From assembly GCA_017506865.1 (NCBI GenBank), contig JAFCMP010000106.1, forward strand, positions 1-64,000: 64,000 nt of DNA, read 5' to 3'. Source of the stretch: Tribonema minus. Taxonomy: Eukaryota > Sar > Xanthophyceae > Tribonematales > Tribonemataceae. The notes beneath the pieces were generated by a model. It saw only the letters and a list, made by a program, of their open reading frames with translations, had not been told where the DNA came from and searched no databases. Each line of letters starts with the position of its first letter. The stretch's first letter is position 1. Both the position numbers and the translations under genes were made by a program. Of this stretch, positions 1-64,000 are shown one piece after another.

Positions 1-2174
1 GCCCAAAACGGTGGCGATCCTGATGATGACTGCTTTGCCCTGCCATGCAGTCCAACACCCCCCCCGCCCTTTGCGCCAGGCCACAACTCCATGAGCTATC
101 TGGCATGGTTTTCAGCTTGTTGGCGAAAGCAGCCGACATGCCAGCAAAACTCAGCCTGTTACAGGGGAGGGAATTGAGCCAGAGACGGTTGCCAAGCTCA
201 TCCAGCGAGCAAGCCCTTACAGTGGGGCAGGCCCATCGGTGCTGCGCTACAGCCACCTGCAGGATGCGCTACGCACAAGCTGGGGACGGCATGAGTTTGC
301 TGCTGTCCTCACCCGGTGGCTTCAGGCCGTTATGCGGGAGGCTGCGCGGCTTTGCCGGATGCCTTCTGGCAGTTGCATGGCGCGGGGCGCCTGACGCCAC
401 TTGCAGAACACAGGAAGATGGTACAGCTAAGCAGCGGCCCATCGTTTGCGGCGAGGTGCTGCAGCGACTATGCACTTCGTGTACGTGGCAGACCGCAAAG
501 ACTTCCTGGCGGAGCTCCTTGAGCCAGACGGGCATATGGGGTAGCGTCTCAGCAGGAGCGGAGAAAGCGGCCATGGCCGGCAAACTCGCGTATGAGCTTG
601 GTCACTGGCAGTTCATGCTGGACCTCAAGAATGCCTTCAAACATGGTGTTCGTCCTGGCGGCAGCGGAATGGGTAGCAGCACAGCTGCCGGACTTCCTCG
701 ACTACTTCATCGGCACATACGTTCGCACTCGGCCACGCCTGCTGTTCCAGCACGTCGACGGCTCCACGCCATCATCATGTCTCAGCGCGGGTTTAAGCAG
801 GGGACCCCGCAGCACCGATGCTCTTCTGCGGCGCCATTGCTCCAGTGCTTGACGGTTCAATGAGGCGGGGCCGCGCAGCGCGCGCGGAGGCGGATGGGCG
901 CCTACATGGACGATGCCAACGTCCGAACAGGCGCTTGCACGCTGACTCAGGATGACATACAGGCGGTGGCGCAGCTCAAACAACACTTTGCGGAGGTGGG
1001 GCTGGAGCTAAACCTCACCAAGTCACGCGCGCTGCCTGGCAGGGGGCATGTGGTGACAGACCACGAGCGGCAACTGCTGCAGCAGCTGGGCGTTCAGCTA
1101 GTGGGGATACGAATGAAAATCAGAATTGCGGAGCTGTGTTGCTGGGGGTGCCGGTGGGCCACAGCAGCTTTGTGGACGCATGGCTGCGCAGGGAAGCGGG
1201 TGCAGGCGGGGCAGGGGCTCGATTCGCAGAGCAATGCGCGCGCCTGACATCTCCGCGGGCTATGTTCAGGTTACTGCGCTACTGCGTGGTGCCTCGCATG
1301 ACGTACTGCCTGCGCACCATTCCCACTACGCAGACAGCGCCAGCCGCCAAGGAGTGGGATCGGGTCACGCAGTGGGTGCTTGAGCACTCAATGGGCCTGC
1401 AGCCACCAGGCCAGACCTGGCACCAGTTTCAGCAAAGTGGGGCCTACTTCCATCTGGCAGCACACGGCCCAGCCTTACAGCAAGCGCGACTCCCAACACG
1501 GCATGGCGGCCTTGGCATTACCAGCGCCTGCGACATCGCTGATGCTGCGTATGTGGCGGGCACGTTGCAAGCGCTGCAACCAGCACTCTCTGGATGGGCG
1601 GGGGTGCTGCAGCAGGCGGCTCCTCAAGCGGCTGCAGACAACGCTGCTGAGGATGCGGCAACACAAGCGGCACCGGCAGCAGCGGCAGCAGCACCAGCAC
1701 CAGCAGCATCAGCAGCGGCAACTGTTACAGCGGCAGCGGCGGTTGCCAGTGGAGGCGCGACCGCTCCGGCAGCGGCAACTGCATCAGCGGCAGGCCGCGC
1801 TTATGGCGCAGCCATTCCGGCAACACACGACGCAGCTGCCGCTGGATCAGGGGCCGCGGCGGCAGCACAGGCGGCACCAGCGGCAGCAGCAGCGGCGGCG
1901 CACGGCGCACCTACTCCGGCGGCAGCAGCGGCGGCGGCAGCAGCAGCTGCTCCAGCATCAGAAGCTGCTGCAGCAGCTGCTGCTGCTGCAGCACATGTTG
2001 CACCTCAAGTGGCCTCGACGGCATCACGAACTGCAGCATCAACAGCAGCTGCTGCGGGCATAGGCAACACAGCTGCTCCAGGCCCTACTAGGGCTGCTGC
2101 AGCACCTGCAACAGGAGCAGCGTCGGCAGGCGGCGCCGCAATCATGCCGGCTGCGACAGCGGCAATGGCGGCGG
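1..2174 (+). pseudogene. Broken reverse transcriptase of copy 1
   Basis: Fragments in different frames match the RT of copy 2. DLKNAF-like sequence lies near 620–650, a GFKQG motif near 790–805, and AYMDDANV near 900–925. From 1136 the frame is continuous to the insertion at 2174 and covers the thumb region (RLLRYCVVPRMTYCLRTIP) and the alanine-rich linker. Against copy 2 there are many one-base gains and losses before about position 1130 and almost none after. This is either decay or poor sequence quality in that stretch. No functional polymerase can be made from it. Confidence 0.85.
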
Positions 2175-2508
2175 TGTTGTGAGGCGACCCTAGGGTTAGA
2201 GGGGGCTATTTAGCCATATTCTGCCACACTGGCTTTATGCCGTATTCTGCCATTGCAGATGCTTCATGCTAATCACTTCGACACCTGTAAAACCATGCTA
2301 TAAGCCTTAGCGCCTTGCTCTGCTTGTACTTGCCGACCATGGTGGCCTACTTGGGTTCTTATGGGAGTTAGGGGGCACACCCTTTCTCACGGCACACGGG
2401 TCATTGCTGGGTCGAGGTAGGAGCGGGTGAGGTAGTCAACAGCGGCTGGTAGTAGCTACACACACGACACACACACACAGGAGACTGGCGCACCCCAGTT
2501 CCCACATT
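2175..2508 (+). repeat. 5' long terminal repeat of the nested element
   Basis: It begins TGTTGTGAGGCGACC and ends CCCACATT, and matches 5206–5538 almost base for base. The only clear differences are a 3-bp TAG gain and a few changes in a CA-rich stretch near 2452–2478. It holds a possible TATA-like CTATAAG near 2298. The exact inner edge is uncertain by one or two bases because the next bases also fit. Confidence 0.88.
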
Positions 2509-2524
2509 GGCATCCAAGACAGGT
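2507..2524 (+). promoter_or_regulatory. Candidate primer-binding site
   Basis: TTGGCATCCAAGACAGGT follows the 5' LTR directly. It contains TGG, the complement of a tRNA CCA end, as expected of a minus-strand primer site. The matching tRNA was not identified. Low confidence. Confidence 0.3.
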
Positions 2525-2938
2525 GTCAAAGCCTGTTCCAGCTTCCGCCTGTACGAGCAGGGGCGGAGGAGCGTCCGAGGTTTTCGGCTTCTTGGAAAGC
2601 AGATTCCGCTTTGCCACAGCTCGCCGGATGAGGACCTTGTGCTGGTAAAGCGCAGTTGCCTCGCGCATCGAGCTTCCATAGCCGGCCTGGAGCTCTCCTA
2701 GTTGGCTCAGCTTCTCGTGGAGCTTCGCATTTTCAGCAAGAGGCGTGCTTCTTTGAAGTTCCCTTGCTCACACAGCAGCACCAAAGGAGTTCGGCTTCCC
2801 TCTGGCGGTCGCTGCTTTTCATTAGGAGTGGAGCCTTGCAGCTCATCTCTTGTTAGCAGCAGCTCGTCCTGCTCTCTACCTTAATCTACAGCAGCAGCAC
2901 AACAGCAACAGCACGCAGCCTGCTAGCTCAGTGGCAGC

Positions 2939-4651
2939 ATGGACGCCACCACCCTCAAGCTGCGCTCGAGAATGCAGGCGGGGGGGGAGAGTCTACCCTA
3001 CCACTGTCACCTCCACGGCATGTTTCAACACAAGCGGCACGAGCATGTCGCTAAGCGTGCTCTGATCGAGTCACAACTCTGGGCGTGGGGAGAGCCGATG
3101 CTCGACGTACTGGATCTGGCCGGCTGCAGTGGCGTTTCTGTTACGGAGGTGCTGGGCATGCACGACTTCGAGCTGCACAGCAAGTTGCGCGAGGCAGCCA
3201 CAGCTTTCAGGGAGACAAAGTATAGAGCAATACGGCTCGAGGCAGCTCTGGAAGCAGCAAATAGCAAAAAAAAGCTGCTTCAGGCGCGGATAGCAGAGTT
3301 GGAGAGCAAGCTTCAGCAGGTTCAGCAGCTGCCGCAGCGGGAGTTGGCGACGGCTTCAACGCAGGTTGAGCTGGCTCCGGTGTGCTCAGCGTCCACGCAG
3401 GTCGAGCTTGCGCCGGTATGCTCGGTGTCGACGCAGGTACAGCTGCATGAGGCGCTCACCGCAGCACCAGCGGCGGCGCCTTCATCTACGCGCGCTGGCG
3501 ACAAGGGCGCGCACGGCAGCGGCGACATGTCAGCCGCGGTTTTACCGCTGACAGCAGCGGCGTATCCATCTGTGCGCGTTTGCGACATGCGCGCACACGG
3601 CAGCAGCGGCAGCTCAGCCGCGCTTTCAACGCCAGCAGCAGCGGCGCTTTCATTTACGTGCGCTGGCGACGGGGCCGCGCAGGACAGCACCAGCACTGCA
3701 GCTGCGCTCTCGGCACCAGCAGCGGCGGCAGTTTCAGCAGTGCGCGTGCGCGATGGGGGCGCGCACGACAGCCGTCGCACTTCAGCTGTGCGCACCACGC
3801 GCGCTTGCAGGAAGGACGTGCACGGCAACGGCGGCATGTCAGCAGCTGCGCTTTCGGCGGCGGAAGCAGCGGCGCCTTCATCTGCGCGCGCTTGCGGCAA
3901 AGGCGCGCATGGTAGCAGTGACATGCCAGCGCGTTCAGCTACAAGCGCTTGCGGCAAGGGCATGCATGGCAGCGGTGACGTATCAGCTGCACTTTCCGCG
4001 CCAGCAGCAGCGGCGCTTCCATCTGTGCGCGCTTGCGACAGGCGCGCACATGTTAGCAGCAGCGGTCCAGCCGCATGTTCAGCGCCCGCAGCGGCGGCGC
4101 TACCACTCAGTCGCGCGCGCGGCGGAGGCGCGCACAACCGTTTCACTTCGGATGCTCGCACTGCGCGGTCTACAGCGCTTACATCAGCACGCAGCGGCAG
4201 TGGCGGCGCGTGCTGCAACAGCGGCGGCGCTGGTGCGGCGAGCTCGGCGACGGCGGCGGCAGCGGCGCCTGCGCGAGCGCGCGCCGACATTAGCGCTGCG
4301 CGGCGCAGCATGCGCGCCGCAGGCAGCAGCTTTGGGCGGCCGCTCTCGCGGCGGCAGCAGAAGAGGCGGGAGTACTGGGCGGCACACACGCCCGAGGAGC
4401 AGCAGCGCCTCCGCGACTGGCAGGCGCGGCATAAGGCACAGCACACGTGGCGCTCAACCAAGGAGAGGCGTGGCGATGGCGCGCAGCCGCCAGGCGCAGC
4501 AGCAAGGGGGGTGCGCGGCGGTGCTTACACTAGCACAGCACTGTCTCCCACCAGCAATCAGGCTGTGCTTAGCGCATATTGCGCTGACATTTGTGAGACA
4601 CAGACGGCAGCAGCTCTCTTATGCGCCATGTGTCTCACCAGCGCAGCTTGA
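2939..4651 (+). CDS. Coiled-coil, repeat-rich ORF of the nested LTR element
   Basis: A 570-residue open frame and the only long one in the element. Residues 1–75 include a Cys/His-containing stretch (YHCHLHGMFQHKRHEH). Residues about 75–130 look like a coiled coil (REAATAFRETKYRAIRLEAA and following). Then come three copies of a STQVELAPVCS unit, and about ten degenerate copies of a roughly 36-residue Ala/Ser-rich unit centred on RACGKGAHGSS-like words. The C-terminus is basic (RRQQKRREYWAAHTPEEQQR). By position it could be a Gag-like protein, but I recognise no Gag or nucleocapsid motif. The long minus-strand frame over the same bases is a repeat-composition shadow. Confidence 0.6.
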   Translation: MDATTLKLRSRMQAGGESLPYHCHLHGMFQHKRHEHVAKRALIESQLWAWGEPMLDVLDLAGCSGVSVTEVLGMHDFELHSKLREAATAFRETKYRAIRLEAALEAANSKKKLLQARIAELESKLQQVQQLPQRELATASTQVELAPVCSASTQVELAPVCSVSTQVQLHEALTAAPAAAPSSTRAGDKGAHGSGDMSAAVLPLTAAAYPSVRVCDMRAHGSSGSSAALSTPAAAALSFTCAGDGAAQDSTSTAAALSAPAAAAVSAVRVRDGGAHDSRRTSAVRTTRACRKDVHGNGGMSAAALSAAEAAAPSSARACGKGAHGSSDMPARSATSACGKGMHGSGDVSAALSAPAAAALPSVRACDRRAHVSSSGPAACSAPAAAALPLSRARGGGAHNRFTSDARTARSTALTSARSGSGGACCNSGGAGAASSATAAAAAPARARADISAARRSMRAAGSSFGRPLSRRQQKRREYWAAHTPEEQQRLRDWQARHKAQHTWRSTKERRGDGAQPPGAAARGVRGGAYTSTALSPTSNQAVLSAYCADICETQTAAALLCAMCLTSAA

Positions 4652-5205
4652 GTAGCTTAGCTCATGGGGGCGCTTTCAGCTGTGTCTATTGCACATGGCA
4701 GCGCTCAGCCCATTGTTGTACTGGGCTGTGCACAGTAGCGTGTTTGCAGGTTCATTGTTGAGCCAGGCCCTGTACGCTTTAGACACAACACCGCTTGGAT
4801 AGCATCAGCAGTGTAGTGCTGGGGGCGAATGTCGTACAGGTACCGAGATGCGTTGCATCGACAACACCTGGGCGCACAAACCCACCCGCCCACCCTATTG
4901 CTTTGTTAGTACAATGTCATGCACAATTTTTCAGCACGTGTGACACAAGCGCTGGGGGGGGGGAGACAAATTGCGCAGTGCCATCATGTCGGGGGCGCAT
5001 ACAACGGAGATGCAGCGCAGCACCATCATGTTGGGGGCGAATACATGTGCACTGTAGCGGTAGCTGCATAGCGCCATCATGTCGGATGTGCAGCCAGCAC
5101 GTATTCGAGTTCTTTGCAGCCACAGTAGCTGATGGACGCCTGGGTGCGCCTCAACCTTGCACATGGCTTGCCACTTGTGCGTGGATGCGCCATGCAGGGG
5201 GCGTG
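4652..5205 (+). repeat. Internal region of the LTR element with short degenerate tandem repeats
   Basis: There is no convincing gene. A CCATCATGTCGGGGGCG-like unit of about 55 bp recurs near 4980, 5020 and 5070, with a weaker copy near 4815. A short purine-rich run (CAGGGGGCG) just before the 3' LTR could be the polypurine tract. Confidence 0.55.
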
Positions 5206-5538
5206 TGTTGTGAGGCGACCCTAGGGTTAGAGGGGGCTATTTAGCCATATTCTGCCACACTGGCTTTATGCCGTATTTTGCCATTGCAGATGCTTCATGC
5301 TAATCACTTCGACACCTGTAAAACCATGCTATAAGCCTTAGCGCCTTGCTCTGCTTGTACTTGCCAACCATGGTGGCCTACTTGGGTTATTATGGGAGTT
5401 AGGGGGCACACCCTTTCTCACGGCACACGGGTCATTGCTGGGTCGAGGTAGGAGCGGGTGAGGTAGTCAACAGCGACTGGTAGCTACACACACGGCATAC
5501 ACACACACAGGAGACTGGCGCACCCCAGTTCCCACATT
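5206..5538 (+). repeat. 3' long terminal repeat of the nested element
   Basis: Second copy of the 334-bp repeat, in the same orientation as 2175–2508. Immediately after it the interrupted retrotransposon resumes with GCGGCGGCAGCGGCCAATG. Confidence 0.88.
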
Positions 5539-6957
5539 GCGGCGGCAGCGGCCAATGCGGCAGGTGCTGCACCAACACCTGCGGCAGCAGCAACACCACT
5601 GGCAGCAGCAGCAACGCCAGGCGGCGCAGCTGCAGCACCAGCGCACGCACCAGCGGCAGCCGTCAATGCAGGCGCTGCGCGTTCCACACCAGCAATGCTA
5701 CAAGGCGCAGCAGCAGCAGAGGTGGCGCGCCTGCCCCTCATGCGGACGATCGCCACAGCTGCCGCATCCCTACGTGCAGCAACAGGTGACAAGCTGGAAC
5801 ATACACTGCCACCAGCGCTAACGCCACTGCAGCAGCAACCACCTACGCAGCAGCCGCCGCTGCGGCCGACAGCAGGTGGTGGCACTGGTGCGGAGGCTGT
5901 TTGCGTACTTGACGCCAGTGCTCTGCAGTTGCAGTGTAGCCTGAAGCGCCCCAATCAGAGTGCGCTTGCAGATGCCGTCGCTACCGAGCTTGCAGATAAG
6001 GTGGAGGCGGACCTGCAACAGCTGCTGCAGGGCACGCAACGCACGCAAGCACTTGCTCGATTCCGGTCGCAGCGCCACATGCACTCGATCGGCATGGCAT
6101 TCCTCAACGAGCCCATGTACTCCACAACGGCTTCGTTCGACGGCCTATCCTGGCAACTGGCCGTCAAACGCGCCATCGGAGTAGAGGAACAGACGACAGG
6201 CTGCAAGCTGTGCGGGAAGTCGCCGGGCGGCGCCCTGCATGCACGGCTATGTCAAGCGCCACGCGTCAAGGCGCACGACACCATCGTCCATAATAGCGTC
6301 AAGAGGGCCACGCAGCGCATCCTGCGGCAATACCTCAAAACGGGACTGGTTGACGAGGACTACACGCCGTTTCTGGGGTCCGCCGGGCCGCCGGGGAGTC
6401 GCAGGATGGACATCGTGCTGCCTGCCGACGCCTTCCCGGTGACCGGCTACGACGACCCGACACGCCACCTACCGCTCATGGTGGACGTTACCTGCTTCGA
6501 GGCACAGGTGGCGTCGCGGGCGGCGAAGACTGCAGCAGACCCTGAGCGATGCTGCCGCGACCAGGAGGCCGCCAAGACTACCCACTATTCTGGTCATTAT
6601 GATCAGAATTGCTACAAACTTGCCACTTTGGCAATAGGGTCATTTGGCAGCATCGGGGAGCAGGGGCGGAAGCTGCTGGAGGCTGTGGCGACGGAGTATG
6701 CCAGCAGGATGTCAGTGCCCGGAGGAGCGCGCCCTAAAGCTCTCAAGGGCATCGCCCTGGCGCGCTTGCGCTCGGCACTGTCGGCAGCGCTCCACATGGC
6801 GTACTCTGGCCGTGTCATGACACACATGGCAGAATCCAGGGGGGGGGGGCACATGGAGGACGACGTAGGGGAGGACCCCGAGATGCCGGCCATTTGGCGG
6901 CGGTGGCGTTTGACTGGTTGTCGTTGCGACACTTTCAGACTGTCATACGGCATGTAG
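5539..6957 (+). pseudogene. Endonuclease portion of retrotransposon copy 1 (open frame, orphaned from its RT)
   Basis: The frame is open from the LTR junction and the first ATG is at 5695. It matches the C-terminal part of copy 2: an Ala-rich linker, a zinc knuckle (CKLCGKSPGGALHARLC, near 6200–6250), and a restriction-like endonuclease core RRMDIVLP … PLMVDVTCFE (near 6400–6500). It ends with a variant tail after a poly-G run, where copy 2 ends differently. It lost its upstream RT to the LTR insertion, so it is not expected to act alone, although the ORF itself is intact. Confidence 0.75.
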
Positions 6958-7013
6958 ATTCCTAACAGCTAGATGCCAATCATCTGGGCTTTTTCGCGCC
7001 CTGAGCGAGAATT

Positions 7014-7019
7014 AATAAA
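7014..7019 (+). terminator. Polyadenylation signal of retrotransposon copy 1
   Basis: AATAAA at the conserved 3' end of the element; the same context recurs at 12588 in copy 2. Confidence 0.6.
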
Positions 7020-7039
7020 AAGTACGTACAACTTCGCGG

Positions 7040-7051
7040 AAGTACAGTACA
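7040..7051 (+). repeat. Target-site duplication, left of copy 2
   Basis: AAGTACAGTACA here is repeated exactly at 12594–12605, just past the 3' end of copy 2. This fits target-primed integration. Confidence 0.7.
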
Positions 7052-7141
7052 AAGAGTGGACATGTAATATACTAGTAGGCCTCCACGAGATGCGGATAGG
7101 TATGTAGCTGTAGCATGTAGCACCATGGCGTAGCAGAGATC

Positions 7142-9001
7142 ATGAAAAGAATATCATGGCGGCGGCGGGAGGCCGGTATTGCCAACTCTGAATCAGCGCA
7201 GAAATGCAAGGAATCCGATCTAGCGTGCGCACAAGCGCAGGATATTAGCGCCAGTGCTGCAGATGGCAATGGCGCTTGTCAACAGGACGATGGCACGAGT
7301 GGCAGCAGCAGAGCAACTGGAGACGGACGCGCAGCGCACAAACGCAAGAGGGTACAGAATGACGGTTGGTCAATTTCCGATCAAACAGGCGAAGGGGAGC
7401 ACACGGGCGGGCAAAGTGCAGTCAAGCGCTCTAGAACAGGTCATAACAGTCTGGAACAGCAACGTCTGATGCTAGACGACGAAGCTGGAGGTGGAGGCAG
7501 TGCGGACCCGGAGTACAAGTGCAACTTATGCGACCTCGTGGTGAAGAAGGGCATGTCGCTGCTCTCGTTACAGCAGAGGTTAAACGCCCACATCGCGGCG
7601 AAGCACCAGCGCAAACACCACAGTGGGACAGCAACAACGTTCCTGGAGCGCTCCGACCTCAGCACGTCGCACTTGCAAACCATCTACACCGAGTGTGCCT
7701 TGTGCAAAAACCTGTTTCATGCCAACAAGACATTCAGAGTGGACAGCAGCGATGCCAGCGCGGGCAAGCACTGCCGCAAATGCAGGCCTATCACTTCACC
7801 CACTGCAGTGGCGGCAACATTGTCAACAACAGCATCAGCAGCACCGCTAGCACCTGATGCATCGACGGCAACAGCTACCACGTCGCTGCCACAGCAGCAA
7901 CCGGCGTGCACACCCATCGGCAACCCCTACGCAAAGGGACCAGCGCACGCGCAGCAGGCACCTGCTGCTCAGGCTGGTGGCAGCAGCTCCTCCGGCAGCT
8001 CAAAGAGGCCGGAACGCGGGGGCAGCAGTGCTACACGAGGGGGTCGGGGTCGCAGTGGAGGGCGCGGACGTGGCAATGGAGGACGCGTTCGCAGCGGCAG
8101 CAATGATGCAGACATCAGCAGTAGCAGAGCGACTAGCGGCAGCAGAACCGGAGGCGGCAGCAGCAGCGGTGCCGGCGGCGGCAGTGCAGCCGGTACTAAG
8201 GACAGCGGCGCTGGCAACGGCCGCAGCAGTGTTGCCAGCAGCCGCAGCGGCGGTGCTAGCAACAGCGGCAGTGGCGCGCGAACTCAAAACGACCGCGGTG
8301 GCCGTGGCAGCGGTCGCAGCAGCGACAGCGGCGGACGAGGCTGTGGTCGTGGCGGCCGCGGCGGCGGCGGAGGGGGCCCCAGAGCGGCAGGTGCGGCGAC
8401 AGCAGCGGCAGCGCCAGGCCCTGCAGGCGCAGCAGGTGGGGCAGGTGGGCTTTTCACGTGGACCATCTCAACCCCCGCAGTCGCAGCAGTGCTTGACAGC
8501 ATCAGCCTCGATGAGCTGTGCAAGCTGCAGTTCGCGACAACTAGAAGCCTTGCTAGACCACGCAATCGTCGCTATGTGGGAGCTGCACTGGAGAACGCAG
8601 CAACACATCTGTTGGCACACACAATGACGATGTTCGTCAATGCGGCGCGGGAGCCAGATTCCGCAGGGCGGGTGCAGCGACTGCAAAGATCCACGATTCT
8701 ACACCACCTCATGCCATCACTCATCACCTCCACCGATGGCGCACCTGGCATCACTCGCTCCGACAGAATCAGAATGTTGGCACGCGGTGAGCTTGACCGG
8801 TTGGTGCCAGCGCTCCTCGCACACGCGCGTGCGCACCGGCGCTGGCGCGCGCGCCAGCAAACGGAGGCAGCGATCAACGCCTACGTCCTACAGTGCATGG
8901 GCACACGGGGGGGGCTACAGCAGGCAGCGCGTTTCCTTCAGCCCAAAACGGTGGCGATACCTGATGATGACTGCTTTGCCGCCATGCAGTCCAAACACCC
9001 C
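7142..9001 (+). CDS. Retrotransposon copy 2, N-terminal zinc-finger/RGG region
   Basis: Read from ATG 7142. Residues about 90–105 carry basic nuclear-localisation-like words (KRKRVQ, KRSR). A first zinc finger, YKCNLC … HIAAKH, spans about 124–155. A second Cys-rich site, CALC … HCRKC, spans about 185–215. Residues about 260–440 are Gly/Ser/Arg-rich with RGG-like repeats, suggesting nucleic-acid binding. A helical region then leads to the RT. The frame continues to 9328, but homology leaves it at the C run 8998–9003, where one missing C would restore continuity with the RT frame. The finger domains probably bind the target DNA, as in R2-type elements. The shift is a mutation or a sequencing error, and less likely programmed. 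Confidence 0.78.
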
Positions 9002-11085
9002 CCGCTGCGCCAGGGGAACAACTCCATGAGCTATCCGGCATGGTTGATCAGCTTGTGGCGAAAGCAGCCGACATGCCAGCAGAACTCAGCCTGTTACAGG
9101 GGGAGGGAATTGAGCCAGAGACGGTTGCCAAGCTCATCCAGCGAGCAAGCCCTTACAGTGGAGCAGGCCCATCGGGGCTGCGCTACAGCCACCTGCAGGA
9201 TGCGCTACAAACAAGCTGGGGACGGCATGAGTTTGCTGCTGTCCTCACACGGTGGCTTCAGACCGTTATGCGGGAGGCTGCGCGGCTGCCGGATGCCTTC
9301 TGGCAGTTGCATGGCGCGGGGCGCCTGACGCCACTTGCAGAACAACAGGAAGATGGTACAGCTAAGCAGCGGCCCATCGTTTGCGGCGAGGTGCTGCAGC
9401 GACTATGCACTTCGGTGTACGTGGCAGACCGCAAAGACTTCCTGGCGGAGCTCCTTGAGCCAGACGGGCAGTATGGGGTAGCCGTCTCAGCAGGAGCGGA
9501 GAAAGCGGCCATGGCCGGCAAACTCGCGTATGAGCTCGGTCACTGGCAGTTCATGCTGGACCTCAAGAATGCCTTCAACATGGTGTTCGTCCTGGCGGCA
9601 GCGGAATGGGTAGCAGCACAGCTGCCGGACTTCCTCGACTACTTCATCGGCACATACGTTCGCACTCGGCCACGCCTGCTGTTCCAGCACGATGACGGCT
9701 CCACGCGCATCATCATGTCTCAGCGCGGGTTTAAGCAGGGGGACCCCGCGGCACCGATGCTCTTCTGCGGCGCCATTGCTCAGTGCTTGAAACGGTTCAA
9801 TGAGGCGGCGGCTGCGCAGCGCGCGCGGAGGCGGATGGGCGCCTACATGGACGATGCCAACGTCCGAACAGGCGCTTGCACGCTGACTCAGGATGACATA
9901 CAGGCGGTGGCGCAGCTCAAACAACACTTTGCGGAGGTGGGGCTGGAGCTAAACCTCACCAAGTCACGCGCGCTGCCTGGCAGGGGGCATGTGGTGACAG
10001 ACCACGAGCGGCAACTGCTGCAGCAGCTGGGCGTTCAGCTAGTGGGGGATACGGATGAAAATCAGAATTGCGGAGCTGTGTTGCTGGGGGTGCCGGTGGG
10101 CCACAGCAGCTTTGTGGACGCATGGCTGCGCAGGGAAGCGGGTGCAGGCGGGGCAGGGGCTCGATTTGCAGAGCGATGCGCGCGCCTGACATCTCCGAGG
10201 GCTATGTTCAGGTTACTGCGCTACTGCGTGGTGCCTCGCATGACGTACTGCCTGCGCACCATTCCCACTACGCAGACAGCGCCAGCCGCCAAGGAGTGGG
10301 ATCGGGTCACGCAGTGGGTGCTTGAGCACTCAATGGGCCTGCAGCCACCAGGCCAGACCTGGCGCCAGTTTGAGCAAAGTGGGGCCCACTTCCATCTGGC
10401 AGCGCACGGCCCAGCCTTACAGCAAGCGCGACTCCCAACACGGCATGGCGGCCTTGGCATTACCAGCGCCTGCGACATCGCTGATGCTGCGTATGTGGCG
10501 GGCACGTTGCAAGCGCTGCAACCAGCACTCTCTGGATGGGCGGGGGTGCTGCAGCAGGCGGCTCCTCAAGCGGCTGCAGACAACGCTGCTGAGGATGCGG
10601 CAACACAAGAGGCACCGGCAGCAGCGGCAGCAGCACCAGCACCAGCAGCATCAGCAGCGGCAACTGTTACAGCGGCAGCGGCGGTTGCCAGTGGAGGCGC
10701 GACCGCTCCGGCAGCGGCAACTGCATCAGCGGCTGGCCGCGCTTATGGCGCAGCCATTCCGGCAACACACGACGCAGCTGCCGCTGGATCAGGGGCCGCG
10801 GCGGCAGCACAGGCGGCACCAGCGGCAGCAGCAGCAGCGGCGGCGCACGACGCAACTACTCCGGCGGCAGCAGCGGCGGCGGCAGCAGCAGCTGCTCCAG
10901 CATCAGAGGCTGCTGCAGCAGCGGCAGCACATGTTGCACCTCAAGTGGCCTCGGCGGCATCACTAACTGCAGCATCAACAGCAGCGGCTGCGGGCATTAT
11001 GATAGGCAATACAGCTGCTACAGGCCCTACTAGCCTAAGGGCTGCTGCAGCACCTGCAACAGGAGCAGCGTCGGCAGGCGGCGCC
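9001..11085 (+). CDS. Retrotransposon copy 2, reverse transcriptase and Ala-rich linker
   Basis: The frame is open from the C run; the first ATG is at 9040. RT motifs are in order: ASPYSGAGPSGLRY (fingers), KQRPIVCGEVLQR, the catalytic FMLDLKNAF (near 9550), QRGFKQGDPAAPMLF (near 9722) and the active-site AYMDDANV (near 9841, YMDD in place of the common YADD). Thumb sequence follows to about 10500. About 180 residues of almost pure Ala/Pro/Thr/Gly then lead to the frame break. A one-base insertion in the C run near 11084 shifts the frame out of the endonuclease; copy 1 lacks that extra C. Confidence 0.88.
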
Positions 11086-12487
11086 CGCAACCGTACCGGC
11101 TGCGACAGCGGCAATGGCGGTGGCAGCGGCCAATGCGGCAGGTGCTGCACCAACACCTGCGGCAGCAGCAACACCACTGGCAGCAGCAGCAACGGCAGGC
11201 GGCACAGCTGCAGCACCAGCGCACGCAGCAGCGGCAGCCGTCAATGCAGGCGCTGCGCGTTCCACACCAGCAATGCTACAAGGCGCAGCAGCAGCAGAGG
11301 TGGCGCGCCTGCCCCTCATGCGGACGATCGCCACAGCTGCCACATCTCTACGTGCAGCAACAGGTGACAAGCTGGAACATATACTGCCACCAGCGCTAAC
11401 GCCACTGCAGCAGCAACCACCTACGCAGCAGCCGCCGCTGCGGCCGACAGCAGGTGGTGGCACTGGTGCGGATGCTGCTTGCGTACTTGACGCCAGTGCT
11501 CTGCAGTTGCAGTGTAGCCTGAAGCGCCCCAATCAGAGTGCGCTTGCAGATGCCGTCGCTACCGAGCTTGCAGATAAGGTGGAGGCGGACCTGCAACAGC
11601 TGCCGCAGGGCACGCAACGCACGCAAGCACTTGCTCGATTCCGGTCGCAGCGCCACATGCACTCGATCGGCATGGCATTCCTCAACGAGCCCATGTACTC
11701 CACAACGGCTTCGTTCGATGGCCTATCCTGGCAGCTGGCCGTCAAACGCGCCATCGGAGTAGAGGAGCAGACGGCAGGCTGCAAGCTGTGCGGGAAGTCG
11801 CCGGGCGGCACCCTGCATGCACGGCTGTGTCAAGCGCCACGCGTCAAGGCGCACGACACCATTGTCCACAATAGCGTCAAGAGGGCCACGCAGCGCCTCC
11901 TGCGGCAATACCTCAAAACGGGACTGGTGGACAAGGACTACACGCCGTTTCTGGGGTCCGCCGGGCCGCCGGGGAGTCGCAGGATGGACATCGTGCTGCC
12001 TGCCGACGCCTTCCCGGTGACCGGCTACGACGACCCGACACGCCACCTACCGCTCATGGTGGACGTTACCTGCTTCGAGGCACAGGTGGCGTCGCGGGCG
12101 GCGAAGACTGCAGCAGACCCCGAGCGATGCTGCCGCGACCAAGAGGCCGCCAAGACTACCCACTATTCTGGTCATTATGATCAGAATTGCTACAAACTTG
12201 CCACATTGGCAATAGGGTCATTTGGCAGCATCGGGGAGCAGGGGCGGAAGCTGCTGGAGGCTGTGGCGACGGAGTATGCCAGCAGGATGTCAGTGCCCGG
12301 AGGAGCGACACCTAAAGCTCTCAAGGGCATCGCCCTGGCGCGCTTACGCTCGGCACTGTCGGCAGCGCTCCACATGGCGTACTCTGGCCGTGTCATGACA
12401 CACATGGCAGAATCCAGGGGGGGGGGGCACATGGAGGAGGACGTAGGGGAGGACCCCGAGATGCCATTTGGCGGCGGCGGTGTTTGA
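11086..12487 (+). CDS. Retrotransposon copy 2, restriction-like endonuclease domain
   Basis: Open frame with first ATG at 11114. It starts in the Ala-rich linker, then a conserved helical region (KRPNQSALADAVATELADKV). A zinc knuckle CKLCGKSPGGTLHARLC lies near 11779. The nuclease core follows: SRRMDIVLP near 11977 and LPLMVDVTCFE near 12048, matching the R…PD…D spacing of retrotransposon restriction-like endonucleases (here MD in place of PD). In R2-type elements this domain nicks the target to prime reverse transcription. The frame ends shortly after a poly-G run at 12418–12427. Confidence 0.85.
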
Positions 12488-12587
12488 GTGGTTGTCGTTG
12501 CGACACTTTCAGACTGTCATACGACATGTAGATTCCTTACAGCTAGATGCCAATCATCTGGGCTTTTTCGCGCCCTGAGCGAGAATT

Positions 12588-12593
12588 AATAAA
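12588..12593 (+). terminator. Polyadenylation signal of retrotransposon copy 2
   Basis: AATAAA at the element's 3' end, in the same context as copy 1. Confidence 0.6.
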
Positions 12594-12605
12594 AAGTACA
12601 GTACA
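12594..12605 (+). repeat. Target-site duplication, right of copy 2
   Basis: AAGTACAGTACA, identical to 7040–7051. Confidence 0.7.
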
Positions 12606-12784
12606 GAGGAATTTCACCTCCCCATCCACATCCACCCTCGGCATCAATAGGTGAGTGAATCGATCAAGACGAGTTCACAGCTTGCGAGTACTGCAGCCCT
12701 CATTTCGTCATGCGGCCACGCCACATCGTCACCTCATTGTCCTGCTGCACCACTTCTGGGTTGGTTTGTGCAGGATTGAGTGCC

Positions 12785-14269
12785 ATGGAGGTGGAGCGGA
12801 TCCGAGTTCCCGCGCCTGCGAGCTCTTTGAGTCAGCAGGAGATCGTGAGAATGGTGTTCACCAGCATGGCGGGGCGCAGGCTGCTGCCCAAGGAGTGCTG
12901 GAGCCTCAGCAGTCTCCTGCACGACACAGTCGCACCTACGATCGAGGTCCACCCAGTGGCCGACAGCGCCGACTCCGCCGTCCTACATCGCCTGTTGGAG
13001 GACACCAGCAGGAGGCGCATACGGTGCTTGACGCTGGACGGCGACTTCACCAGCATTCAACAGCGTCCCCTGAGTTTACCTCCCTCGCTGGAGCGGCTGG
13101 AGCTGAACGGCTTCAGGGGTGAGCTGGGCGCAGCGCCCTCGGGCCTAAGAGAGCTGCACCTGTACGCAGGTTTCGATAGGGGCGAGGATATCGTGCCACA
13201 CCCTCTGTTGGCGGAGCTCTATGACTCTGCGTTGGATTCACCGGATGATTCTGCTATAGGGTCTGAAGCGGCGTGGGAATTCGTCGGAGAGATGGCAGAG
13301 ATCGTCAAGGCTTTTTTGCCCACTCTGCGAGTGCTAGTCGTGTGCGGGCTGTCCCAGATGGTCTCACTTCAAGCGTTGATGACAAAACTGGTTGAGACAC
13401 CGCTTCCGCGCCTCCAAGTGTTGAGCCTCCACAATTGGGCGGTGCCGTGGGAGGACTTGCTGCTGCTGCTGTCGCCGGTGTTAGCAAAAGTCAAGCTTGA
13501 GAACTGTTTGATTTTAGTTTTGTACGCAGATATCGACACACCCAAATACACCGTACCAGCGCTGCCCGAAGGTTTAGTGTCGCTTGACCTGGATTTATGT
13601 TTCAGCCACGTCGACCTGTGGGTTTTCGGTGGATTGCCGGAGAGTCTGCGTCACCTTGTCGTCGTAATGGAAGGAATAAGTGTCCGGTTTGAGGCACCTT
13701 TACCAACTCTCTTGGAGTCTTTCAGGGCGGAAACATTAGGGAGCGGCATACACATTGATATGGGCTTGCTGCCAGCGGGTCTGCGCAAGCTGAAACTGGC
13801 AGGGGCCGAGCAGCAGCCGCTCGACAGAGTGCCAGCAGGCTTGCGGGTACTTATGCTGCGCAATTACAGGCATCCGCTGCCGCAGCTGCCAGACACTCTC
13901 GTGGTGCTCGTAGTACACGAATGCATGCACCATGCCGTTGACCTCCCAGACAGCTTGCGCTCACTCTCTCTATACTGGCGCCCTGCCTTTCCGACGCCAC
14001 CGCTCCCGGCCCGCTGGCCTGTGCATCTACAGCGTCTCGTATATTGCGGAGAATCTCATCAGTCACCGGTGCCCGGCATCGAGCACCTGCCTCCCACACT
14101 GGGACAGTTGACGCTCAACGGCTGCGAAGTCCGCACAAGTCTGCCGCAGATGCTGGAGGAATTGTGCCTAGGCCGCCAGTTTACACAAGCGATAGACCTC
14201 GACAACTTCCGGGGCAGGGTGCTGCGTGATTGTGATGCTTTCAGGAGTGATTATGATCTCTGGTGCTAA
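12785..14269 (+). CDS. Leucine-rich-repeat protein (LPxxLxxLxL type)
   Basis: Single-exon ORF. The frame is open from ATG 12710, but ATG 12785 has the better context (GCCATGGAGG) and precedes a soluble-looking start, so I prefer it (about 494 residues). From about residue 95 there are recurring LPxxLxxLxL words: LPPSLERLELNG, APSGLRELHLYA, LPEGLVSLDLDL, LPESLRHLVV, LPAGLRKLKLAG, VPAGLRVLMLRN, LPDTLVVLVVHE, LPDSLRSLSLYW, LPPTLGQLTLNG. This spacing resembles FNIP-like or bacterial-type LRRs that form a solenoid for protein binding. No signal peptide, membrane segment or enzyme domain is seen. The region before the repeats could be a short F-box-like helix bundle, which is unproven. Retrotransposon copy 2 ends only about 180 bp upstream. 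Confidence 0.8.
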   Translation: MEVERIRVPAPASSLSQQEIVRMVFTSMAGRRLLPKECWSLSSLLHDTVAPTIEVHPVADSADSAVLHRLLEDTSRRRIRCLTLDGDFTSIQQRPLSLPPSLERLELNGFRGELGAAPSGLRELHLYAGFDRGEDIVPHPLLAELYDSALDSPDDSAIGSEAAWEFVGEMAEIVKAFLPTLRVLVVCGLSQMVSLQALMTKLVETPLPRLQVLSLHNWAVPWEDLLLLLSPVLAKVKLENCLILVLYADIDTPKYTVPALPEGLVSLDLDLCFSHVDLWVFGGLPESLRHLVVVMEGISVRFEAPLPTLLESFRAETLGSGIHIDMGLLPAGLRKLKLAGAEQQPLDRVPAGLRVLMLRNYRHPLPQLPDTLVVLVVHECMHHAVDLPDSLRSLSLYWRPAFPTPPLPARWPVHLQRLVYCGESHQSPVPGIEHLPPTLGQLTLNGCEVRTSLPQMLEELCLGRQFTQAIDLDNFRGRVLRDCDAFRSDYDLWC

Positions 14270-14772
14270 TGAGTGCTGCCAGGGCACACACTGTGGCACT
14301 CTACTGTCGGACAATCATTACAAGCTTGTATACTACCTATTGGTATACGTTTGTAGTCAAACACTGCAATTGCTGTTTTGTTTTGTGGACTGCACTGTCT
14401 TACATATCATTTATGTCATGGGGCTGGCACATGTGATCCGATCAGATCGGCCTCTTCTTCAACTGCAAGTCGAAGTTTGTGTGTGTGTGTGTGTGTGGTG
14501 TGTGGTGTGTGTGTGTGTGTAGAGACTCGCATGAGACGCACGCGCAGCGTCACTCTGCTTCACACTGAGGTACTGCGGTCCATGCATGTTGAATGTGGCA
14601 TGAGCATTATGATGTTGCGTCGAGTATCTGCCCACCTCAGTGACTCAGCGAAGCTTTCGTCACTGCGAATCGAAGCCGCAGACTTTATTTGCTGCTGCAC
14701 GACAGCGACAAAGAGCAACAGGATCTGTGTCAGGAGTGCAATCTATCCGGCGCCCGGCTCAGATAGGACACG
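14270..14772 (+). other. Intergenic region with a TG microsatellite
   Basis: It lies between the LRR gene and the SnoaL-like gene. A (TG)n/(GT)n run occupies about 14476–14520. No gene is seen here; it presumably contains the promoter of the downstream gene. Confidence 0.6.
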
Positions 14773-17700
14773 ATGCAGCGCGCCATTGCAATCTTCGCTG
14801 TGCTGGTGTGTGCACAAGCTTTGAGGCCCTCTGTCTCAGCAACTGCACAACGCAATACGGTGGCAAGAATGGCGTCCACCGCAGCTCCTGCCGAGACCTC
14901 TGCAGCCACACCCGCAGCTCCCGCCAGCATGTTTCTTGACGAGCAGGCGCAGCTGGCGAAGTCTAGCTTTCCCATCAAGCCGGATGAGTTGATCAGCCTC
15001 ACGAAGGCGTTTCTCATGGCGGAGAGCGGCGTGAAGGACGAGAGCGTGCTGGCAGATGACTTCACATTTGCCGGACCGGTGAGTACCTTTCTTGAGCTGT
15101 TGAGTGCGTGTGTCTTGCGTTTTCGGCTTGACAGTATCGCCGCACTGCAACGCAGAAGCATTCAGCGGTGCAAGCTTTGCGTTGCACCTGCCGATATCCA
15201 TGTGTTCAGGTCTGACCCATTCATCAAGACGGTATGCTCTGTGTGTCTTATATCTGATCAAGCCAGCTTAAAATTCCAAGCAGGGAAGCGACATGCGCTC
15301 CTGGCTCCCCTGCCTACACTCGCCACTTGTTTCTTGAGCAACGTGGAAGACCTATTTGCTGTCAGTTCTAGTTTACTTGCTGCACTCCTGTAACTTGCCC
15401 TACATCAGCTTGGCGGTAGTTCACTAGTTACATACCCCTTGCCGTAAATCACCTGGTTACGCAGTGCAAGTCTCGTGTAATTCGTTGTTGGACTGACTGA
15501 CAAAGAGTGAATCATTGTGGTAGCGTGCTCACAACAACGCTTCATGATCTACGGTTTCTGCCAGAGGTTAGAGGCACACTTGCAAGCAAGTCAATTTGTT
15601 GTAGGTGTTCGCCATAAAGCTTGAATGTGACCATGAGGTATTTCATACGCAAGTTCTTGACCAGTGGCGCAATTTACTCACACCTTGCAGCACATCACTT
15701 GGTGCTAGGGCCAGAAAACAATCTCCACCAATGGAATGACACAAGACACCTTGTAGAATGACTCAAATTTCCATGGCAGTAGGCTCACAAAGTTGCCTTG
15801 CGATCATCGCGTGCAACTGTAAATAGTGATGCAGAAGCAAAACAGGCTGCAGATGCTCACTGTACAGCAGTTGAATGCAACGGCTCTGAGGCTTATGCAC
15901 AGAGCTGTTTACGGCATTGTACAGGACCTTCATGAAGTTGTAGCGGTGATATGACCGCTGAAGGCATATGCAGAGTTTTTGCGGATTGTACAGGACCTTC
16001 ATGAAGTTGTCGCATTGATTTGTAAACCTTTTTTGTGCCGCATTGGTCATTGATGGCATCAGCGGCACTTCATGGTACGCCGGTCATGATGCAGCGACTC
16101 AGATGCCAAGTTATACTTGCGCAACTTATGGTATGCTCGCTCTTTGTCATGTAAGGTAGCCTGGAGACACCATGTTGCATGTCTTGACACAGATGTTGCG
16201 GAACCTTTCTTGCCATGCGTATGCATATTTCTACCTATTATAAGTATGTCACAATTGGCATCCTCATGGCGGCTCTTGCTCATACTATCACCAATGCCAC
16301 ACAGTTGCGAATGTCACAGTTGAACATGCGTGATTCGCAGTACCTACATATATCTATGAAGTTGTGTGCATAGTACACAGACGTGATTTAACAGCATGCA
16401 ATTGCACGCCTTACGATAATGGACATTCACACTGCACTGCTGCTCTTTTTCTAGGCATCGTCCTAGCTGGGCCCTGTTACCAGTACTCAGTAGCAGTACA
16501 TCATGCCTCCTTCAAGCACTGTACGTCTGCGGTCGCCAGCAAACAAGTTTTATGAGAGCTCTACGATCTTTTGATTCGTTTCCATGACCTGAGGCGGGCA
16601 AAGTCCTATTGGAAGCCCATATTATGCTACAGGGGTTGGCCTGGCGATCATTGAACGTTTTTGATAGTATATGCAGCTGCGTTCTCAAATGTGTGTGAGC
16701 ACATGCTTGACACGTGAACAAGAGCTGCATGCCTTGCGCTTTTCATAGTGTCTCCACCCCTTCAAGTGGAACTACTGAAGTATGATGCCTTCACCGTGTA
16801 ATACGGCGTGTATCATCATAACATACATATATGCATGCATCCTCACAGAATTCTGCCGCATCCGGTGACTTGACACCTTGTGTGTCACAGGTGGTGGGCC
16901 CTCTTGACAAGGCCACCTACGTCAATGCGCTGTCCAGCTTCAACTTGAAGTCTGCCTTCCCCGACATCAACCCCCAGTTCCACAACTTTCGGGTGGACCC
17001 GTTTGAGCCCAACCGCGTGTGGTTCACTTCGGCTGGATATGCCACGCACACCGGGCGCTTTGAGGCATTTAACCTGGAGCCAACGGGCAAGCGCATTCAG
17101 CTGGCGCACCAGACCAACAGCGTGACGTTCAACGAGCAGGGAAAGGCGAAGCACTATACCATTGGCTACGTCATGTGAGTCTTCCACTGCTAACTGCAAA
17201 TGTGTTAACCTGTCACCTCGAATTTTGCACTTCGTCGCAGTCAGCACCTGAACCAATTTGTGAGCATGGTACTGCAACTTCAAGTTGAAGATAGTGGTTG
17301 GGAAGACCTGCAAGAACTCCAGCTGGTTGAAGTTCGCATCACCTTTCTTGCACATTGGTACACATGATGTGAGTGGAGTGCGTTGCTTGGTGTTTCAAAC
17401 AGTGTTGTTGTTGCATCGTTAACTGCAGGGTTTGCGAGAGGAAGGCAATAGCAGGGTATGTGAGAGGAAGGCAACAGTATGAGACTAGGTGCCACTGGCG
17501 GAGTGGCAGTGTGCACTCTAATGTTTCTAGCATGCAATTTTTACACAATAATGCAATGAATGCGACTGCTTTCATAGCAAGGTACCGGGTCCTGAAATCA
17601 CGCGCATTTGCTTCCATACACTAAAAGCAGCATATGATGTCATGGATGGGCAAACAGTTGCAGATTGGCTGAGGCTGAGAAAGCTAAGAGCGTAATCTCC

Positions 17701-18297
17701 TTTCCACAGGTAATCTTCTTGTGGTTTGCAGTCAAACGCCTATTCTCAATACTTCAGAAGTATGTGTCATGTGCGTGATACTGTAAAATTGTGCACGCGG
17801 CCGGTAGGTAGCCTCCACCTGTAGCCTCCAATCCCAATGGTGGCTTGTGGCACTTACCAAATCAAGGCTGATTCGAGTGCTGTCGTATCGATGGTATCAT
17901 GTATAGACATGACAATGTAGTCCAGTGTGCACACGTGCCAGCTGTGTCTGCACCCACTACAGTATGTTCCCATCTGTCCCATGCAGCGCGCGCAAAGCGA
18001 TGCCGCACATCTCCGCATTATATATCAGAATTCTCCGTTGAGATTTGTACCGAACGTGTTGCCATAAGGCAACTCCACGGCGGCGCACTCATGCACGCGC
18101 TGCTCACTCCTTTCCCTGCTTATACATAAAACAGGGACAGGGAGCTCGGCGACACTGGCGGCCTTGGAGGCGTTTACGGCATCCTCTACGCAATTGGCAA
18201 GCCGCTGCCATTCCCCGAAGCGCGGCCTTGGAAGATGTCTTTCCAGTACTGGCTCTTCCAAAAAGTTGGCGGCGTTCTGCAGAAACTTCGCAAGTAA
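14773..18297 (+). CDS. SnoaL/NTF2-like protein, probably plastid-targeted, three exons
   Basis: Exons 14773–15078, 16891–17174 and 18135–18297 join in frame (phases 0 and 2) with consensus GTGAGT donors and CACAG/AACAG acceptors, giving about 250 residues. The N-terminus has a hydrophobic signal-like segment (AIAIFAVLVCAQA) followed by an Ala/Ser/Thr-rich stretch, the bipartite form expected for import into a complex plastid. The mature part reads FLDEQAQLAKSSFP … LADDFTFAGPVVGPLDKATY … FRVDPFEPNRVWFTSAGYATHTG, typical of SnoaL-like (NTF2-fold) proteins of unknown substrate in algae with red-type plastids. The two introns are long (about 1.8 and 0.96 kb) compared with 0.3-kb exons. Function is not assignable beyond the fold. 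Confidence 0.82.
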
Positions 18298-18518
18298 ATC
18301 GTATCTGTTGTGCTGATTTTGTGCAGCGTACTAGTAGTAGTTAGATGCAGCAAGCACGCGCATTGCTGTTAGGCAGCTCTGGTGCCACAAATGTGGTGCG
18401 TGCTCTGTTGCTGTCCTATTTTTGCATTTTGAGTTGGGCACAACACGCTTCATTGCGGCTCGCCATTTTTTTGGTACCTTGTACACAGCCTGCAGCAGCT
18501 TCACCTTAAGTGGGGTTC

Positions 18519-18524
18519 AATAAA
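18519..18524 (+). terminator. Likely polyadenylation signal of the SnoaL-like gene
   Basis: AATAAA about 220 bp after the stop codon in an otherwise gene-free region. Confidence 0.4.
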
Positions 18525-20412
18525 TATGTGGAACCTGTTTTAATTCCCATTGTTTAATGCCTCCAATGCACGCTCCCCAATGCTGTCTCGTGCTCATGCA
18601 AAAGCGTGGTGTCATGCACCTGCTTGTGCCATGCACGTAGCCCGTTATTGTGTTGTTTCACAAGACAACAGAGACATTCACCGTTCGGCTGTTGAGCGCA
18701 CTAGTTGAGGTAGGCCACAAGCACCCAACACTGTGTGCTATCAAGAAAGAGTTGGCTGTAAAGCAGCAAACTGAGTTGTCACACTTCAAGTTCTCGTACA
18801 GATCTAAACACAACCACAAGGCAACTGCGGCCCTGCAGAGAGCTACTGCTCATTGGCCTGTTGCGTCACACCACATGCGGTCAACATTAAAGTGACCAAT
18901 ACAACAGAGTACTGGCGCCAATCACTTGGTACGCGAAGTAAATGCCTTGTGTTCATGTACCTGCTAACTGACATAACTATCAAGTGTGCACATCCACTGT
19001 GTGCAACCCATGTAAGCGCAATGCAAGGGCGTCATATGTGCCTTATCTTTCACACCACCCCCTGGTTGAAACATGGGGCCTTGCCCACAGGAGGGCCATT
19101 GGCCAGTAAGAAGACACCCCTCCACCAGTCCCGTGCAAGAATGATTCATTGTGCAGGTGCATGAATGGCAGGTGACGCTCCCACTTGTCACTGCTCAGCA
19201 ATCCCTAAGCATACGGTACACGCGATGCTACCATTTCCTCCACAAAAGCATGTGCCAACTGTTTTCCACACCTTCATGGGCCTGTGTTGCCAGCACTGAA
19301 CAATGACGATGAATGCATCAGGATAAACAAAGAACACGCCCAATCGCAGGTGTTCCATTCATTTCACTGTACACCATGGCAGGTTACAATTACTGCAAAT
19401 GCGCAGATCATGAGCATCTGCAGCCTGGCTGAGTATGGGGGCTTAACAGCACAACAGATGCAGATTTCAAGCTTCCGTCGACACATGACAAAGTTGGCGT
19501 GTGCGTCGAAACAGCAGCTGAAAACAGCCTGTCGAATGTAATGGGCAGCCGTAGCGACAACAGCATCGTGAGCAGCCGTATCAGCAGCAGCGTTCAAAAC
19601 GGTGAGACTCAAAGAGCAGTCCATCGGTGCACGGAGACACTGTGCCGTAGTCTTGTATTGCCCGCGGTTATGGGAGTGCAGTGCACTGAGCACTGACATC
19701 GAATGTGATCGTAGTGGTACCTGCCGTCTTACCACTACCGTGTAAACGCGCGGCCCGCTCTTAAACCGCGCACAAAACGCCTGTCGTACGTGCGTGCGTC
19801 GCGCCGTTGGACAACAAGAATATGCACAGGCACACACCCTTACACGCACTGCTACCACCACCACTGCTACACCTGATTGCTACACGGACCCTGCCCCTCA
19901 AAACTGAGGCCTGAGAAAACGTCCGCTCGTTGCACTGCTGGCAAATGCATCAGCAGCTGGGGGCTGTCTGGAATGTCAGGGCGTGCCCTAGGGTTGGGGT
20001 TAGAGCGCCAGCCCCCTACCGACGATCTCCCCCTTACCGAAACAGCATGCTCTGCCTCACTGGTCCGGAAACGAATGCGCCACACTGCAATCAGGTCAGG
20101 TCTGGTGGCAGCGCGCTTCGCAGCCTTGTTGAGCACTGGTGCCCCTTGCCGACTTTCCAACTTGACGATCTTTCACTGCAGCCCATGTCTGTGCCTCGAG
20201 TACGCCACAGCTACACAGTCATGCATTGCGCCATCTCCGCAGCTGCTGCTTCGGATAGATGCACATGGAGTTGTTGAAGTCATCATGCAGCGCCCAGACG
20301 CGCCAAGGCTCAATCAGCACTGCGCAAGACCGTCTGCCCTCCCAACAGATTGTGTTCGAAGTGTGTGTTGAAACCTCAACCCCGCCTGTTCCAACTTCAA
20401 CAAGAGCACGCC
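18525..20412. other. Intergenic region, no supported gene
   Basis: The short ORFs on both strands have no recognisable motif, and several overlap antisense. A single GGGTTGGGGTTAG-like telomere-type tract lies near 19990. It separates the 3' ends of two convergent genes. Confidence 0.5.
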
Positions 20413-23400
20413 TCAGCCCGAGCCCTGCATCCCCCGCTCCTCATCAATGCACAGCATGCCCCCCAGCAGCCCATTATCAGAGCGCTCAGACAGCGCCGCA
20501 GCGGCGCGCGCCGCGTCGCTGCCACCACCGCCGCTCATGCTCGCGGCAGCAGCAGCGCCGCCGCCGCCGCCCGCGACGCCGCGGCGGCTGGCGATGCGCG
20601 CGAGCTTGTCGTGCACAAAAGGCGCGAGCTCTCGCGAGCCGTAGTGAGCGACAACGAGCTCGTGATCGGCGTGATCGAGCATGAAGACGTGCGCGTCGCA
20701 GCGGCGCACGCGGTCAATTTCAACTTGCAGTTCGGCGGGGAGGCGCCGGAAAGCGTCCGAGTCGCGCACGCGTGGCCAGTGGCGCAGCATCGCCGTAAGG
20801 GCGCGGCGCTTGAGCGTGTCCAAGTGCAATGCGTCAGCGTACTGGTGGGGAGCAGCGGGGGGAAGGGGGGGTATGGTCGGAGGTTCAGTACAAAGCTCGG
20901 TGGATCAATCCAAGCGAGCGGTCAGTAGAATGTAGTTGTGGGTGAATGCTTGCGATGGAAAGTGGCACATGCGCAGTCACAACGCAGACGCCGCGGAGTG
21001 ACCATGGTTGCTGGCAAACCCTTATGGTGAAAGTGGCGAATGCGCAGTCACAGACCAACTCTGCAGGTCGCCATCATATCAAGAAAACCCTCACGCACCT
21101 GGTAGACGGCCGGGGCGTCGCTGGCGTCCATCGAGCGCTGTATGTAGCCCTCGCACAGCGCCGCAAGCTCCTCCAGGCCGTACTGGCACGCCGCCACCAT
21201 GAGCTGCAGCGGCGGCGCGGCGGAGGAATGGGAGTGCAAGCAGTGCTCAGCACACATGCATTGTTGAAAAGCTCTGTTGGATATGCTCTGAAGGTGTTCC
21301 AGCTTCAAACAGCTCATTCAAAGGGTGGGCGACGGATGTGCCTCTTGCGGAGCGCCGGCAAATGATGCCAGGGCAGTATCACAGGCACAGGGTGATGGTC
21401 AGGCCTATGCTGGGCAGCGTTCTGCAACACCCGTTGGCCCAAGAGGACCTTGTTGAATAACAAGGAAGTGACCGTTGACTGAAAGGTTGCCATCTTGTGA
21501 TGACGCACTCTCTTGCACCAGGCGCACGGTCACCGCAGCAATGAGCATTGCACATCGACGACTACCATAGCTTCAAATGTGATTCCATCTTTAAATTCAG
21601 CTTCCTTCAAGTTCAAATTTAACTTCAACAGCTCACCTCCACGACATCCTCCGGTGCTGCGGGCATCAGCCGATCCGTGTACACATAGAGCAGCAGCGCA
21701 GCGAAGACCGAGGGCCGCGTGTCGCGCACATCCACCACCGCGCTCAGGCTCTCGCGCATGCCGCCGCACAGCATCGCGCGCAGCGGCGCGGAGCGCTGCG
21801 CGAGGATGGCGCGGTGCGCACGCATCTCGCGCGCCGGCGCGGGGACTGCGTTGCGCGCGCAATAGTCGCAGAAAGCGGGGAGGCAGTCAGGGGGGCTGTG
21901 ATTGATGCGATCAGCGGTTGCACTGCACCCGAAAACGGCAGTTCAGAAAAGGATGAACTCCAGGGGCGTGCATGAGTGCTGGCCCTAAGGTTGAGGATGA
22001 CTCTACACCTAGCCCTAGTGGTGCGCATCTTGCGCACAGGCGCGGGGACTGTGTTGCGCGCGCAAACGTCGCAGGGGGGCACGGATACGGGTTGTGATGC
22101 ACGCAGCAGCAGCAGTATGACGGATGCTTTGAAAGTTAAAAGCGGATCAGACCTTATCTGACCCCACCCCCTAAGGCTGACTCTAACCCTAGACCTGAAA
22201 GTGCGCATCTCGCGCGCCGGCGCTGGGATTGTGTTGCGCGCGCAAGTGTCGTGACAGGTTGCGATTTAGGGTGATGCGATGCACGCGGCAGCAATACCTA
22301 GAGGCTAACGGACACAAATTGGCGAAGGTATTCGGCGTGCTCACCGAGGATTCTCGGCGACGACAGCTTGGACATGGGCGAGAACGCCGCCATGGGCGCC
22401 GCCACCCAGTACGCCTGCTGCTGCTGCTGCTGCCGCTGCTGCTGCTGTGCGCCCCTCGGACTGACGTCGTGCCACGGCGGCGTAGGGACGTGGCTGAAGG
22501 GCGGCATGCCCTGAGGCGCGCCCCCAGTCGCAGCAACGCCCCCCACGCTATCAGTGAAGAAGCGCCGCACTGACTGCCGCTGCGCGCTGCCGCCGCCGCT
22601 GCCGCCTATGGCACCGGCAGCAGCGCTGGCAGCAGCGGGAGTCAGCACTGGGCCAGCAGAAAAGAATGAACTGCGGTCGCCGCCACCGTTGCTGGCGCCG
22701 GTCGGCGTGACGCCCGCCGCAGAGGACGTGAAGAAGTGCCCGCTGAGGCGCGGCGCGGCGCTGGCGGCGGCGGCCGCGGCCGCAGCGGCGGCGGCCGCCG
22801 CGGCGGCGGCGGGCGTCGCGGGCATGCCGGAGAACCGCGGCGCGGCGGCGGCGGCAGCGGCGGCGCTGCCGAATGCGCCGGCAGCAGCAGCGCTCTGCTG
22901 CGGCGCCGCCGCCGCCGTTGCCTCATGCTCGGACGCGACGGCAGCGCTGAAGGCGCGCGCGGAGCGGCACGAGGGCGGCGCGCTCGACAGCATGAGTGCG
23001 TAGTGCGCCGTGCTGGACGGCGTCGTTGCGGCGTTGATGTCGATGGCGGGGAAGCGGAACGTCGTGTCCGCAAAGAGCTCCGCGCGTAGCAGCGCCGCCA
23101 TGTCGTCTGGCAGCGTGGGCGGCGCGACGATGACCGGCGGCTCCGGCGCCGCCTCATACACGCACGCCTCCGCCTTGCGCCAGCGCCAGTGCCACTGCGC
23201 CCCGCTCCCCGCACCGCTGCCGCTGCTGCTGCTGCTGCCATGGCTGCTGCCGCCGCCGAGCATCGTCGCATCGCCGTCAGCGTCCACGAGCGCAGCGGCG
23301 GTGCCGGCGCGCAGCGCTGCTGCCGCGGCAGTGCCGCCCGCCGCCGCAGCATCCGCGAGCTCCGCCGTGAGGTCAAGGCAGTAGACGCCGACGTCGACGT

Positions 23401-24786
23401 CGCGCGTGCCGTGCAGCCGCGCGCCGCTGGCCGTGAGCGCCGCCTCCTCCGACCCGCCAAACACCAGCAGGCTCGCCTCGCCCTGCGCGCCGGTCTGCAC
23501 CATGCACGCCGTGTGCCGCGAGCGCGGGCACGGCGCAGGCCCCGCCGCCCGCACCTTGGACCACGTCAGCCGCGTGAACCCCTGATCGTGGGGCGCTGCC
23601 GCCGCCGCCGCCGCGAAACCCCCCAGCAGCGGCGGCGGCGGCGGTGCCAGCGCGCGGCGGCGGCTCGCGACGTCGAGCGTGAGGACGTGGACGTCGGCGA
23701 AGTCCGTCTGGCCGTTGGTGCCGCCGAAGACGACGCACTGCGCGCGCGCCGGCAGCGCCGCCATGGCGTGGCCGTAGCGCGGCGCCGGCGGCCGGCCCGC
23801 GAGCGCCACCTCCTCCCAGCGCGGCCGCGCGAGATCTGCGCACGCGAGCACGTGCGTGTCGTCGAACAGCGCGCCGATGCCGACGCCCGCAAAGACGACC
23901 ATCGCGTCGCCGCCGCAGCTCGGCGGCAGCGGCAGCGCCGCCGCCGCGTGCGCGAGGCGCGGCGCCGGCTCCGCGCCCTCCACGTGCGGCCGCACCCACG
24001 TGAAGTCGTACACGGGGTGCTCCTGCGCGCCGCCGCTGCTGCTGCCGCTGCTGCTGCTGTCGCCAAAAGCGTCGTCGCCAGGGCACTGCTGCCGCCGCCG
24101 CCGCCGCGCGTTCAGGATGCGCACGTCGCTGAACGCGGTCTGCTCCGCGGGGCAGTACCCCGCAAACAGCAGCAGGTTCGTGTCGCCGCTGATGTCGTGC
24201 TCCGCCTGCCGTTGCGCGTCGCGCACGAGGCACGCCGGCCGCCGCTCCGCCGCGCAGCCGCCGCCGCTGCTGCCGCCGCCGCCGCCGCTGCTGCCGTAGA
24301 AGGGCACCATGGTGTGCCGTGTGCGCACACCGGGCGCCGCGTCGCTGCTGCCGCCGCCCGCGACGCTGCCGCGCGTCGCCGCCGGGCACGCCCAGCGCAT
24401 GGTCAGCGTGTCGAGCGTCCAGAGCTGCGCGGCGGCAGCGGGGCCGCCCTCCTCCGTGCTCGCCGCGGACCCCTGCGGACTCCCCCCGTAGATGAGGAGG
24501 TGCCGGGGGGTCGCCTCCCCTGTGCCGCAATGCACCCCCTGAGCACCGCCCCCCGGTGGTAATTGTGCGCTTGCCGGAGGAGGGGGCTCCAGGGGGGTGG
24601 CGGTGTGGTAGATGAGGCTGCTGGGGGCGATGCCCTGCAGCGTCTGCTTGGTCCACACGCGGCTGGCAACGTCGTAGACCAGCAACTGGCGGCAGTTGTG
24701 GAACTGCACGCGGTTGCTGCCGCCGAGCACGATCATCGCGCCGAAGCCCCACGCGCCGGTGCTGAGCATTGCTGTCGCCGTGTGGC
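20413..24786 (-). CDS. Kelch–BTB–BACK protein (5' end unresolved)
   Basis: Four exons: 24786–22314, 21895–21637, 21203–21099 and 20841–20413. They join in frame and give at least 1,088 residues. The first exon carries Kelch blades: GHTATAM … MIVLGGSN, HLLIYGG, RTRHTMVPF, NLLLFAGY, RLAHAAAALP … MVVFAGVG, RYGHAMAALP … CVVFGGTNG, SRHTACMV … LLVFGG. The BTB domain opens with LFADTTFRFPAIDIN, is interrupted by a very Ala-rich insert, and resumes in exon 2 (MRAHRAILAQRSAPLRAML … ALLLYVYTDRL). Exons 3–4 add AACQYGLEELAALCEGY and VYQYADALHLDTLKRRAL, a BACK-like helical region. BTB–Kelch proteins commonly bridge CUL3 and a substrate. The frame is open upstream to 24946, so the true start is not fixed. 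The donor at 22312–22313 is chosen because the phase fits. Confidence 0.82.
22014..22075 (-). repeat. Decayed copy of the BTB exon edge (copy 1)
   Basis: It matches 21815–21875 of the BTB exon (CGCGGGGACTGTGTTGCGCG core) but is broken and lies in the intron. It is preceded by CTAGCCCTAG, a telomere-like word. Confidence 0.65.
22185..22256 (-). repeat. Decayed copy of the BTB exon edge (copy 2)
   Basis: Second intronic copy of the same exon segment, again directly after a CTCTAACCCTAGACC telomere-like tract. Confidence 0.65.
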
Positions 24787-24949
24787 CTGGCGTGCGAGGG
24801 GAGGGGAGTGTGTGGGTCAGCCGAAACGTGTATTTGTATGACAGCAGAATGTGCATGGTGTAAACACGCGAGCCGGGCAATCTGCAACTGCCGCTGGCCA
24901 TGCGCTGTCTACGCATGCGAACCCACAGCAACAAGCACCACGCCACGTG

Positions 24950-25849
24950 AGAGTTTCTAGCTGAGATTGTTCATCCAAATCTGGTGGTACAGGGTGAGCG
25001 TTCAATTTCAGACCTGCAATGTAGCCCTACTGTAACTCTAACCCTGAAATGAGCGCCGAACCCTAGGTGCGGCAGATAGATAGCTGTCACTGCTGTAAGC
25101 AAGGTCAACACTGACAGTGACAGAACACTAATGACATGTGATGCACAGTGCCGCAGCAGGATCCATGTTGAAAATAAGCAAGCTGAGAGCGGGGGTTGCG
25201 TTCACCAATGGCATGCAGGTAAGCTTGTTTTGCTACATATGGCTGTTGATTTGCGTGACGGCGCTGCCCTACACACACAGCTTCGCGAGGACAGATGGAA
25301 GCTGAACGAAGAGCGCTATGTATGAGCTATGACTAATCCTTGAACATCTTGCGAGACACGGTCAGTGTACGCTGGTCGGGCCAAATCAGTTGCAAGGCCT
25401 GCCAAAAACGTCAGTCTCCTGCCTGGCCCTCTCTGCAGCAATACTTCAACTTCAAGTACATCGCCCCACGCCTGCTCGCGCTAGACCACTGCTTGTACTG
25501 ATGGCAGCAGCCTGCATAATGGCTGGCCTATAATCTGTTGCAGACAACATGCAGTTGTTGCCGTCAGACCAGCCAACTTCGTGCAGTCTGGGCAGCGTGA
25601 ACACGGCATTACTATTATCACATGTACTTGTTAAGCGCGACGCACTTGGCTTGCGATGGCACATGCGCACGGTCCGCACAGCAACAGTGGCAGGCAGCAG
25701 CACTGATGCTGCGGCGATTGCAGTCACTGCAGTACAGCCTGGACGCGAACAACTTCAATACTTCAAGATACGCTTCGCGCATTGCTCAACAGAGCTGTGC
25801 CATCAAAATGGCAGTGGCGTGCGTACGGCAGTGGCGCTCACGTAGCACC
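24950..25849. other. Intergenic region, no supported gene
   Basis: It holds only short ORFs without motifs, a degenerate CTCTAACCCTGAAA tract near 25032 and CTTCAACTTCAAGTA words near 25446 and 25755. It may contain the 5' exons or promoter of the Kelch–BTB gene, but none could be picked out. Confidence 0.4.
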
Positions 25850-26415
25850 TGCCACCACGCACGTCCTGACAAGGCAGGAGCGCCTACGCGGCAGCGGCGC
25901 GCGCACAGCAGTGGCTACCGTACCAGACCCGCCTATGCGGTAGCAATGCTTGCGCGGCAGCGGCGCCTACCTGCTGCTATGCAAGCACTGACAGGGCAGC
26001 AGCGCTCATGCGGCTGTGACACTCGCGCAGCTACAGCACAAGAAGCGCAGATGCGAGAGCAGTGCTTGCGCGGCAGCGGCGCCTTCGCGGCAGCAGCTGG
26101 CACGCAAGCGCTTACGTGCAGCAGCGCCTATGCGGCAGCGGCACTCGCGAAGCTACCGCACGAGACGCGCCCATGTGGGAGCAGTGCTTGCGCGGCAGCG
26201 GCGCCTGTGCAGCAGCTGCTGCTACGCAAGCACTCACAAGGCAGCAGTGCTCACGCAGCAGCAGCGCTCGCGCAGCAGCAGCTACGCGCCCATGCGGGAG
26301 CAATGCTTGCGCGGCAGTGGCACCTACCTACAGTAGCAGCAGCGGGCGCGCCAGCACTTCCGCGCAGCAGCGCCCACGCGGTATCGGCGCTCGCGCAGCA
26401 GCAACCCAACACTAC
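25850..26415. repeat. GCGGCAGCG-rich minisatellite
   Basis: A roughly 50-bp unit built on CGCGGCAGCGGCGCC and GCTCACGCAGCAGC recurs about ten times with drift. It gives long Ala/Gln/Arg-rich open frames in several frames on both strands, so the plus-strand ORF over it (25622–26650) is not credited as a gene. The composition resembles the repeat region of the ORF at 2939–4651. Confidence 0.6.
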
Positions 26416-26417
26416 CC

Positions 26418-29400
26418 CTAACAAGCGCCTACGCGGCAGCAGCGCTCACCAGTCGTCGCCGGCACCGCCACGCCCTCCGCCAAGTCTGCCAGCACATCGT
26501 CCGCGTCCGAGCCATCGTCTGTCTCCATCTCCAAATCCATGTCGTCAGCGGCGCCCGCCTCCGCGCCGTCGCGCTCCTCGCGCACCGCGCTGCGCAGCCC
26601 TGCGCCGCGCGCGTCGTCGCCCTCCGCGCCCAGCGGCTGCACCGCAGTGAGCGGCCTGCGCAGCGACGCATTCGACACAGTGGATGAGAGCGCGCGTTGC
26701 TGGCAGTTTCGTTAGGCTATGAGTCAGAGGGTCAGGCTGCCTCCGCGCCATCGCGCTCCTCGCGCACCGCGCTGCGCAGTCCGGCGCCGTGCGCGTCCTC
26801 GCCCTCCGCGCCCAGCAGCTGCACCGCGGTGAGCGGCCTGCGTAACAACGCATTCAACACAGTGGATGAGAGCGCGCGTTACTGGCAGTTTCATTAGGCT
26901 ATGAGGGTCAGGCGCGCACACTGCTGCGTAGGTCAGCGCCGCAGGCAGCCTCGCCCTCCGCGCCCAGCGGCTGCACCGCGGTGAGCGGCCTGCGCAGCGA
27001 CGCGTATCCTTGGGTTAGAGCATGTTGCTTTCATTGATGTATGAGCCAGCGCTCAGCCAGTGCGTAGCGCGCGTCCGCGCCCTTAGGGTTAGGGTTAGAG
27101 TTAGGAGGTAACCGCGTCCGCGCCCTGCACGCCCAGCGGCTGCACCGTGGTCAGTGGCCTGCGTGACAACGCATTCGACACTGTGAGTCAAAGCGTGCAT
27201 CGCTGGCAGTTTCATCGGTGCACAAGTCAGCGCTCATCGCGCCTCCGCGCGCTGCGAGGGGCGCGCTGCGCCGCGTCCTGACCCCCTGCGCCCAGCTGCT
27301 CCACCGCAGTGAGCCAGCCGCCTGGAGGCCGCGGCGCGTGCGCGGCGACGCATGTGACGCTGCTGCCAATTTTGGTGTGCAAGTCAGTGCTCAGCCAGTG
27401 CTCTGCAGCGGCAGGGGACTGCGCAGCGCGGCGCGTTCCATGATGCTGATTTGACTCATATGACAGTTACAGCATGTCAACGCTCAGCTGATGAGCCATG
27501 CGCAGCCCCGCCCCCTCCGCGTTGCATCACAGCAAGAGGACTGCGCAGCGCGGCGCGTTGATGCATGTCCGTTGTGTGTCAGTGCTCAGCGGCTGCAGTG
27601 CCCTCATCCTGACTCTGGGCAGCACGCGAAGCGATGCGCATGACAGACAGCATGACTCTGGGATCGTGGCGCTTCTGACAGTTTCATCAGCGTGTCAGCG
27701 CAGCGGCGGCACCGACTGCGGTGGGCGGCGCACACGGCGACGCGCGTGACAGCGGGAGTCAGGAAACGTAACATTGGTGACATAATGTTGCTGACAGTTT
27801 CATCAGCAGTGCGCGCTCAGCAGCTCAGAGATGCACGCGCCCTCGCCCTCCGCGCCCAGAGCTCTGAAAGCGGCATCCATACTAGTATGGGATGGCGGAA
27901 GAATATAAACAGCATCCGACTGGGCGAGGACCCATTGACTCCATCGAAGACAATCTGAATCCCAGCATAAAGGAGCGCTCACCGTTTTCTGCTCGCCCTG
28001 AGCGCTGCCACCTCCTGCAGCACCGCCCCCGGCAACGCCCCTTCCCCCTCCAGCTTCAGCACCGGGTCCAGGTGGATCACCAGGTAGTGCACGCAGTACG
28101 CAAGCAGCTGCGCCGCGCCGCGCGCGTGCGCCATCGCCGCCGCCGCCGCGACCGTCGCGTTGCACACCAGCTTGGCGGCGCTCCACTCCACCAGCGACGT
28201 GAGCCGCGGCACGCGCAGCGCCGCCGCCGCCGCCAGCAGCAGGTCCAGCGCCAGCAGCCGCGTCGTCGTGGCAGCGCTCAGCTCCGGATGCGCGGCACGC
28301 AGGCCGCGCAGCGCCGCGGACAGGTCCACGACCGCGCCCCCGGCAGCAGCGCCGCCATTGTCGTGGCAGCCACTGCAGCAGCGCTCGACGCCTGCGCATG
28401 CCTCCGCGATGACCTCTGCGATGCTGCCGCGCTCACCCGAGCACAAGCCATCTGTATACAAGTACAGCAGCGCGGCGTGCGCGACGGCGGGGTGGACGCC
28501 ATCCGGCATCCTCACCGTTACCGGCGCTGCTGCCGCCGCCGCCGCAGGCGCGGGCGGCGCCGCCGCCGCTGAGGCAACACATACAGGGCTGTTGCTGGTG
28601 CTGCTGCCGCCGCTGCTGTCGTCAGAGAGGTCCAGCATGAGCTCATTGCGGAAGACGCGCCGCGCCGCCTGCGACCGCTTCGCCGCCGCCGCCGCCGCCG
28701 CGCCGCCGTGCCGCTGCTCCTGCGCCGCCGCCGCCGCCGCCGCCGCCGCTGCCGCCTTGGCCTCCTGCAGCAGCTCCTTCAGCGCGGGGCTGCGGCACGC
28801 GAGCACTGCCACGTGCGCGCTGTACGTCGCCCCGTCCGCTGCGACCACGCACGCGTCCAGCAGCTCGTCGCCGCCGTCCTGCCACGCGCACGCGAGGTCC
28901 GTCGCCAGCGCGCCGCACGCGCCGTCCTGGCCGCTGTGCACGGCGGCGGCGGCGGCAGCGGCGGCGGCGCGCGCTGCCGCCGGCGCTGCTGCCCTGCGGC
29001 CCGCGTCGCAGGGCGCCCCCATGTCGATGGTGACGATCTCAAGGGGGTGCGCGGGGTCGCGGTAGTTGACGAGGACGCTGAAGGCGCCGTCGCGCTGCGG
29101 GTCGCCGCGCAGCGACTGCACGTACAGGGACTCGTGCTTGCGCCCGGGGTACCTGGCGCGGGGGTGATGCGTTTAGGGTTAGGGGCAGTGCATAAGCAGA
29201 CATGCTCTGTGTGTGTGTGTACTGTACGCGCTTGAATAGGGTTTCCGCCGCGTCAGCAGCAGCAAATGAGGTATGCAGGGGGGGAAATGGCGCACGTGAA
29301 TCAGCTGGGTATAGGGCCAACAGGGCAAGCAGGCGTTGTTGGTTGGGAGCAACCCACTTCTTGTCTGCAATCTGCCGCACGCGCTGAGCATCCGCACTCT

Positions 29401-31435
29401 GCCGTGGTGGGCCAGCACCACCCTTGCGCTACATAGAGCAACTAAGCCACCATCCACCACAGACATCACACACACGGCACCGTAGCGCACGCATAGGCAT
29501 CAGAAAACTGCGTACGCGCGCGCAGCAACAGTTGAAGTTGAAGTTTCCACGTACATCTCCGCGGCGCGCGCGAGGCGCCCCGTGTTGGCGCAGTGCAGCC
29601 GCACGGACTGCTCCTCGCTCGAGCCGCTGATGATGAAGCGCCCGCTGGCCGTGTAGTAGCTGCGCGTGAAGTTCTCGTGCGCGTTGAGGCTCGCGGAGGG
29701 GACGTCCAACTTCAAGTGCAGGCGCCCGTCGACCGCCAGGTACTGCGACACCTCGTTGTCGACCGCGGACGTCAGTAGGAAGACGTCGTCCGGGCTGAAG
29801 CACACCATGACGTGGCCCTGGCTGCTGGTGCAGGTGTAGATGGGGCGGTGCTCCGCGCGCACGCGTGCGTCCCACATCTTGACCGTCTTGTCGAAGGAGC
29901 TCGTCGCAAAGAGGAACGGCGACTGGTTGGCAAAGCGGCTGATGTTGATGTGGTTGTCGTGGATCTTGAGGAACGTTCTGAGGGGGGGGTGGGGCGGCGA
30001 GCACGGTTGTTCAGGCGACGGAGTCAGCGTCAATCATGGAGCGGATCACAGTCGTGCTGGCGGGAGTAGGTAGGGTACACAGATGACGGACTTGCTGCTA
30101 ACTCTTGTAGAGGAACACGTATGCATGGAGCAGTGTAGGTGTCGATGTGCACTGATTGCACTGCAAGGGTACATTGTGGAGCGCAATGCTACATACTGCT
30201 ATGTGTCGTCGTCAAGACTGCGACGCGCAGCAAGCTTCATCATGCATTCGAGACGCGAGGACAGGAGTGCATTAAGCATCATACCAACCGCACTTGACCA
30301 ATTTGATGTAATTGGTATGACATTTGATGACAAAGTGCGCAGAACCAACAGCTGACAAGATCAGCGCTGAGAGCATCCGCAGATGCAGCAACAGTCAGCG
30401 TGTGAACCAGAGCAACATGAACATCAGTCGCGCACAATTTAGAATCGCGCGTGAGAATCAGCCCTGCAGTGGCATTGCTCCACCACCCCCTCAACCGCAG
30501 CTCATCGGCGTTGCAGCGTGCTAGCCTCTACGAGTCAGTCATTGCTGCTGCTGCCAGGACTTGCTGCCAAAAACTCGGCACATCACAACGAGTGGATGCC
30601 GACATGTTTCGATATGTTTCACCTGACAACAGCCCCAGTCTCCAAATCATACATGGCCACGTCATGGCTGTAGCCGCTCGCCAGCATGTAGTCCGAGGTG
30701 GAGTTGACGTGCACGCTAGTGAGCTTCTCAAAGCTTTCAAACTCCGTCACAATACGCCCCCTCTGCGGAACCCCAGCGCCACTCCTGTCATCAAATCCTC
30801 TGGAGCCCATGTGACATAGCCTCAGGCACCTGCAGGTGGTGCAGTGAGGTAGCAATGGGGGTCAAGGAAGCAGTGGTGTCTTGTGTCCTGGTGCCTTCAC
30901 CGTGCCCGCATTGTGCTTCGTGAACAGCAAGCCGGATGGACCTCTCTGGATGTGCCATCAAGACCGCCACGATGACAGTCCAGCAGCGCCTGGTGCGTGC
31001 AGAATGCACGTGAGAGTGGAAGAGTGAATCGAACAGCTTTGAGCTTGTTCCGCAGCACAGCATGCACTCGTGGCACGTTCGATGTCATTGCAAGTACGTG
31101 AAATGCCGATGCACCTGCTCTGATGTCTCTCGTCATAGTCTTGCCGAATGTGGCACTTACCCATGGCTTGACCCCACCACATACAGAGCTGGGTGCCTCC
31201 GCAGCCAGCACAAGCCCAGTATGGAATCATGCTTGCTCTTGCTGAGTCCAGTGCTGATCTCGGAGAGCACCTCATTGTTGGTGTTTGCGACCACTGCTTC
31301 CCCCTTCAAGGTGCCGAAGACCAGCACATTCTCACGATAAGGGTGATACTCGAACTGCCTGGGTCTGTATTGTCCTGGACAGATGATCGTCGCTGCCCAG
31401 TCTTGCATCGCTTCCTTCTCTGCTTTGTCGGACGC
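26418..31435 (-). CDS. WD40–BTB protein (5' end unresolved)
   Basis: Five exons, 31435–31161, 30829–30623, 29977–29555, 29152–27983 and 26655–26418, join in frame with every intron in phase 2, giving about 770 residues. Exons 1–3 are WD40 sequence: PGQYRPRQFEYHPYRENVL, GEAVVANTNNEVL, ILGLCWLRRHPALYVVGSSH, LTSVHVNSTSDYMLASGYSH, FATSSFDKTVKMWDARV, HVMVCFSPDDVFLLTSAVDN, YYTASGRFIISGSSEEQ. From memory this resembles the WD40 part of plant DWD-type proteins such as HTD1. Exon 4 continues SLYVQSLRGDPQRDGAFSVL, then a BTB domain (DGATYSAHVAVLACRSPALK … ALLYLYTDGL) with Ala-rich inserts and a BACK-like tail. Exon 5 is acidic (DDMDLEMETDDGSDADDVL). A stop lies just past the exon 4 donor, so unspliced RNA would end at residue ARKR-like sequence. 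Coding-like sequence at about 31440–31560 probably belongs upstream, in a frame I could not join. Confidence 0.8.
26690..27890 (-). repeat. Tandem decaying copies of the terminal exon's acceptor edge
   Basis: Inside the last intron of the WD40–BTB gene, the segment containing the acceptor and the LGAEG-coding start of exon 26418–26655 recurs near 26790–26850, 26940–27005, 27110–27175, 27270–27320 and 27838–27870. A conserved box like CTGGCAGTTTCAT recurs at about 26700, 26883, 27204, 27675 and 27791. Unit length is irregular, about 110–470 bp. A (TTAGGG)-type tract sits at about 27084–27106 within it. Confidence 0.75.
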
Positions 31436-31561
31436 CTGGTGTGATGTGCTTGGCTCTCAGAGCAGGGCCCTGCCGCACTGCTGCGATTGTGCCGCCGCGC
31501 AAGCGAGCGCCAGACGGGCTCGAGGCCCTGCAGCCAGCGCTCACACCGCCTGCTCTCCGCC

Positions 31562-32507
31562 TGCTGTGTACAAAGTCCAATGCCTAGGGCATCGGCAAAG
31601 TACGCAAGTAGGTCTGACTTGCACCAATCAAACCCTCTAATCTGCTGGTTAAAAAAAGAGTACTACAGTGCTGAAGCTCAGAGGCCTATGCCTATGGCAG
31701 TAACCTCCAATAGACTACGTGACTTCTTCCTTATGCATGAGAGCTCCAATCCGCTGTAGACTTCACATACCTCTGATCATTGGAAGGGATCAACAGAAAA
31801 CCATAGGGCACTTTGGTGCCAATGGAGCAGCGCGTGTACTCTCCTGTTTTTATTTAGCAGAATTTCAAGCCAGTGACACCAAACGAACAACAGTCAAAGC
31901 TGCGACAACAATTCTCGAGACAAATGTGCCGCTCACGCGGCATGGCGCGAAGTACTGGCCAACAATGATGGGCACCTGCAGCTGCACCAAGCGTGATTAT
32001 TTTGGACCTCCCGCAGACACATGCCAATCTGGCTGTCGGAAGTGCTTGTGATTGCCAGACATCTTGCCACAATGCAGCAGCATGCACTTAAACAAGGCAT
32101 GCACTGCATGCGCATCACCAGGCCAATAGCCAGCATGCCATCATATACATGAGCCCACGAGTGCAAAGGGCAATTAACTGCAGGCTTCTATCCAAATGTG
32201 CACCGTCAGCTTCCTCAACGGCAACGTGAGCAGCGAGCGTTGCTGAGAATTGAAGCATCAATGAAACCATGTGTACAATGATGCCGGAGAAGGGCAGGTG
32301 CCAGCTACCAGGCAGACGCCAGCTGGCTGTCCCTCTGCAGCTCCGTCACACCACGCAAAGCACTGATAAGCAATAGAGCATGAGACGTGGCAGCTACCAT
32401 GACTTGAGCACTTGCAATTGTGTAGACTTTATATAGATGTGTACATGATGAGCAGCCCTGACAACGCTCGCTGGCATACCATTTATCGCTGCGCAAATTT
32501 GTGGATC
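31562..32507. other. Region without a supported gene
   Basis: The short frames have no recognisable domain. It could contain unplaced 5' exons of the WD40–BTB gene. Confidence 0.35.
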
Positions 32508-33221
32508 TCACTCTGCTGCCTCCAAAACACATCTCCCCATGGCAGTCACCAGCGCTCGCCAACCCCCCCCCAGGCTGCTCTCCTTGCTGTGCTCCAAGAA
32601 TTCCGAGGGGTCCTGTACAATGCTTACACCCCTCGCTCCTGAGGCGCCCTCCTTTCCGCTGAGCACGCCTTTGTTGTGGCCGCTGCCGCCACTACTGTGG
32701 GCGAGTACGGCGTCAATGGGCCGCGGGCCACCTGAGATCGCGTGTCGTTCGATATGTTCCCTGAAAGAGTGGCCGCACAGCAGGCAGCGGTTCATGGAGT
32801 GTCGCTCGCAGGGGTACAAGCGCCTCAATGGGTTGTTGGCTGTGACGCGCAGGAACCGCTGGCCTCCTCTCCCTTCGTAGAGCCAGTCTCTGCGCGTCTG
32901 CTCGTACAGCCGGGTGCAGGTGCACCACTGCAAGGCACTGCTGGCGTTCCACAAGAAGAACCTGCAGGGGCCCTCTGCTCGCTTTGTGAACTGTGTTGGC
33001 TCCTGATGCTGATGTTGTGACTGCTGCCTCATGCGACGACCTGATGGGGCCGGTTGCCGTCGCCTGCTGTCGCTGCTTGCGTCGCAGCATGTGTGCAGTG
33101 TAGCTAGGATCAAAAGGTAGAGGAGGGCGACACGTTGTGGCACCAGCATGACCACCTTCTCGCTGGCGTCCGCTGCCGCTGCTACAGCCCGTTTTTGAAG
33201 TCGTTGCGCATTGGCCTGCAC
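32508..33221 (-). CDS. Unrecognised 237-residue membrane-anchored protein
   Basis: One open frame with a hydrophobic stretch at about residues 25–48 (VVMLVPQRVALLYLLILATL), which would be a signal anchor or uncleaved signal. A Gln/Arg-rich segment and then a Trp/Cys-containing region follow (CRFFLWNASSALQWCTC … YPCERHSMNRCLLCGHSF), where paired Cys and His could bind metal. I do not recognise the family. It is divergent from the gene at 33409, with about 190 bp between start codons. GAGTGAGA at the stop could instead be a splice donor in phase 2, so this may be the first exon of a longer minus-strand gene, perhaps the WD40–BTB gene. Confidence 0.5.
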   Translation of the reverse strand: MQANAQRLQKRAVAAAADASEKVVMLVPQRVALLYLLILATLHTCCDASSDSRRRQPAPSGRRMRQQSQHQHQEPTQFTKRAEGPCRFFLWNASSALQWCTCTRLYEQTRRDWLYEGRGGQRFLRVTANNPLRRLYPCERHSMNRCLLCGHSFREHIERHAISGGPRPIDAVLAHSSGGSGHNKGVLSGKEGASGARGVSIVQDPSEFLEHSKESSLGGGWRALVTAMGRCVLEAAE

Positions 33222-33408
33222 CTAGGCAAGAGCTTTTAAGTAAAAACTGCTTTGAAAAAACACGACCCAGAAAGTTGCAGTTCAACTTGAATTTGATGTT
33301 CGTCGACTGCACACAGTTGTGTGTGATTGTGCTTGTTGCAGGGCAAACATCTGCGGTGCTCAGCAAGCTACAGCACGTAGCACGTCAGCCAAGCCACCAC
33401 CAGCAGCC

Positions 33409-35072
33409 ATGGTTTTCGTTGGCCGACGGCAGCAGACAGAGGCTGCAGATGTTGGCATGGATCTTGCCTCCATTGCCCGCCCCGTCACGCCAGACGCTAC
33501 CAGCAGTCGCCGCAGTAGCACCGAGCCTCCTTTTCTGACGGAGAGCTTCGTTCAGATAGGGGCGCTGCTGCAGGCTCGCGAGCAGCTGCAGCAGCACGAG
33601 AGAGAGAGATCCATGACACGTGGCCTCGTGCCAAGTGCCAGCCAGCCGGCTGTTATCGGCGAAGTCGAGGATCCCTTGTCGCTAAGCGGGGAATCCAATG
33701 CACCCCGCTCTAAGGAGCTGAGCAAGTTCCACATGCTGGCGCTGCTGCTGGCGCTGATCATCTCGATCGCCTGCGGATCTGCCGCTGTGCACTTCAAGCA
33801 GGAGGCCGGCCTGCGTGCCGCGCAGCTCGCAGCCTCAGAGGCACGTGCACTGGAGCTGCAGACTAGCTACGAGCAGGCCAAGGCAGAAGCCATTGCTCAG
33901 CGTCGGCGCGCGGAGGAGTCGCAGCTGCAGGCACTGCTGGGGCCGGGCGACAAGAGCGTGAGCCCGCTGCGGCGCCCCGAGATGCACGTCATCAACACGT
34001 GCTTTCTGAGGATAACGCTCGGAGAGTGTGGCACCAACCTGGTGCACGGTGCTGGGCACCTTCTCGAAGACCTCCATCAGACAGTGAGTGCTGCTAGCAA
34101 CCTTCTATTGACACATGTGCTTGTTCAGGTGCCACTCTGCACAGTTGTTCATGTTCAGCAAGTTGAAGTATGAATCACCACTGCTCTCGAAGCACCTTTG
34201 TCGGATGTATCCTGCTGCAGATTGCCTTAATGTAAGGAGCTATCATTCAGGCGCTCATCTTCATACAAATTTGAGTTTGTTCCAAACGCAATTATCTAAG
34301 ATCAGATACCATGCACAGCCATTGCCCAGAGTACGACCCATCATGCGCATGGTCGCTGAGACTACTCTTGTCATCCTGCAAGTAGTGTATCTAGGCTTAT
34401 ATATCCAGGGTGCAGCTCATACATGCCTATACATGCACCTGCGTGTGCTATACATACATACACCGCTGTAGCCCAGCGCAATGCGGGTGAACAACCAGAA
34501 TGGCTGATGGCACTGAAATAGGTCACTTGCACGGCAGATCCAATGCAGTTGCTACTACTGCCTTCTTGCCGTGAGACCATGTGCCGACAATCTGCAAGCT
34601 CGTTGTGGTGCGTGAACTTGAAGTATTAGCATGACATGCGCCGCGCAGCCCACGTGACATGCTGCCTGTGAGTGCCAGAAATATTGCAGCGTGCTACAGC
34701 CTCGGGCGCGGTGATGACTCACCCGCTGTTACAGTGCGCATTGTGGTCTTATGCATGCTCCTGCTGTAATCACCAGCATTCATGCGTTGCACGGTGTGCA
34801 TTTGGCGGTAGGGTTACCAAATACCAGGGGTGCACAAAGATGCAAGATGAGGGTTTCATCATGCCAGGTGGGACTTGTCAGGCTTTGATTATGCGCTGCT
34901 TAAAACGCTCTCGGTTCTGATCAATTTCATTAATCATGTGCGCATGCAGGCCCGTCACGCGTTCCACGCAGCAAAGTCGGTGATCGTCGATAACGGCGAT
35001 GATGTGGCCGACATCAAAAGCGGTCAGGGCACCACGATGTTCGACGAACTTGAAGATGAGACGCAGACTTGA
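33409..35072 (+). CDS. Single-pass membrane protein with coiled coil, two exons, unknown function
   Basis: Exons 33409–34083 and 34950–35072 join in phase 0 (donor GTGAGT, acceptor GCATGCAG), giving about 265 residues. Residues 1–105 are polar and Ser-rich. One strong transmembrane helix lies at about 107–127 (FHMLALLLALIISIACGSAA). A charged helix follows, likely a coiled coil (ASEARALELQTSYEQAKAEA). The C-terminal part reads CFLRITLGECGTNLVHGAGH, then ARHAFHAAKSVIVDNGDDV and an acidic end. There is no cleavable signal, so it is predicted type II or tail-exposed with a short lumenal or cytosolic coiled domain. ATG 33409 has good context (GCCATGG). The family is not recognised. Confidence 0.65.
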
Positions 35073-35643
35073 AGTCAAGTACAGCGACGTCAACCTCAAG
35101 TGAGAGCGGAATCAGCAGCGACAGGGTCCCCTGCATAGAGCTCTTTCTATCGCCATTGGCTCTCTGCCTTCGTTGCGGCGGATGCATATTCCTGCTGCTA
35201 CACTTGAAGTTCGCCAGTGTGTACATGGTTTTTCGGCGTTTTGTGAGGGGCGGGGAGGGGGGCAAGGGGTCGGGAGCTTGCGCGTCTGAGTATTGGTATG
35301 CCCGTCACTAGAGCAGATTGCGCACCAACAAAAGAGGGCCTTGCTATTGCCTTGCATAGCGGGTGTTTTACTGCTGAGAGGGGGGCAAGAGGGGGGTTAC
35401 ACATCGAGCGGCGGCTGCTCTGCTTCTCCATGTGCGTCCACGTGCGGCATTTGTGTCCATGCAATTGCGTCATGGGAGCGCAGGACAGGCAATCTGTCAA
35501 TCTAGATGCCCAGTGCTCAGCTGTTGCTGGCCCTGCAAGTTCAAGTTGGCTCTCGTGCACCGCCGAGGTTTTCGCTCTCGGGCGCGTGCAGCGAAAAGAG
35601 CTTTGCGCGTTGCGTCAAAAGGAAAAGGACCCCTGCTCGCAGT
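35073..35643. other. Intergenic region, no supported gene
   Basis: It holds a few short overlapping ORFs in opposite strands with no motif. It opens with CTTGAAGTCAAG words of the dispersed family seen elsewhere. Confidence 0.4.
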
Positions 35644-36709
35644 TGTTTCTGAGCGGGTGAATGATTGGGGAAATTCGGTGGCCTGCACAGCGTGCAAATG
35701 TGATGTCAAATACATCAGCTGATGTTGTGTGATGTTTGTTCTTCTTGTGTTTTCCATCAGCAGCCTCTTGAATGCCCCCCATGCATTTCACTCAGTTGGT
35801 TCTTTGGTATGCTGTGTGGCTTGCGGCGCTCGTGTGTTCCGCATTGCTGCTTGCTTGCTCAGCTGAATGAGGGCAGAGATGACAAGGGCAGGTGCGCACA
35901 GTGTTATGCTAGAAAGAGGGGCATTTGTACACTGTTGAGCGAAGTTCTGGCATTCATTTGGAAATCATCATCTGACGGATCAAAAATTGTTGAAGCTTTA
36001 TTTATTTTTTAAACTATTGAGGGTGAAGCTTTCACCCAACAAAACAAACTTCAACTGTTCAAGATGAACTTGAACTCAGAGTTCAAGTTCATCTTGAGTT
36101 CAAGTTCATCTTGAGCAGTTGAAGTTTATTTTTTGGGACTGATTTCGAAAGTCTTCTGTGAAAGATTCACCCTGTTCAACAAGTTTTGATCCTTCAGATG
36201 GTGATCTCAAAATGAATGCCAAAACATCGCTCAACAGCATACAAGCGCCCTCTTTTTTAAACATAAACTTCAACAAATTGCTAAAACTTCAACAGTTGCC
36301 AAAACTTCAACAAGTTGCGGTTCTTCATGATGAACCTCTTTGGAGATTGCAATGTCAGGGCCAGAATTTTGCACAACAGTGTACTAGTGCCCCTCTTTCT
36401 AGCTTGACACTGTGTGCGCCTGCCCTTGTCGTCAAGACTCTCGGAGACTGAATAGGCGAGCACTGCATGGCATCGACTGTTCAGCTGAGCAAGCAAGCAG
36501 CAATTTGAAACACGAGCGCTGCAAGCCACACAACAAATTTGAAAAAGAACGAACTGATTGAAATGAATGGGGAGCATTCAAGAGGACGCTGATTTAAAAA
36601 AACACTTTCTAAAAAGACGTCACACAACAATCAGCTGGTGTATTTGACATCACATTTGCACATTATGCCAGGGCCCCAAGCTCCCCATTCATTCATCCAC
36701 TCAGAAACG
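35644..36709. mobile_element. Fold-back (long inverted-repeat) element
   Basis: The left arm starting TGTTTCTGAGCGGGTGAATG (35644) is the inverted counterpart of the right arm ending near 36709. Matching pairs inside include TGCAAATGTGATGTCAAATA near 35692 against its reverse complement near 36640–36660, and further blocks at 35820–35960 against 36370–36540. The arms meet at a palindromic centre of TTCAAGTTCATCTTGA words near 36060–36125. Each arm encodes, reading inward, a related ~95-residue frame sharing CCLLAQLN … DDKGR … C..C / ARKRG, so the arms probably derive from one gene piece. No transposase was recognised. It is AT-rich relative to its surroundings. Confidence 0.75.
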
Positions 36710-37152
36710 GAGGGAGGGGGGGGGGGGCGGGACTGCGCTGTCGCCCACCACATGTGCTGGCCGCGGCGACCTCGCAGCAGGGGGGGCATATGGACAGCAC
36801 CGGCCCGCCTGGCTGGCAGCAGAACGTGCGTGCTGCATCGTTGATGATACGAGAACTTAGTTATGCTTATTGCCGGCATTTTGCGACGCGCAGCAATCTA
36901 TTTACTTGTGAGCATATTTGCACAAGCACACTGTGCACAAGGGAACAGGCGCGACCTTTGAGGGTAATGCAACTGACACAAGCCACTGCCACAGGCACAT
37001 GTGGAGCACTCTTCGTGACAACGGAAATGTGTCCGCTTGTGTAGTCTTGGCGTTAATCGGACCCATGCAGCATCAACGTACGTAAGAAGCCATCGGCTGC
37101 GCGTGGCGAGCTCTCCCGCGAAACCCCCAAACCCCCCAACGTCACACCCCCT
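36710..37152. other. Gene-free spacer downstream of the ARM gene
   Basis: It contains a poly-G run at 36717–36727 and no supported ORF. It holds the 3' flank of the giant ARM gene. Confidence 0.4.
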
Positions 37153-37566
37153 CTACCCCGCATCCCCCGAGCACTCCTCCACGTACTGTCGCGTCGATCG
37201 CTGCGCGCGCCGCGCCTTGGCGTCAACGCGCGCCTGCATGGCCGCGGCGCCGGCGCCTATCTCCGCCGACAGCCCCTGCGCACCGCCGCCGCCGCTGCGC
37301 GGCAGCAGCCGCACGGCGTTGCTGGCCATGTGCCCAACGCTGAGCGCTGCCTTGTACTGCAGCTCCTCGTCGGTTTCGCGCGAGCGGCCGAGGCGCAGCA
37401 GCGCCTGTATGCCTCCCTCGTTGGCGATGGCGAGGTGGTTGTTGAAGTTGTCTGCGAGCTTCAACAGTGCGAGCCCCGCATAGTGGCGCGGCTCCGCGGC
37501 CGTGGACATCATGGAGACTAGCGGCCGCAGCGCCCCCGCCTCGACCAGCGGCACCTGCGGCGGCGC

Positions 37567-37603
<37 letters not shown>

Positions 37604-38983
37604 GCAGAATTCAGGCATTTGTCAGTTAAATTGGCAAAATCAGTAGCAGCAGAAGCAGCAGCAGCAACAGTAGCAGCAGAAGCAGAAGCAGCAACAGCAG
37701 CATCAGCAGTATTGACGTGTTTCTCAAGGGTGACATCAGGCGGCGGCATTCGTAGAGTTGTAACACTCCCGCCATGGTGGGCTTGAGTATGGAAGGTTGC
37801 GGCAGAAACTAGGGTCAGGTTTGGATCAGTGTTGACTGCAGTGGAGCAGCTGAGGCCACGATGGCCTCATGTGGATGATGCCTGTAGCTTGTGGCGGGCA
37901 CTGCAGGGTGGAGGTTTACTCACGCCAAAGCACTCAGCCACAAAACCCTGACCAGGGCAGCGCGAACATTGCACCGCATTGGCGCGTCACCTCGACGCGC
38001 GCGCACACGTCCAACTTCAACTTCAACTTCTTCAACCTCACACTCCTCACCTTCAACAAGTTCACGTACACATCCAACATCAATTTCAATCACAACACGT
38101 GTTTCGCCCACCTGCAGCGCGTGGTTGCTGGCGAGGTGCGCGAGGCAGAACGCGGCGTACTCCTGCGCCTCCTCGTCCTCCAGCGCCGCCAGCGCGATCA
38201 CCGCGGCGACGCCGCCCCTCTCGCCGAGGTCCGCGTGGAACTCCTGGTGCTTGCACAGCAGCGCGAGCACGTACGCGGCGGCGCGGCGCGACGCCATCGG
38301 CCCCGCCGCCGCGTGCGCCGCCGCCAGCGCCACAATCCCCAGCTCCACGAGCCGCGCCAGTACTTCATCCGCCTCCGCCAGCGAACCCAGCGCGTAGAGC
38401 GCGGCGTGCGCCGTCTCCGCGTCGTCCGCGGTGGCGAGCGCCAGCAGCGGCACCAGACCGTCCTCCACCATGACGGCCGTCTTGGTGGCGGGCTCCGTGC
38501 CGAGGGCGAGCGCGCTCAGCGCCGCCGCCGCGCAGCGCTGCACGCGCGCGTCGGGGAAGCGTGCGAGGTCCAGCAGCGGCCGCAGCCCGCCCTCGCGCAC
38601 GAGCCGCAGGCGGTTGCTGACGCCGCCGACCGTTGAACTTGAACTAGAAGTTGAAGTTGCTATTAACATGTGGCCAGCGGCGGGAGAGGCGGCGGCGGCG
38701 GCACCGGCGGCGGGTTGAGCGACGCTGCGCGCGCCGCCGAGGCACAGCCCCGCAAGCGCGAGCGCGGCGTAGCGCTGGATCTCGAGGTCCGGGAAGCGCG
38801 CGAGGAAGGTCAGCGGGCGCAGGCCGCCCTCGGCAACGACGCGCAGCTTGAGGCGCGCGGGCCCCGCCGCCAGGTTGCACAGCGCGAGCGTCGCGTAGCG
38901 CTGCGTGCTCACGTCGAGGCTGCGTGCGAGGTGGAACAGCGACGGCAGCGCGCCGCGCTCCGCCATCTCTTCGCCGCAGGCAC

Positions 38984-39014
<31 letters not shown>

Positions 39015-42000
39015 GCCGTCGCCGCAGCTCAGGCACGCGAGCCCGCGCGCGGCATCGCGCTGCACGCGCGCGTCCGCGTGGAGCGCGCACGCCGCGAGCG
39101 CCTCGACGCCGCCCTCGCGCACGACGTCGAGATGAAGTTCAGGGGAGTCGGCGAGGTTGGCGAGCGCGAGCGCCGCGGCGCGCGCGACCTCGAGGTCGGC
39201 GTAGCGGCAGCACGCGAGCAGCTGCGGCAGCGCGCCGTCGCGCACCATCTGCTGGCGGTTCTCGTGGCTCAGGGAGAAGCTCGCGAGTGCCGCCGCGGCG
39301 GTGCGCTGGTAGTCTACGAGCGGCGACTGCGCGAGCGCAAGGAAGGGCTTGACGAGGCCGTCGCGCACGACGCCCACGCGCACCTCCTGAGGGGGGGGGT
39401 AGGTATGTATGCGGGGTATCGGGGGGGGCGTGTTCAGTGGTTGTGTGTCGCGCACGACGCCCACACACACTTCCTGGCGGGGGGGGGGGGTAAGAAGGTA
39501 CATAAGCAGGGCATAAAGGTATGTGGGAATGTTCAGCGGTTATGTGTCGCGCACGACGCCCACGCGCACCTCCTAGGGGCGGGGGGGTAGGTAGGCATGC
39601 AGGATATGCGGGGGGGGGGGGGGACGTTCAGCGGTTGCATGTTGACACGCGAGGTCGGTGTACTTCAGGTTTTGTGTGCGCGCCTCAGCATGCACGTCAG
39701 GGAGCTTTTAAGAGGGGTTGAAGATGCTTCATGCGCAGGCCAAACTCGACGCACCAATACGGTGTATGGTGCGTCGCACCTGGCATTCCCTTTCATATAC
39801 TCAATCACATCATGCTCTCTGAAGCTTGTCTGCCTGTTCTGCTGTTTCTGCTCGCTAGTACAGCAGTTATGACAGCATGACATGGTAGCCTGCCTCAATT
39901 CGGCAACCAAGACAGCACTTTCTCAACGTTCAAGCATGCAAGTCTTCTAAAAAAGTCGAGCATTGATCTTCAACAGTGACGCACCGGATTGCTGCACATG
40001 AAGCGCAGGCCGAACGCCGCGTAGCGCTGGCACACGTCGTGCGGTGACGCCGTAAGCCCAATGAGCGCTTTCATCGCGCCTAGCCTGTACAGCAGCGTGT
40101 GCAGGTCGGCGTTGCTGCTGAGGTTGGCCAGGGTGCGCGCGCAGTCCTGTTGAACTTCGGCGTTGTCGGCGCGCGCCAGCGTCGCCAGGGCTTGCACGGC
40201 GCCCTCTTCCACCATGATGGCCTGATGCACGAAGCAAGAGAGGCATAGGGTCAAGGATGCGTGCATGTGCGCTTGTCGGCAGGCTGCTCTAATCTACTGT
40301 TGGCAGCCGCGCGTATGCAACATGTTGGGTTTGTTGAAATTTGAGTTGCAGTTATCGGTGCGCACCAGCTGCTGCAAGCGCTTGCACGGCGCCCTCTTCC
40401 ACCATGATGGCCCGATGCACCGAGCAAGATGGGGATTGAGTCACGGGCAAATCTGTGTACGAGTCATCGATCCAGTCATGCTTCATGTACATACATACAT
40501 ATAGGCGTGCTTGTGGTCAATGTCAGTAGTAGGGTAAGTAACCCTGATGGTACCCTATCCACAAAGTGCGCATCAAGCTGTGAGTTTGATGAAGTCTAAG
40601 TTGATGAGAGTACATGGCGACCACCACGCCGCCTCGAATCCTCAACTGACAAACTTCAAACTTTCAATCATCTTCAGCTTGAAGTCAGCAACCGTACGCT
40701 GAGGTTGGCGAGCGTAAAATGAAAACATAACTTGCAATTAGAAGTAAGCAGCAAGGTACCTGGTTGCCGTGCTCCTCGCTGAGATTGGCGAGCGCGCCCG
40801 CGCACTGGCACTGCAGGTCCTCGTTCGCCCAGCGCACGCAGCGCACGAGCGGCCGCAGCGCCCCCGCCGCCACGCACGCCGCCTTCAGCTCCTCCGCCAG
40901 CGACAGGTGCCGCAGCGCCGCCGCCGCCAGCACCTGAAGTTCCACCTCCCTCTCCAGCGCGAGCGCGACCGCCGCGGCGACGCCCCCCGCCGCCGCGCAC
41001 TCTAGCTTGTGCGCGGGGTTTGCAGACAAGTCTCGGAGCGCAGTGGCGGCCTGAACGCGCGTCTTGAGGTCGCGCGCGCGCAGCAGCGCCACGAGCGCGC
41101 GCAGCGCTCCCGCGGCGCACAGGCGCGCGTGCGCCGCCGTGTTGGGCGTGAGCTTGCGCAGCGACAGTGCGGCGTGGTACTGGCACTCGGCGTCGGGCGC
41201 GGAGGCGAGCGTGACGATGCCTGGCAGGCCGCGCTCCACGACTGCCGCCTGTGATTCAATAATGGGGGGGGGGGGGGGGGGGGATGTCAGTTACAGCGAG
41301 GGTTCAGTCAGGGCACAATTGGAATGAGGGGCAAGGCCAGGTTGAGGGTGAATACGTGGTACTGGCACTTGACGGTACGACAATGACGGCCGCCTACAAT
41401 TGACGATGGGGGGGGGGGGTCAGTGCTCATGGCTCGTGCCTTAGGGTTGAAGTGAGGTTCTGTTGAGGTCAGTGCTGTGGCTGGTATAAGAGCTAGTATA
41501 AGCTAGGGTGACGAGTGGTACTGGCGCTCGGCGTCGGGGGCGGAGGCGAGCGCGACGATGCCCGGCAGGCCACGCTCAACAATGGCAAACCCTACTAGTA
41601 AGTAGCAGTAACCCTACATGCCTCACCTGTAGCTCCGCAGACGTGAGCAAATTGCACACAGCGCGCGATGCCTCCCGGTACATGTCGAGCGCTGCTGCCG
41701 CCGCCACTGCCGCCTCCCCCTCCCCCCCGCCATCGCCGCCGCCGCCGCCGCCGCCTATCACCTTGGCGTCCATAAGCGCGACCAAGGCTTCCGTGCCGCC
41801 TTCCGCGGCAATGCGCGCATGCGTCGCGGGATCCTCCGCAAGGTTGGCGAGCGCGCCGATGGCCTGCCGCGCAGTCTCCACGTCGCCGCCGCCGCTGCTG
41901 CTGCTGCCGCCGCCGCCGCCGCCGCCGCCGCGCGCGAGCGCCACCAGCGCGGGCACGCACGCGTCCGCCAGCGCCGCGCGCTGCGCCGGCGCCGCCGCGC

Positions 42001-42048
42001 CTAGCGTCAGGTTGCAGAGGCACGCCGCCGCCTCGCGCCGCACCTCGG

Positions 42049-42079
<31 letters not shown>

Positions 42080-45000
42080 AGCGCCTGCGGTGGCGGCGGG
42101 AGCGGCGGAGGCGCCGGCACGCGCCAGCGCCGCGAGCGCGCCGCCCTCTATGAGCTTGGCGGCGTTGACGGGGGCGGCGGCGAGCCTCCTGAGCGCTGCC
42201 ACGCCGAGGCACTGCGCGTTGACGCTGGGGCTGAGGGCGAGCGCGACGAGCGGCGGCACTGCGCCCTGCGCGCCCAGCGCGTCGAGGTAGTCGGCGTTGG
42301 CGGCGACGTTGGCCAGCGCGAAGGCCGCGAACTCGCGCACGTCCGGAGGGGATGCTGCCGCCGTCGCGAGTGCGGCTAGCGCGGGTAGCGCGCCGCGCGT
42401 CACAAGGTGGCCATGGTTGCAGGCGTTGGCGGCGAGGTTGCCGAGGGCCATGAGCGCGTGGCGCGCGTTGTCGGGGTGGTGCTCTGAGGAGAGCGTCATG
42501 TCGAGGATGGGGAGGAGGCCGCCGTGCACCGCCACCTGGCAAGGGGGGGGGGAGGCAGGATATGGGTGGTGTGTGGTTGGGGTAGGCAGGTACGGAGTTA
42601 TGGGTGTAGGTATAGATGGACATGAGGATGTGGTAGGCAGGTATAGAATAACAGGTGTGGGGTAGGCTAGTACAGAGTATGGATGTCCCTTAGGCAGGTA
42701 TGGAGCACGGGTATGCAGCACTCCCAGACGGAATCTGGTCCTTTTTGTGCTCGAGCAGCACCACGCAAAGCCGCACCGCCAATTGTTGTGTTCAGCTCGG
42801 ACAGGCAGGAGTGGTGCTCTGCGGAGCAGGGCAGAGTGGAGCCTTGACTCTAACCCTAGCCCTAACCCTAACCCAAGAGACCGGCTTTGGCAGTGCGGCG
42901 CAGCTGCACAAAGGCAGTTGCGAAGCTGTTTGGCGGAGCTTAGGGTTAGGGTTAGGGTTAGCTGAGATGCAGCATACCTTAAAAGCCCTGGTGACCCTGA
43001 TTACTACGGGCCATGTAACGTGTCATGCCGCTCCTAAGTGCCCCAAATCTCTGACCCTCACCCCACGTTCTACCATTATTGCAACTTCGGGAGCTACATC
43101 TCTGAGAAGCAGCAGAGGTCACTCGCAACGGACATAGCTCAAGCACATGATGAAGCTCTAACAATTCAAATTCAAAGGCCAGTACCACCATGAACACGCC
43201 GCCACCAACCGCCGCTCTAACCCCAAAGCTTGACCTAGCCATAACCCTGACCCTAACCCTACCCCTACGACCGCACGGCGTGTTCCTCTCAAAAGCAGCA
43301 GCGCGCGCAGCCCTACCTGCGCCTGCGTCGCCACGCTGACCGCCATGTTGCACACCGCCGCCGCCGCGTACGTGCGGCAGTCCACGTCGTCGTCACGCGT
43401 GAGCGTAATCGCCGCCTGCAGACCGCCGCCGCGCGTCGCCGCAGCGCGCGTCTCCGCATTCGCCGCCAGGTTCGCCAGCGCCATGACCGCAAAGCGGCGG
43501 CAGTCCACGTCCGCGCGCCGCGTCAGCGCCACGAGCGCTGCGCACACGCTGCCGCCGCCGCTGCCGCCGCCGCTGCTGCCAACGCTGCCGACGCTGCCGC
43601 CACTACCGCCGCCGCCGCTGCCGCCGCTGCCGCCGCCGCTGCCGCCGCCGCTGCCGTGCGCCGCCATCGCCGGCTGATTCGCGGCGGTGCAGGACAGGTT
43701 GTACAGCGCCAGCGCGGCGGCGCGCTGCACCTCCACGTGCGCCCCCGTCAACTCTCTGGCGCCGGCGACGCCGCTTCCGCCGCTGCTGGTGGCATCGCTG
43801 CCGCCGCTGTTTTCATCGTCGCCGGCGGTGGCGAGCTTGCACAGCGGCGTCAGTGCACCGGCCTCGACGATGGCCACGCGATTGTGCCGGTGGCACGCCA
43901 GGTTGGACAGCGCCATCGCGGCGAAGCGCGTGAGGTCGGGCTGCGCGGGGCCCAGCGACGCCAGCGCCACCAGCGGCAGCAGCCCCCCCTGCTTGACCAC
44001 GTGCAGCTGGTTGGCGGGGCATGTGGCCAGGTTGCATAGCGCCATCGCCGCGTAGCGCTGCGCCAGCGCCATGTTCTCCAGCCCGCCGCTGCTGCTGCCG
44101 CCGGCGTTGCTGCCGCTGCTGCTGCTGCTGCCGCCGTCGCCGCGCCGCTGTGCGGCCGCCAGCAGCGCAATCAGCGGCGGCAGTCCGCCCTGCGCCGCGA
44201 TTGCCGCCTTGCAGTCCTCGTGGCTGCTCAGGTTGCAGATGGCCATGGCGGAGAAGCGCGCTGCATCGAGATCAAAAGACGCCGGCTCCTCCCCGCCTGC
44301 TGCCGCTGCCGCCGCCGCCGCCGCTGCCGCCGCCGCATCGAGGGCCGCGGGCGCCGACGGCACGGCCGCGTCTGCCGCCGCGCGCTGCTGCTCCTGCGTT
44401 GCCTCATCTGTAACTTCATTTTGAAGTTGAAGCAGCGCGGCCTCGCTGCCGCGCAGCAGCGCGACCAGCGGCGCCAGCGCGCCCGCGGCGAGGACCGCGG
44501 GCTGCGCGTCGCCGAGGGCGCTGAGGCGTGCGACGGCGCGCGCGGCGTAGCGGCGCACGGACGCGGTGCCGCCATGCAGCGCGGGCACGAGCGCCGCGAG
44601 GCCGCCCGCCGCGACTATCGCCCTCTGGTTGCGTGCGACAACGGCCAGGTTGCCGAGCGCCATGCACGCGTCGCGCGCGCAGAGCTCCTCCTCCGCCGCC
44701 TCCGCTGCCGCCGCCGCCGCGCCACTGCCGCCGCCGCGCGCCGCCAGCGACAGCAGCGCGCCCAGCTCCACGGCGCCGAAACAGCCGACCTGGCACTCGG
44801 GGTTGGAGGACAACGCCGCGAGCGCACGCGCGCAGTCGGCGCGCACGCCCTCGTCGGCGCTGCCGCTCAGCGCCGCCAGGCGCGGCAGCGCGCCGCCGGT
44901 GACCGCCGCCGCCTGGTTGCGCGGCTCGTCGCAAAGGTTGGCCAGCACGCCCGCCGCCTGCGCGACCGTGTCCAGCCACAGCGCAGGGCCCTCGCTGAAA

Positions 45001-48000
45001 GCGGAGTCCTCGGCAGCAGCTGCTACCGCGGCGGTGATCGCCGCAGTATTTGCAGCAGCAGCAGCATTGTCCGTAGCGGCTGCTGCAGCACCGCTACTGG
45101 CATCGTCGGCGGCGGATTCCGCTGCCCTAGCATCAGCGGCCGGCCCTGCCGCCGCCGTTGCCTCACGCGCAGCGCTGCCGCCACCGCCGCTGCTGAGCGC
45201 TTCCAAGCAGTCGTCCAGCGCTGCCAGCAGCGGCTCCAGCAGGCCCTCCTCCGCGGCGGCGCGCTTGACGCGCGAGTTGAGCGTCAGGTGCCGCAGCGCG
45301 CCGAGCGCGAGCAGCCGCAGCTGCGCGTCGTCGCCGCCGCCGCCGCCGCCGCTGCCGCCGCCGACGCGCGCCGCCGCCACCAGCGCGCGCAGCCCGCCCT
45401 CCGCCGCCACCGTCGCGCGGTGCTCGGGGCGCGCGCACACGTCCAGCAGCGCCGCCGCCGCCTGCCGCCGCGTGGCGCCGTCGCGGCCGCCGAGCAGGCT
45501 CAGCAGCAGCGGCAGGCCGCCGCCGCTCAGGAGGTACGCGTGCGTGGCGGCGGCGGCGGCGGCGCACGCCTTGCGCAGGATGAGCGTCGCCGCGTACTGG
45601 CACTCGGCGTCGCGCGCGTGCGCCACCTGCGGCACGCTGCGCATGCCGTCCTCCTCCACCCACAGCGCGACGCCCGCCGGCGAGGACATGAGGTTGGCGA
45701 CGCAGCGGGCTGCCTCGCGGTGCACCGCAAGCGCGCGCGCGCGCATGAGGTAGACAAAGTAGTGCATGGCGCGCGCGCCGCCGTCGCCCAGCAGCGGCGG
45801 GTGCGCGCCGGCGGCGTCCTCCGCGCAGTTCGCCACGGCGCCGCAGGCCAGCCGCGCCGTCTCCACATCCGCGCTCTGGCAGAGGCACATGAGCGGCGCC
45901 GCTGCCGCCGCAGCAGCAGCGCCATCTGCGTCATCAGCAGCAGCGCCGCCGAAGCCGGGCGCGCACGACAGCGCGACCGCGCGCTTGCACTCCGGTGGCA
46001 CTGAGAGGGCAAAGAACAGCCCCGCGCACTCGCGCGCCATCTCCGCCGCCGCCGCCTCCGCGTCCTGTGCGCGCACGGCGGCGCCGCCGGCAGCGTCGGC
46101 GCGCGGCTCCAGCGCCGCAGCATCCGCATCGAGCGCTGCTGCATCGAGCGCTGCTTGTGCGGGCGCGGCGGCGGCAGCGGCGACGCCGCCGCGGCACACC
46201 GCCGCTAGCGCCCCCTGCTCGATCGCCTGCAGCACGCCCGCCTCGACCATGTCTATCGCGTTGTCGGCGACGCCGGCGAGGTGCCGCAGCGCCGCCGCCG
46301 CCTGGTCCAGCAGGTCGCCGTCCTCCGCCGTCGCGACGACTTCGATGAGCACCGGCAGCAGCGGCGCCGCCGCGTTGAGCGCCGCGTCGCCGTGCTGCGC
46401 GAGCTTTGCCGATGCGAACGCCGCGTTGAACGCCGTCTCGTCGTCCTCCACAAGCAGCGCGGAGGCGAGCGCCGCCACGATGCCGCCGCTCAGCAGCTGC
46501 GCGTGGTGGCGGCGTGCGCGCGCCGCCGCCAACTGCCCCGCTGCCAGACACGCATACCTTCGCGCTGCCTCATCGTAGCCGAGCGCACGCAACGTGTCAA
46601 CGTCGCGCTCGACATCGAGCCCTTCCTCACCGCCGCCGCCGCCGCTGCCGCCGCCGCTGCCGCCGCGCTCCTCGTCGTCGTCGCTGTCGTCATACAAGTT
46701 CGTGCACGCGGCAGCGCCGCGGCCCGCCGCGAGCCTGCACAGCGGCGCCGCCGCGCGCGCCGCCTCCAGCGCGGCGTGCACGCCGTCGTCAGCGCTGCCC
46801 GCCAGGTTCGCCAGTGCGAGCGTTGCGAAGCGGCACACCAGGAAGTCCTTGCGCGCCGCCGCCGCCGCCAGCGCCGCCGCCGCGCCCGCGGCCAGCAGCG
46901 CCGCGTGCATGTCTGCGTTGGCGGCGAGGTTGGCGAGGCAGCGCGCGGCCTCCCGCTCCAGGGGTATGCGGCGGCGCTCGCCGTCGCCGCCGCTGCCGCT
47001 GCGCGCGGCGGAAGCGTCCGCAGAGGCGGCGGAGTGGTCCACCAGGAAGGGGGCGCAGACGCTGGCGACGGCACCGGCGACGCTGCCGATCCGCGCGTGC
47101 GTGAGCTCGTTCTCGCTCACGTTGGCGAGCGCTGCCATGGCGTGGCGCACCGCGCGCGCATCCACCCCTGTCGCCAGCGCCACCAGCGCCTCCAGCGCGG
47201 CAGTGCCAGGCCTCCGTACCGCCGCCGCTTCTGCCGGTTCTGCCGCTGCTGCCGCCGTTGCCGCTGGCGCAGCGCTCTCCGCCCGCTGCGCGCCGCTGCT
47301 GCCCGGTCTCTTGCCCCTGGCGGGCGGTTTCGCGACGCCCGCCACGTCCAGCTTGTTGAGCTCGTTGAGCGCAGCAGCGGCGATGCCGCGCGCCGCCTCG
47401 CGCCGCACGCGCACCGCGGCGCCGCCGCCGCACGCCGCCGCCGCCTCGAACGCCTGCAGCGCGCCTGCCTCCACGGCGGCGCGGCGCAGCCGCGGGTCCG
47501 CGCAGACCGCGCGCAGCGCTGCCGCCGCCGCGAGCTGGTCCTCTGCGTCATCGCTGCCGCACGCGAGCGCGATGAGCGGCGGCAGGCCGCCCTCGGCGAC
47601 GACGGCGGCGCGGCGCGCGGGGTCGGCGCACAGGTTGCACAGCGCGTACGCGATGCAGCGCTGCGTCTCGAGGTCGGCGGCGGCGTCGGCGACGGCGACG
47701 AGCGGCGCGAGCGCGCCGCCGGCGGCGACGGGCGCGCGGTGCGCGGCGTGCGCGGCGACGTTGCCGAGCGCCACCGCGCCGAAGAGGCGGAAGGTGAGGT
47801 CCGCGCTGCAGAGGAAGGAGACGAGGTGCTCGACGTCGACCGCACGTAGGAACGCCGCGGGATTCGCGCCTACGCAGCCCGTCAGGCTCAGGTTGCACAG
47901 CGCGGCGAGCACCTCCATCTGCACCTCGACGTCGGCGCTGCGGCTCAGGCGCAGCAGCGGCGGCAGCGCGCCGCAGCGCACGATGGCCTCGCGCAGCGCC

Positions 48001-51000
48001 TCGTCGACGCTGAGGCCGCGCAGCGCGGCGGCGGCGCGCAGCTGCGCGCGCGCGTCCTCCGCGCCCAGCAGCGCGACCAGCGGCGCCACGACGCCCGCGC
48101 GCCCGAGCGCCGCGTGGTTCGCGGGGTTCGACGCAAAATTAGCGACGCAGAAGGCCGCGGCGTCGCGCAGCTCAACATCGTCGCCGCCGCCGCTGCTGCC
48201 GTCGAGCAGCGCCGCGGCGAGCGCGATGACGCCGGCGGCGGCGAGGGCGGCGTGCGCGGCGCGCGACGCGGCGGCGTTGGTGAGCGCGCGCAGCGCGTGG
48301 CGCTGCGTCTCGGCGTCGCCGTTGGCGCGGCGCGCGAGTGCGACGAGCGGCAGCAGCGCGCCCTCCTGCAGCAGGCGCTCCTGGTTCGCGGTGCTCGTGG
48401 CGAGGTTGCCGCAGCCCATCGCCGCGTAGCGCTGGCACAGGAAGTCGGGCGAGCTGAGCATGGCGACTAGGGGGACAAGGACACCCGCGCCTGCGATGGC
48501 GGCGGCGTACGCGTGCTCGGCACTCAGGTTGGCGAGGCCGCGCACGGCTTCGCGCTGCACGTCGACGCTCATGCTGCGCATGACGAACTTCAAGTGCTGC
48601 AGCGCGCCGCCCTCGACCATGGCGCCCTGATTCTCTGGCGCCTCCGCCAGATTAGCGACGACGCCCGCCGCCTGGTGCGCGGTTTCCACGTCCGCGCTGT
48701 GCATCATGTCGGAGAGCACCGCGAGACCGCCGCCGCGCACGATCTCCGCCTTGCTGTGCTCGCTGAGACTCAGGTTTCGCAGCGCCGCGGCGACCTCGCG
48801 CTGCACCTCGACGCACGCGCTGCCGCCGAGGTGCAGCAGCGCGCCCAGGCCGCGCATCTCGAGGAACTGCGCGCGGCACCGCGCCGACGCGCTGAGCTGG
48901 CGCACCGCGAACGCCGCCTGCAGGTGCACGTCCTGGTCGGGGTCGCGCAGCAGCGCGCACAGCGGCCGCAGCGCGCCCATGCGCTCGCACGCGCGGTGGT
49001 TGGGCTCGTGCGCCGCGATGTTGTTCAGCGCGAACGCGCAGCAGCGGCGCGTCTCGAGGTCCTCCGAGGCGGCGACGTCGGCGCTCAGCAGCAGCGCCAC
49101 CGCGCCCGCGTCGAACAGCGCCGCGTGGTTCTGCGGGTTCACCGCCAGGTTGCCGAGCCCGAGGACGCAGTAGCGCATGGTGGCCGCCGCGTGCGCGCCG
49201 CCGCCGTTGCCGCCGCCGCCGCCGCCGCCGCGGCTGCGCACCAGCGCCACCATGCGCGGCACGGCGCCCGCGCGCACCAGGTGCCCCTGTGACTCCTGCT
49301 TGCTAGCGAGGAGCGCGAGGCAGCGCGCCGCCTCCTGCCGCGCCTCCAGATCGGCGCCGGCGCGCGCCGCCGCCCTCGGCGCCGCCGCCGCCGCTGCCTC
49401 CGCCGCGCCGCCGCCGCCGGCAGCAGCGGCAGCGGCGGCGGAGGCCTCCGCGGCGAGGCGCATGAGCGGGCGCAGGCAGCCCTCCTCGATCATGCGCGTG
49501 TGCGTGCGGCCCTCAACCATCTCGGCCATGTTGGCGAGGGCGCTGGCGGCGTGCACGACGCGCTCCCGATCGCCGCTCTCGCAGAGCGCCACGAGCGCCG
49601 GCAGCGCGCCGCCGCGCGCGAGCGCGACCTTGTTCTCCTCGGCGAGCGACAGGTTGGCGAGCGCTGCTGCGGCTTCGCGTTGAACTTCAACGGAGGTGGA
49701 GCGCGCGGCCAGGGTCAGGGGCTCCAGACCGCCCTCGCGCACGATCTGTTTGGCGCAGCGGCATCGCGGACCGTGTGTGTCAGAGAGTGAGTGAGAGGTG
49801 CCTTTGTTCTGGTGAGGCGTACATATGACGCACTGGCGGAGCAATGCTGTAGTGGCGAGGCGTACACATGGCAGAGTGGCGTGATGTCACTCTCCCAAGA
49901 TCGCAACAACCTCAATTCACAACTTCAAGCCATGACGCACCTGCATGCGCAGCGCCGGGTGCGTCGCAATGCCGCGCAGCGCCGCGACGGCCTGGAACTG
50001 CACGTTCGTCCCGGCGTCGGTCGACGGAAACGCGTACGTGATCAGCGTCTTGAGAGCGCCGCAGCGCACAACGGCCTCCGCATTGGCGCCGCCCCCAGCA
50101 CACAGGTTGCCTAGCGCGAAGACTGCGTGCTGCCGTGCCTTGATGTCGCGGTGGCGGCTGTAGCCGGCGAGGGTCTCGAGGCACGCGGCGATGACACGCG
50201 GGTGGTTCTCGACACGCGCGCAGAGGTTGGCGAGCGTCAGCAGGCAGTAGCGCACCTGGGGGGGGGGGGAGGGGGTGGGGGTGACAAGTGTCGTCAGCAG
50301 GCAGTAGCGCAATTGGGGGGGGAAGGGGGGTGGGGGGAGGGAAGTGCGGTGAGGTGGTGGTCGAGGACCGTCTGAGGCAGTTATTTGAGGCTCGCTGGTG
50401 AGGTTGCAGTCATGTACTTCCAAGTACAGTGCCTTGTTGTCGTGCCATCAGATAGTGCAGAGGTTGACCAGGGTCAGCCGGGGGGGGGGCACACCTGGGG
50501 AAGCAGCGGATTTCATGGGTAAAAGCAATTCAAGGGGGTGGTAGACCGCCTGTGGCAGTTGTTGAGGTTTGCAACTGAGTGTAACAGTTGCAATGATGCC
50601 CCTGCCCGCCCTAGTCTTTGCCCTAACGCTGAGCACTCCCCTGGGTCTGAAACTGAATCGTCACCCTGAGCTCGCAGTCTCATGGTTTCAGTTCGCCTTG
50701 GGGTCGAGCGCTGCCGTGGTCTCTAACCCTAACCCCAGCCCTAATCTGAACATGACTGTTGAAAATCAACCATTACCATCAGCCTCACCGTCTCGTGGTC
50801 GCTGCGTGCCTTGGCTTCGAGCGCCGTAGTAGTCTGTAACCCTGAACCCAACCCTTCTGACCCTACATTTATCCCTAGCCCTAACCCTAAGGCCCCGCTA
50901 ATCATTGACTCTGACCCTGAGTCTGACCCTAAGCTCACCGCCTCATGGCCTTGGGGTCGAGCGCTGCTGTGGTCTCCGCAGCCCTGACCCTAACTCTAAC

Positions 51001-54000
51001 CCTAACCCTGAACCTGACTTTGACCCTGAACCTAACCCTCAGCCAGCAGTGCGCAGCTCTCACCGTCTTGTGGTCGCTTACGCGCCTTGGGGTCAAGCGC
51101 CGCCGTCGTCCCTAACCCTAACCCTAACCCCAATTCTAACCCGTAATCTAACCCTAACCCTCCCTTAGCCCTCAAACAACAGTGCTCAGCTCTCACCGTC
51201 TTGCGGTCGCTGCGCACCGCAGCGTCGAGCGCAGCAGTGGTCTTCAACCTTAGCCTGATCCTAACCCTAATCCCAACCCAATCTCAAGCCTAACCCTAAC
51301 CCTGATTGTAACCCTAACCCTGAATTCAAGCCTTACCCTCATCTACTTCTTCTGAATCCTTCTCACCGTCTCGTGGTCACTGCGCGCCTTGGGATCCAGC
51401 GCCGCCGTCGTCTCGGCAGCCACCGCCTCCAGCAGCCCCGCGCGCAGCAGCCGTGGCTGGTTACGCACGTTCGCTGCCAGGTTGCACAGCGCCATGGACG
51501 CCATGCGCTGTGCGGCGAAGGCGGGGGCATCGCCGCTTGAAGTTGAAGTGCCGTTCTTGTCGTCCGCGCCGCGCGCGAGCAGCGCCATGAGCGCCGGCAG
51601 CGCGCCCGCCGTGCGCAGCACCATGTCGCCGTACTCCAGGCTCGCGCACAGGTTGCCTGTGCGGCGGATAAAGTTGCAGTTGAGGTTAAATCTTGATATT
51701 ATGTCTAGAGGCATTAAATGCTTGTGGTGGTGGGATTAAAGTTGAGGTTGATGCAGGTATTTATGTATCAGATGCATATGTGGTGATGTGTAGTGTTACA
51801 CAGATGCGCCATGTCGCCGTACTCCAGGCTCGCGCACAGGTTGCCTGTGCGCCGGTTGAAGTTGAGGCTGAGGTTACACTTGATGCGTGCATGTTCAACA
51901 CGATGCTTGTGGCGATGTGCACCGTATGATGCACATTCGCACTCCAGGCTCGCGCAGAGATTGACTGCGTGTTTGACGTTGTGTTGAGTGGAGAATGCAC
52001 ACACCCAATGTACAGAATGCACAGACTACAAACGGATTGAAGCATTAGTGTCAATGCACCCTGTGTCACTTCTACTCTAAGCTCAAGCACAGGTTGCCTG
52101 CTGTGTCAGAGGCTGGGTAGGGCATCAGCGGTTCATACTGAAGACTCTGGGGCCAAACGTAACTGCCTTACCCCTAACCCTTGTTATGCCCTCGTCAGGG
52201 TTCGCCAAGAGCAGCATGTGTCGAGCGTTGCTATGACCCTGAGAAACTGCAATCGCCGCCGGCAGTTGCACTTTCATTACTAACCGTGACCTGTGGCTTG
52301 AGCTGCACCTGCTATCCCACTGGCTGCATCGCCAGCACTGCTATGCTTTCATGACAAAACACTTCTGCTGGTCTCATGAGCCAGCCCTGGACTTGACTCC
52401 TCTGTTCTGTACAACAGAGACAAACACGGTTCGAACGGCAACTACGAAAGGTCAACAGCAGCCAAGCCACCGACTCTAACATCACTACTACCAAGCGTCA
52501 AACAACGCAGTTGATGTGCACTTCACCATAACTTCAACTCTGGTACGTCACCTAGTGCACGCGCGGCCTCCCGTGCGACATTGCCGGACCCCTCGCCGAT
52601 TTTGCCAGTTTCACCAAGTTTGCCAGTTTCGCCGAGTTCGCCAGTTTCGCCACCGCCGCTGCCGCTGCTCGCTGCCGCGTCGTGACTTATGAGCGCTGCC
52701 ACAAGGGCGGGTATCGCGCCGGCATCGACGATGCGGTCCATGTTTTCGACGACTTCGCAGAGGTTGGCGCATGCACATGCTGCCATGCGTGCTGTGGCGA
52801 CCACCGGTGACCGTATGGCGGCGACGATGGCCGCGAGGCCGCCGTATTTGGTGATGTTCACCTTGGGAGGGGGGGGGGGGGGGTAGGATTAGGGTTAGGG
52901 TTAGGGTTAGAGTTAGGGTTATGGCAGAAGCTCGGGTCTCACAAGGTGCGGTTGTTGACGATGGTAAGTGTGGTCCAGACGCAGCAAATGCGTGGCGTCG
53001 CCGTTCATAACATATGCCAGGACAGGCAGCCACCAGTTGAAGGTTTAGGGTTTAGGGTAAGGGTTAAGGGTAGCTACTAGCCCTAACCTAACCCTTACCC
53101 TGACCCTGACCCTGACCCTGACCCTAACCCTGACCCTGACCCTAAAGTGGTTGACCCACACCACACAGGCAGCTTCAGTTTACAGAGACAATGAGTTCAG
53201 ACACACATCACACCGTTCACCTTGTCCTCATAGGCAGAGCACAGAGAGCACATGCGTCATGCTGCCCCTCCCATTCTTGCAGGCGCACGGAAGCAGCTCA
53301 AATGCCGGCAGAACAGCATAGTTGCTGCGCATACATACCATTCCTAATCCTAACCCTAACCCTGTTCAGGTGGTCTCGCCGGCAAAGGACAGGCGCGCCT
53401 CACAGGCTAGTAGCAGTAGACCTAGAGTTAGGGTTAGGCCTAAGGATCAGGTTAGGGTAACGCCGCTCACGGGGCTAGGGCTAGGGTTAGCGTTAGGATT
53501 AGAATCAGGGGCACCTTGTCCTCCTCGGTGAAGGAAACGGACGCATACCAGCGCACATACATAGTACGTCACAACGTGTCACACAGGCAGAGTCACTACA
53601 TACATAAGCCCACCTTGTTATCCTCAGCGAAGGACAGTGAACACAGGCATGCATACGAGTGCGCACAGCACTCCACAAATGTCACACAAGCAAAGCCGCT
53701 ACATACATACGCCCACCTTGTTCTCCTCGGCGAAGGACAGTGAGCACAGGCACGCGAGCGTCTCCCTCTGGATCTCCGGCTCCTCTGTGCGCGCCAAATA
53801 TAATACAGGCTCCAGCCCCCCCTCATCTGTAACCTGCTGGCGTACGTCGGCATTCTGCCCGACCTTGACTAGGGCGTAAGCCGCGTACTGGCGGACTTCC
53901 GCATCGGAGGCGTTGCTGAGGCTGATGAGCAGCGTCAACATGCCCTGCGTAGCGCGGCACGAGGCATTAATAGGGCAATGCGTGCGCGAGTGAGCAACGC

Positions 54001-57000
54001 GAAAGACGCATCATAATGGCTTGCGGTGTGGTGTAAGGCGGTGACAGGGCAAGGTGCCTGTGTGTGACCAAGGGTGATGTGGAGTCAGTATGCTCTGGGT
54101 AGTGCGGTGTAAGGCAGCAACAGGGCAATGGGTGCGTGAGCAAGGATGGCAAAACGTGATGCAGCATCAGCGCGCTGTGACGCGGTGATGCAAGGCAGCA
54201 CCGTGTGTCAGGTTGTGCACGGTGCACCGACGTGAAGGTGCACCATCAGCTTGCCCAGTGGCATGGAATAGAGCGAGGCTACATGTGTCGCAGTACGTGC
54301 GTCGTGTGCTGTCGGCGGCGGTGCTTGCGCGGAGCAAACCGGCTTCGAACTTGTTGCGTTGGCGAGGCTGCCGCAATGCAACGCAATGCCAGCAAACTCA
54401 AGTGACACTTCAAGTTCAACAACAGCGAACCGGCGCGGCTTCACAATTTGTCACGTTCGCGATACTGGTGACGAGCAAATGAACCTCAAACCTAAGTTGG
54501 CTTGCCCTGCAATGCAATGCAATGCCACCAACTTTTATCAAAACTTCAAGTTCAACTTCATCGTCATCCAGTGCCAAGATACGCCCCCTTCTGACCTGAG
54601 GTTACGCCCGCTTCTGACCTGAGGTTAGGCATGACATGACCACTTTCAAGTGAAACTTCAAGTGAAACATCAAGTTCAACTTCAGATGCGACCTCAGCCA
54701 TGATCTCTGTGCCACCCTCAATAGTCATTGTATGTGTTGCTCCCTGATTTAAACTACAATTGCTGACTCACCTGACCCTTTTCTGATTCCCAGCTGACTG
54801 CCCCACCTGTAATCCATATTTAAGCCTTGCTGGTGCTGAAACAATGTGTATTAGGTGCCAAGGCTATGGCGGTGCCAAGTCGATGGCGTTGGCTGGAATT
54901 GGACATGCCCCTGGCATGTCCAATATCCAGCACTGACTGCGCACACTCGCTTGAGTGTACTCCGTCTGGAGCCGACCCTACCCCTACTCACGGTGACAGC
55001 TTCCTTCAAGTGGCTGAGTGTAGGTTTAGGTTTCTTGTCGCCAGAACAAGGATGAGTACAGCTGAACAGCTGCGACCTTCATAGCCCGGCGTGTCAGACA
55101 TTCTGCAGTAGCGCCAAGCTGACATCTCACATTGTAAAGCATCTCTCAGCGCGGCCCATTGGACCCTACCCCTCCCTCGACCCTAGTCCAGCTCTAATCC
55201 TACCCCTAACCCTACTCCTGACCCTAACCCTAATTTCCATCCTAACCCCTCTAGTCCAACTCCCTTTGGACCATACCTACTATATCTACATGCTCCTCCA
55301 CAAAGGTCCCACGCATAATACAGCATCTCTCGTCGCACCCACTGGACCCTTACGCTTTCCTTAACCCTAGCCCCAGCCCTAACTTCAAACCTGACCCTAA
55401 TCCTAACCCTAGCCCTGGCGCCACTGGACCAAACCTACATACCTCTTACACAAAGGCCTCGTGATTATCTGCGCAGCTCGCCAGATTCGCGATGGCCAGC
55501 ACCGCACAGCGCTGCACCTCCAGCGCCAACCCTAACCCTAAACCCTAGCGCTAGCCTAGCCCTATGCGACAATACCTACATACCTCTTCCACGAAAGCCC
55601 CGTGATTGTCCGCGCAGCTGGCCAGATTTGCAATCGCCAGCACGGCGTAGCGCTGCACCTCCAGCTCGACCTCGTCGCTCCGCGCGAGCGCGCACAGCGG
55701 CTCCAGCGCGCCCGCCTCCATCATGGCCACGCGATACGCGTCGTGCGTGCAGAGGTTCCCCACGCCCAGCGCCCCCACGCGCTGGCACGCCACGTCCTGG
55801 CTCATGAGGTAGGAGATGAGCAGCTGGTGGCCGCCGCCGCGCAGCACCCCATCCGTAAACGCGGCTCCCGCGCACACATTCGCGAGTAGCCGCCCCGCCT
55901 CGCGCTGCACCTCCACGTAGCGGCTGCGCATGGCGGCGATGGCGGGGCGCACGCCGCCCTCGCGCGCGATCGCGGCCTGGTTGTCGGGGAGCTCCGCGAG
56001 GTTGGCGAGGCACGCGGAGCACTGCGACGCGACGGCCATGTCCTCGCGCTGCATGAGGGAGATGAGCGCGGGCAGGGCGCCGCCGCGGCACACCTCGTAC
56101 TTGTTCTCGTCGCTCACGGACAGGTTGCAGAGCGCCGCGCACACCTCGCGCAGGATCTCTATATCCTGGGCGCAGGGCGGGAAAGTGGTGTTTTCTTGTG
56201 TTACGTCGATATCTTGTACTTCAGAAAGCAGTGTTTGCTGCATCTGCACCAGTGATTGCATTATTGCGTTGCAGTTGAAGAAGTACGCAATTTGAGTGAG
56301 AGGCAGAGCGCCGCGCAGACTTCGCGCAGGATCTCAATGTCGTGCGCAGGCAGGGCGATTAACGGGAAAGCGGCGTTTTTTGGTTTTGTTACTTCAATAT
56401 CGTATACTTCAAAGTACCTGGCAGTACCGTAAGATAATGTATGATGGTAGGGGTGGTGCAAGGTGTTTGCGTCGTTACGGAGCAAGTGATGGGTTGAAGT
56501 AGTGCAGTTGAAGTGAGAGGCAGTGCTCAGCGCACACTGCTGCGCAGGGTCTGAACGTCCTCACGCGCTGGCACGGTGCGCTGTGAGTGGTGTTGTCTTA
56601 ATGGAAGCAGTGCCCATCACACTGCGCTTTCTAGCAGTCACCATACATACAAAGATCAAGCATACAGATATATATAACGTACTGAAGCACGCGCAGCCAC
56701 AATACCCAGCCCCCCCCCCCCTCCTCTCTCTCACCTCACCAACCAGCAGCTGCACGAGGGGCTCAAGCCCCCCCTCCTGCACGATTTTGACTTTTTTTTG
56801 CAACAAGTAAACCTCGAGTGCATTGCTGATTTACACAACAAGTACTGAAGTATCCTCGAAGCTACTATCATACGCCCCCCCCGCCCCCCCCCTTTCCCTC
56901 CTCTCACCTCGCTAACGAGTAGCTGCACGAGGGGCTCCAGCCCCCCCTCCTGCACGATCTTGACCTTGTTCTCGCGCGTCGTCGACAGCCCGCGCAGCGC

Positions 57001-60000
57001 CGCCGCCGCCTGCTGGTGCACATCCGGATCGGCGCTGTGCGCGAGCGTAATCACCGGCTGCAGCGCCCCCTCCTCCATCATCAGCGCGTGATTCGCGGGC
57101 GCGCAGCTGAGGTTCGCAAGCGCGCACCCTACGTAGTACTGCGATACGGCGTCCGCGCAGTTGCTCAGGCTGAAGAGGGCGGGCAGCGCGCCCTCTTCTA
57201 GCACCGAGGCGTGGTTGGCGAGCGTCGCTGTGAGGTTTGCGAGGGCCAGTACGGCGTAGCGGCGCGCCTCTAGCTGAGCATCTGATGACGCGGCGAGCGC
57301 GACCAGCGGCCGCAGGGCCCCCGCCTGCACGATGCGCACCTGCAGGAGGGGGGGGAAGGGGGGGGGGGGAGGCGGGGAGGTGTGAGCCGTTACAAACGGT
57401 CTAGATTATGTGCGTTGGAGGACCAAGAGAGAGAGCAAGGCTCAGATGGGGGGGGGGGGCGAGGGGGGGCGGGGGGTGAGCCCTTACAAACGGTCTACAG
57501 CAGTTGCGTTCGAGGACCAAGAGAGACAGTATTGCTCGAGGGAAGGGGGGGGGGGGGGTAAAGCGGAAGCTGATGAAGAAACTGGTGAGAATACGTAGGT
57601 ATATTGGGTACTGTGCAGGCATCTAATTGAAACGGCGGTGACTTAGTTGAACTTGAATGCCAGGCGGAGAGGACATGCCTGACTGCCACTGTGAAAAGGC
57701 ATCTGTGAGGGTACTGTCAAGTCGCTATCCTGTCTGTCTTTCCAACTCTGTAACGCACGGTGGCGCGTAATCTGCCGCCCCTGTGCACAGAGGGTCCCGT
57801 GCTGTCAGAAACTTCAAGCATGTACATAGATACATACCCATCCTCCTGAGCAATGCCACACACCAGGCGCAGACAGAGGTCCGGCAACTGGTCTCTCACG
57901 CCGTGCCAACCTACCTGCCTCCCTCGTGTCTCTCTATCTGACAAATCATATCTGCACACGCCCGCCTCGCAAACCGTCATTGCCATGTTGGCCAGGCACA
58001 GCAGGTTGGCAGTTGAGTTCTTGCGCCATCATCAGCATACATGCCTAGCCTGTTGTACGCGGTAGTTAACATGTCGCACCAGTGCTCACGCCCATGCCAA
58101 ATACGTACCTACCCAACTGTACTCGACTGAGCGTTGCCACACACCTGGCTCACGACCATCGTGGCCATGTTGGCCAGGCACATATACCTACCTGCCCTCC
58201 TGACCCTAAATAAACATACCTACCTACCCTACCCTACTCGACTGAGCGGCGCCACGCACCTGGCTCGCAACCGTCGTGGCCATGTTAGCCAGGCACAGCG
58301 CGGCGAACCGCTGGCAGTTGATCTCCCCCGTGCCCAGCGCCTCGACCATGGGCGCCAGCGCCCCCTCACGCAGCACCGGCTGCTGCATGTCAGGATTCGC
58401 GGCGAGATTGGCAACAGCGCGCACTGCCTCTTCGCGTGAGTTAAGATCCGCGCCGCGTGTGAGCGCGATCAGAGGGGGTAGCCCCCTCTCTTCCAGTAGG
58501 CGTGTGTGGAGTTCGGTCATCTCGAGGAGATTCGCGAGGGCGCATGCGGCGTGGCGCTCCACTTCGGGGTCGCCGCAGATGATCATGGCGATGATGTTGG
58601 CGATGGCGCGGTCTGCAATCTCCATCTGTGGGGGGTAGGGTAGTTATTTAATGTATACATTAGCGGTGTGTGCATAGGTATGGCATTCGAGGGTAGGTTA
58701 CAGTGTAATAATGTGGGTCGCCGCAGATGATCATGGCGATGATGTTGGCAATGGCGTGGTCGGCAATCTCCATCTGTGGGGGGTAGGGTAGGTAGGGGAT
58801 GGAAACACGTTGTTGTATGTAGGTATCGTATGGTGAAAGTGATGATGTTGACGTTGGCGCGGTCCGCGATCTCAATCTGTGGGGGTAGGGCGGGTAGGGT
58901 ATGTGCGCACATGCACCAGGGGTATGTACGGTATAAATACGCATGCCATGGCATGTAGGTTATGGTACGGCAGCAGTGCTGCTGGCGATTGCGCTGTCCT
59001 CAAACCTTATCTGAGAGAAAACATACGGTATGTACAACGCAAGCGGTAGCATCCGCCACGTTCCATATGCGGTGGCGAGGGAGTGTAACAGCGTCTCACG
59101 TGGGGATGGCCTAACCGTTACCCTAACCCCAACCCTAACCCTAAGAGTTGCCAGCCAAGCGACCAATGTTGACTCTGACCCTACCCCTGACCCAAACCCT
59201 CATCCACACCCTCACCAGCCCCCCAGCGCTATTCTAACCCTAACCCTAACCCTAACCCTACGCATGTGCAACGTAGCAATGGCCGCTGAGATGCACGCAA
59301 AGTGACGCCAACACTATTCCTCTGAGTGTTGATGGCATGCCTCTAATCACTGATGATGTGACGTCTCTGAGCAATGATCACTCCTCTGGGCAGTGATGCA
59401 ATGCCGCTGAAGCCGTGGTGGTGGAATGGCTCTGAGCAGTGACGATGGGGGATGTATGTGAGCGATTACTCTGAGCACTGACACAATGCCTCTCAGCAAT
59501 GGTAACAGGATGTCTCTGAGACCTGATGAGTTTCCTGGGTGTGTGTGCAATGATGTGACTCCTTTGAGAACTGCCGCAATACCTCTGAGCACGGGTGGGT
59601 TTGTTCCGTGCAAATGATGCAACTCCTCTGAACACTGACGCAGTGCCTCTAAGCAGCGCAAACAGACTTGCTCATGGCATGCGCACCAGAGCGCCACTTC
59701 ACAAACCCAGCACACACCTTGCCGCCCTCCACGACGCTCAGGCAGTCGAGCGTTGATTTGATCTCTACAATCAAATTCGACAAACATACGTACCAATGTC
59801 CCCTCTCATGCATGGCGCTGAGGCAGTTGAGCGTTGATGCAATTAACCTCAGCATACTTACGTACCTTGTTCTCCTTGATGGCGTTGATGCAGTTGAGCG
59901 CTGATGCAATCAACTTCAACCCTCATACATCCATCCATATGTACCTACCTTGTTCTCCTCCATGGCGCTGAGGCAGTTGAGCGCTGATGCAATTTCCCGT

Positions 60001-61831
60001 AGCAGCTCCACATCGTCGGAGCGCGCCATGAGCACCAGGGGGTCCAGAAAGCCGTCCCTCACGACCTGTATAAATTTGAAAATGAGGTTTGATAGCGCGA
60101 TCAAACAGAAGTGACGTACAGTACACCGTCATGGTGGTGCAGAGGAACCAGAAAGGCGTCCCTTACAACCTGTTCAAGTGAACAGAAGTAAGAGTTCAAA
60201 GCATGGTGAACTACAATTCATACCTGCTAATTCAATGGTGTGCGTCAGAGAAGCAAGCAGAGGTCGTGTCCTAGGCCGAGATGCATAAAATGACCTGTGC
60301 AGCAAACTTTAACAACATCATCCACTTCTCACTGTTGCGGCCAGCTCTCTGCACCTGTTCTAATATGCTGATGTGTTGCTCCAGCAGGACTTGGCAGAAG
60401 AGAGTGTTTTTGGTTATGCTGAATCGTCACCTACACCGTGTCAGCTACCTCATCAGCACAGAACCTATTGCACTGTGCGCCTGTGCTTGGTATTACAGCG
60501 ACTTCCCCCTCCCGTCCGCTACTACAGACACCCATCACGCAATATTCTGCAAGCTGAAGAAGTTCACAGGCATTACTGATGCACAATCGTTGTCCGCCTA
60601 CACTGCATCAGCTGCCTCATCAGTACATTACATATTGCACTGTCCCTGTGTACGCTCTTCTATGGCGATTTCCCCCCCATGCAACACCCTCAACATCTAT
60701 CGTGTGATCCTCTGCAAGCTCAAAGCCAGCGGCGCTGCCATATGGCGAGCGCGCCGAGTATATATGCAGTGCTTAGGATTAGCAGCGCTTGTGGCTCGTA
60801 TGGCCACTTGAGCACTGACACCACATGGCGATGACATTCAACATAATCGCTAAGTGTGCCAACATGTGACAAGATATTGACCCCCTCTTGCAACACTTGC
60901 ATGCTTTTCCTGCTCTGAGCAAGAGTGAGCAGAAAGTACCGACACTAGTGCAGCGCACCTAGGCTCAGCAGAACTGACAAGGTATCCTAGCATGGATGGC
61001 CGCACTGCACATACATACATACCTGTACTCTGTATGCAGGCGATGTGCTGAGCGCTGCTGCCGCGCATTGAGAGGTCTGTTCAAGCCGCCGCAGCAGACA
61101 ATGAATCACTGCCACTTGCAGTTTGCACCTGCGCTCTGCCTCAACTTCACACAATTAGCTGGTGTCAATGGGTAATCGCACCACAGTACACATGCATATG
61201 TAGTGCGTACCTGTACTCTGTACGCAGGCGATATGCACATGCCCCTGAGCGCTGCCAGCGCCTGCCGCTGAGCGTTGAGATCCTCGCAGCACGCCAGCCC
61301 CACCAGCGCCGGTATCCCTCCCTCCAGCGCAATGTTCTCCCTGTGGTTGGCGTTGGCGGCCAGGTTGCTGATGGCGAAAGCTGCGTATCGGCCACTCTCC
61401 GTATCCTCCGCTTTCAGCAGCGTGACCAGGGCGGCTATGGCGCCGGACTTGACTATCTCTTCGTGGTTGTCGGGCTCTGCGGCCAGGTTGCCGACGGCCA
61501 TGGCGCAGTACTGTCTGACTATCAGGTCTGCATCTTCGTTTTTGACGAAGCCGATGAGTGGCTCCAGCACACCGTCCTCTACTATGTGCGTTCGGGTGAA
61601 GATGCTGCTTGCGCAATTCGCAATAGCAAGAGCACAAAATCTCTGTGCCTCAGCATCTTGAGAGCGACGCAGTAGGTCCACCACCGTTCTAACGCCCCCC
61701 TTTTTTACTATTCTGTCATGCAGCTCCTCGTGTGTGCTGAGATCAGCTAGGCCGAAAGCGACCTCCTTCTGCTCTCGAGGCCGCTTCACTCGCCTGCCTT
61801 TGGCAATCAAGGCCTCGAGCACCTTCGCCAT
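37153..61831 (-). CDS. Giant Armadillo-repeat protein, about 4,333 residues, 15 exons
   Basis: Exons: 61831–61211, 60065–59949, 58625–58260, 57339–56908, 56165–55584, 53944–53717, 52861–52552, 51656–51367, 50255–49941, 49745–43317, 42535–41627, 41248–40760, 40221–39985, 39386–38112, 37554–37153. All join in frame; every intron is phase 0 except the one joining GCACTAG to GCAACCTG (RALG|NLCASLEY), phase 1. The start GCCACCATGG is a near-ideal initiation context. The whole product is Armadillo repeats, for example FCALAIANCASS, RYAAFAISNLAANANHRENI, GGIPALVGLACCEDLNAQRQ, IVREGGLEPL and RYAAMALCNLATCPANQL, at about 41 residues each, implying roughly 100 repeats with Ala- and Gly-rich spacers. 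There is no signal peptide, membrane span or catalytic domain. The nearest well-known relatives are Vac8-like ARM scaffolds. Role inferred: very large protein-binding scaffold. Confidence 0.87.
37568..37608 (-). repeat. (CTG)n tract in place of a pyrimidine tract before the last ARM exon
   Basis: On the plus strand this is (GCA)n. On the gene strand it reads CTG repeats followed by CCGCGCCGCCGCAG at the acceptor. Confidence 0.6.
39387..39635 (-). repeat. Copies of the 5' edge of ARM exon 39386–38112
   Basis: The word TCGCGCACGACGCCCACGCG plus poly-G, marking the acceptor and EVRVGVVRD start, is repeated near 39450–39490 and 39546–39590. A bare poly-G acceptor remnant follows near 39608. Confidence 0.75.
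40378..40435 (-). repeat. Copy of the 5' edge of ARM exon 40221–39985
   Basis: It repeats 40203–40250 (GCACGGCGCCCTCTTCCACC core and the acceptor side) with few changes, inside the upstream intron. Confidence 0.75.
41262..41590 (-). repeat. Copies of the 5' edge of ARM exon 41248–40760, with poly-G runs
   Basis: A copy at about 41511–41590 matches 41176–41250 (ACTGGCACTCGGCGTCGG core). A weaker copy lies near 41354–41400. Poly-G runs at about 41264–41283 and 41406–41418 mark the acceptor pyrimidine tracts. Confidence 0.72.
42536..43316 (-). repeat. ARM intron with GTAGGCAGGTA minisatellite and telomere-like tracts
   Basis: A GTAGGCAGGTATAGAGT-like unit recurs about four times at 42580–42715. 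CCCTAACCCTAACCC lies at about 42845–42872, (TTAGGG)3 at about 42938–42960, and CCCTAACCCTACCCC at about 43248–43268. Confidence 0.6.
43317..49745 (-). other. Single 6.4-kb ARM exon (2,143 codons)
   Basis: Uninterrupted frame from acceptor AAACAG (ATCGTGCGCGAG) to donor GCGCAG/gtaggg. It carries about half of the protein and almost all of its Ala/Gly-rich inserts. An AACTTCA…TGAAGTTGAAG word sits in frame near 44409–44430. Long plus-strand frames across it are antisense shadows of GCN-rich codons. Confidence 0.8.
50277..50315 (-). repeat. Copy of the 5' edge of ARM exon 50255–49941
   Basis: GTCAGCAGGCAGTAGCGCA and the following poly-G repeat 50236–50270. Confidence 0.7.
50670..51245 (-). repeat. 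Five intronic copies of the 3' edge of ARM exon 51656–51367, interleaved with CCCTAA tracts
   Basis: The exon end coding TTAALDPKARSDHETV, with its donor (authentic at 51361–51416), recurs at about 50670–50723, 50784–50838, 50934–50982, 51058–51110 and 51191–51245. Each copy is followed by degenerate CCCTAA-type repeats. Some still encode near-identical peptides (TTALEAKARSDHETVR). Confidence 0.85.
51246..51346 (+). repeat. Interstitial CCCTAA array in an ARM intron
   Basis: Degenerate CCCTAA/CCCTGA/CCCAAC units run continuously between an exon-edge copy and the authentic exon end. Confidence 0.75.
51810..52105 (-). repeat. Copies of the 5' edge of ARM exon 51656–51367
   Basis: The NLCASLEYGDM-coding edge with its acceptor (authentic 51622–51689) recurs at 51810–51876 almost unchanged, and degraded near 51936–51966 and 52072–52100. 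Confidence 0.82.
52106..52500. other. ARM intron stretch with nothing recognised
   Basis: No exon copy, ORF or repeat could be assigned beyond isolated CCCTAACCCTTG near 52172. Confidence 0.35.
52864..53155 (+). repeat. Poly-G and interstitial telomere-like arrays
   Basis: A poly-G run at about 52867–52883 is the acceptor tract on the gene strand. (TTAGGG)n follows at about 52886–52921, then TTTAGGG-type units near 53044–53070, then a CCCTGA/CCCTAA array at about 53080–53145. The strand of the repeat switches within 200 bp. Confidence 0.78.
53215..53712 (-). repeat. Copies of the 3' edge of ARM exon 53944–53717 with CCCTAA tracts
   Basis: The donor and the LCSLSFAEENK-coding edge (authentic 53710–53765) recurs at about 53605–53665 and 53508–53560, with weaker traces near 53365–53410 and 53217–53260. 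Telomere-like tracts lie at 53343–53366 and 53424–53510. Confidence 0.75.
53960..54205. repeat. Degenerate tandem repeat in an ARM intron
   Basis: A roughly 75-bp unit with AGGGCAATGCGTGCG and GTGTAAGGCGG words recurs about three times. Confidence 0.5.
54395..54690. repeat. Cluster of CTTCAAGTT words in the longest ARM intron
   Basis: ACACTTCAAGTTCAACAAC, AACTTCAAGTTCAACTTC and AACTTCAAGTGAAAC occur within 300 bp, together with a short tandem repeat at about 54585–54625. Confidence 0.6.
54691..55140. other. ARM intron stretch with nothing recognised
   Basis: It holds only a short palindrome around GGACATGCCCCTGGCATGTCC near 54901. No exon-like sequence is seen. Confidence 0.35.
55141..55568 (-). 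repeat. Copies of the 3' edge of ARM exon 56165–55584 with CCCTAA tracts
   Basis: The authentic exon end (55572–55665) is repeated at about 55436–55530 and, weaker, at 55270–55330. CCCTAA-type arrays fill 55160–55255, 55355–55410 and 55530–55560 between them. Confidence 0.8.
56166..56560 (-). repeat. Copies of the 5' edge of ARM exon 56165–55584
   Basis: 56290–56420 repeats 56120–56240, covering the acceptor, the DIEILREVCAAL-coding edge and about 70 bp of adjoining intron. A third, worn copy lies near 56525–56565. Confidence 0.8.
56712..56800 (-). repeat. Copy of the 3' edge of ARM exon 57339–56908
   Basis: It repeats 56895–56970 (AGCTGCACGAGGGGCTC core, donor included) and still encodes VKIVQEGGLEPLVQLLV. 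Confidence 0.8.
57340..57570 (-). repeat. Tandem intron unit with poly-G runs
   Basis: A TTACAAACGGTCTA … GAGGACCAAGAGAGA unit followed by a poly-G run occurs twice (57390–57460 and 57480–57560). Confidence 0.7.
57955..58255 (-). repeat. Copies of the 3' edge of ARM exon 58625–58260
   Basis: The CATGTTGGCCAGGCACA-coding edge with its donor recurs at about 57960–58010 and 58125–58185. The leading CTCGACTGAGCG is also duplicated. Confidence 0.78.
58700..58900 (-). repeat. Copies of the 5' edge of ARM exon 58625–58260
   Basis: The acceptor and MEIADRAIANI-coding edge (authentic 58570–58640) recurs at about 58709–58795 and 58838–58890. Confidence 0.82.
59100..59262 (+). repeat. Interstitial CCCTAA array in an ARM intron
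   Basis: Two blocks, about 59118–59145 and 59230–59258; the second is near-perfect (CCCTAA)5. Confidence 0.78.
59346..59935 (-). repeat. Array of decaying copies of the 3' edge of ARM exon 60065–59949
   Basis: The GCAGTTGAGCGCTGATGCAA edge (authentic about 59950–59995) recurs at about 59870–59910, 59808–59843 and 59738–59762. It continues as a degraded CTCTGAGCACTGACGCAA repeat back to 59346. Confidence 0.75.
60120..60175 (-). repeat. Copy of the 5' edge of ARM exon 60065–59949
   Basis: The GTCCAGAAAGCCGTCCCT segment with its acceptor is echoed as ACCAGAAAGGCGTCCCTTAC near 60147. Confidence 0.65.
61010..61082 (-). repeat. Copy of the 3' edge of the first ARM exon
   Basis: CCTGTACTCTGTATGCAGGC and the following GAGCGCTGCTGCC repeat 61210–61260, donor included. 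Confidence 0.75.
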
Positions 61832-63580
61832 GGTGGCTGCTCCTACAGGTCCTGCTACTACTGGCGTGCGGGTCGCGGCTCAGAGCATAATACTGAAGCC
61901 GTCGTCAGCTAGCCTAGCAAGCAGGCTCATTATGAGGCAATCGGATGATTGTAGAAAGTACAACTGGCGACGGTTACACATGTGAAACGTGAAAAAACCA
62001 AGCCGAAAGCAAGCAGGAAGTGGAGCAGCGGGCGGGGCACAGGAGTATAATCCGTAAAGTCCTTGCGATTCAAAGCAAACTGCAGTGGAGTCAGAACTAT
62101 TGATGTCGCGTCGGCACAAGTAAGGCTATTGAGAGGCGAGGCGCGTTGGCAGCGATCGCGGCACAGCATGCCGGAGGCACGAGGCGCAGGCTGCATGACT
62201 GAGCTGCAGCACAATTGGGAAGGGAGCAGAGGATTAAATGCCAGGGAAAGCGACATCAAGGCAAGTCAGTTTATAACCGCAGCCTCCGCTCACGCCTATG
62301 GGCGATATCTGCTTGATCCTCATGGCCAGGATAATGATTGCTGCACTTTCATTGAGCGTCGACATGAACTAGATGTTGTGATTATGGCATGCGCAAGGTT
62401 GTAGACAGCAGACTCGAGATACGGCTGCTGGTTCGTCAAATACTTTCTGCCATCATAGAAGCACGCCGCTTGCACGGTGACCGCCTGCAGGAAAGGAACG
62501 CCAAGCGTAGAGTTACGTCCCTTGACACACATGAGCCATTAGGGGTTCGGACAGGGCCACGCACTATGGATGCCTCACTTTTGAGATGTTTTCTGATATG
62601 CCACTGCGGCGACCGGACATCAAGGACAACGAGCAGCAACTGTCATATCTAGCCCTGAGTCATGACCTGGGTGAGGACCTGGGTTAGGCTGCCCTGCTCA
62701 AGCCGGCGCAGCATGCAGTGATACATGCCTTCGATGTGCAAAGTGGCATCGCTACACACAATTGCTCAGTGCTCATCGATGTCAGTGCTTAGCAGGATTG
62801 CCACCACCTCGTCTCCTCCCCTGACATTGCCCCTTGTAAAAATGCAGTGACTCATCAGACAGCCGGTAAATGTATTGATGAAGTGTCGACCTCATAGTCC
62901 ACTATTCACCATGCTGCCTCCGACTTGAATTGTATAAATTTTGTTTGTCAGACCGAAGCTTTAGTACAGAGTTCGGGGGAGTTGAAATCATTTACGCTGG
63001 GAACTGTTGGGTTCCGTTTGTACAATTCGACCACTGCTTCCGATCAGCAAATTATGGAGCGCGCTCGATCTCAGGATGAATGGCGATGCATTCGTGTGGT
63101 TATGCCTGCGCACTTGGGGATAGGTTCAGTGTTAGGGTTAGGACGATGGTGAGCTTACGGCTGAGCACTGTTGCCAACGGCGACGCCGCTCGTATATTCT
63201 TATGTTGGTGTGCGAGGCAGGTAGATATCATACACTGCATACTCTCTGCACCATGCGCACTCATCAGACAGCACTGCTGAGTGAGGTGGATATTATGCAC
63301 TACATACCCTGTATACCTTGTGCACTCATCATACATTACTGCTGAGTACGCGCCAACGGCTGAGCGCTGCTGAAGGCTGCTCATCATCGACATCACGCAG
63401 CGCACGCACCGCACCGCCAACATTGTCGAGCGTGCACACGCGAGGAGCCTCCCTAACGGCAGTGCGGTGCGCACTGAGTTCCGTGCTGTATATTGAAGTT
63501 GCACATGTGTATCTCAGCAGCATCAGAGGATAAGTCCCGTTTCACCTTCAACCCTCTCACCACACCTTACCCTTCATTTT
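61832..63580. other. Promoter region of the ARM gene and adjoining space; no firmly supported gene
   Basis: This separates the divergent ARM gene (−) and the edge exon (+). Short plus-strand frames at 62063–62404 (113 residues, ending HELDVVIMACARL) and 62389–62652 overlap and look vaguely coding, but carry no known motif and no clear splice join. A further region at 62925–63530 has only short ORFs on opposite strands. Confidence 0.35.
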
Positions 63581-63690
63581 GAGACTCCTGCCTCTAACCA
63601 AACGCTTACCCTGAACCCAACCCTCGCCCTAACCCCCCTCGCCCCCCCTGCTGCTAACCCTTAACTCAACCCTAACCCTATCTTCCCCCT
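63581..63690 (+). repeat. Degenerate CCCTAA tract before the edge exon
   Basis: CCCTGAACCCAACCC, CCCTAACCCCCC and CTCAACCCTAACCC blocks precede a poly-C acceptor tract. Confidence 0.65.
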
Positions 63691-63708
63691 CCCCCCCCCC
63701 GCGCGCAG

Positions 63709-64000
63709 TACAAGTACCACATCGCTAACCTCTCCACCGTCTACACGGGGCGAAGCCGCCTCGACAACCACACACCCCGCGCAATGGCGCGCCCACCCCC
63801 CTGGGTCCTCGGCCGCGAGCGACGCCTACAGGGTCTCTGTACCACCGTGCAGCGCAACGCGGCGGCGGCGGCAAAGCCCGCATGGAACGACTGCTGCGCG
63901 CTGCCAGAGAGCCGCCTGGGGCTGCGCGAAGTGTACCGCCGCCGGCAGCAGGGCGGCGCTGCCGCGTCGCCAGCAGCGGCAGCAGCGGCGGCGGCGGCGG
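63709..64000 (+). CDS. Exon of an unidentified plus-strand gene running off the window
   Basis: A poly-C tract and GCGCGCAG acceptor (63707–63708) precede an open frame to the window end: YKYHIANLSTVYTGRSRLDN, then PPPWVLGRERRLQGLCTTVQ, WNDCCALPESRLGLREVYRR and an Ala-rich run. Coding-type GC-rich composition, open frame and acceptor together support an exon. I do not recognise the family. No ATG is needed because it looks internal. Confidence 0.55.

Follow-up and report, generated by a model that had tools for sequence, protein, structure and literature searches.

Extra exon ends in the introns of an ARM-repeat gene of Tribonema minus resemble ordinary short tandem duplications

Introduction

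In the potato RdRp gene, one tandem duplication across an intron-exon boundary made a new intron (Ma, Lan and Niu 2016, PMC4974935). This is the one case of a junction-straddling tandem duplication that we have met in print. Lehmann et al. (2010, PMC2891723) describe intron gain through tandem duplication of exon sequence carrying the proto-splice site AGGT, and cite 1901 duplications in fly lines, with a median of 367 nt, of which 624 take in some exon. When breaks are induced in mouse or human cells, fill-in at staggered breaks gives short homology-independent tandem duplications, the insertions being described as short (<100 bp) (Schimmel et al. 2021, PMC8355091). Introners (PMC9860276) are copies that different introns have in common. 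Finally, direct repeats of 4-30 bp at or near both intron borders have been read as insertion scars (Rogers and Bendich 2025, PMC11782384). Among the matches listed, mostly from non-subscription literature, no report of serial junction duplication was recognised.

Here, we describe extra exon ends in the introns of an ARM-repeat gene of the alga Tribonema minus, in a window of 64,000 nucleotides (the whole stretch analysed). As in potato RdRp, the duplications cross the boundary and bring splice signals along. Unlike that single event, they are serial and affect many junctions of one gene as well as other genes, and the surplus sites are presumably skipped. Two features of the boundary-crossing class are found: repeats are direct and near their source (161 direct versus 6 inverted pairs within 450 bp) and the unit holds exon and intron (26/32 copies). 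As in the work of Lehmann et al., short tandem duplications extend into exon and splice sites. However, the signature described there (intron start resembling the downstream exon head, intron end resembling the upstream exon tail) was found at ≥0.55 identity in 0/116 introns, in an ungapped 40-bp comparison that would miss an ancient origin whose traces have wholly decayed. Birth of introns through duplication of AGGT was thus rejected. Introners also place repeated sequence in introns, but here the copies resemble the exon next to them rather than introns from elsewhere: with one random foreign intron as target, exon-edge probes reached z>6 in 0/28 (ARM gene) and 2/233 cases (other genes), and introner elements were rejected. 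The direct repeats of PMC11782384 also lie near intron borders, but are insertion scars of 4-30 bp. The fill-in of PMC8355091 is a demonstrated route that might also operate in this alga.

Results

The ARM-repeat gene (37155-61879, minus strand) has 15 exons, A to O, and 14 GT-AG introns:

61879-61211, minus strand, exon A
60065-59949, minus strand, exon B
58625-58260, minus strand, exon C
57339-56908, minus strand, exon D
56165-55584, minus strand, exon E
53944-53717, minus strand, exon F
52861-52552, minus strand, exon G
51656-51367, minus strand, exon H
50255-49941, minus strand, exon I
49745-43317, minus strand, exon J
42535-41627, minus strand, exon K
41248-40760, minus strand, exon L
40221-39985, minus strand, exon M
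39386-38112, minus strand, exon N
37554-37155, minus strand, exon O

A single reading frame stays open across these exons. The start of exon A is provisional, at 61879 in the hand model and 61831 according to the gene finder. The gene finder placed identical boundaries at 14/14 introns; because it was seeded with the hand model, this agreement is a consistency check and no independent proof. Six stretches were scanned against Pfam, of which exons A, E, K and N matched Arm (PF00514) and two plus-strand stretches had no match. A search for paralogues with the exon I protein found four places, all of them exons of the gene itself.

Each 90-bp exon edge was compared with its own intron and with 60 dinucleotide shuffles of it (28 probes). 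The original observation of exon-edge copies in at least 11 of the 14 introns was borne out, with 11/14 at z≥4.4. At the strict threshold (z>6), 13/28 probes were positive, in 10/14 introns, as compared to 0/28 for the reversed intron, 0/28 for one random foreign intron and 1/22 for exon centres. At z>4, the corresponding figures are 15/28 versus 1/28, 1/28 and 2/22. Introns I-J, J-K and N-O yielded no exon-edge copy with 90-bp probes against their own sequence. All 15 intervals proposed to hold copies contain at least one that scores above all 60 shuffles; 29 copies lie inside them and one outside (50457-50492). Weakest of all is the copy at the A-B acceptor, with a z of 4.4 and a score of 18, which one foreign intron exceeds (19). 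Shuffled introns do not score equally with the real ones, so the copies themselves are real and the presence of extra exon ends inside the introns is confirmed. Several copies may occur at one junction, as originally noted, but the maximum is five and not six. The description of the introns as filled with copies was overstated, exon-derived letters making up 1252 of 11677 intron bases. The copies, and one duplication within an intron, are as follows:

61023-61048, minus strand, exon A tail, then donor-like GT, identity 0.92
60140-60169, minus strand, exon B head after AG (weakest case), identity 0.80
59866-59910, minus strand, exon B tail, identity 0.91
59804-59854, minus strand, exon B tail, identity 0.86
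59726-59757, minus strand, exon B tail, identity 0.84
58830-58876, minus strand, exon C head after AG, identity 0.79
58715-58773, minus strand, exon C head after AG, identity 0.95
58145-58182, minus strand, exon C tail, homology extending 44 bp into the intron, identity 0.89
57966-58002, minus strand, exon C tail, identity 0.89
57358-57557, minus strand, intron-only tandem duplication of period 94 in intron C-D
56735-56797, minus strand, exon D tail, identity 0.87
56520-56552, minus strand, exon E head, identity 0.79
56303-56341, minus strand, exon E head, identity 0.90
55386-55524, minus strand, whole tandem unit, spacing 141 bp (82 bp of exon E tail and 57 bp of intron)
53614-53652, minus strand, exon F tail in a repeated unit of ~100 bp, identity 0.90
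53515-53545, minus strand, exon F tail, identity 0.81
53221-53255, minus strand, exon F tail, identity 0.77
52073-52097, minus strand, exon H head, identity 0.84
51938-51963, minus strand, exon H head, identity 0.88
51806-51844, minus strand, exon H head after AG, identity 0.97
51197-51243, minus strand, exon H tail with donor-like GT, identity 0.72
51064-51110, minus strand, exon H tail with donor-like GT, identity 0.87
50948-50983, minus strand, exon H tail, identity 0.83
50789-50835, minus strand, exon H tail with donor-like GT, identity 0.83
50677-50723, minus strand, exon H tail, donor GT lost, identity 0.79
50457-50492, minus strand, additional exon I head outside the proposed intervals, identity 0.75
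50292-50311, minus strand, exon I head, AG lost, identity 1.00 over 20 bp
41501-41580, minus strand, exon L head, 341 bp upstream of the real acceptor, identity 0.85
40351-40411, minus strand, exon M head, AG lost, identity 0.87
39546-39572, minus strand, exon N head after AG, identity 1.00 over 27 bp
39447-39473, minus strand, exon N head after AG, identity 0.89

The unit at 55386-55524 is contiguous with its source (55527-55665) over the full 141 bp spacing. The duplication in intron C-D is the same type of event as the junction copies, without an exon part.

It had been proposed that only the junction is copied. This does not hold. Extension tests were performed on 32 of 35 hits at z>6 from the ARM and other genes, three lying 15-51 bp off the junction having been dropped. 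The homology extends further into the intron than at some 40 matched flanks of real splice sites in 26/32 copies (10/13 in the ARM gene, 16/19 in other genes), and in 28/32 when random intron positions serve as control. In the other 6/32, it does not rise above the splice-site-flank controls; in intron K-L, intron-side homology of the exon L head copy (41501-41580) was sought and none was found. The copies reach 21-147 bp into the exon and 0-199 bp into the intron (method ceiling 200). Their ends therefore scatter on both sides of the junction, which speaks largely against targeting of splice junctions. Exon and intron reach together account for 75% or more of the spacing in 16/32 copies and for less in the other half, where decay may hide the rest.

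Identity is 0.87 on the exon side and 0.72 on the intron side (29/32 pairs, with at least 15 bp of intron extension). A better-kept exon half is what a fixed exon and two decaying intron copies would produce, and our own arithmetic, in which the one-sided decay is squared, gives an expected value of about 0.76 for the intron side. That the copy nearest the exon is the freshest, as originally suggested, appears as a weak trend by identity (7/9 multi-copy junctions in the ARM gene, 3.9 expected, p=0.03; 9/16 in other genes, 6.5 expected, p=0.15; 16/25 overall, 10.4 expected, p=0.02) but is absent when matches are counted (12/25 overall).

Beyond this gene, a genome sample of 304 kb was used, with 84 kb from the window's own contig and 200 kb of random stretches counted separately; low-complexity pairs were removed from all self-comparisons. 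In the 304 kb, all from this genome, local repeats at most 450 bp apart form 161 direct and 6 inverted pairs. The direct pairs are noncoding only (94), part exon (58) or exon only (9). The random stretches hold 118 direct versus 7 inverted pairs within 1500 bp, 42 of the direct ones in stretch L021. In genes other than the ARM gene, whose models are predictions, 22/233 junction probes were positive at z>6, in 20/131 introns; two of these positives belong to a doubtful model and lie 51 bp from the junction. Controls gave 2 of 233 for reversed introns, 2 of 233 for a random foreign intron and 0/98 for exon centres. Exon-centre probes came from exons of at least 270 bp, and the survey excluded junctions beside exons <60 bp and introns <100 or >9000 bp. 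A Pfam scan of four proteins predicted at loci that carry junction copies gave matches for 4/4: UPF0029 together with PIG-H in what appears to be a fused model, and lipase, RrnaAD and Rpc34 in the others.

Among pairs of at least 75% identity, those reaching at least 95% number 2/54 for part-exon pairs, where a steady process predicts about 9, and 6/76 for noncoding pairs, where it predicts about 13. This scarcity of fresh pairs counts against a steady process of tandem duplication. For microhomology at the ends of units, the sample offers only four pairs that are young and roughly contiguous. Telomere-like TTAGGG tracts overlap duplicated segments in 10/152 pairs (7.5 expected, p=0.19), and a link is not shown.

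Are junctions copied more than other intron positions? In confident models of other genes, positives at z>6 were 12/112 for junction probes and 31/397 for intron-interior probes (p=0.34), or 3/44 and 16/304 with simple probes dropped (p=0.72). A neutral simulation of the donor side, with 12 shuffles per test, gave junction-to-interior ratios of 0.75-1.38 (z>5, five rates). The ratio in other genes lies within this range and junctions are not special there. The ARM gene provides the case for breaks or template switching that favour exon-intron boundaries, for instance at a nucleosome edge, an R-loop or a composition step. With simple-sequence probes dropped, its junctions were positive in 8/14 cases versus 9/45 for interiors (p=0.015); the difference is 12/26 versus 20/74 with all probes (p=0.09), and 10/16 versus 6/25 in a separate run at z>5 with simple probes dropped. 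Its junction fraction is 0.46-0.63, above the simulated one, at most 0.29 at every rate. However, the gene was picked for its pattern, so this excess is biased upward. In addition, genes not chosen in this way lack a clear excess and copy ends scatter on either side of the junction. Preferential breakage at boundaries is thus unlikely. We hold it equally improbable that the junction DNA of some genes is a true duplication hotspot, beyond selection and detectability, with transcription or chromatin at exon edges driving inward growth of introns.

If the copies were retained for a function, for instance as splicing decoys, back-up sites or alternative exon ends, their splice signals should persist above the neutral rate. 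GT is still present in 28/38 donor copies and AG in 20/29 acceptor copies, but these values equal the neutral expectation (27.2 and 20.9; 67 of 78 copies, those whose alignment comes within 6 bp of the junction). Hence, GT and AG are lost at the neutral rate and not retained above it. Spacing modulo 3 is distributed as 22/27/29 among the 78 copies, and there is no codon frame, which makes retention for a function very unlikely. Decayed whole-exon duplications with lost middles would also leave exon-derived copies, some of which reach 80-147 bp into the exon. The exon-centre control, positive at z>6 in 1/22 ARM and 0/98 other probes, largely refutes tandem duplication of exons, interior included, and this origin is scarcely credible. 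The same low standing applies to copying of spliced or unspliced RNA by reverse transcription, for which no supporting evidence was found: most tested copies include intron sequence, are in direct orientation and are close to their source, and foreign introns are rarely matched (0/28 and 2/233 probes, as above).

Discussion

The copies look like ordinary short tandem duplications and not like the product of a new junction-copying machinery. Very probably, they reflect frequent tandem duplication of about 60-400 bp, filtered by selection on exons; one kept copy of the 32, 1217 bp from its source, is excluded from this range. Stretches usually of this size would duplicate in tandem all over the genome. 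A unit straddling a donor would give the order exon, donor, intron, exon tail, donor, intron. As long as the spliceosome still chose the first donor, the mRNA would be unchanged, and for this reason such a duplication would be tolerated. Acceptors would be the mirror case, with the last site used. On the other hand, duplications lying entirely within an exon would alter the protein and mostly be purged; an exon interior duplicated within its exon was found with 1/52 probes.

Once fixed, presumably neutrally, the surplus exon edge would decay like the rest of the intron. Because the exon is an unchanging reference, copies of it stay recognisable when the intron half has long since blurred, and this longer survival of the exon part gives the false look of junction-only copying. 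Moreover, each new duplication would arise beside the exon and displace older copies outward. When an exon edge is duplicated in tandem, the extra copy always falls on the intron side, beside the exon, so that directionality needs no special process. Of the recurrent, directional and local process originally put forward, recurrence, locality and direct orientation stand, whereas reverse transcripts and general targeting of junctions do not. There is still a fair case for slipped or break-repair synthesis as the class of cause, and the enzymology could be slippage of a polymerase, or staggered breaks that are filled in and then end-joined.

Annotators should be warned that such introns contain many plausible false exon ends. 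In this alga, duplications are frequent enough to serve as a recorder. Since the exon is a fixed reference, each decaying copy yields the age and length of one duplication. With such a recorder, a single genome would be enough to measure how often short tandem duplications arise and what their spectrum is, how introns grow and how splice sites are lost neutrally.

Copies of exon edges in the ARM gene introns

The hand-assembled ARM-repeat gene (ARM gene, minus strand) has 15 exons within the window, here named A to O; all four exons scanned match Pfam Arm, and 13 of its 14 introns are in phase 0. Every intron boundary was retained by the gene finder after retraining on the genome sample, although this agreement is a consistency check and not independent proof, the finder having been seeded with the hand-built model. 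By eye, many of these introns lie at the same ARM-repeat position, just after an N-K/Q-like codon pair, with AAG|GT or CAG|GT recurring. This shared position could reflect either independent gain at a proto-splice site or spread along with duplication of the repeat.

Each 90-bp exon-edge probe was compared by alignment with its own intron, 60 dinucleotide shuffles, the reverse strand and the 13 other introns. Own-intron matches exceeded shuffles in 11 of the 14 introns (z ≥ 4.4), 10 of which remain at the strict z > 6. Hence, the repeated, decaying exon-edge copies of the original prediction are real, and all 15 intervals that it listed hold at least one copy outscoring all shuffles. Copies lie close to their source, in direct orientation, and are specific to the exon next to them; only the acceptor copy in intron A-B is close to noise. 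At 59346-59700, degenerate 25-30 bp units are seen by eye to run past recognisable exon B copies, perhaps as a minisatellite grown from one of them.

The duplicated units run past the splice site. When each alignment was continued from the copied junction into intron sequence, 26 of 32 copies showed intron-side homology beyond the level of some 40 other genuine donor or acceptor flanks, so that the idea of junction-only copying was not borne out; in the other six, homology was not above controls. Copies reach 21-147 bp on the exon side and 0-199 bp on the intron side, the latter measured with a maximum of 200 bp. One unit can be seen to be contiguous with its source, as a tandem duplication spaced by 141 bp, and a unit of about 100 bp is repeated in intron F-G. 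Identity in 29 pairs is 0.87 on the exon side versus 0.72 on the intron side. Better conservation of the exon side is expected if the exon stays constant and the intron halves of source and copy both drift; it also accounts for only the junction being visible to the eye.

Tandem duplication across the genome sample

From the genome (158 Mb in 554 contigs), 20 contigs contributed one 10-kb stretch each to the sample, with 40 kb more, 20 kb of which adjoins the window; with the window, the sample totals 304 kb. Within 450 bp, it contains 161 direct versus 6 inverted local repeats. Counted by themselves, the random stretches (200 kb) gave 118 direct versus 7 inverted within 1500 bp, most commonly spaced by 100-200 bp. 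In other genes, copies at z > 6 were found with 22 of 233 junction probes, spread over 20 of 131 predicted introns, as against 2/233 for reversed and 2/233 for foreign introns. Thus, within the sample taken, the duplication process is genome-wide. All four predicted proteins scanned from loci with junction copies have a Pfam match:

UPF0029 (model apparently fused to PIG-H)
lipase
rRNA adenine dimethylase
RNA polymerase subunit Rpc34

In unselected genes, junctions are not singled out, contrary to the proposal of junction-aimed copying. In confident models at z > 6, a nearby copy was found for 12/112 junction versus 31/397 interior (within-intron) probes (p = 0.34), and, once simple probes were removed, for 3/44 versus 16/304 (p = 0.72); weak gene models gave 9/111 versus 37/437. 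In a forward simulation that kept the exon unchanged and combined uniform tandem duplication with deletion and substitution, five rates gave junction-to-interior ratios between 0.75 and 1.38 (z > 5), and the junction fraction was at most 0.29 at every rate. The ARM gene exceeds other genes in copies at junctions and intron interiors alike. Its own junctions exceed its interiors with simple probes dropped (8/14 versus 9/45, p = 0.015) and, with these kept, at p = 0.09 (12/26 versus 20/74). This excess is the basis for the unlikely reading that splice-junction DNA of some genes is preferentially duplicated in tandem; it is suggestive only, because the gene was chosen for showing the pattern.

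Decay and age of the copies

The behaviour of the copies is that of passive sequence: GT persists in 28/38 donor copies and AG in 20/29 acceptor copies, both as predicted from overall identity, and multiples of three are not favoured among the copy spacings (22/78). The nearest copy had been thought the freshest: by similarity, the closest copy is indeed the most similar at 16 of 25 multi-copy junctions versus 10.4 by chance, but the trend is weak, disappears if the number of matches is used for ranking instead, and requires no special machinery. Across the 304 kb, 2/54 part-exon pairs and 6/76 noncoding pairs reach at least 95% identity, fewer fresh copies than expected of a steady process. 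Identical tandem copies may be lost rapidly or have been collapsed in the assembly, or there may have been a past burst; any of these could account for the shortage.

Other sequence features

Interstitial, mostly intronic telomere-like TTAGGG tracts give 37 partly overlapping matches in the window with at most 2 mismatches (shuffles, 0):

42848-42963
50727-51305
52883-53145
55216-55541
59121-59261
and others

Their density is about 10 per 100 kb in the genome sample, where none falls in a predicted exon and comparison with the duplications showed no link. The window also carries a predicted coding stretch, and two further stretches of the genome (L002, L003) carry broken nuclear fragments of plastid rbcL:

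1683-17175, strand +: protein resembling, by eye, a non-LTR reverse transcriptase; two near-repeated blocks; stops within the model
L002 1501-1689: rbcL fragment
L003 1501-1650: rbcL fragment

In a search of solved structures, a piece of the L002 fragment has its best match in a group of nine rubisco chains, of red type (form ID), that clearly outrank all others. The fragments suggest a red-lineage plastid.

Possible mechanism and known parallels

Besides staggered-break fill-in, replication slippage is a possible duplication route, and either may be the repair route behind these duplications. Fill-in has been demonstrated as such a route in cells of mouse and human (PMC8355091). No published description of serial junction duplication was recognised in the limited body of literature searched. 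Two reports come close: a tandem duplication across an intron-exon boundary is described in a potato gene (PMC4974935), and PMC2891723 cites exon-including tandem duplications as a frequent finding in fly lines (624/1901). Compared with these, the Tribonema minus case is the same type of event, seen many times over.
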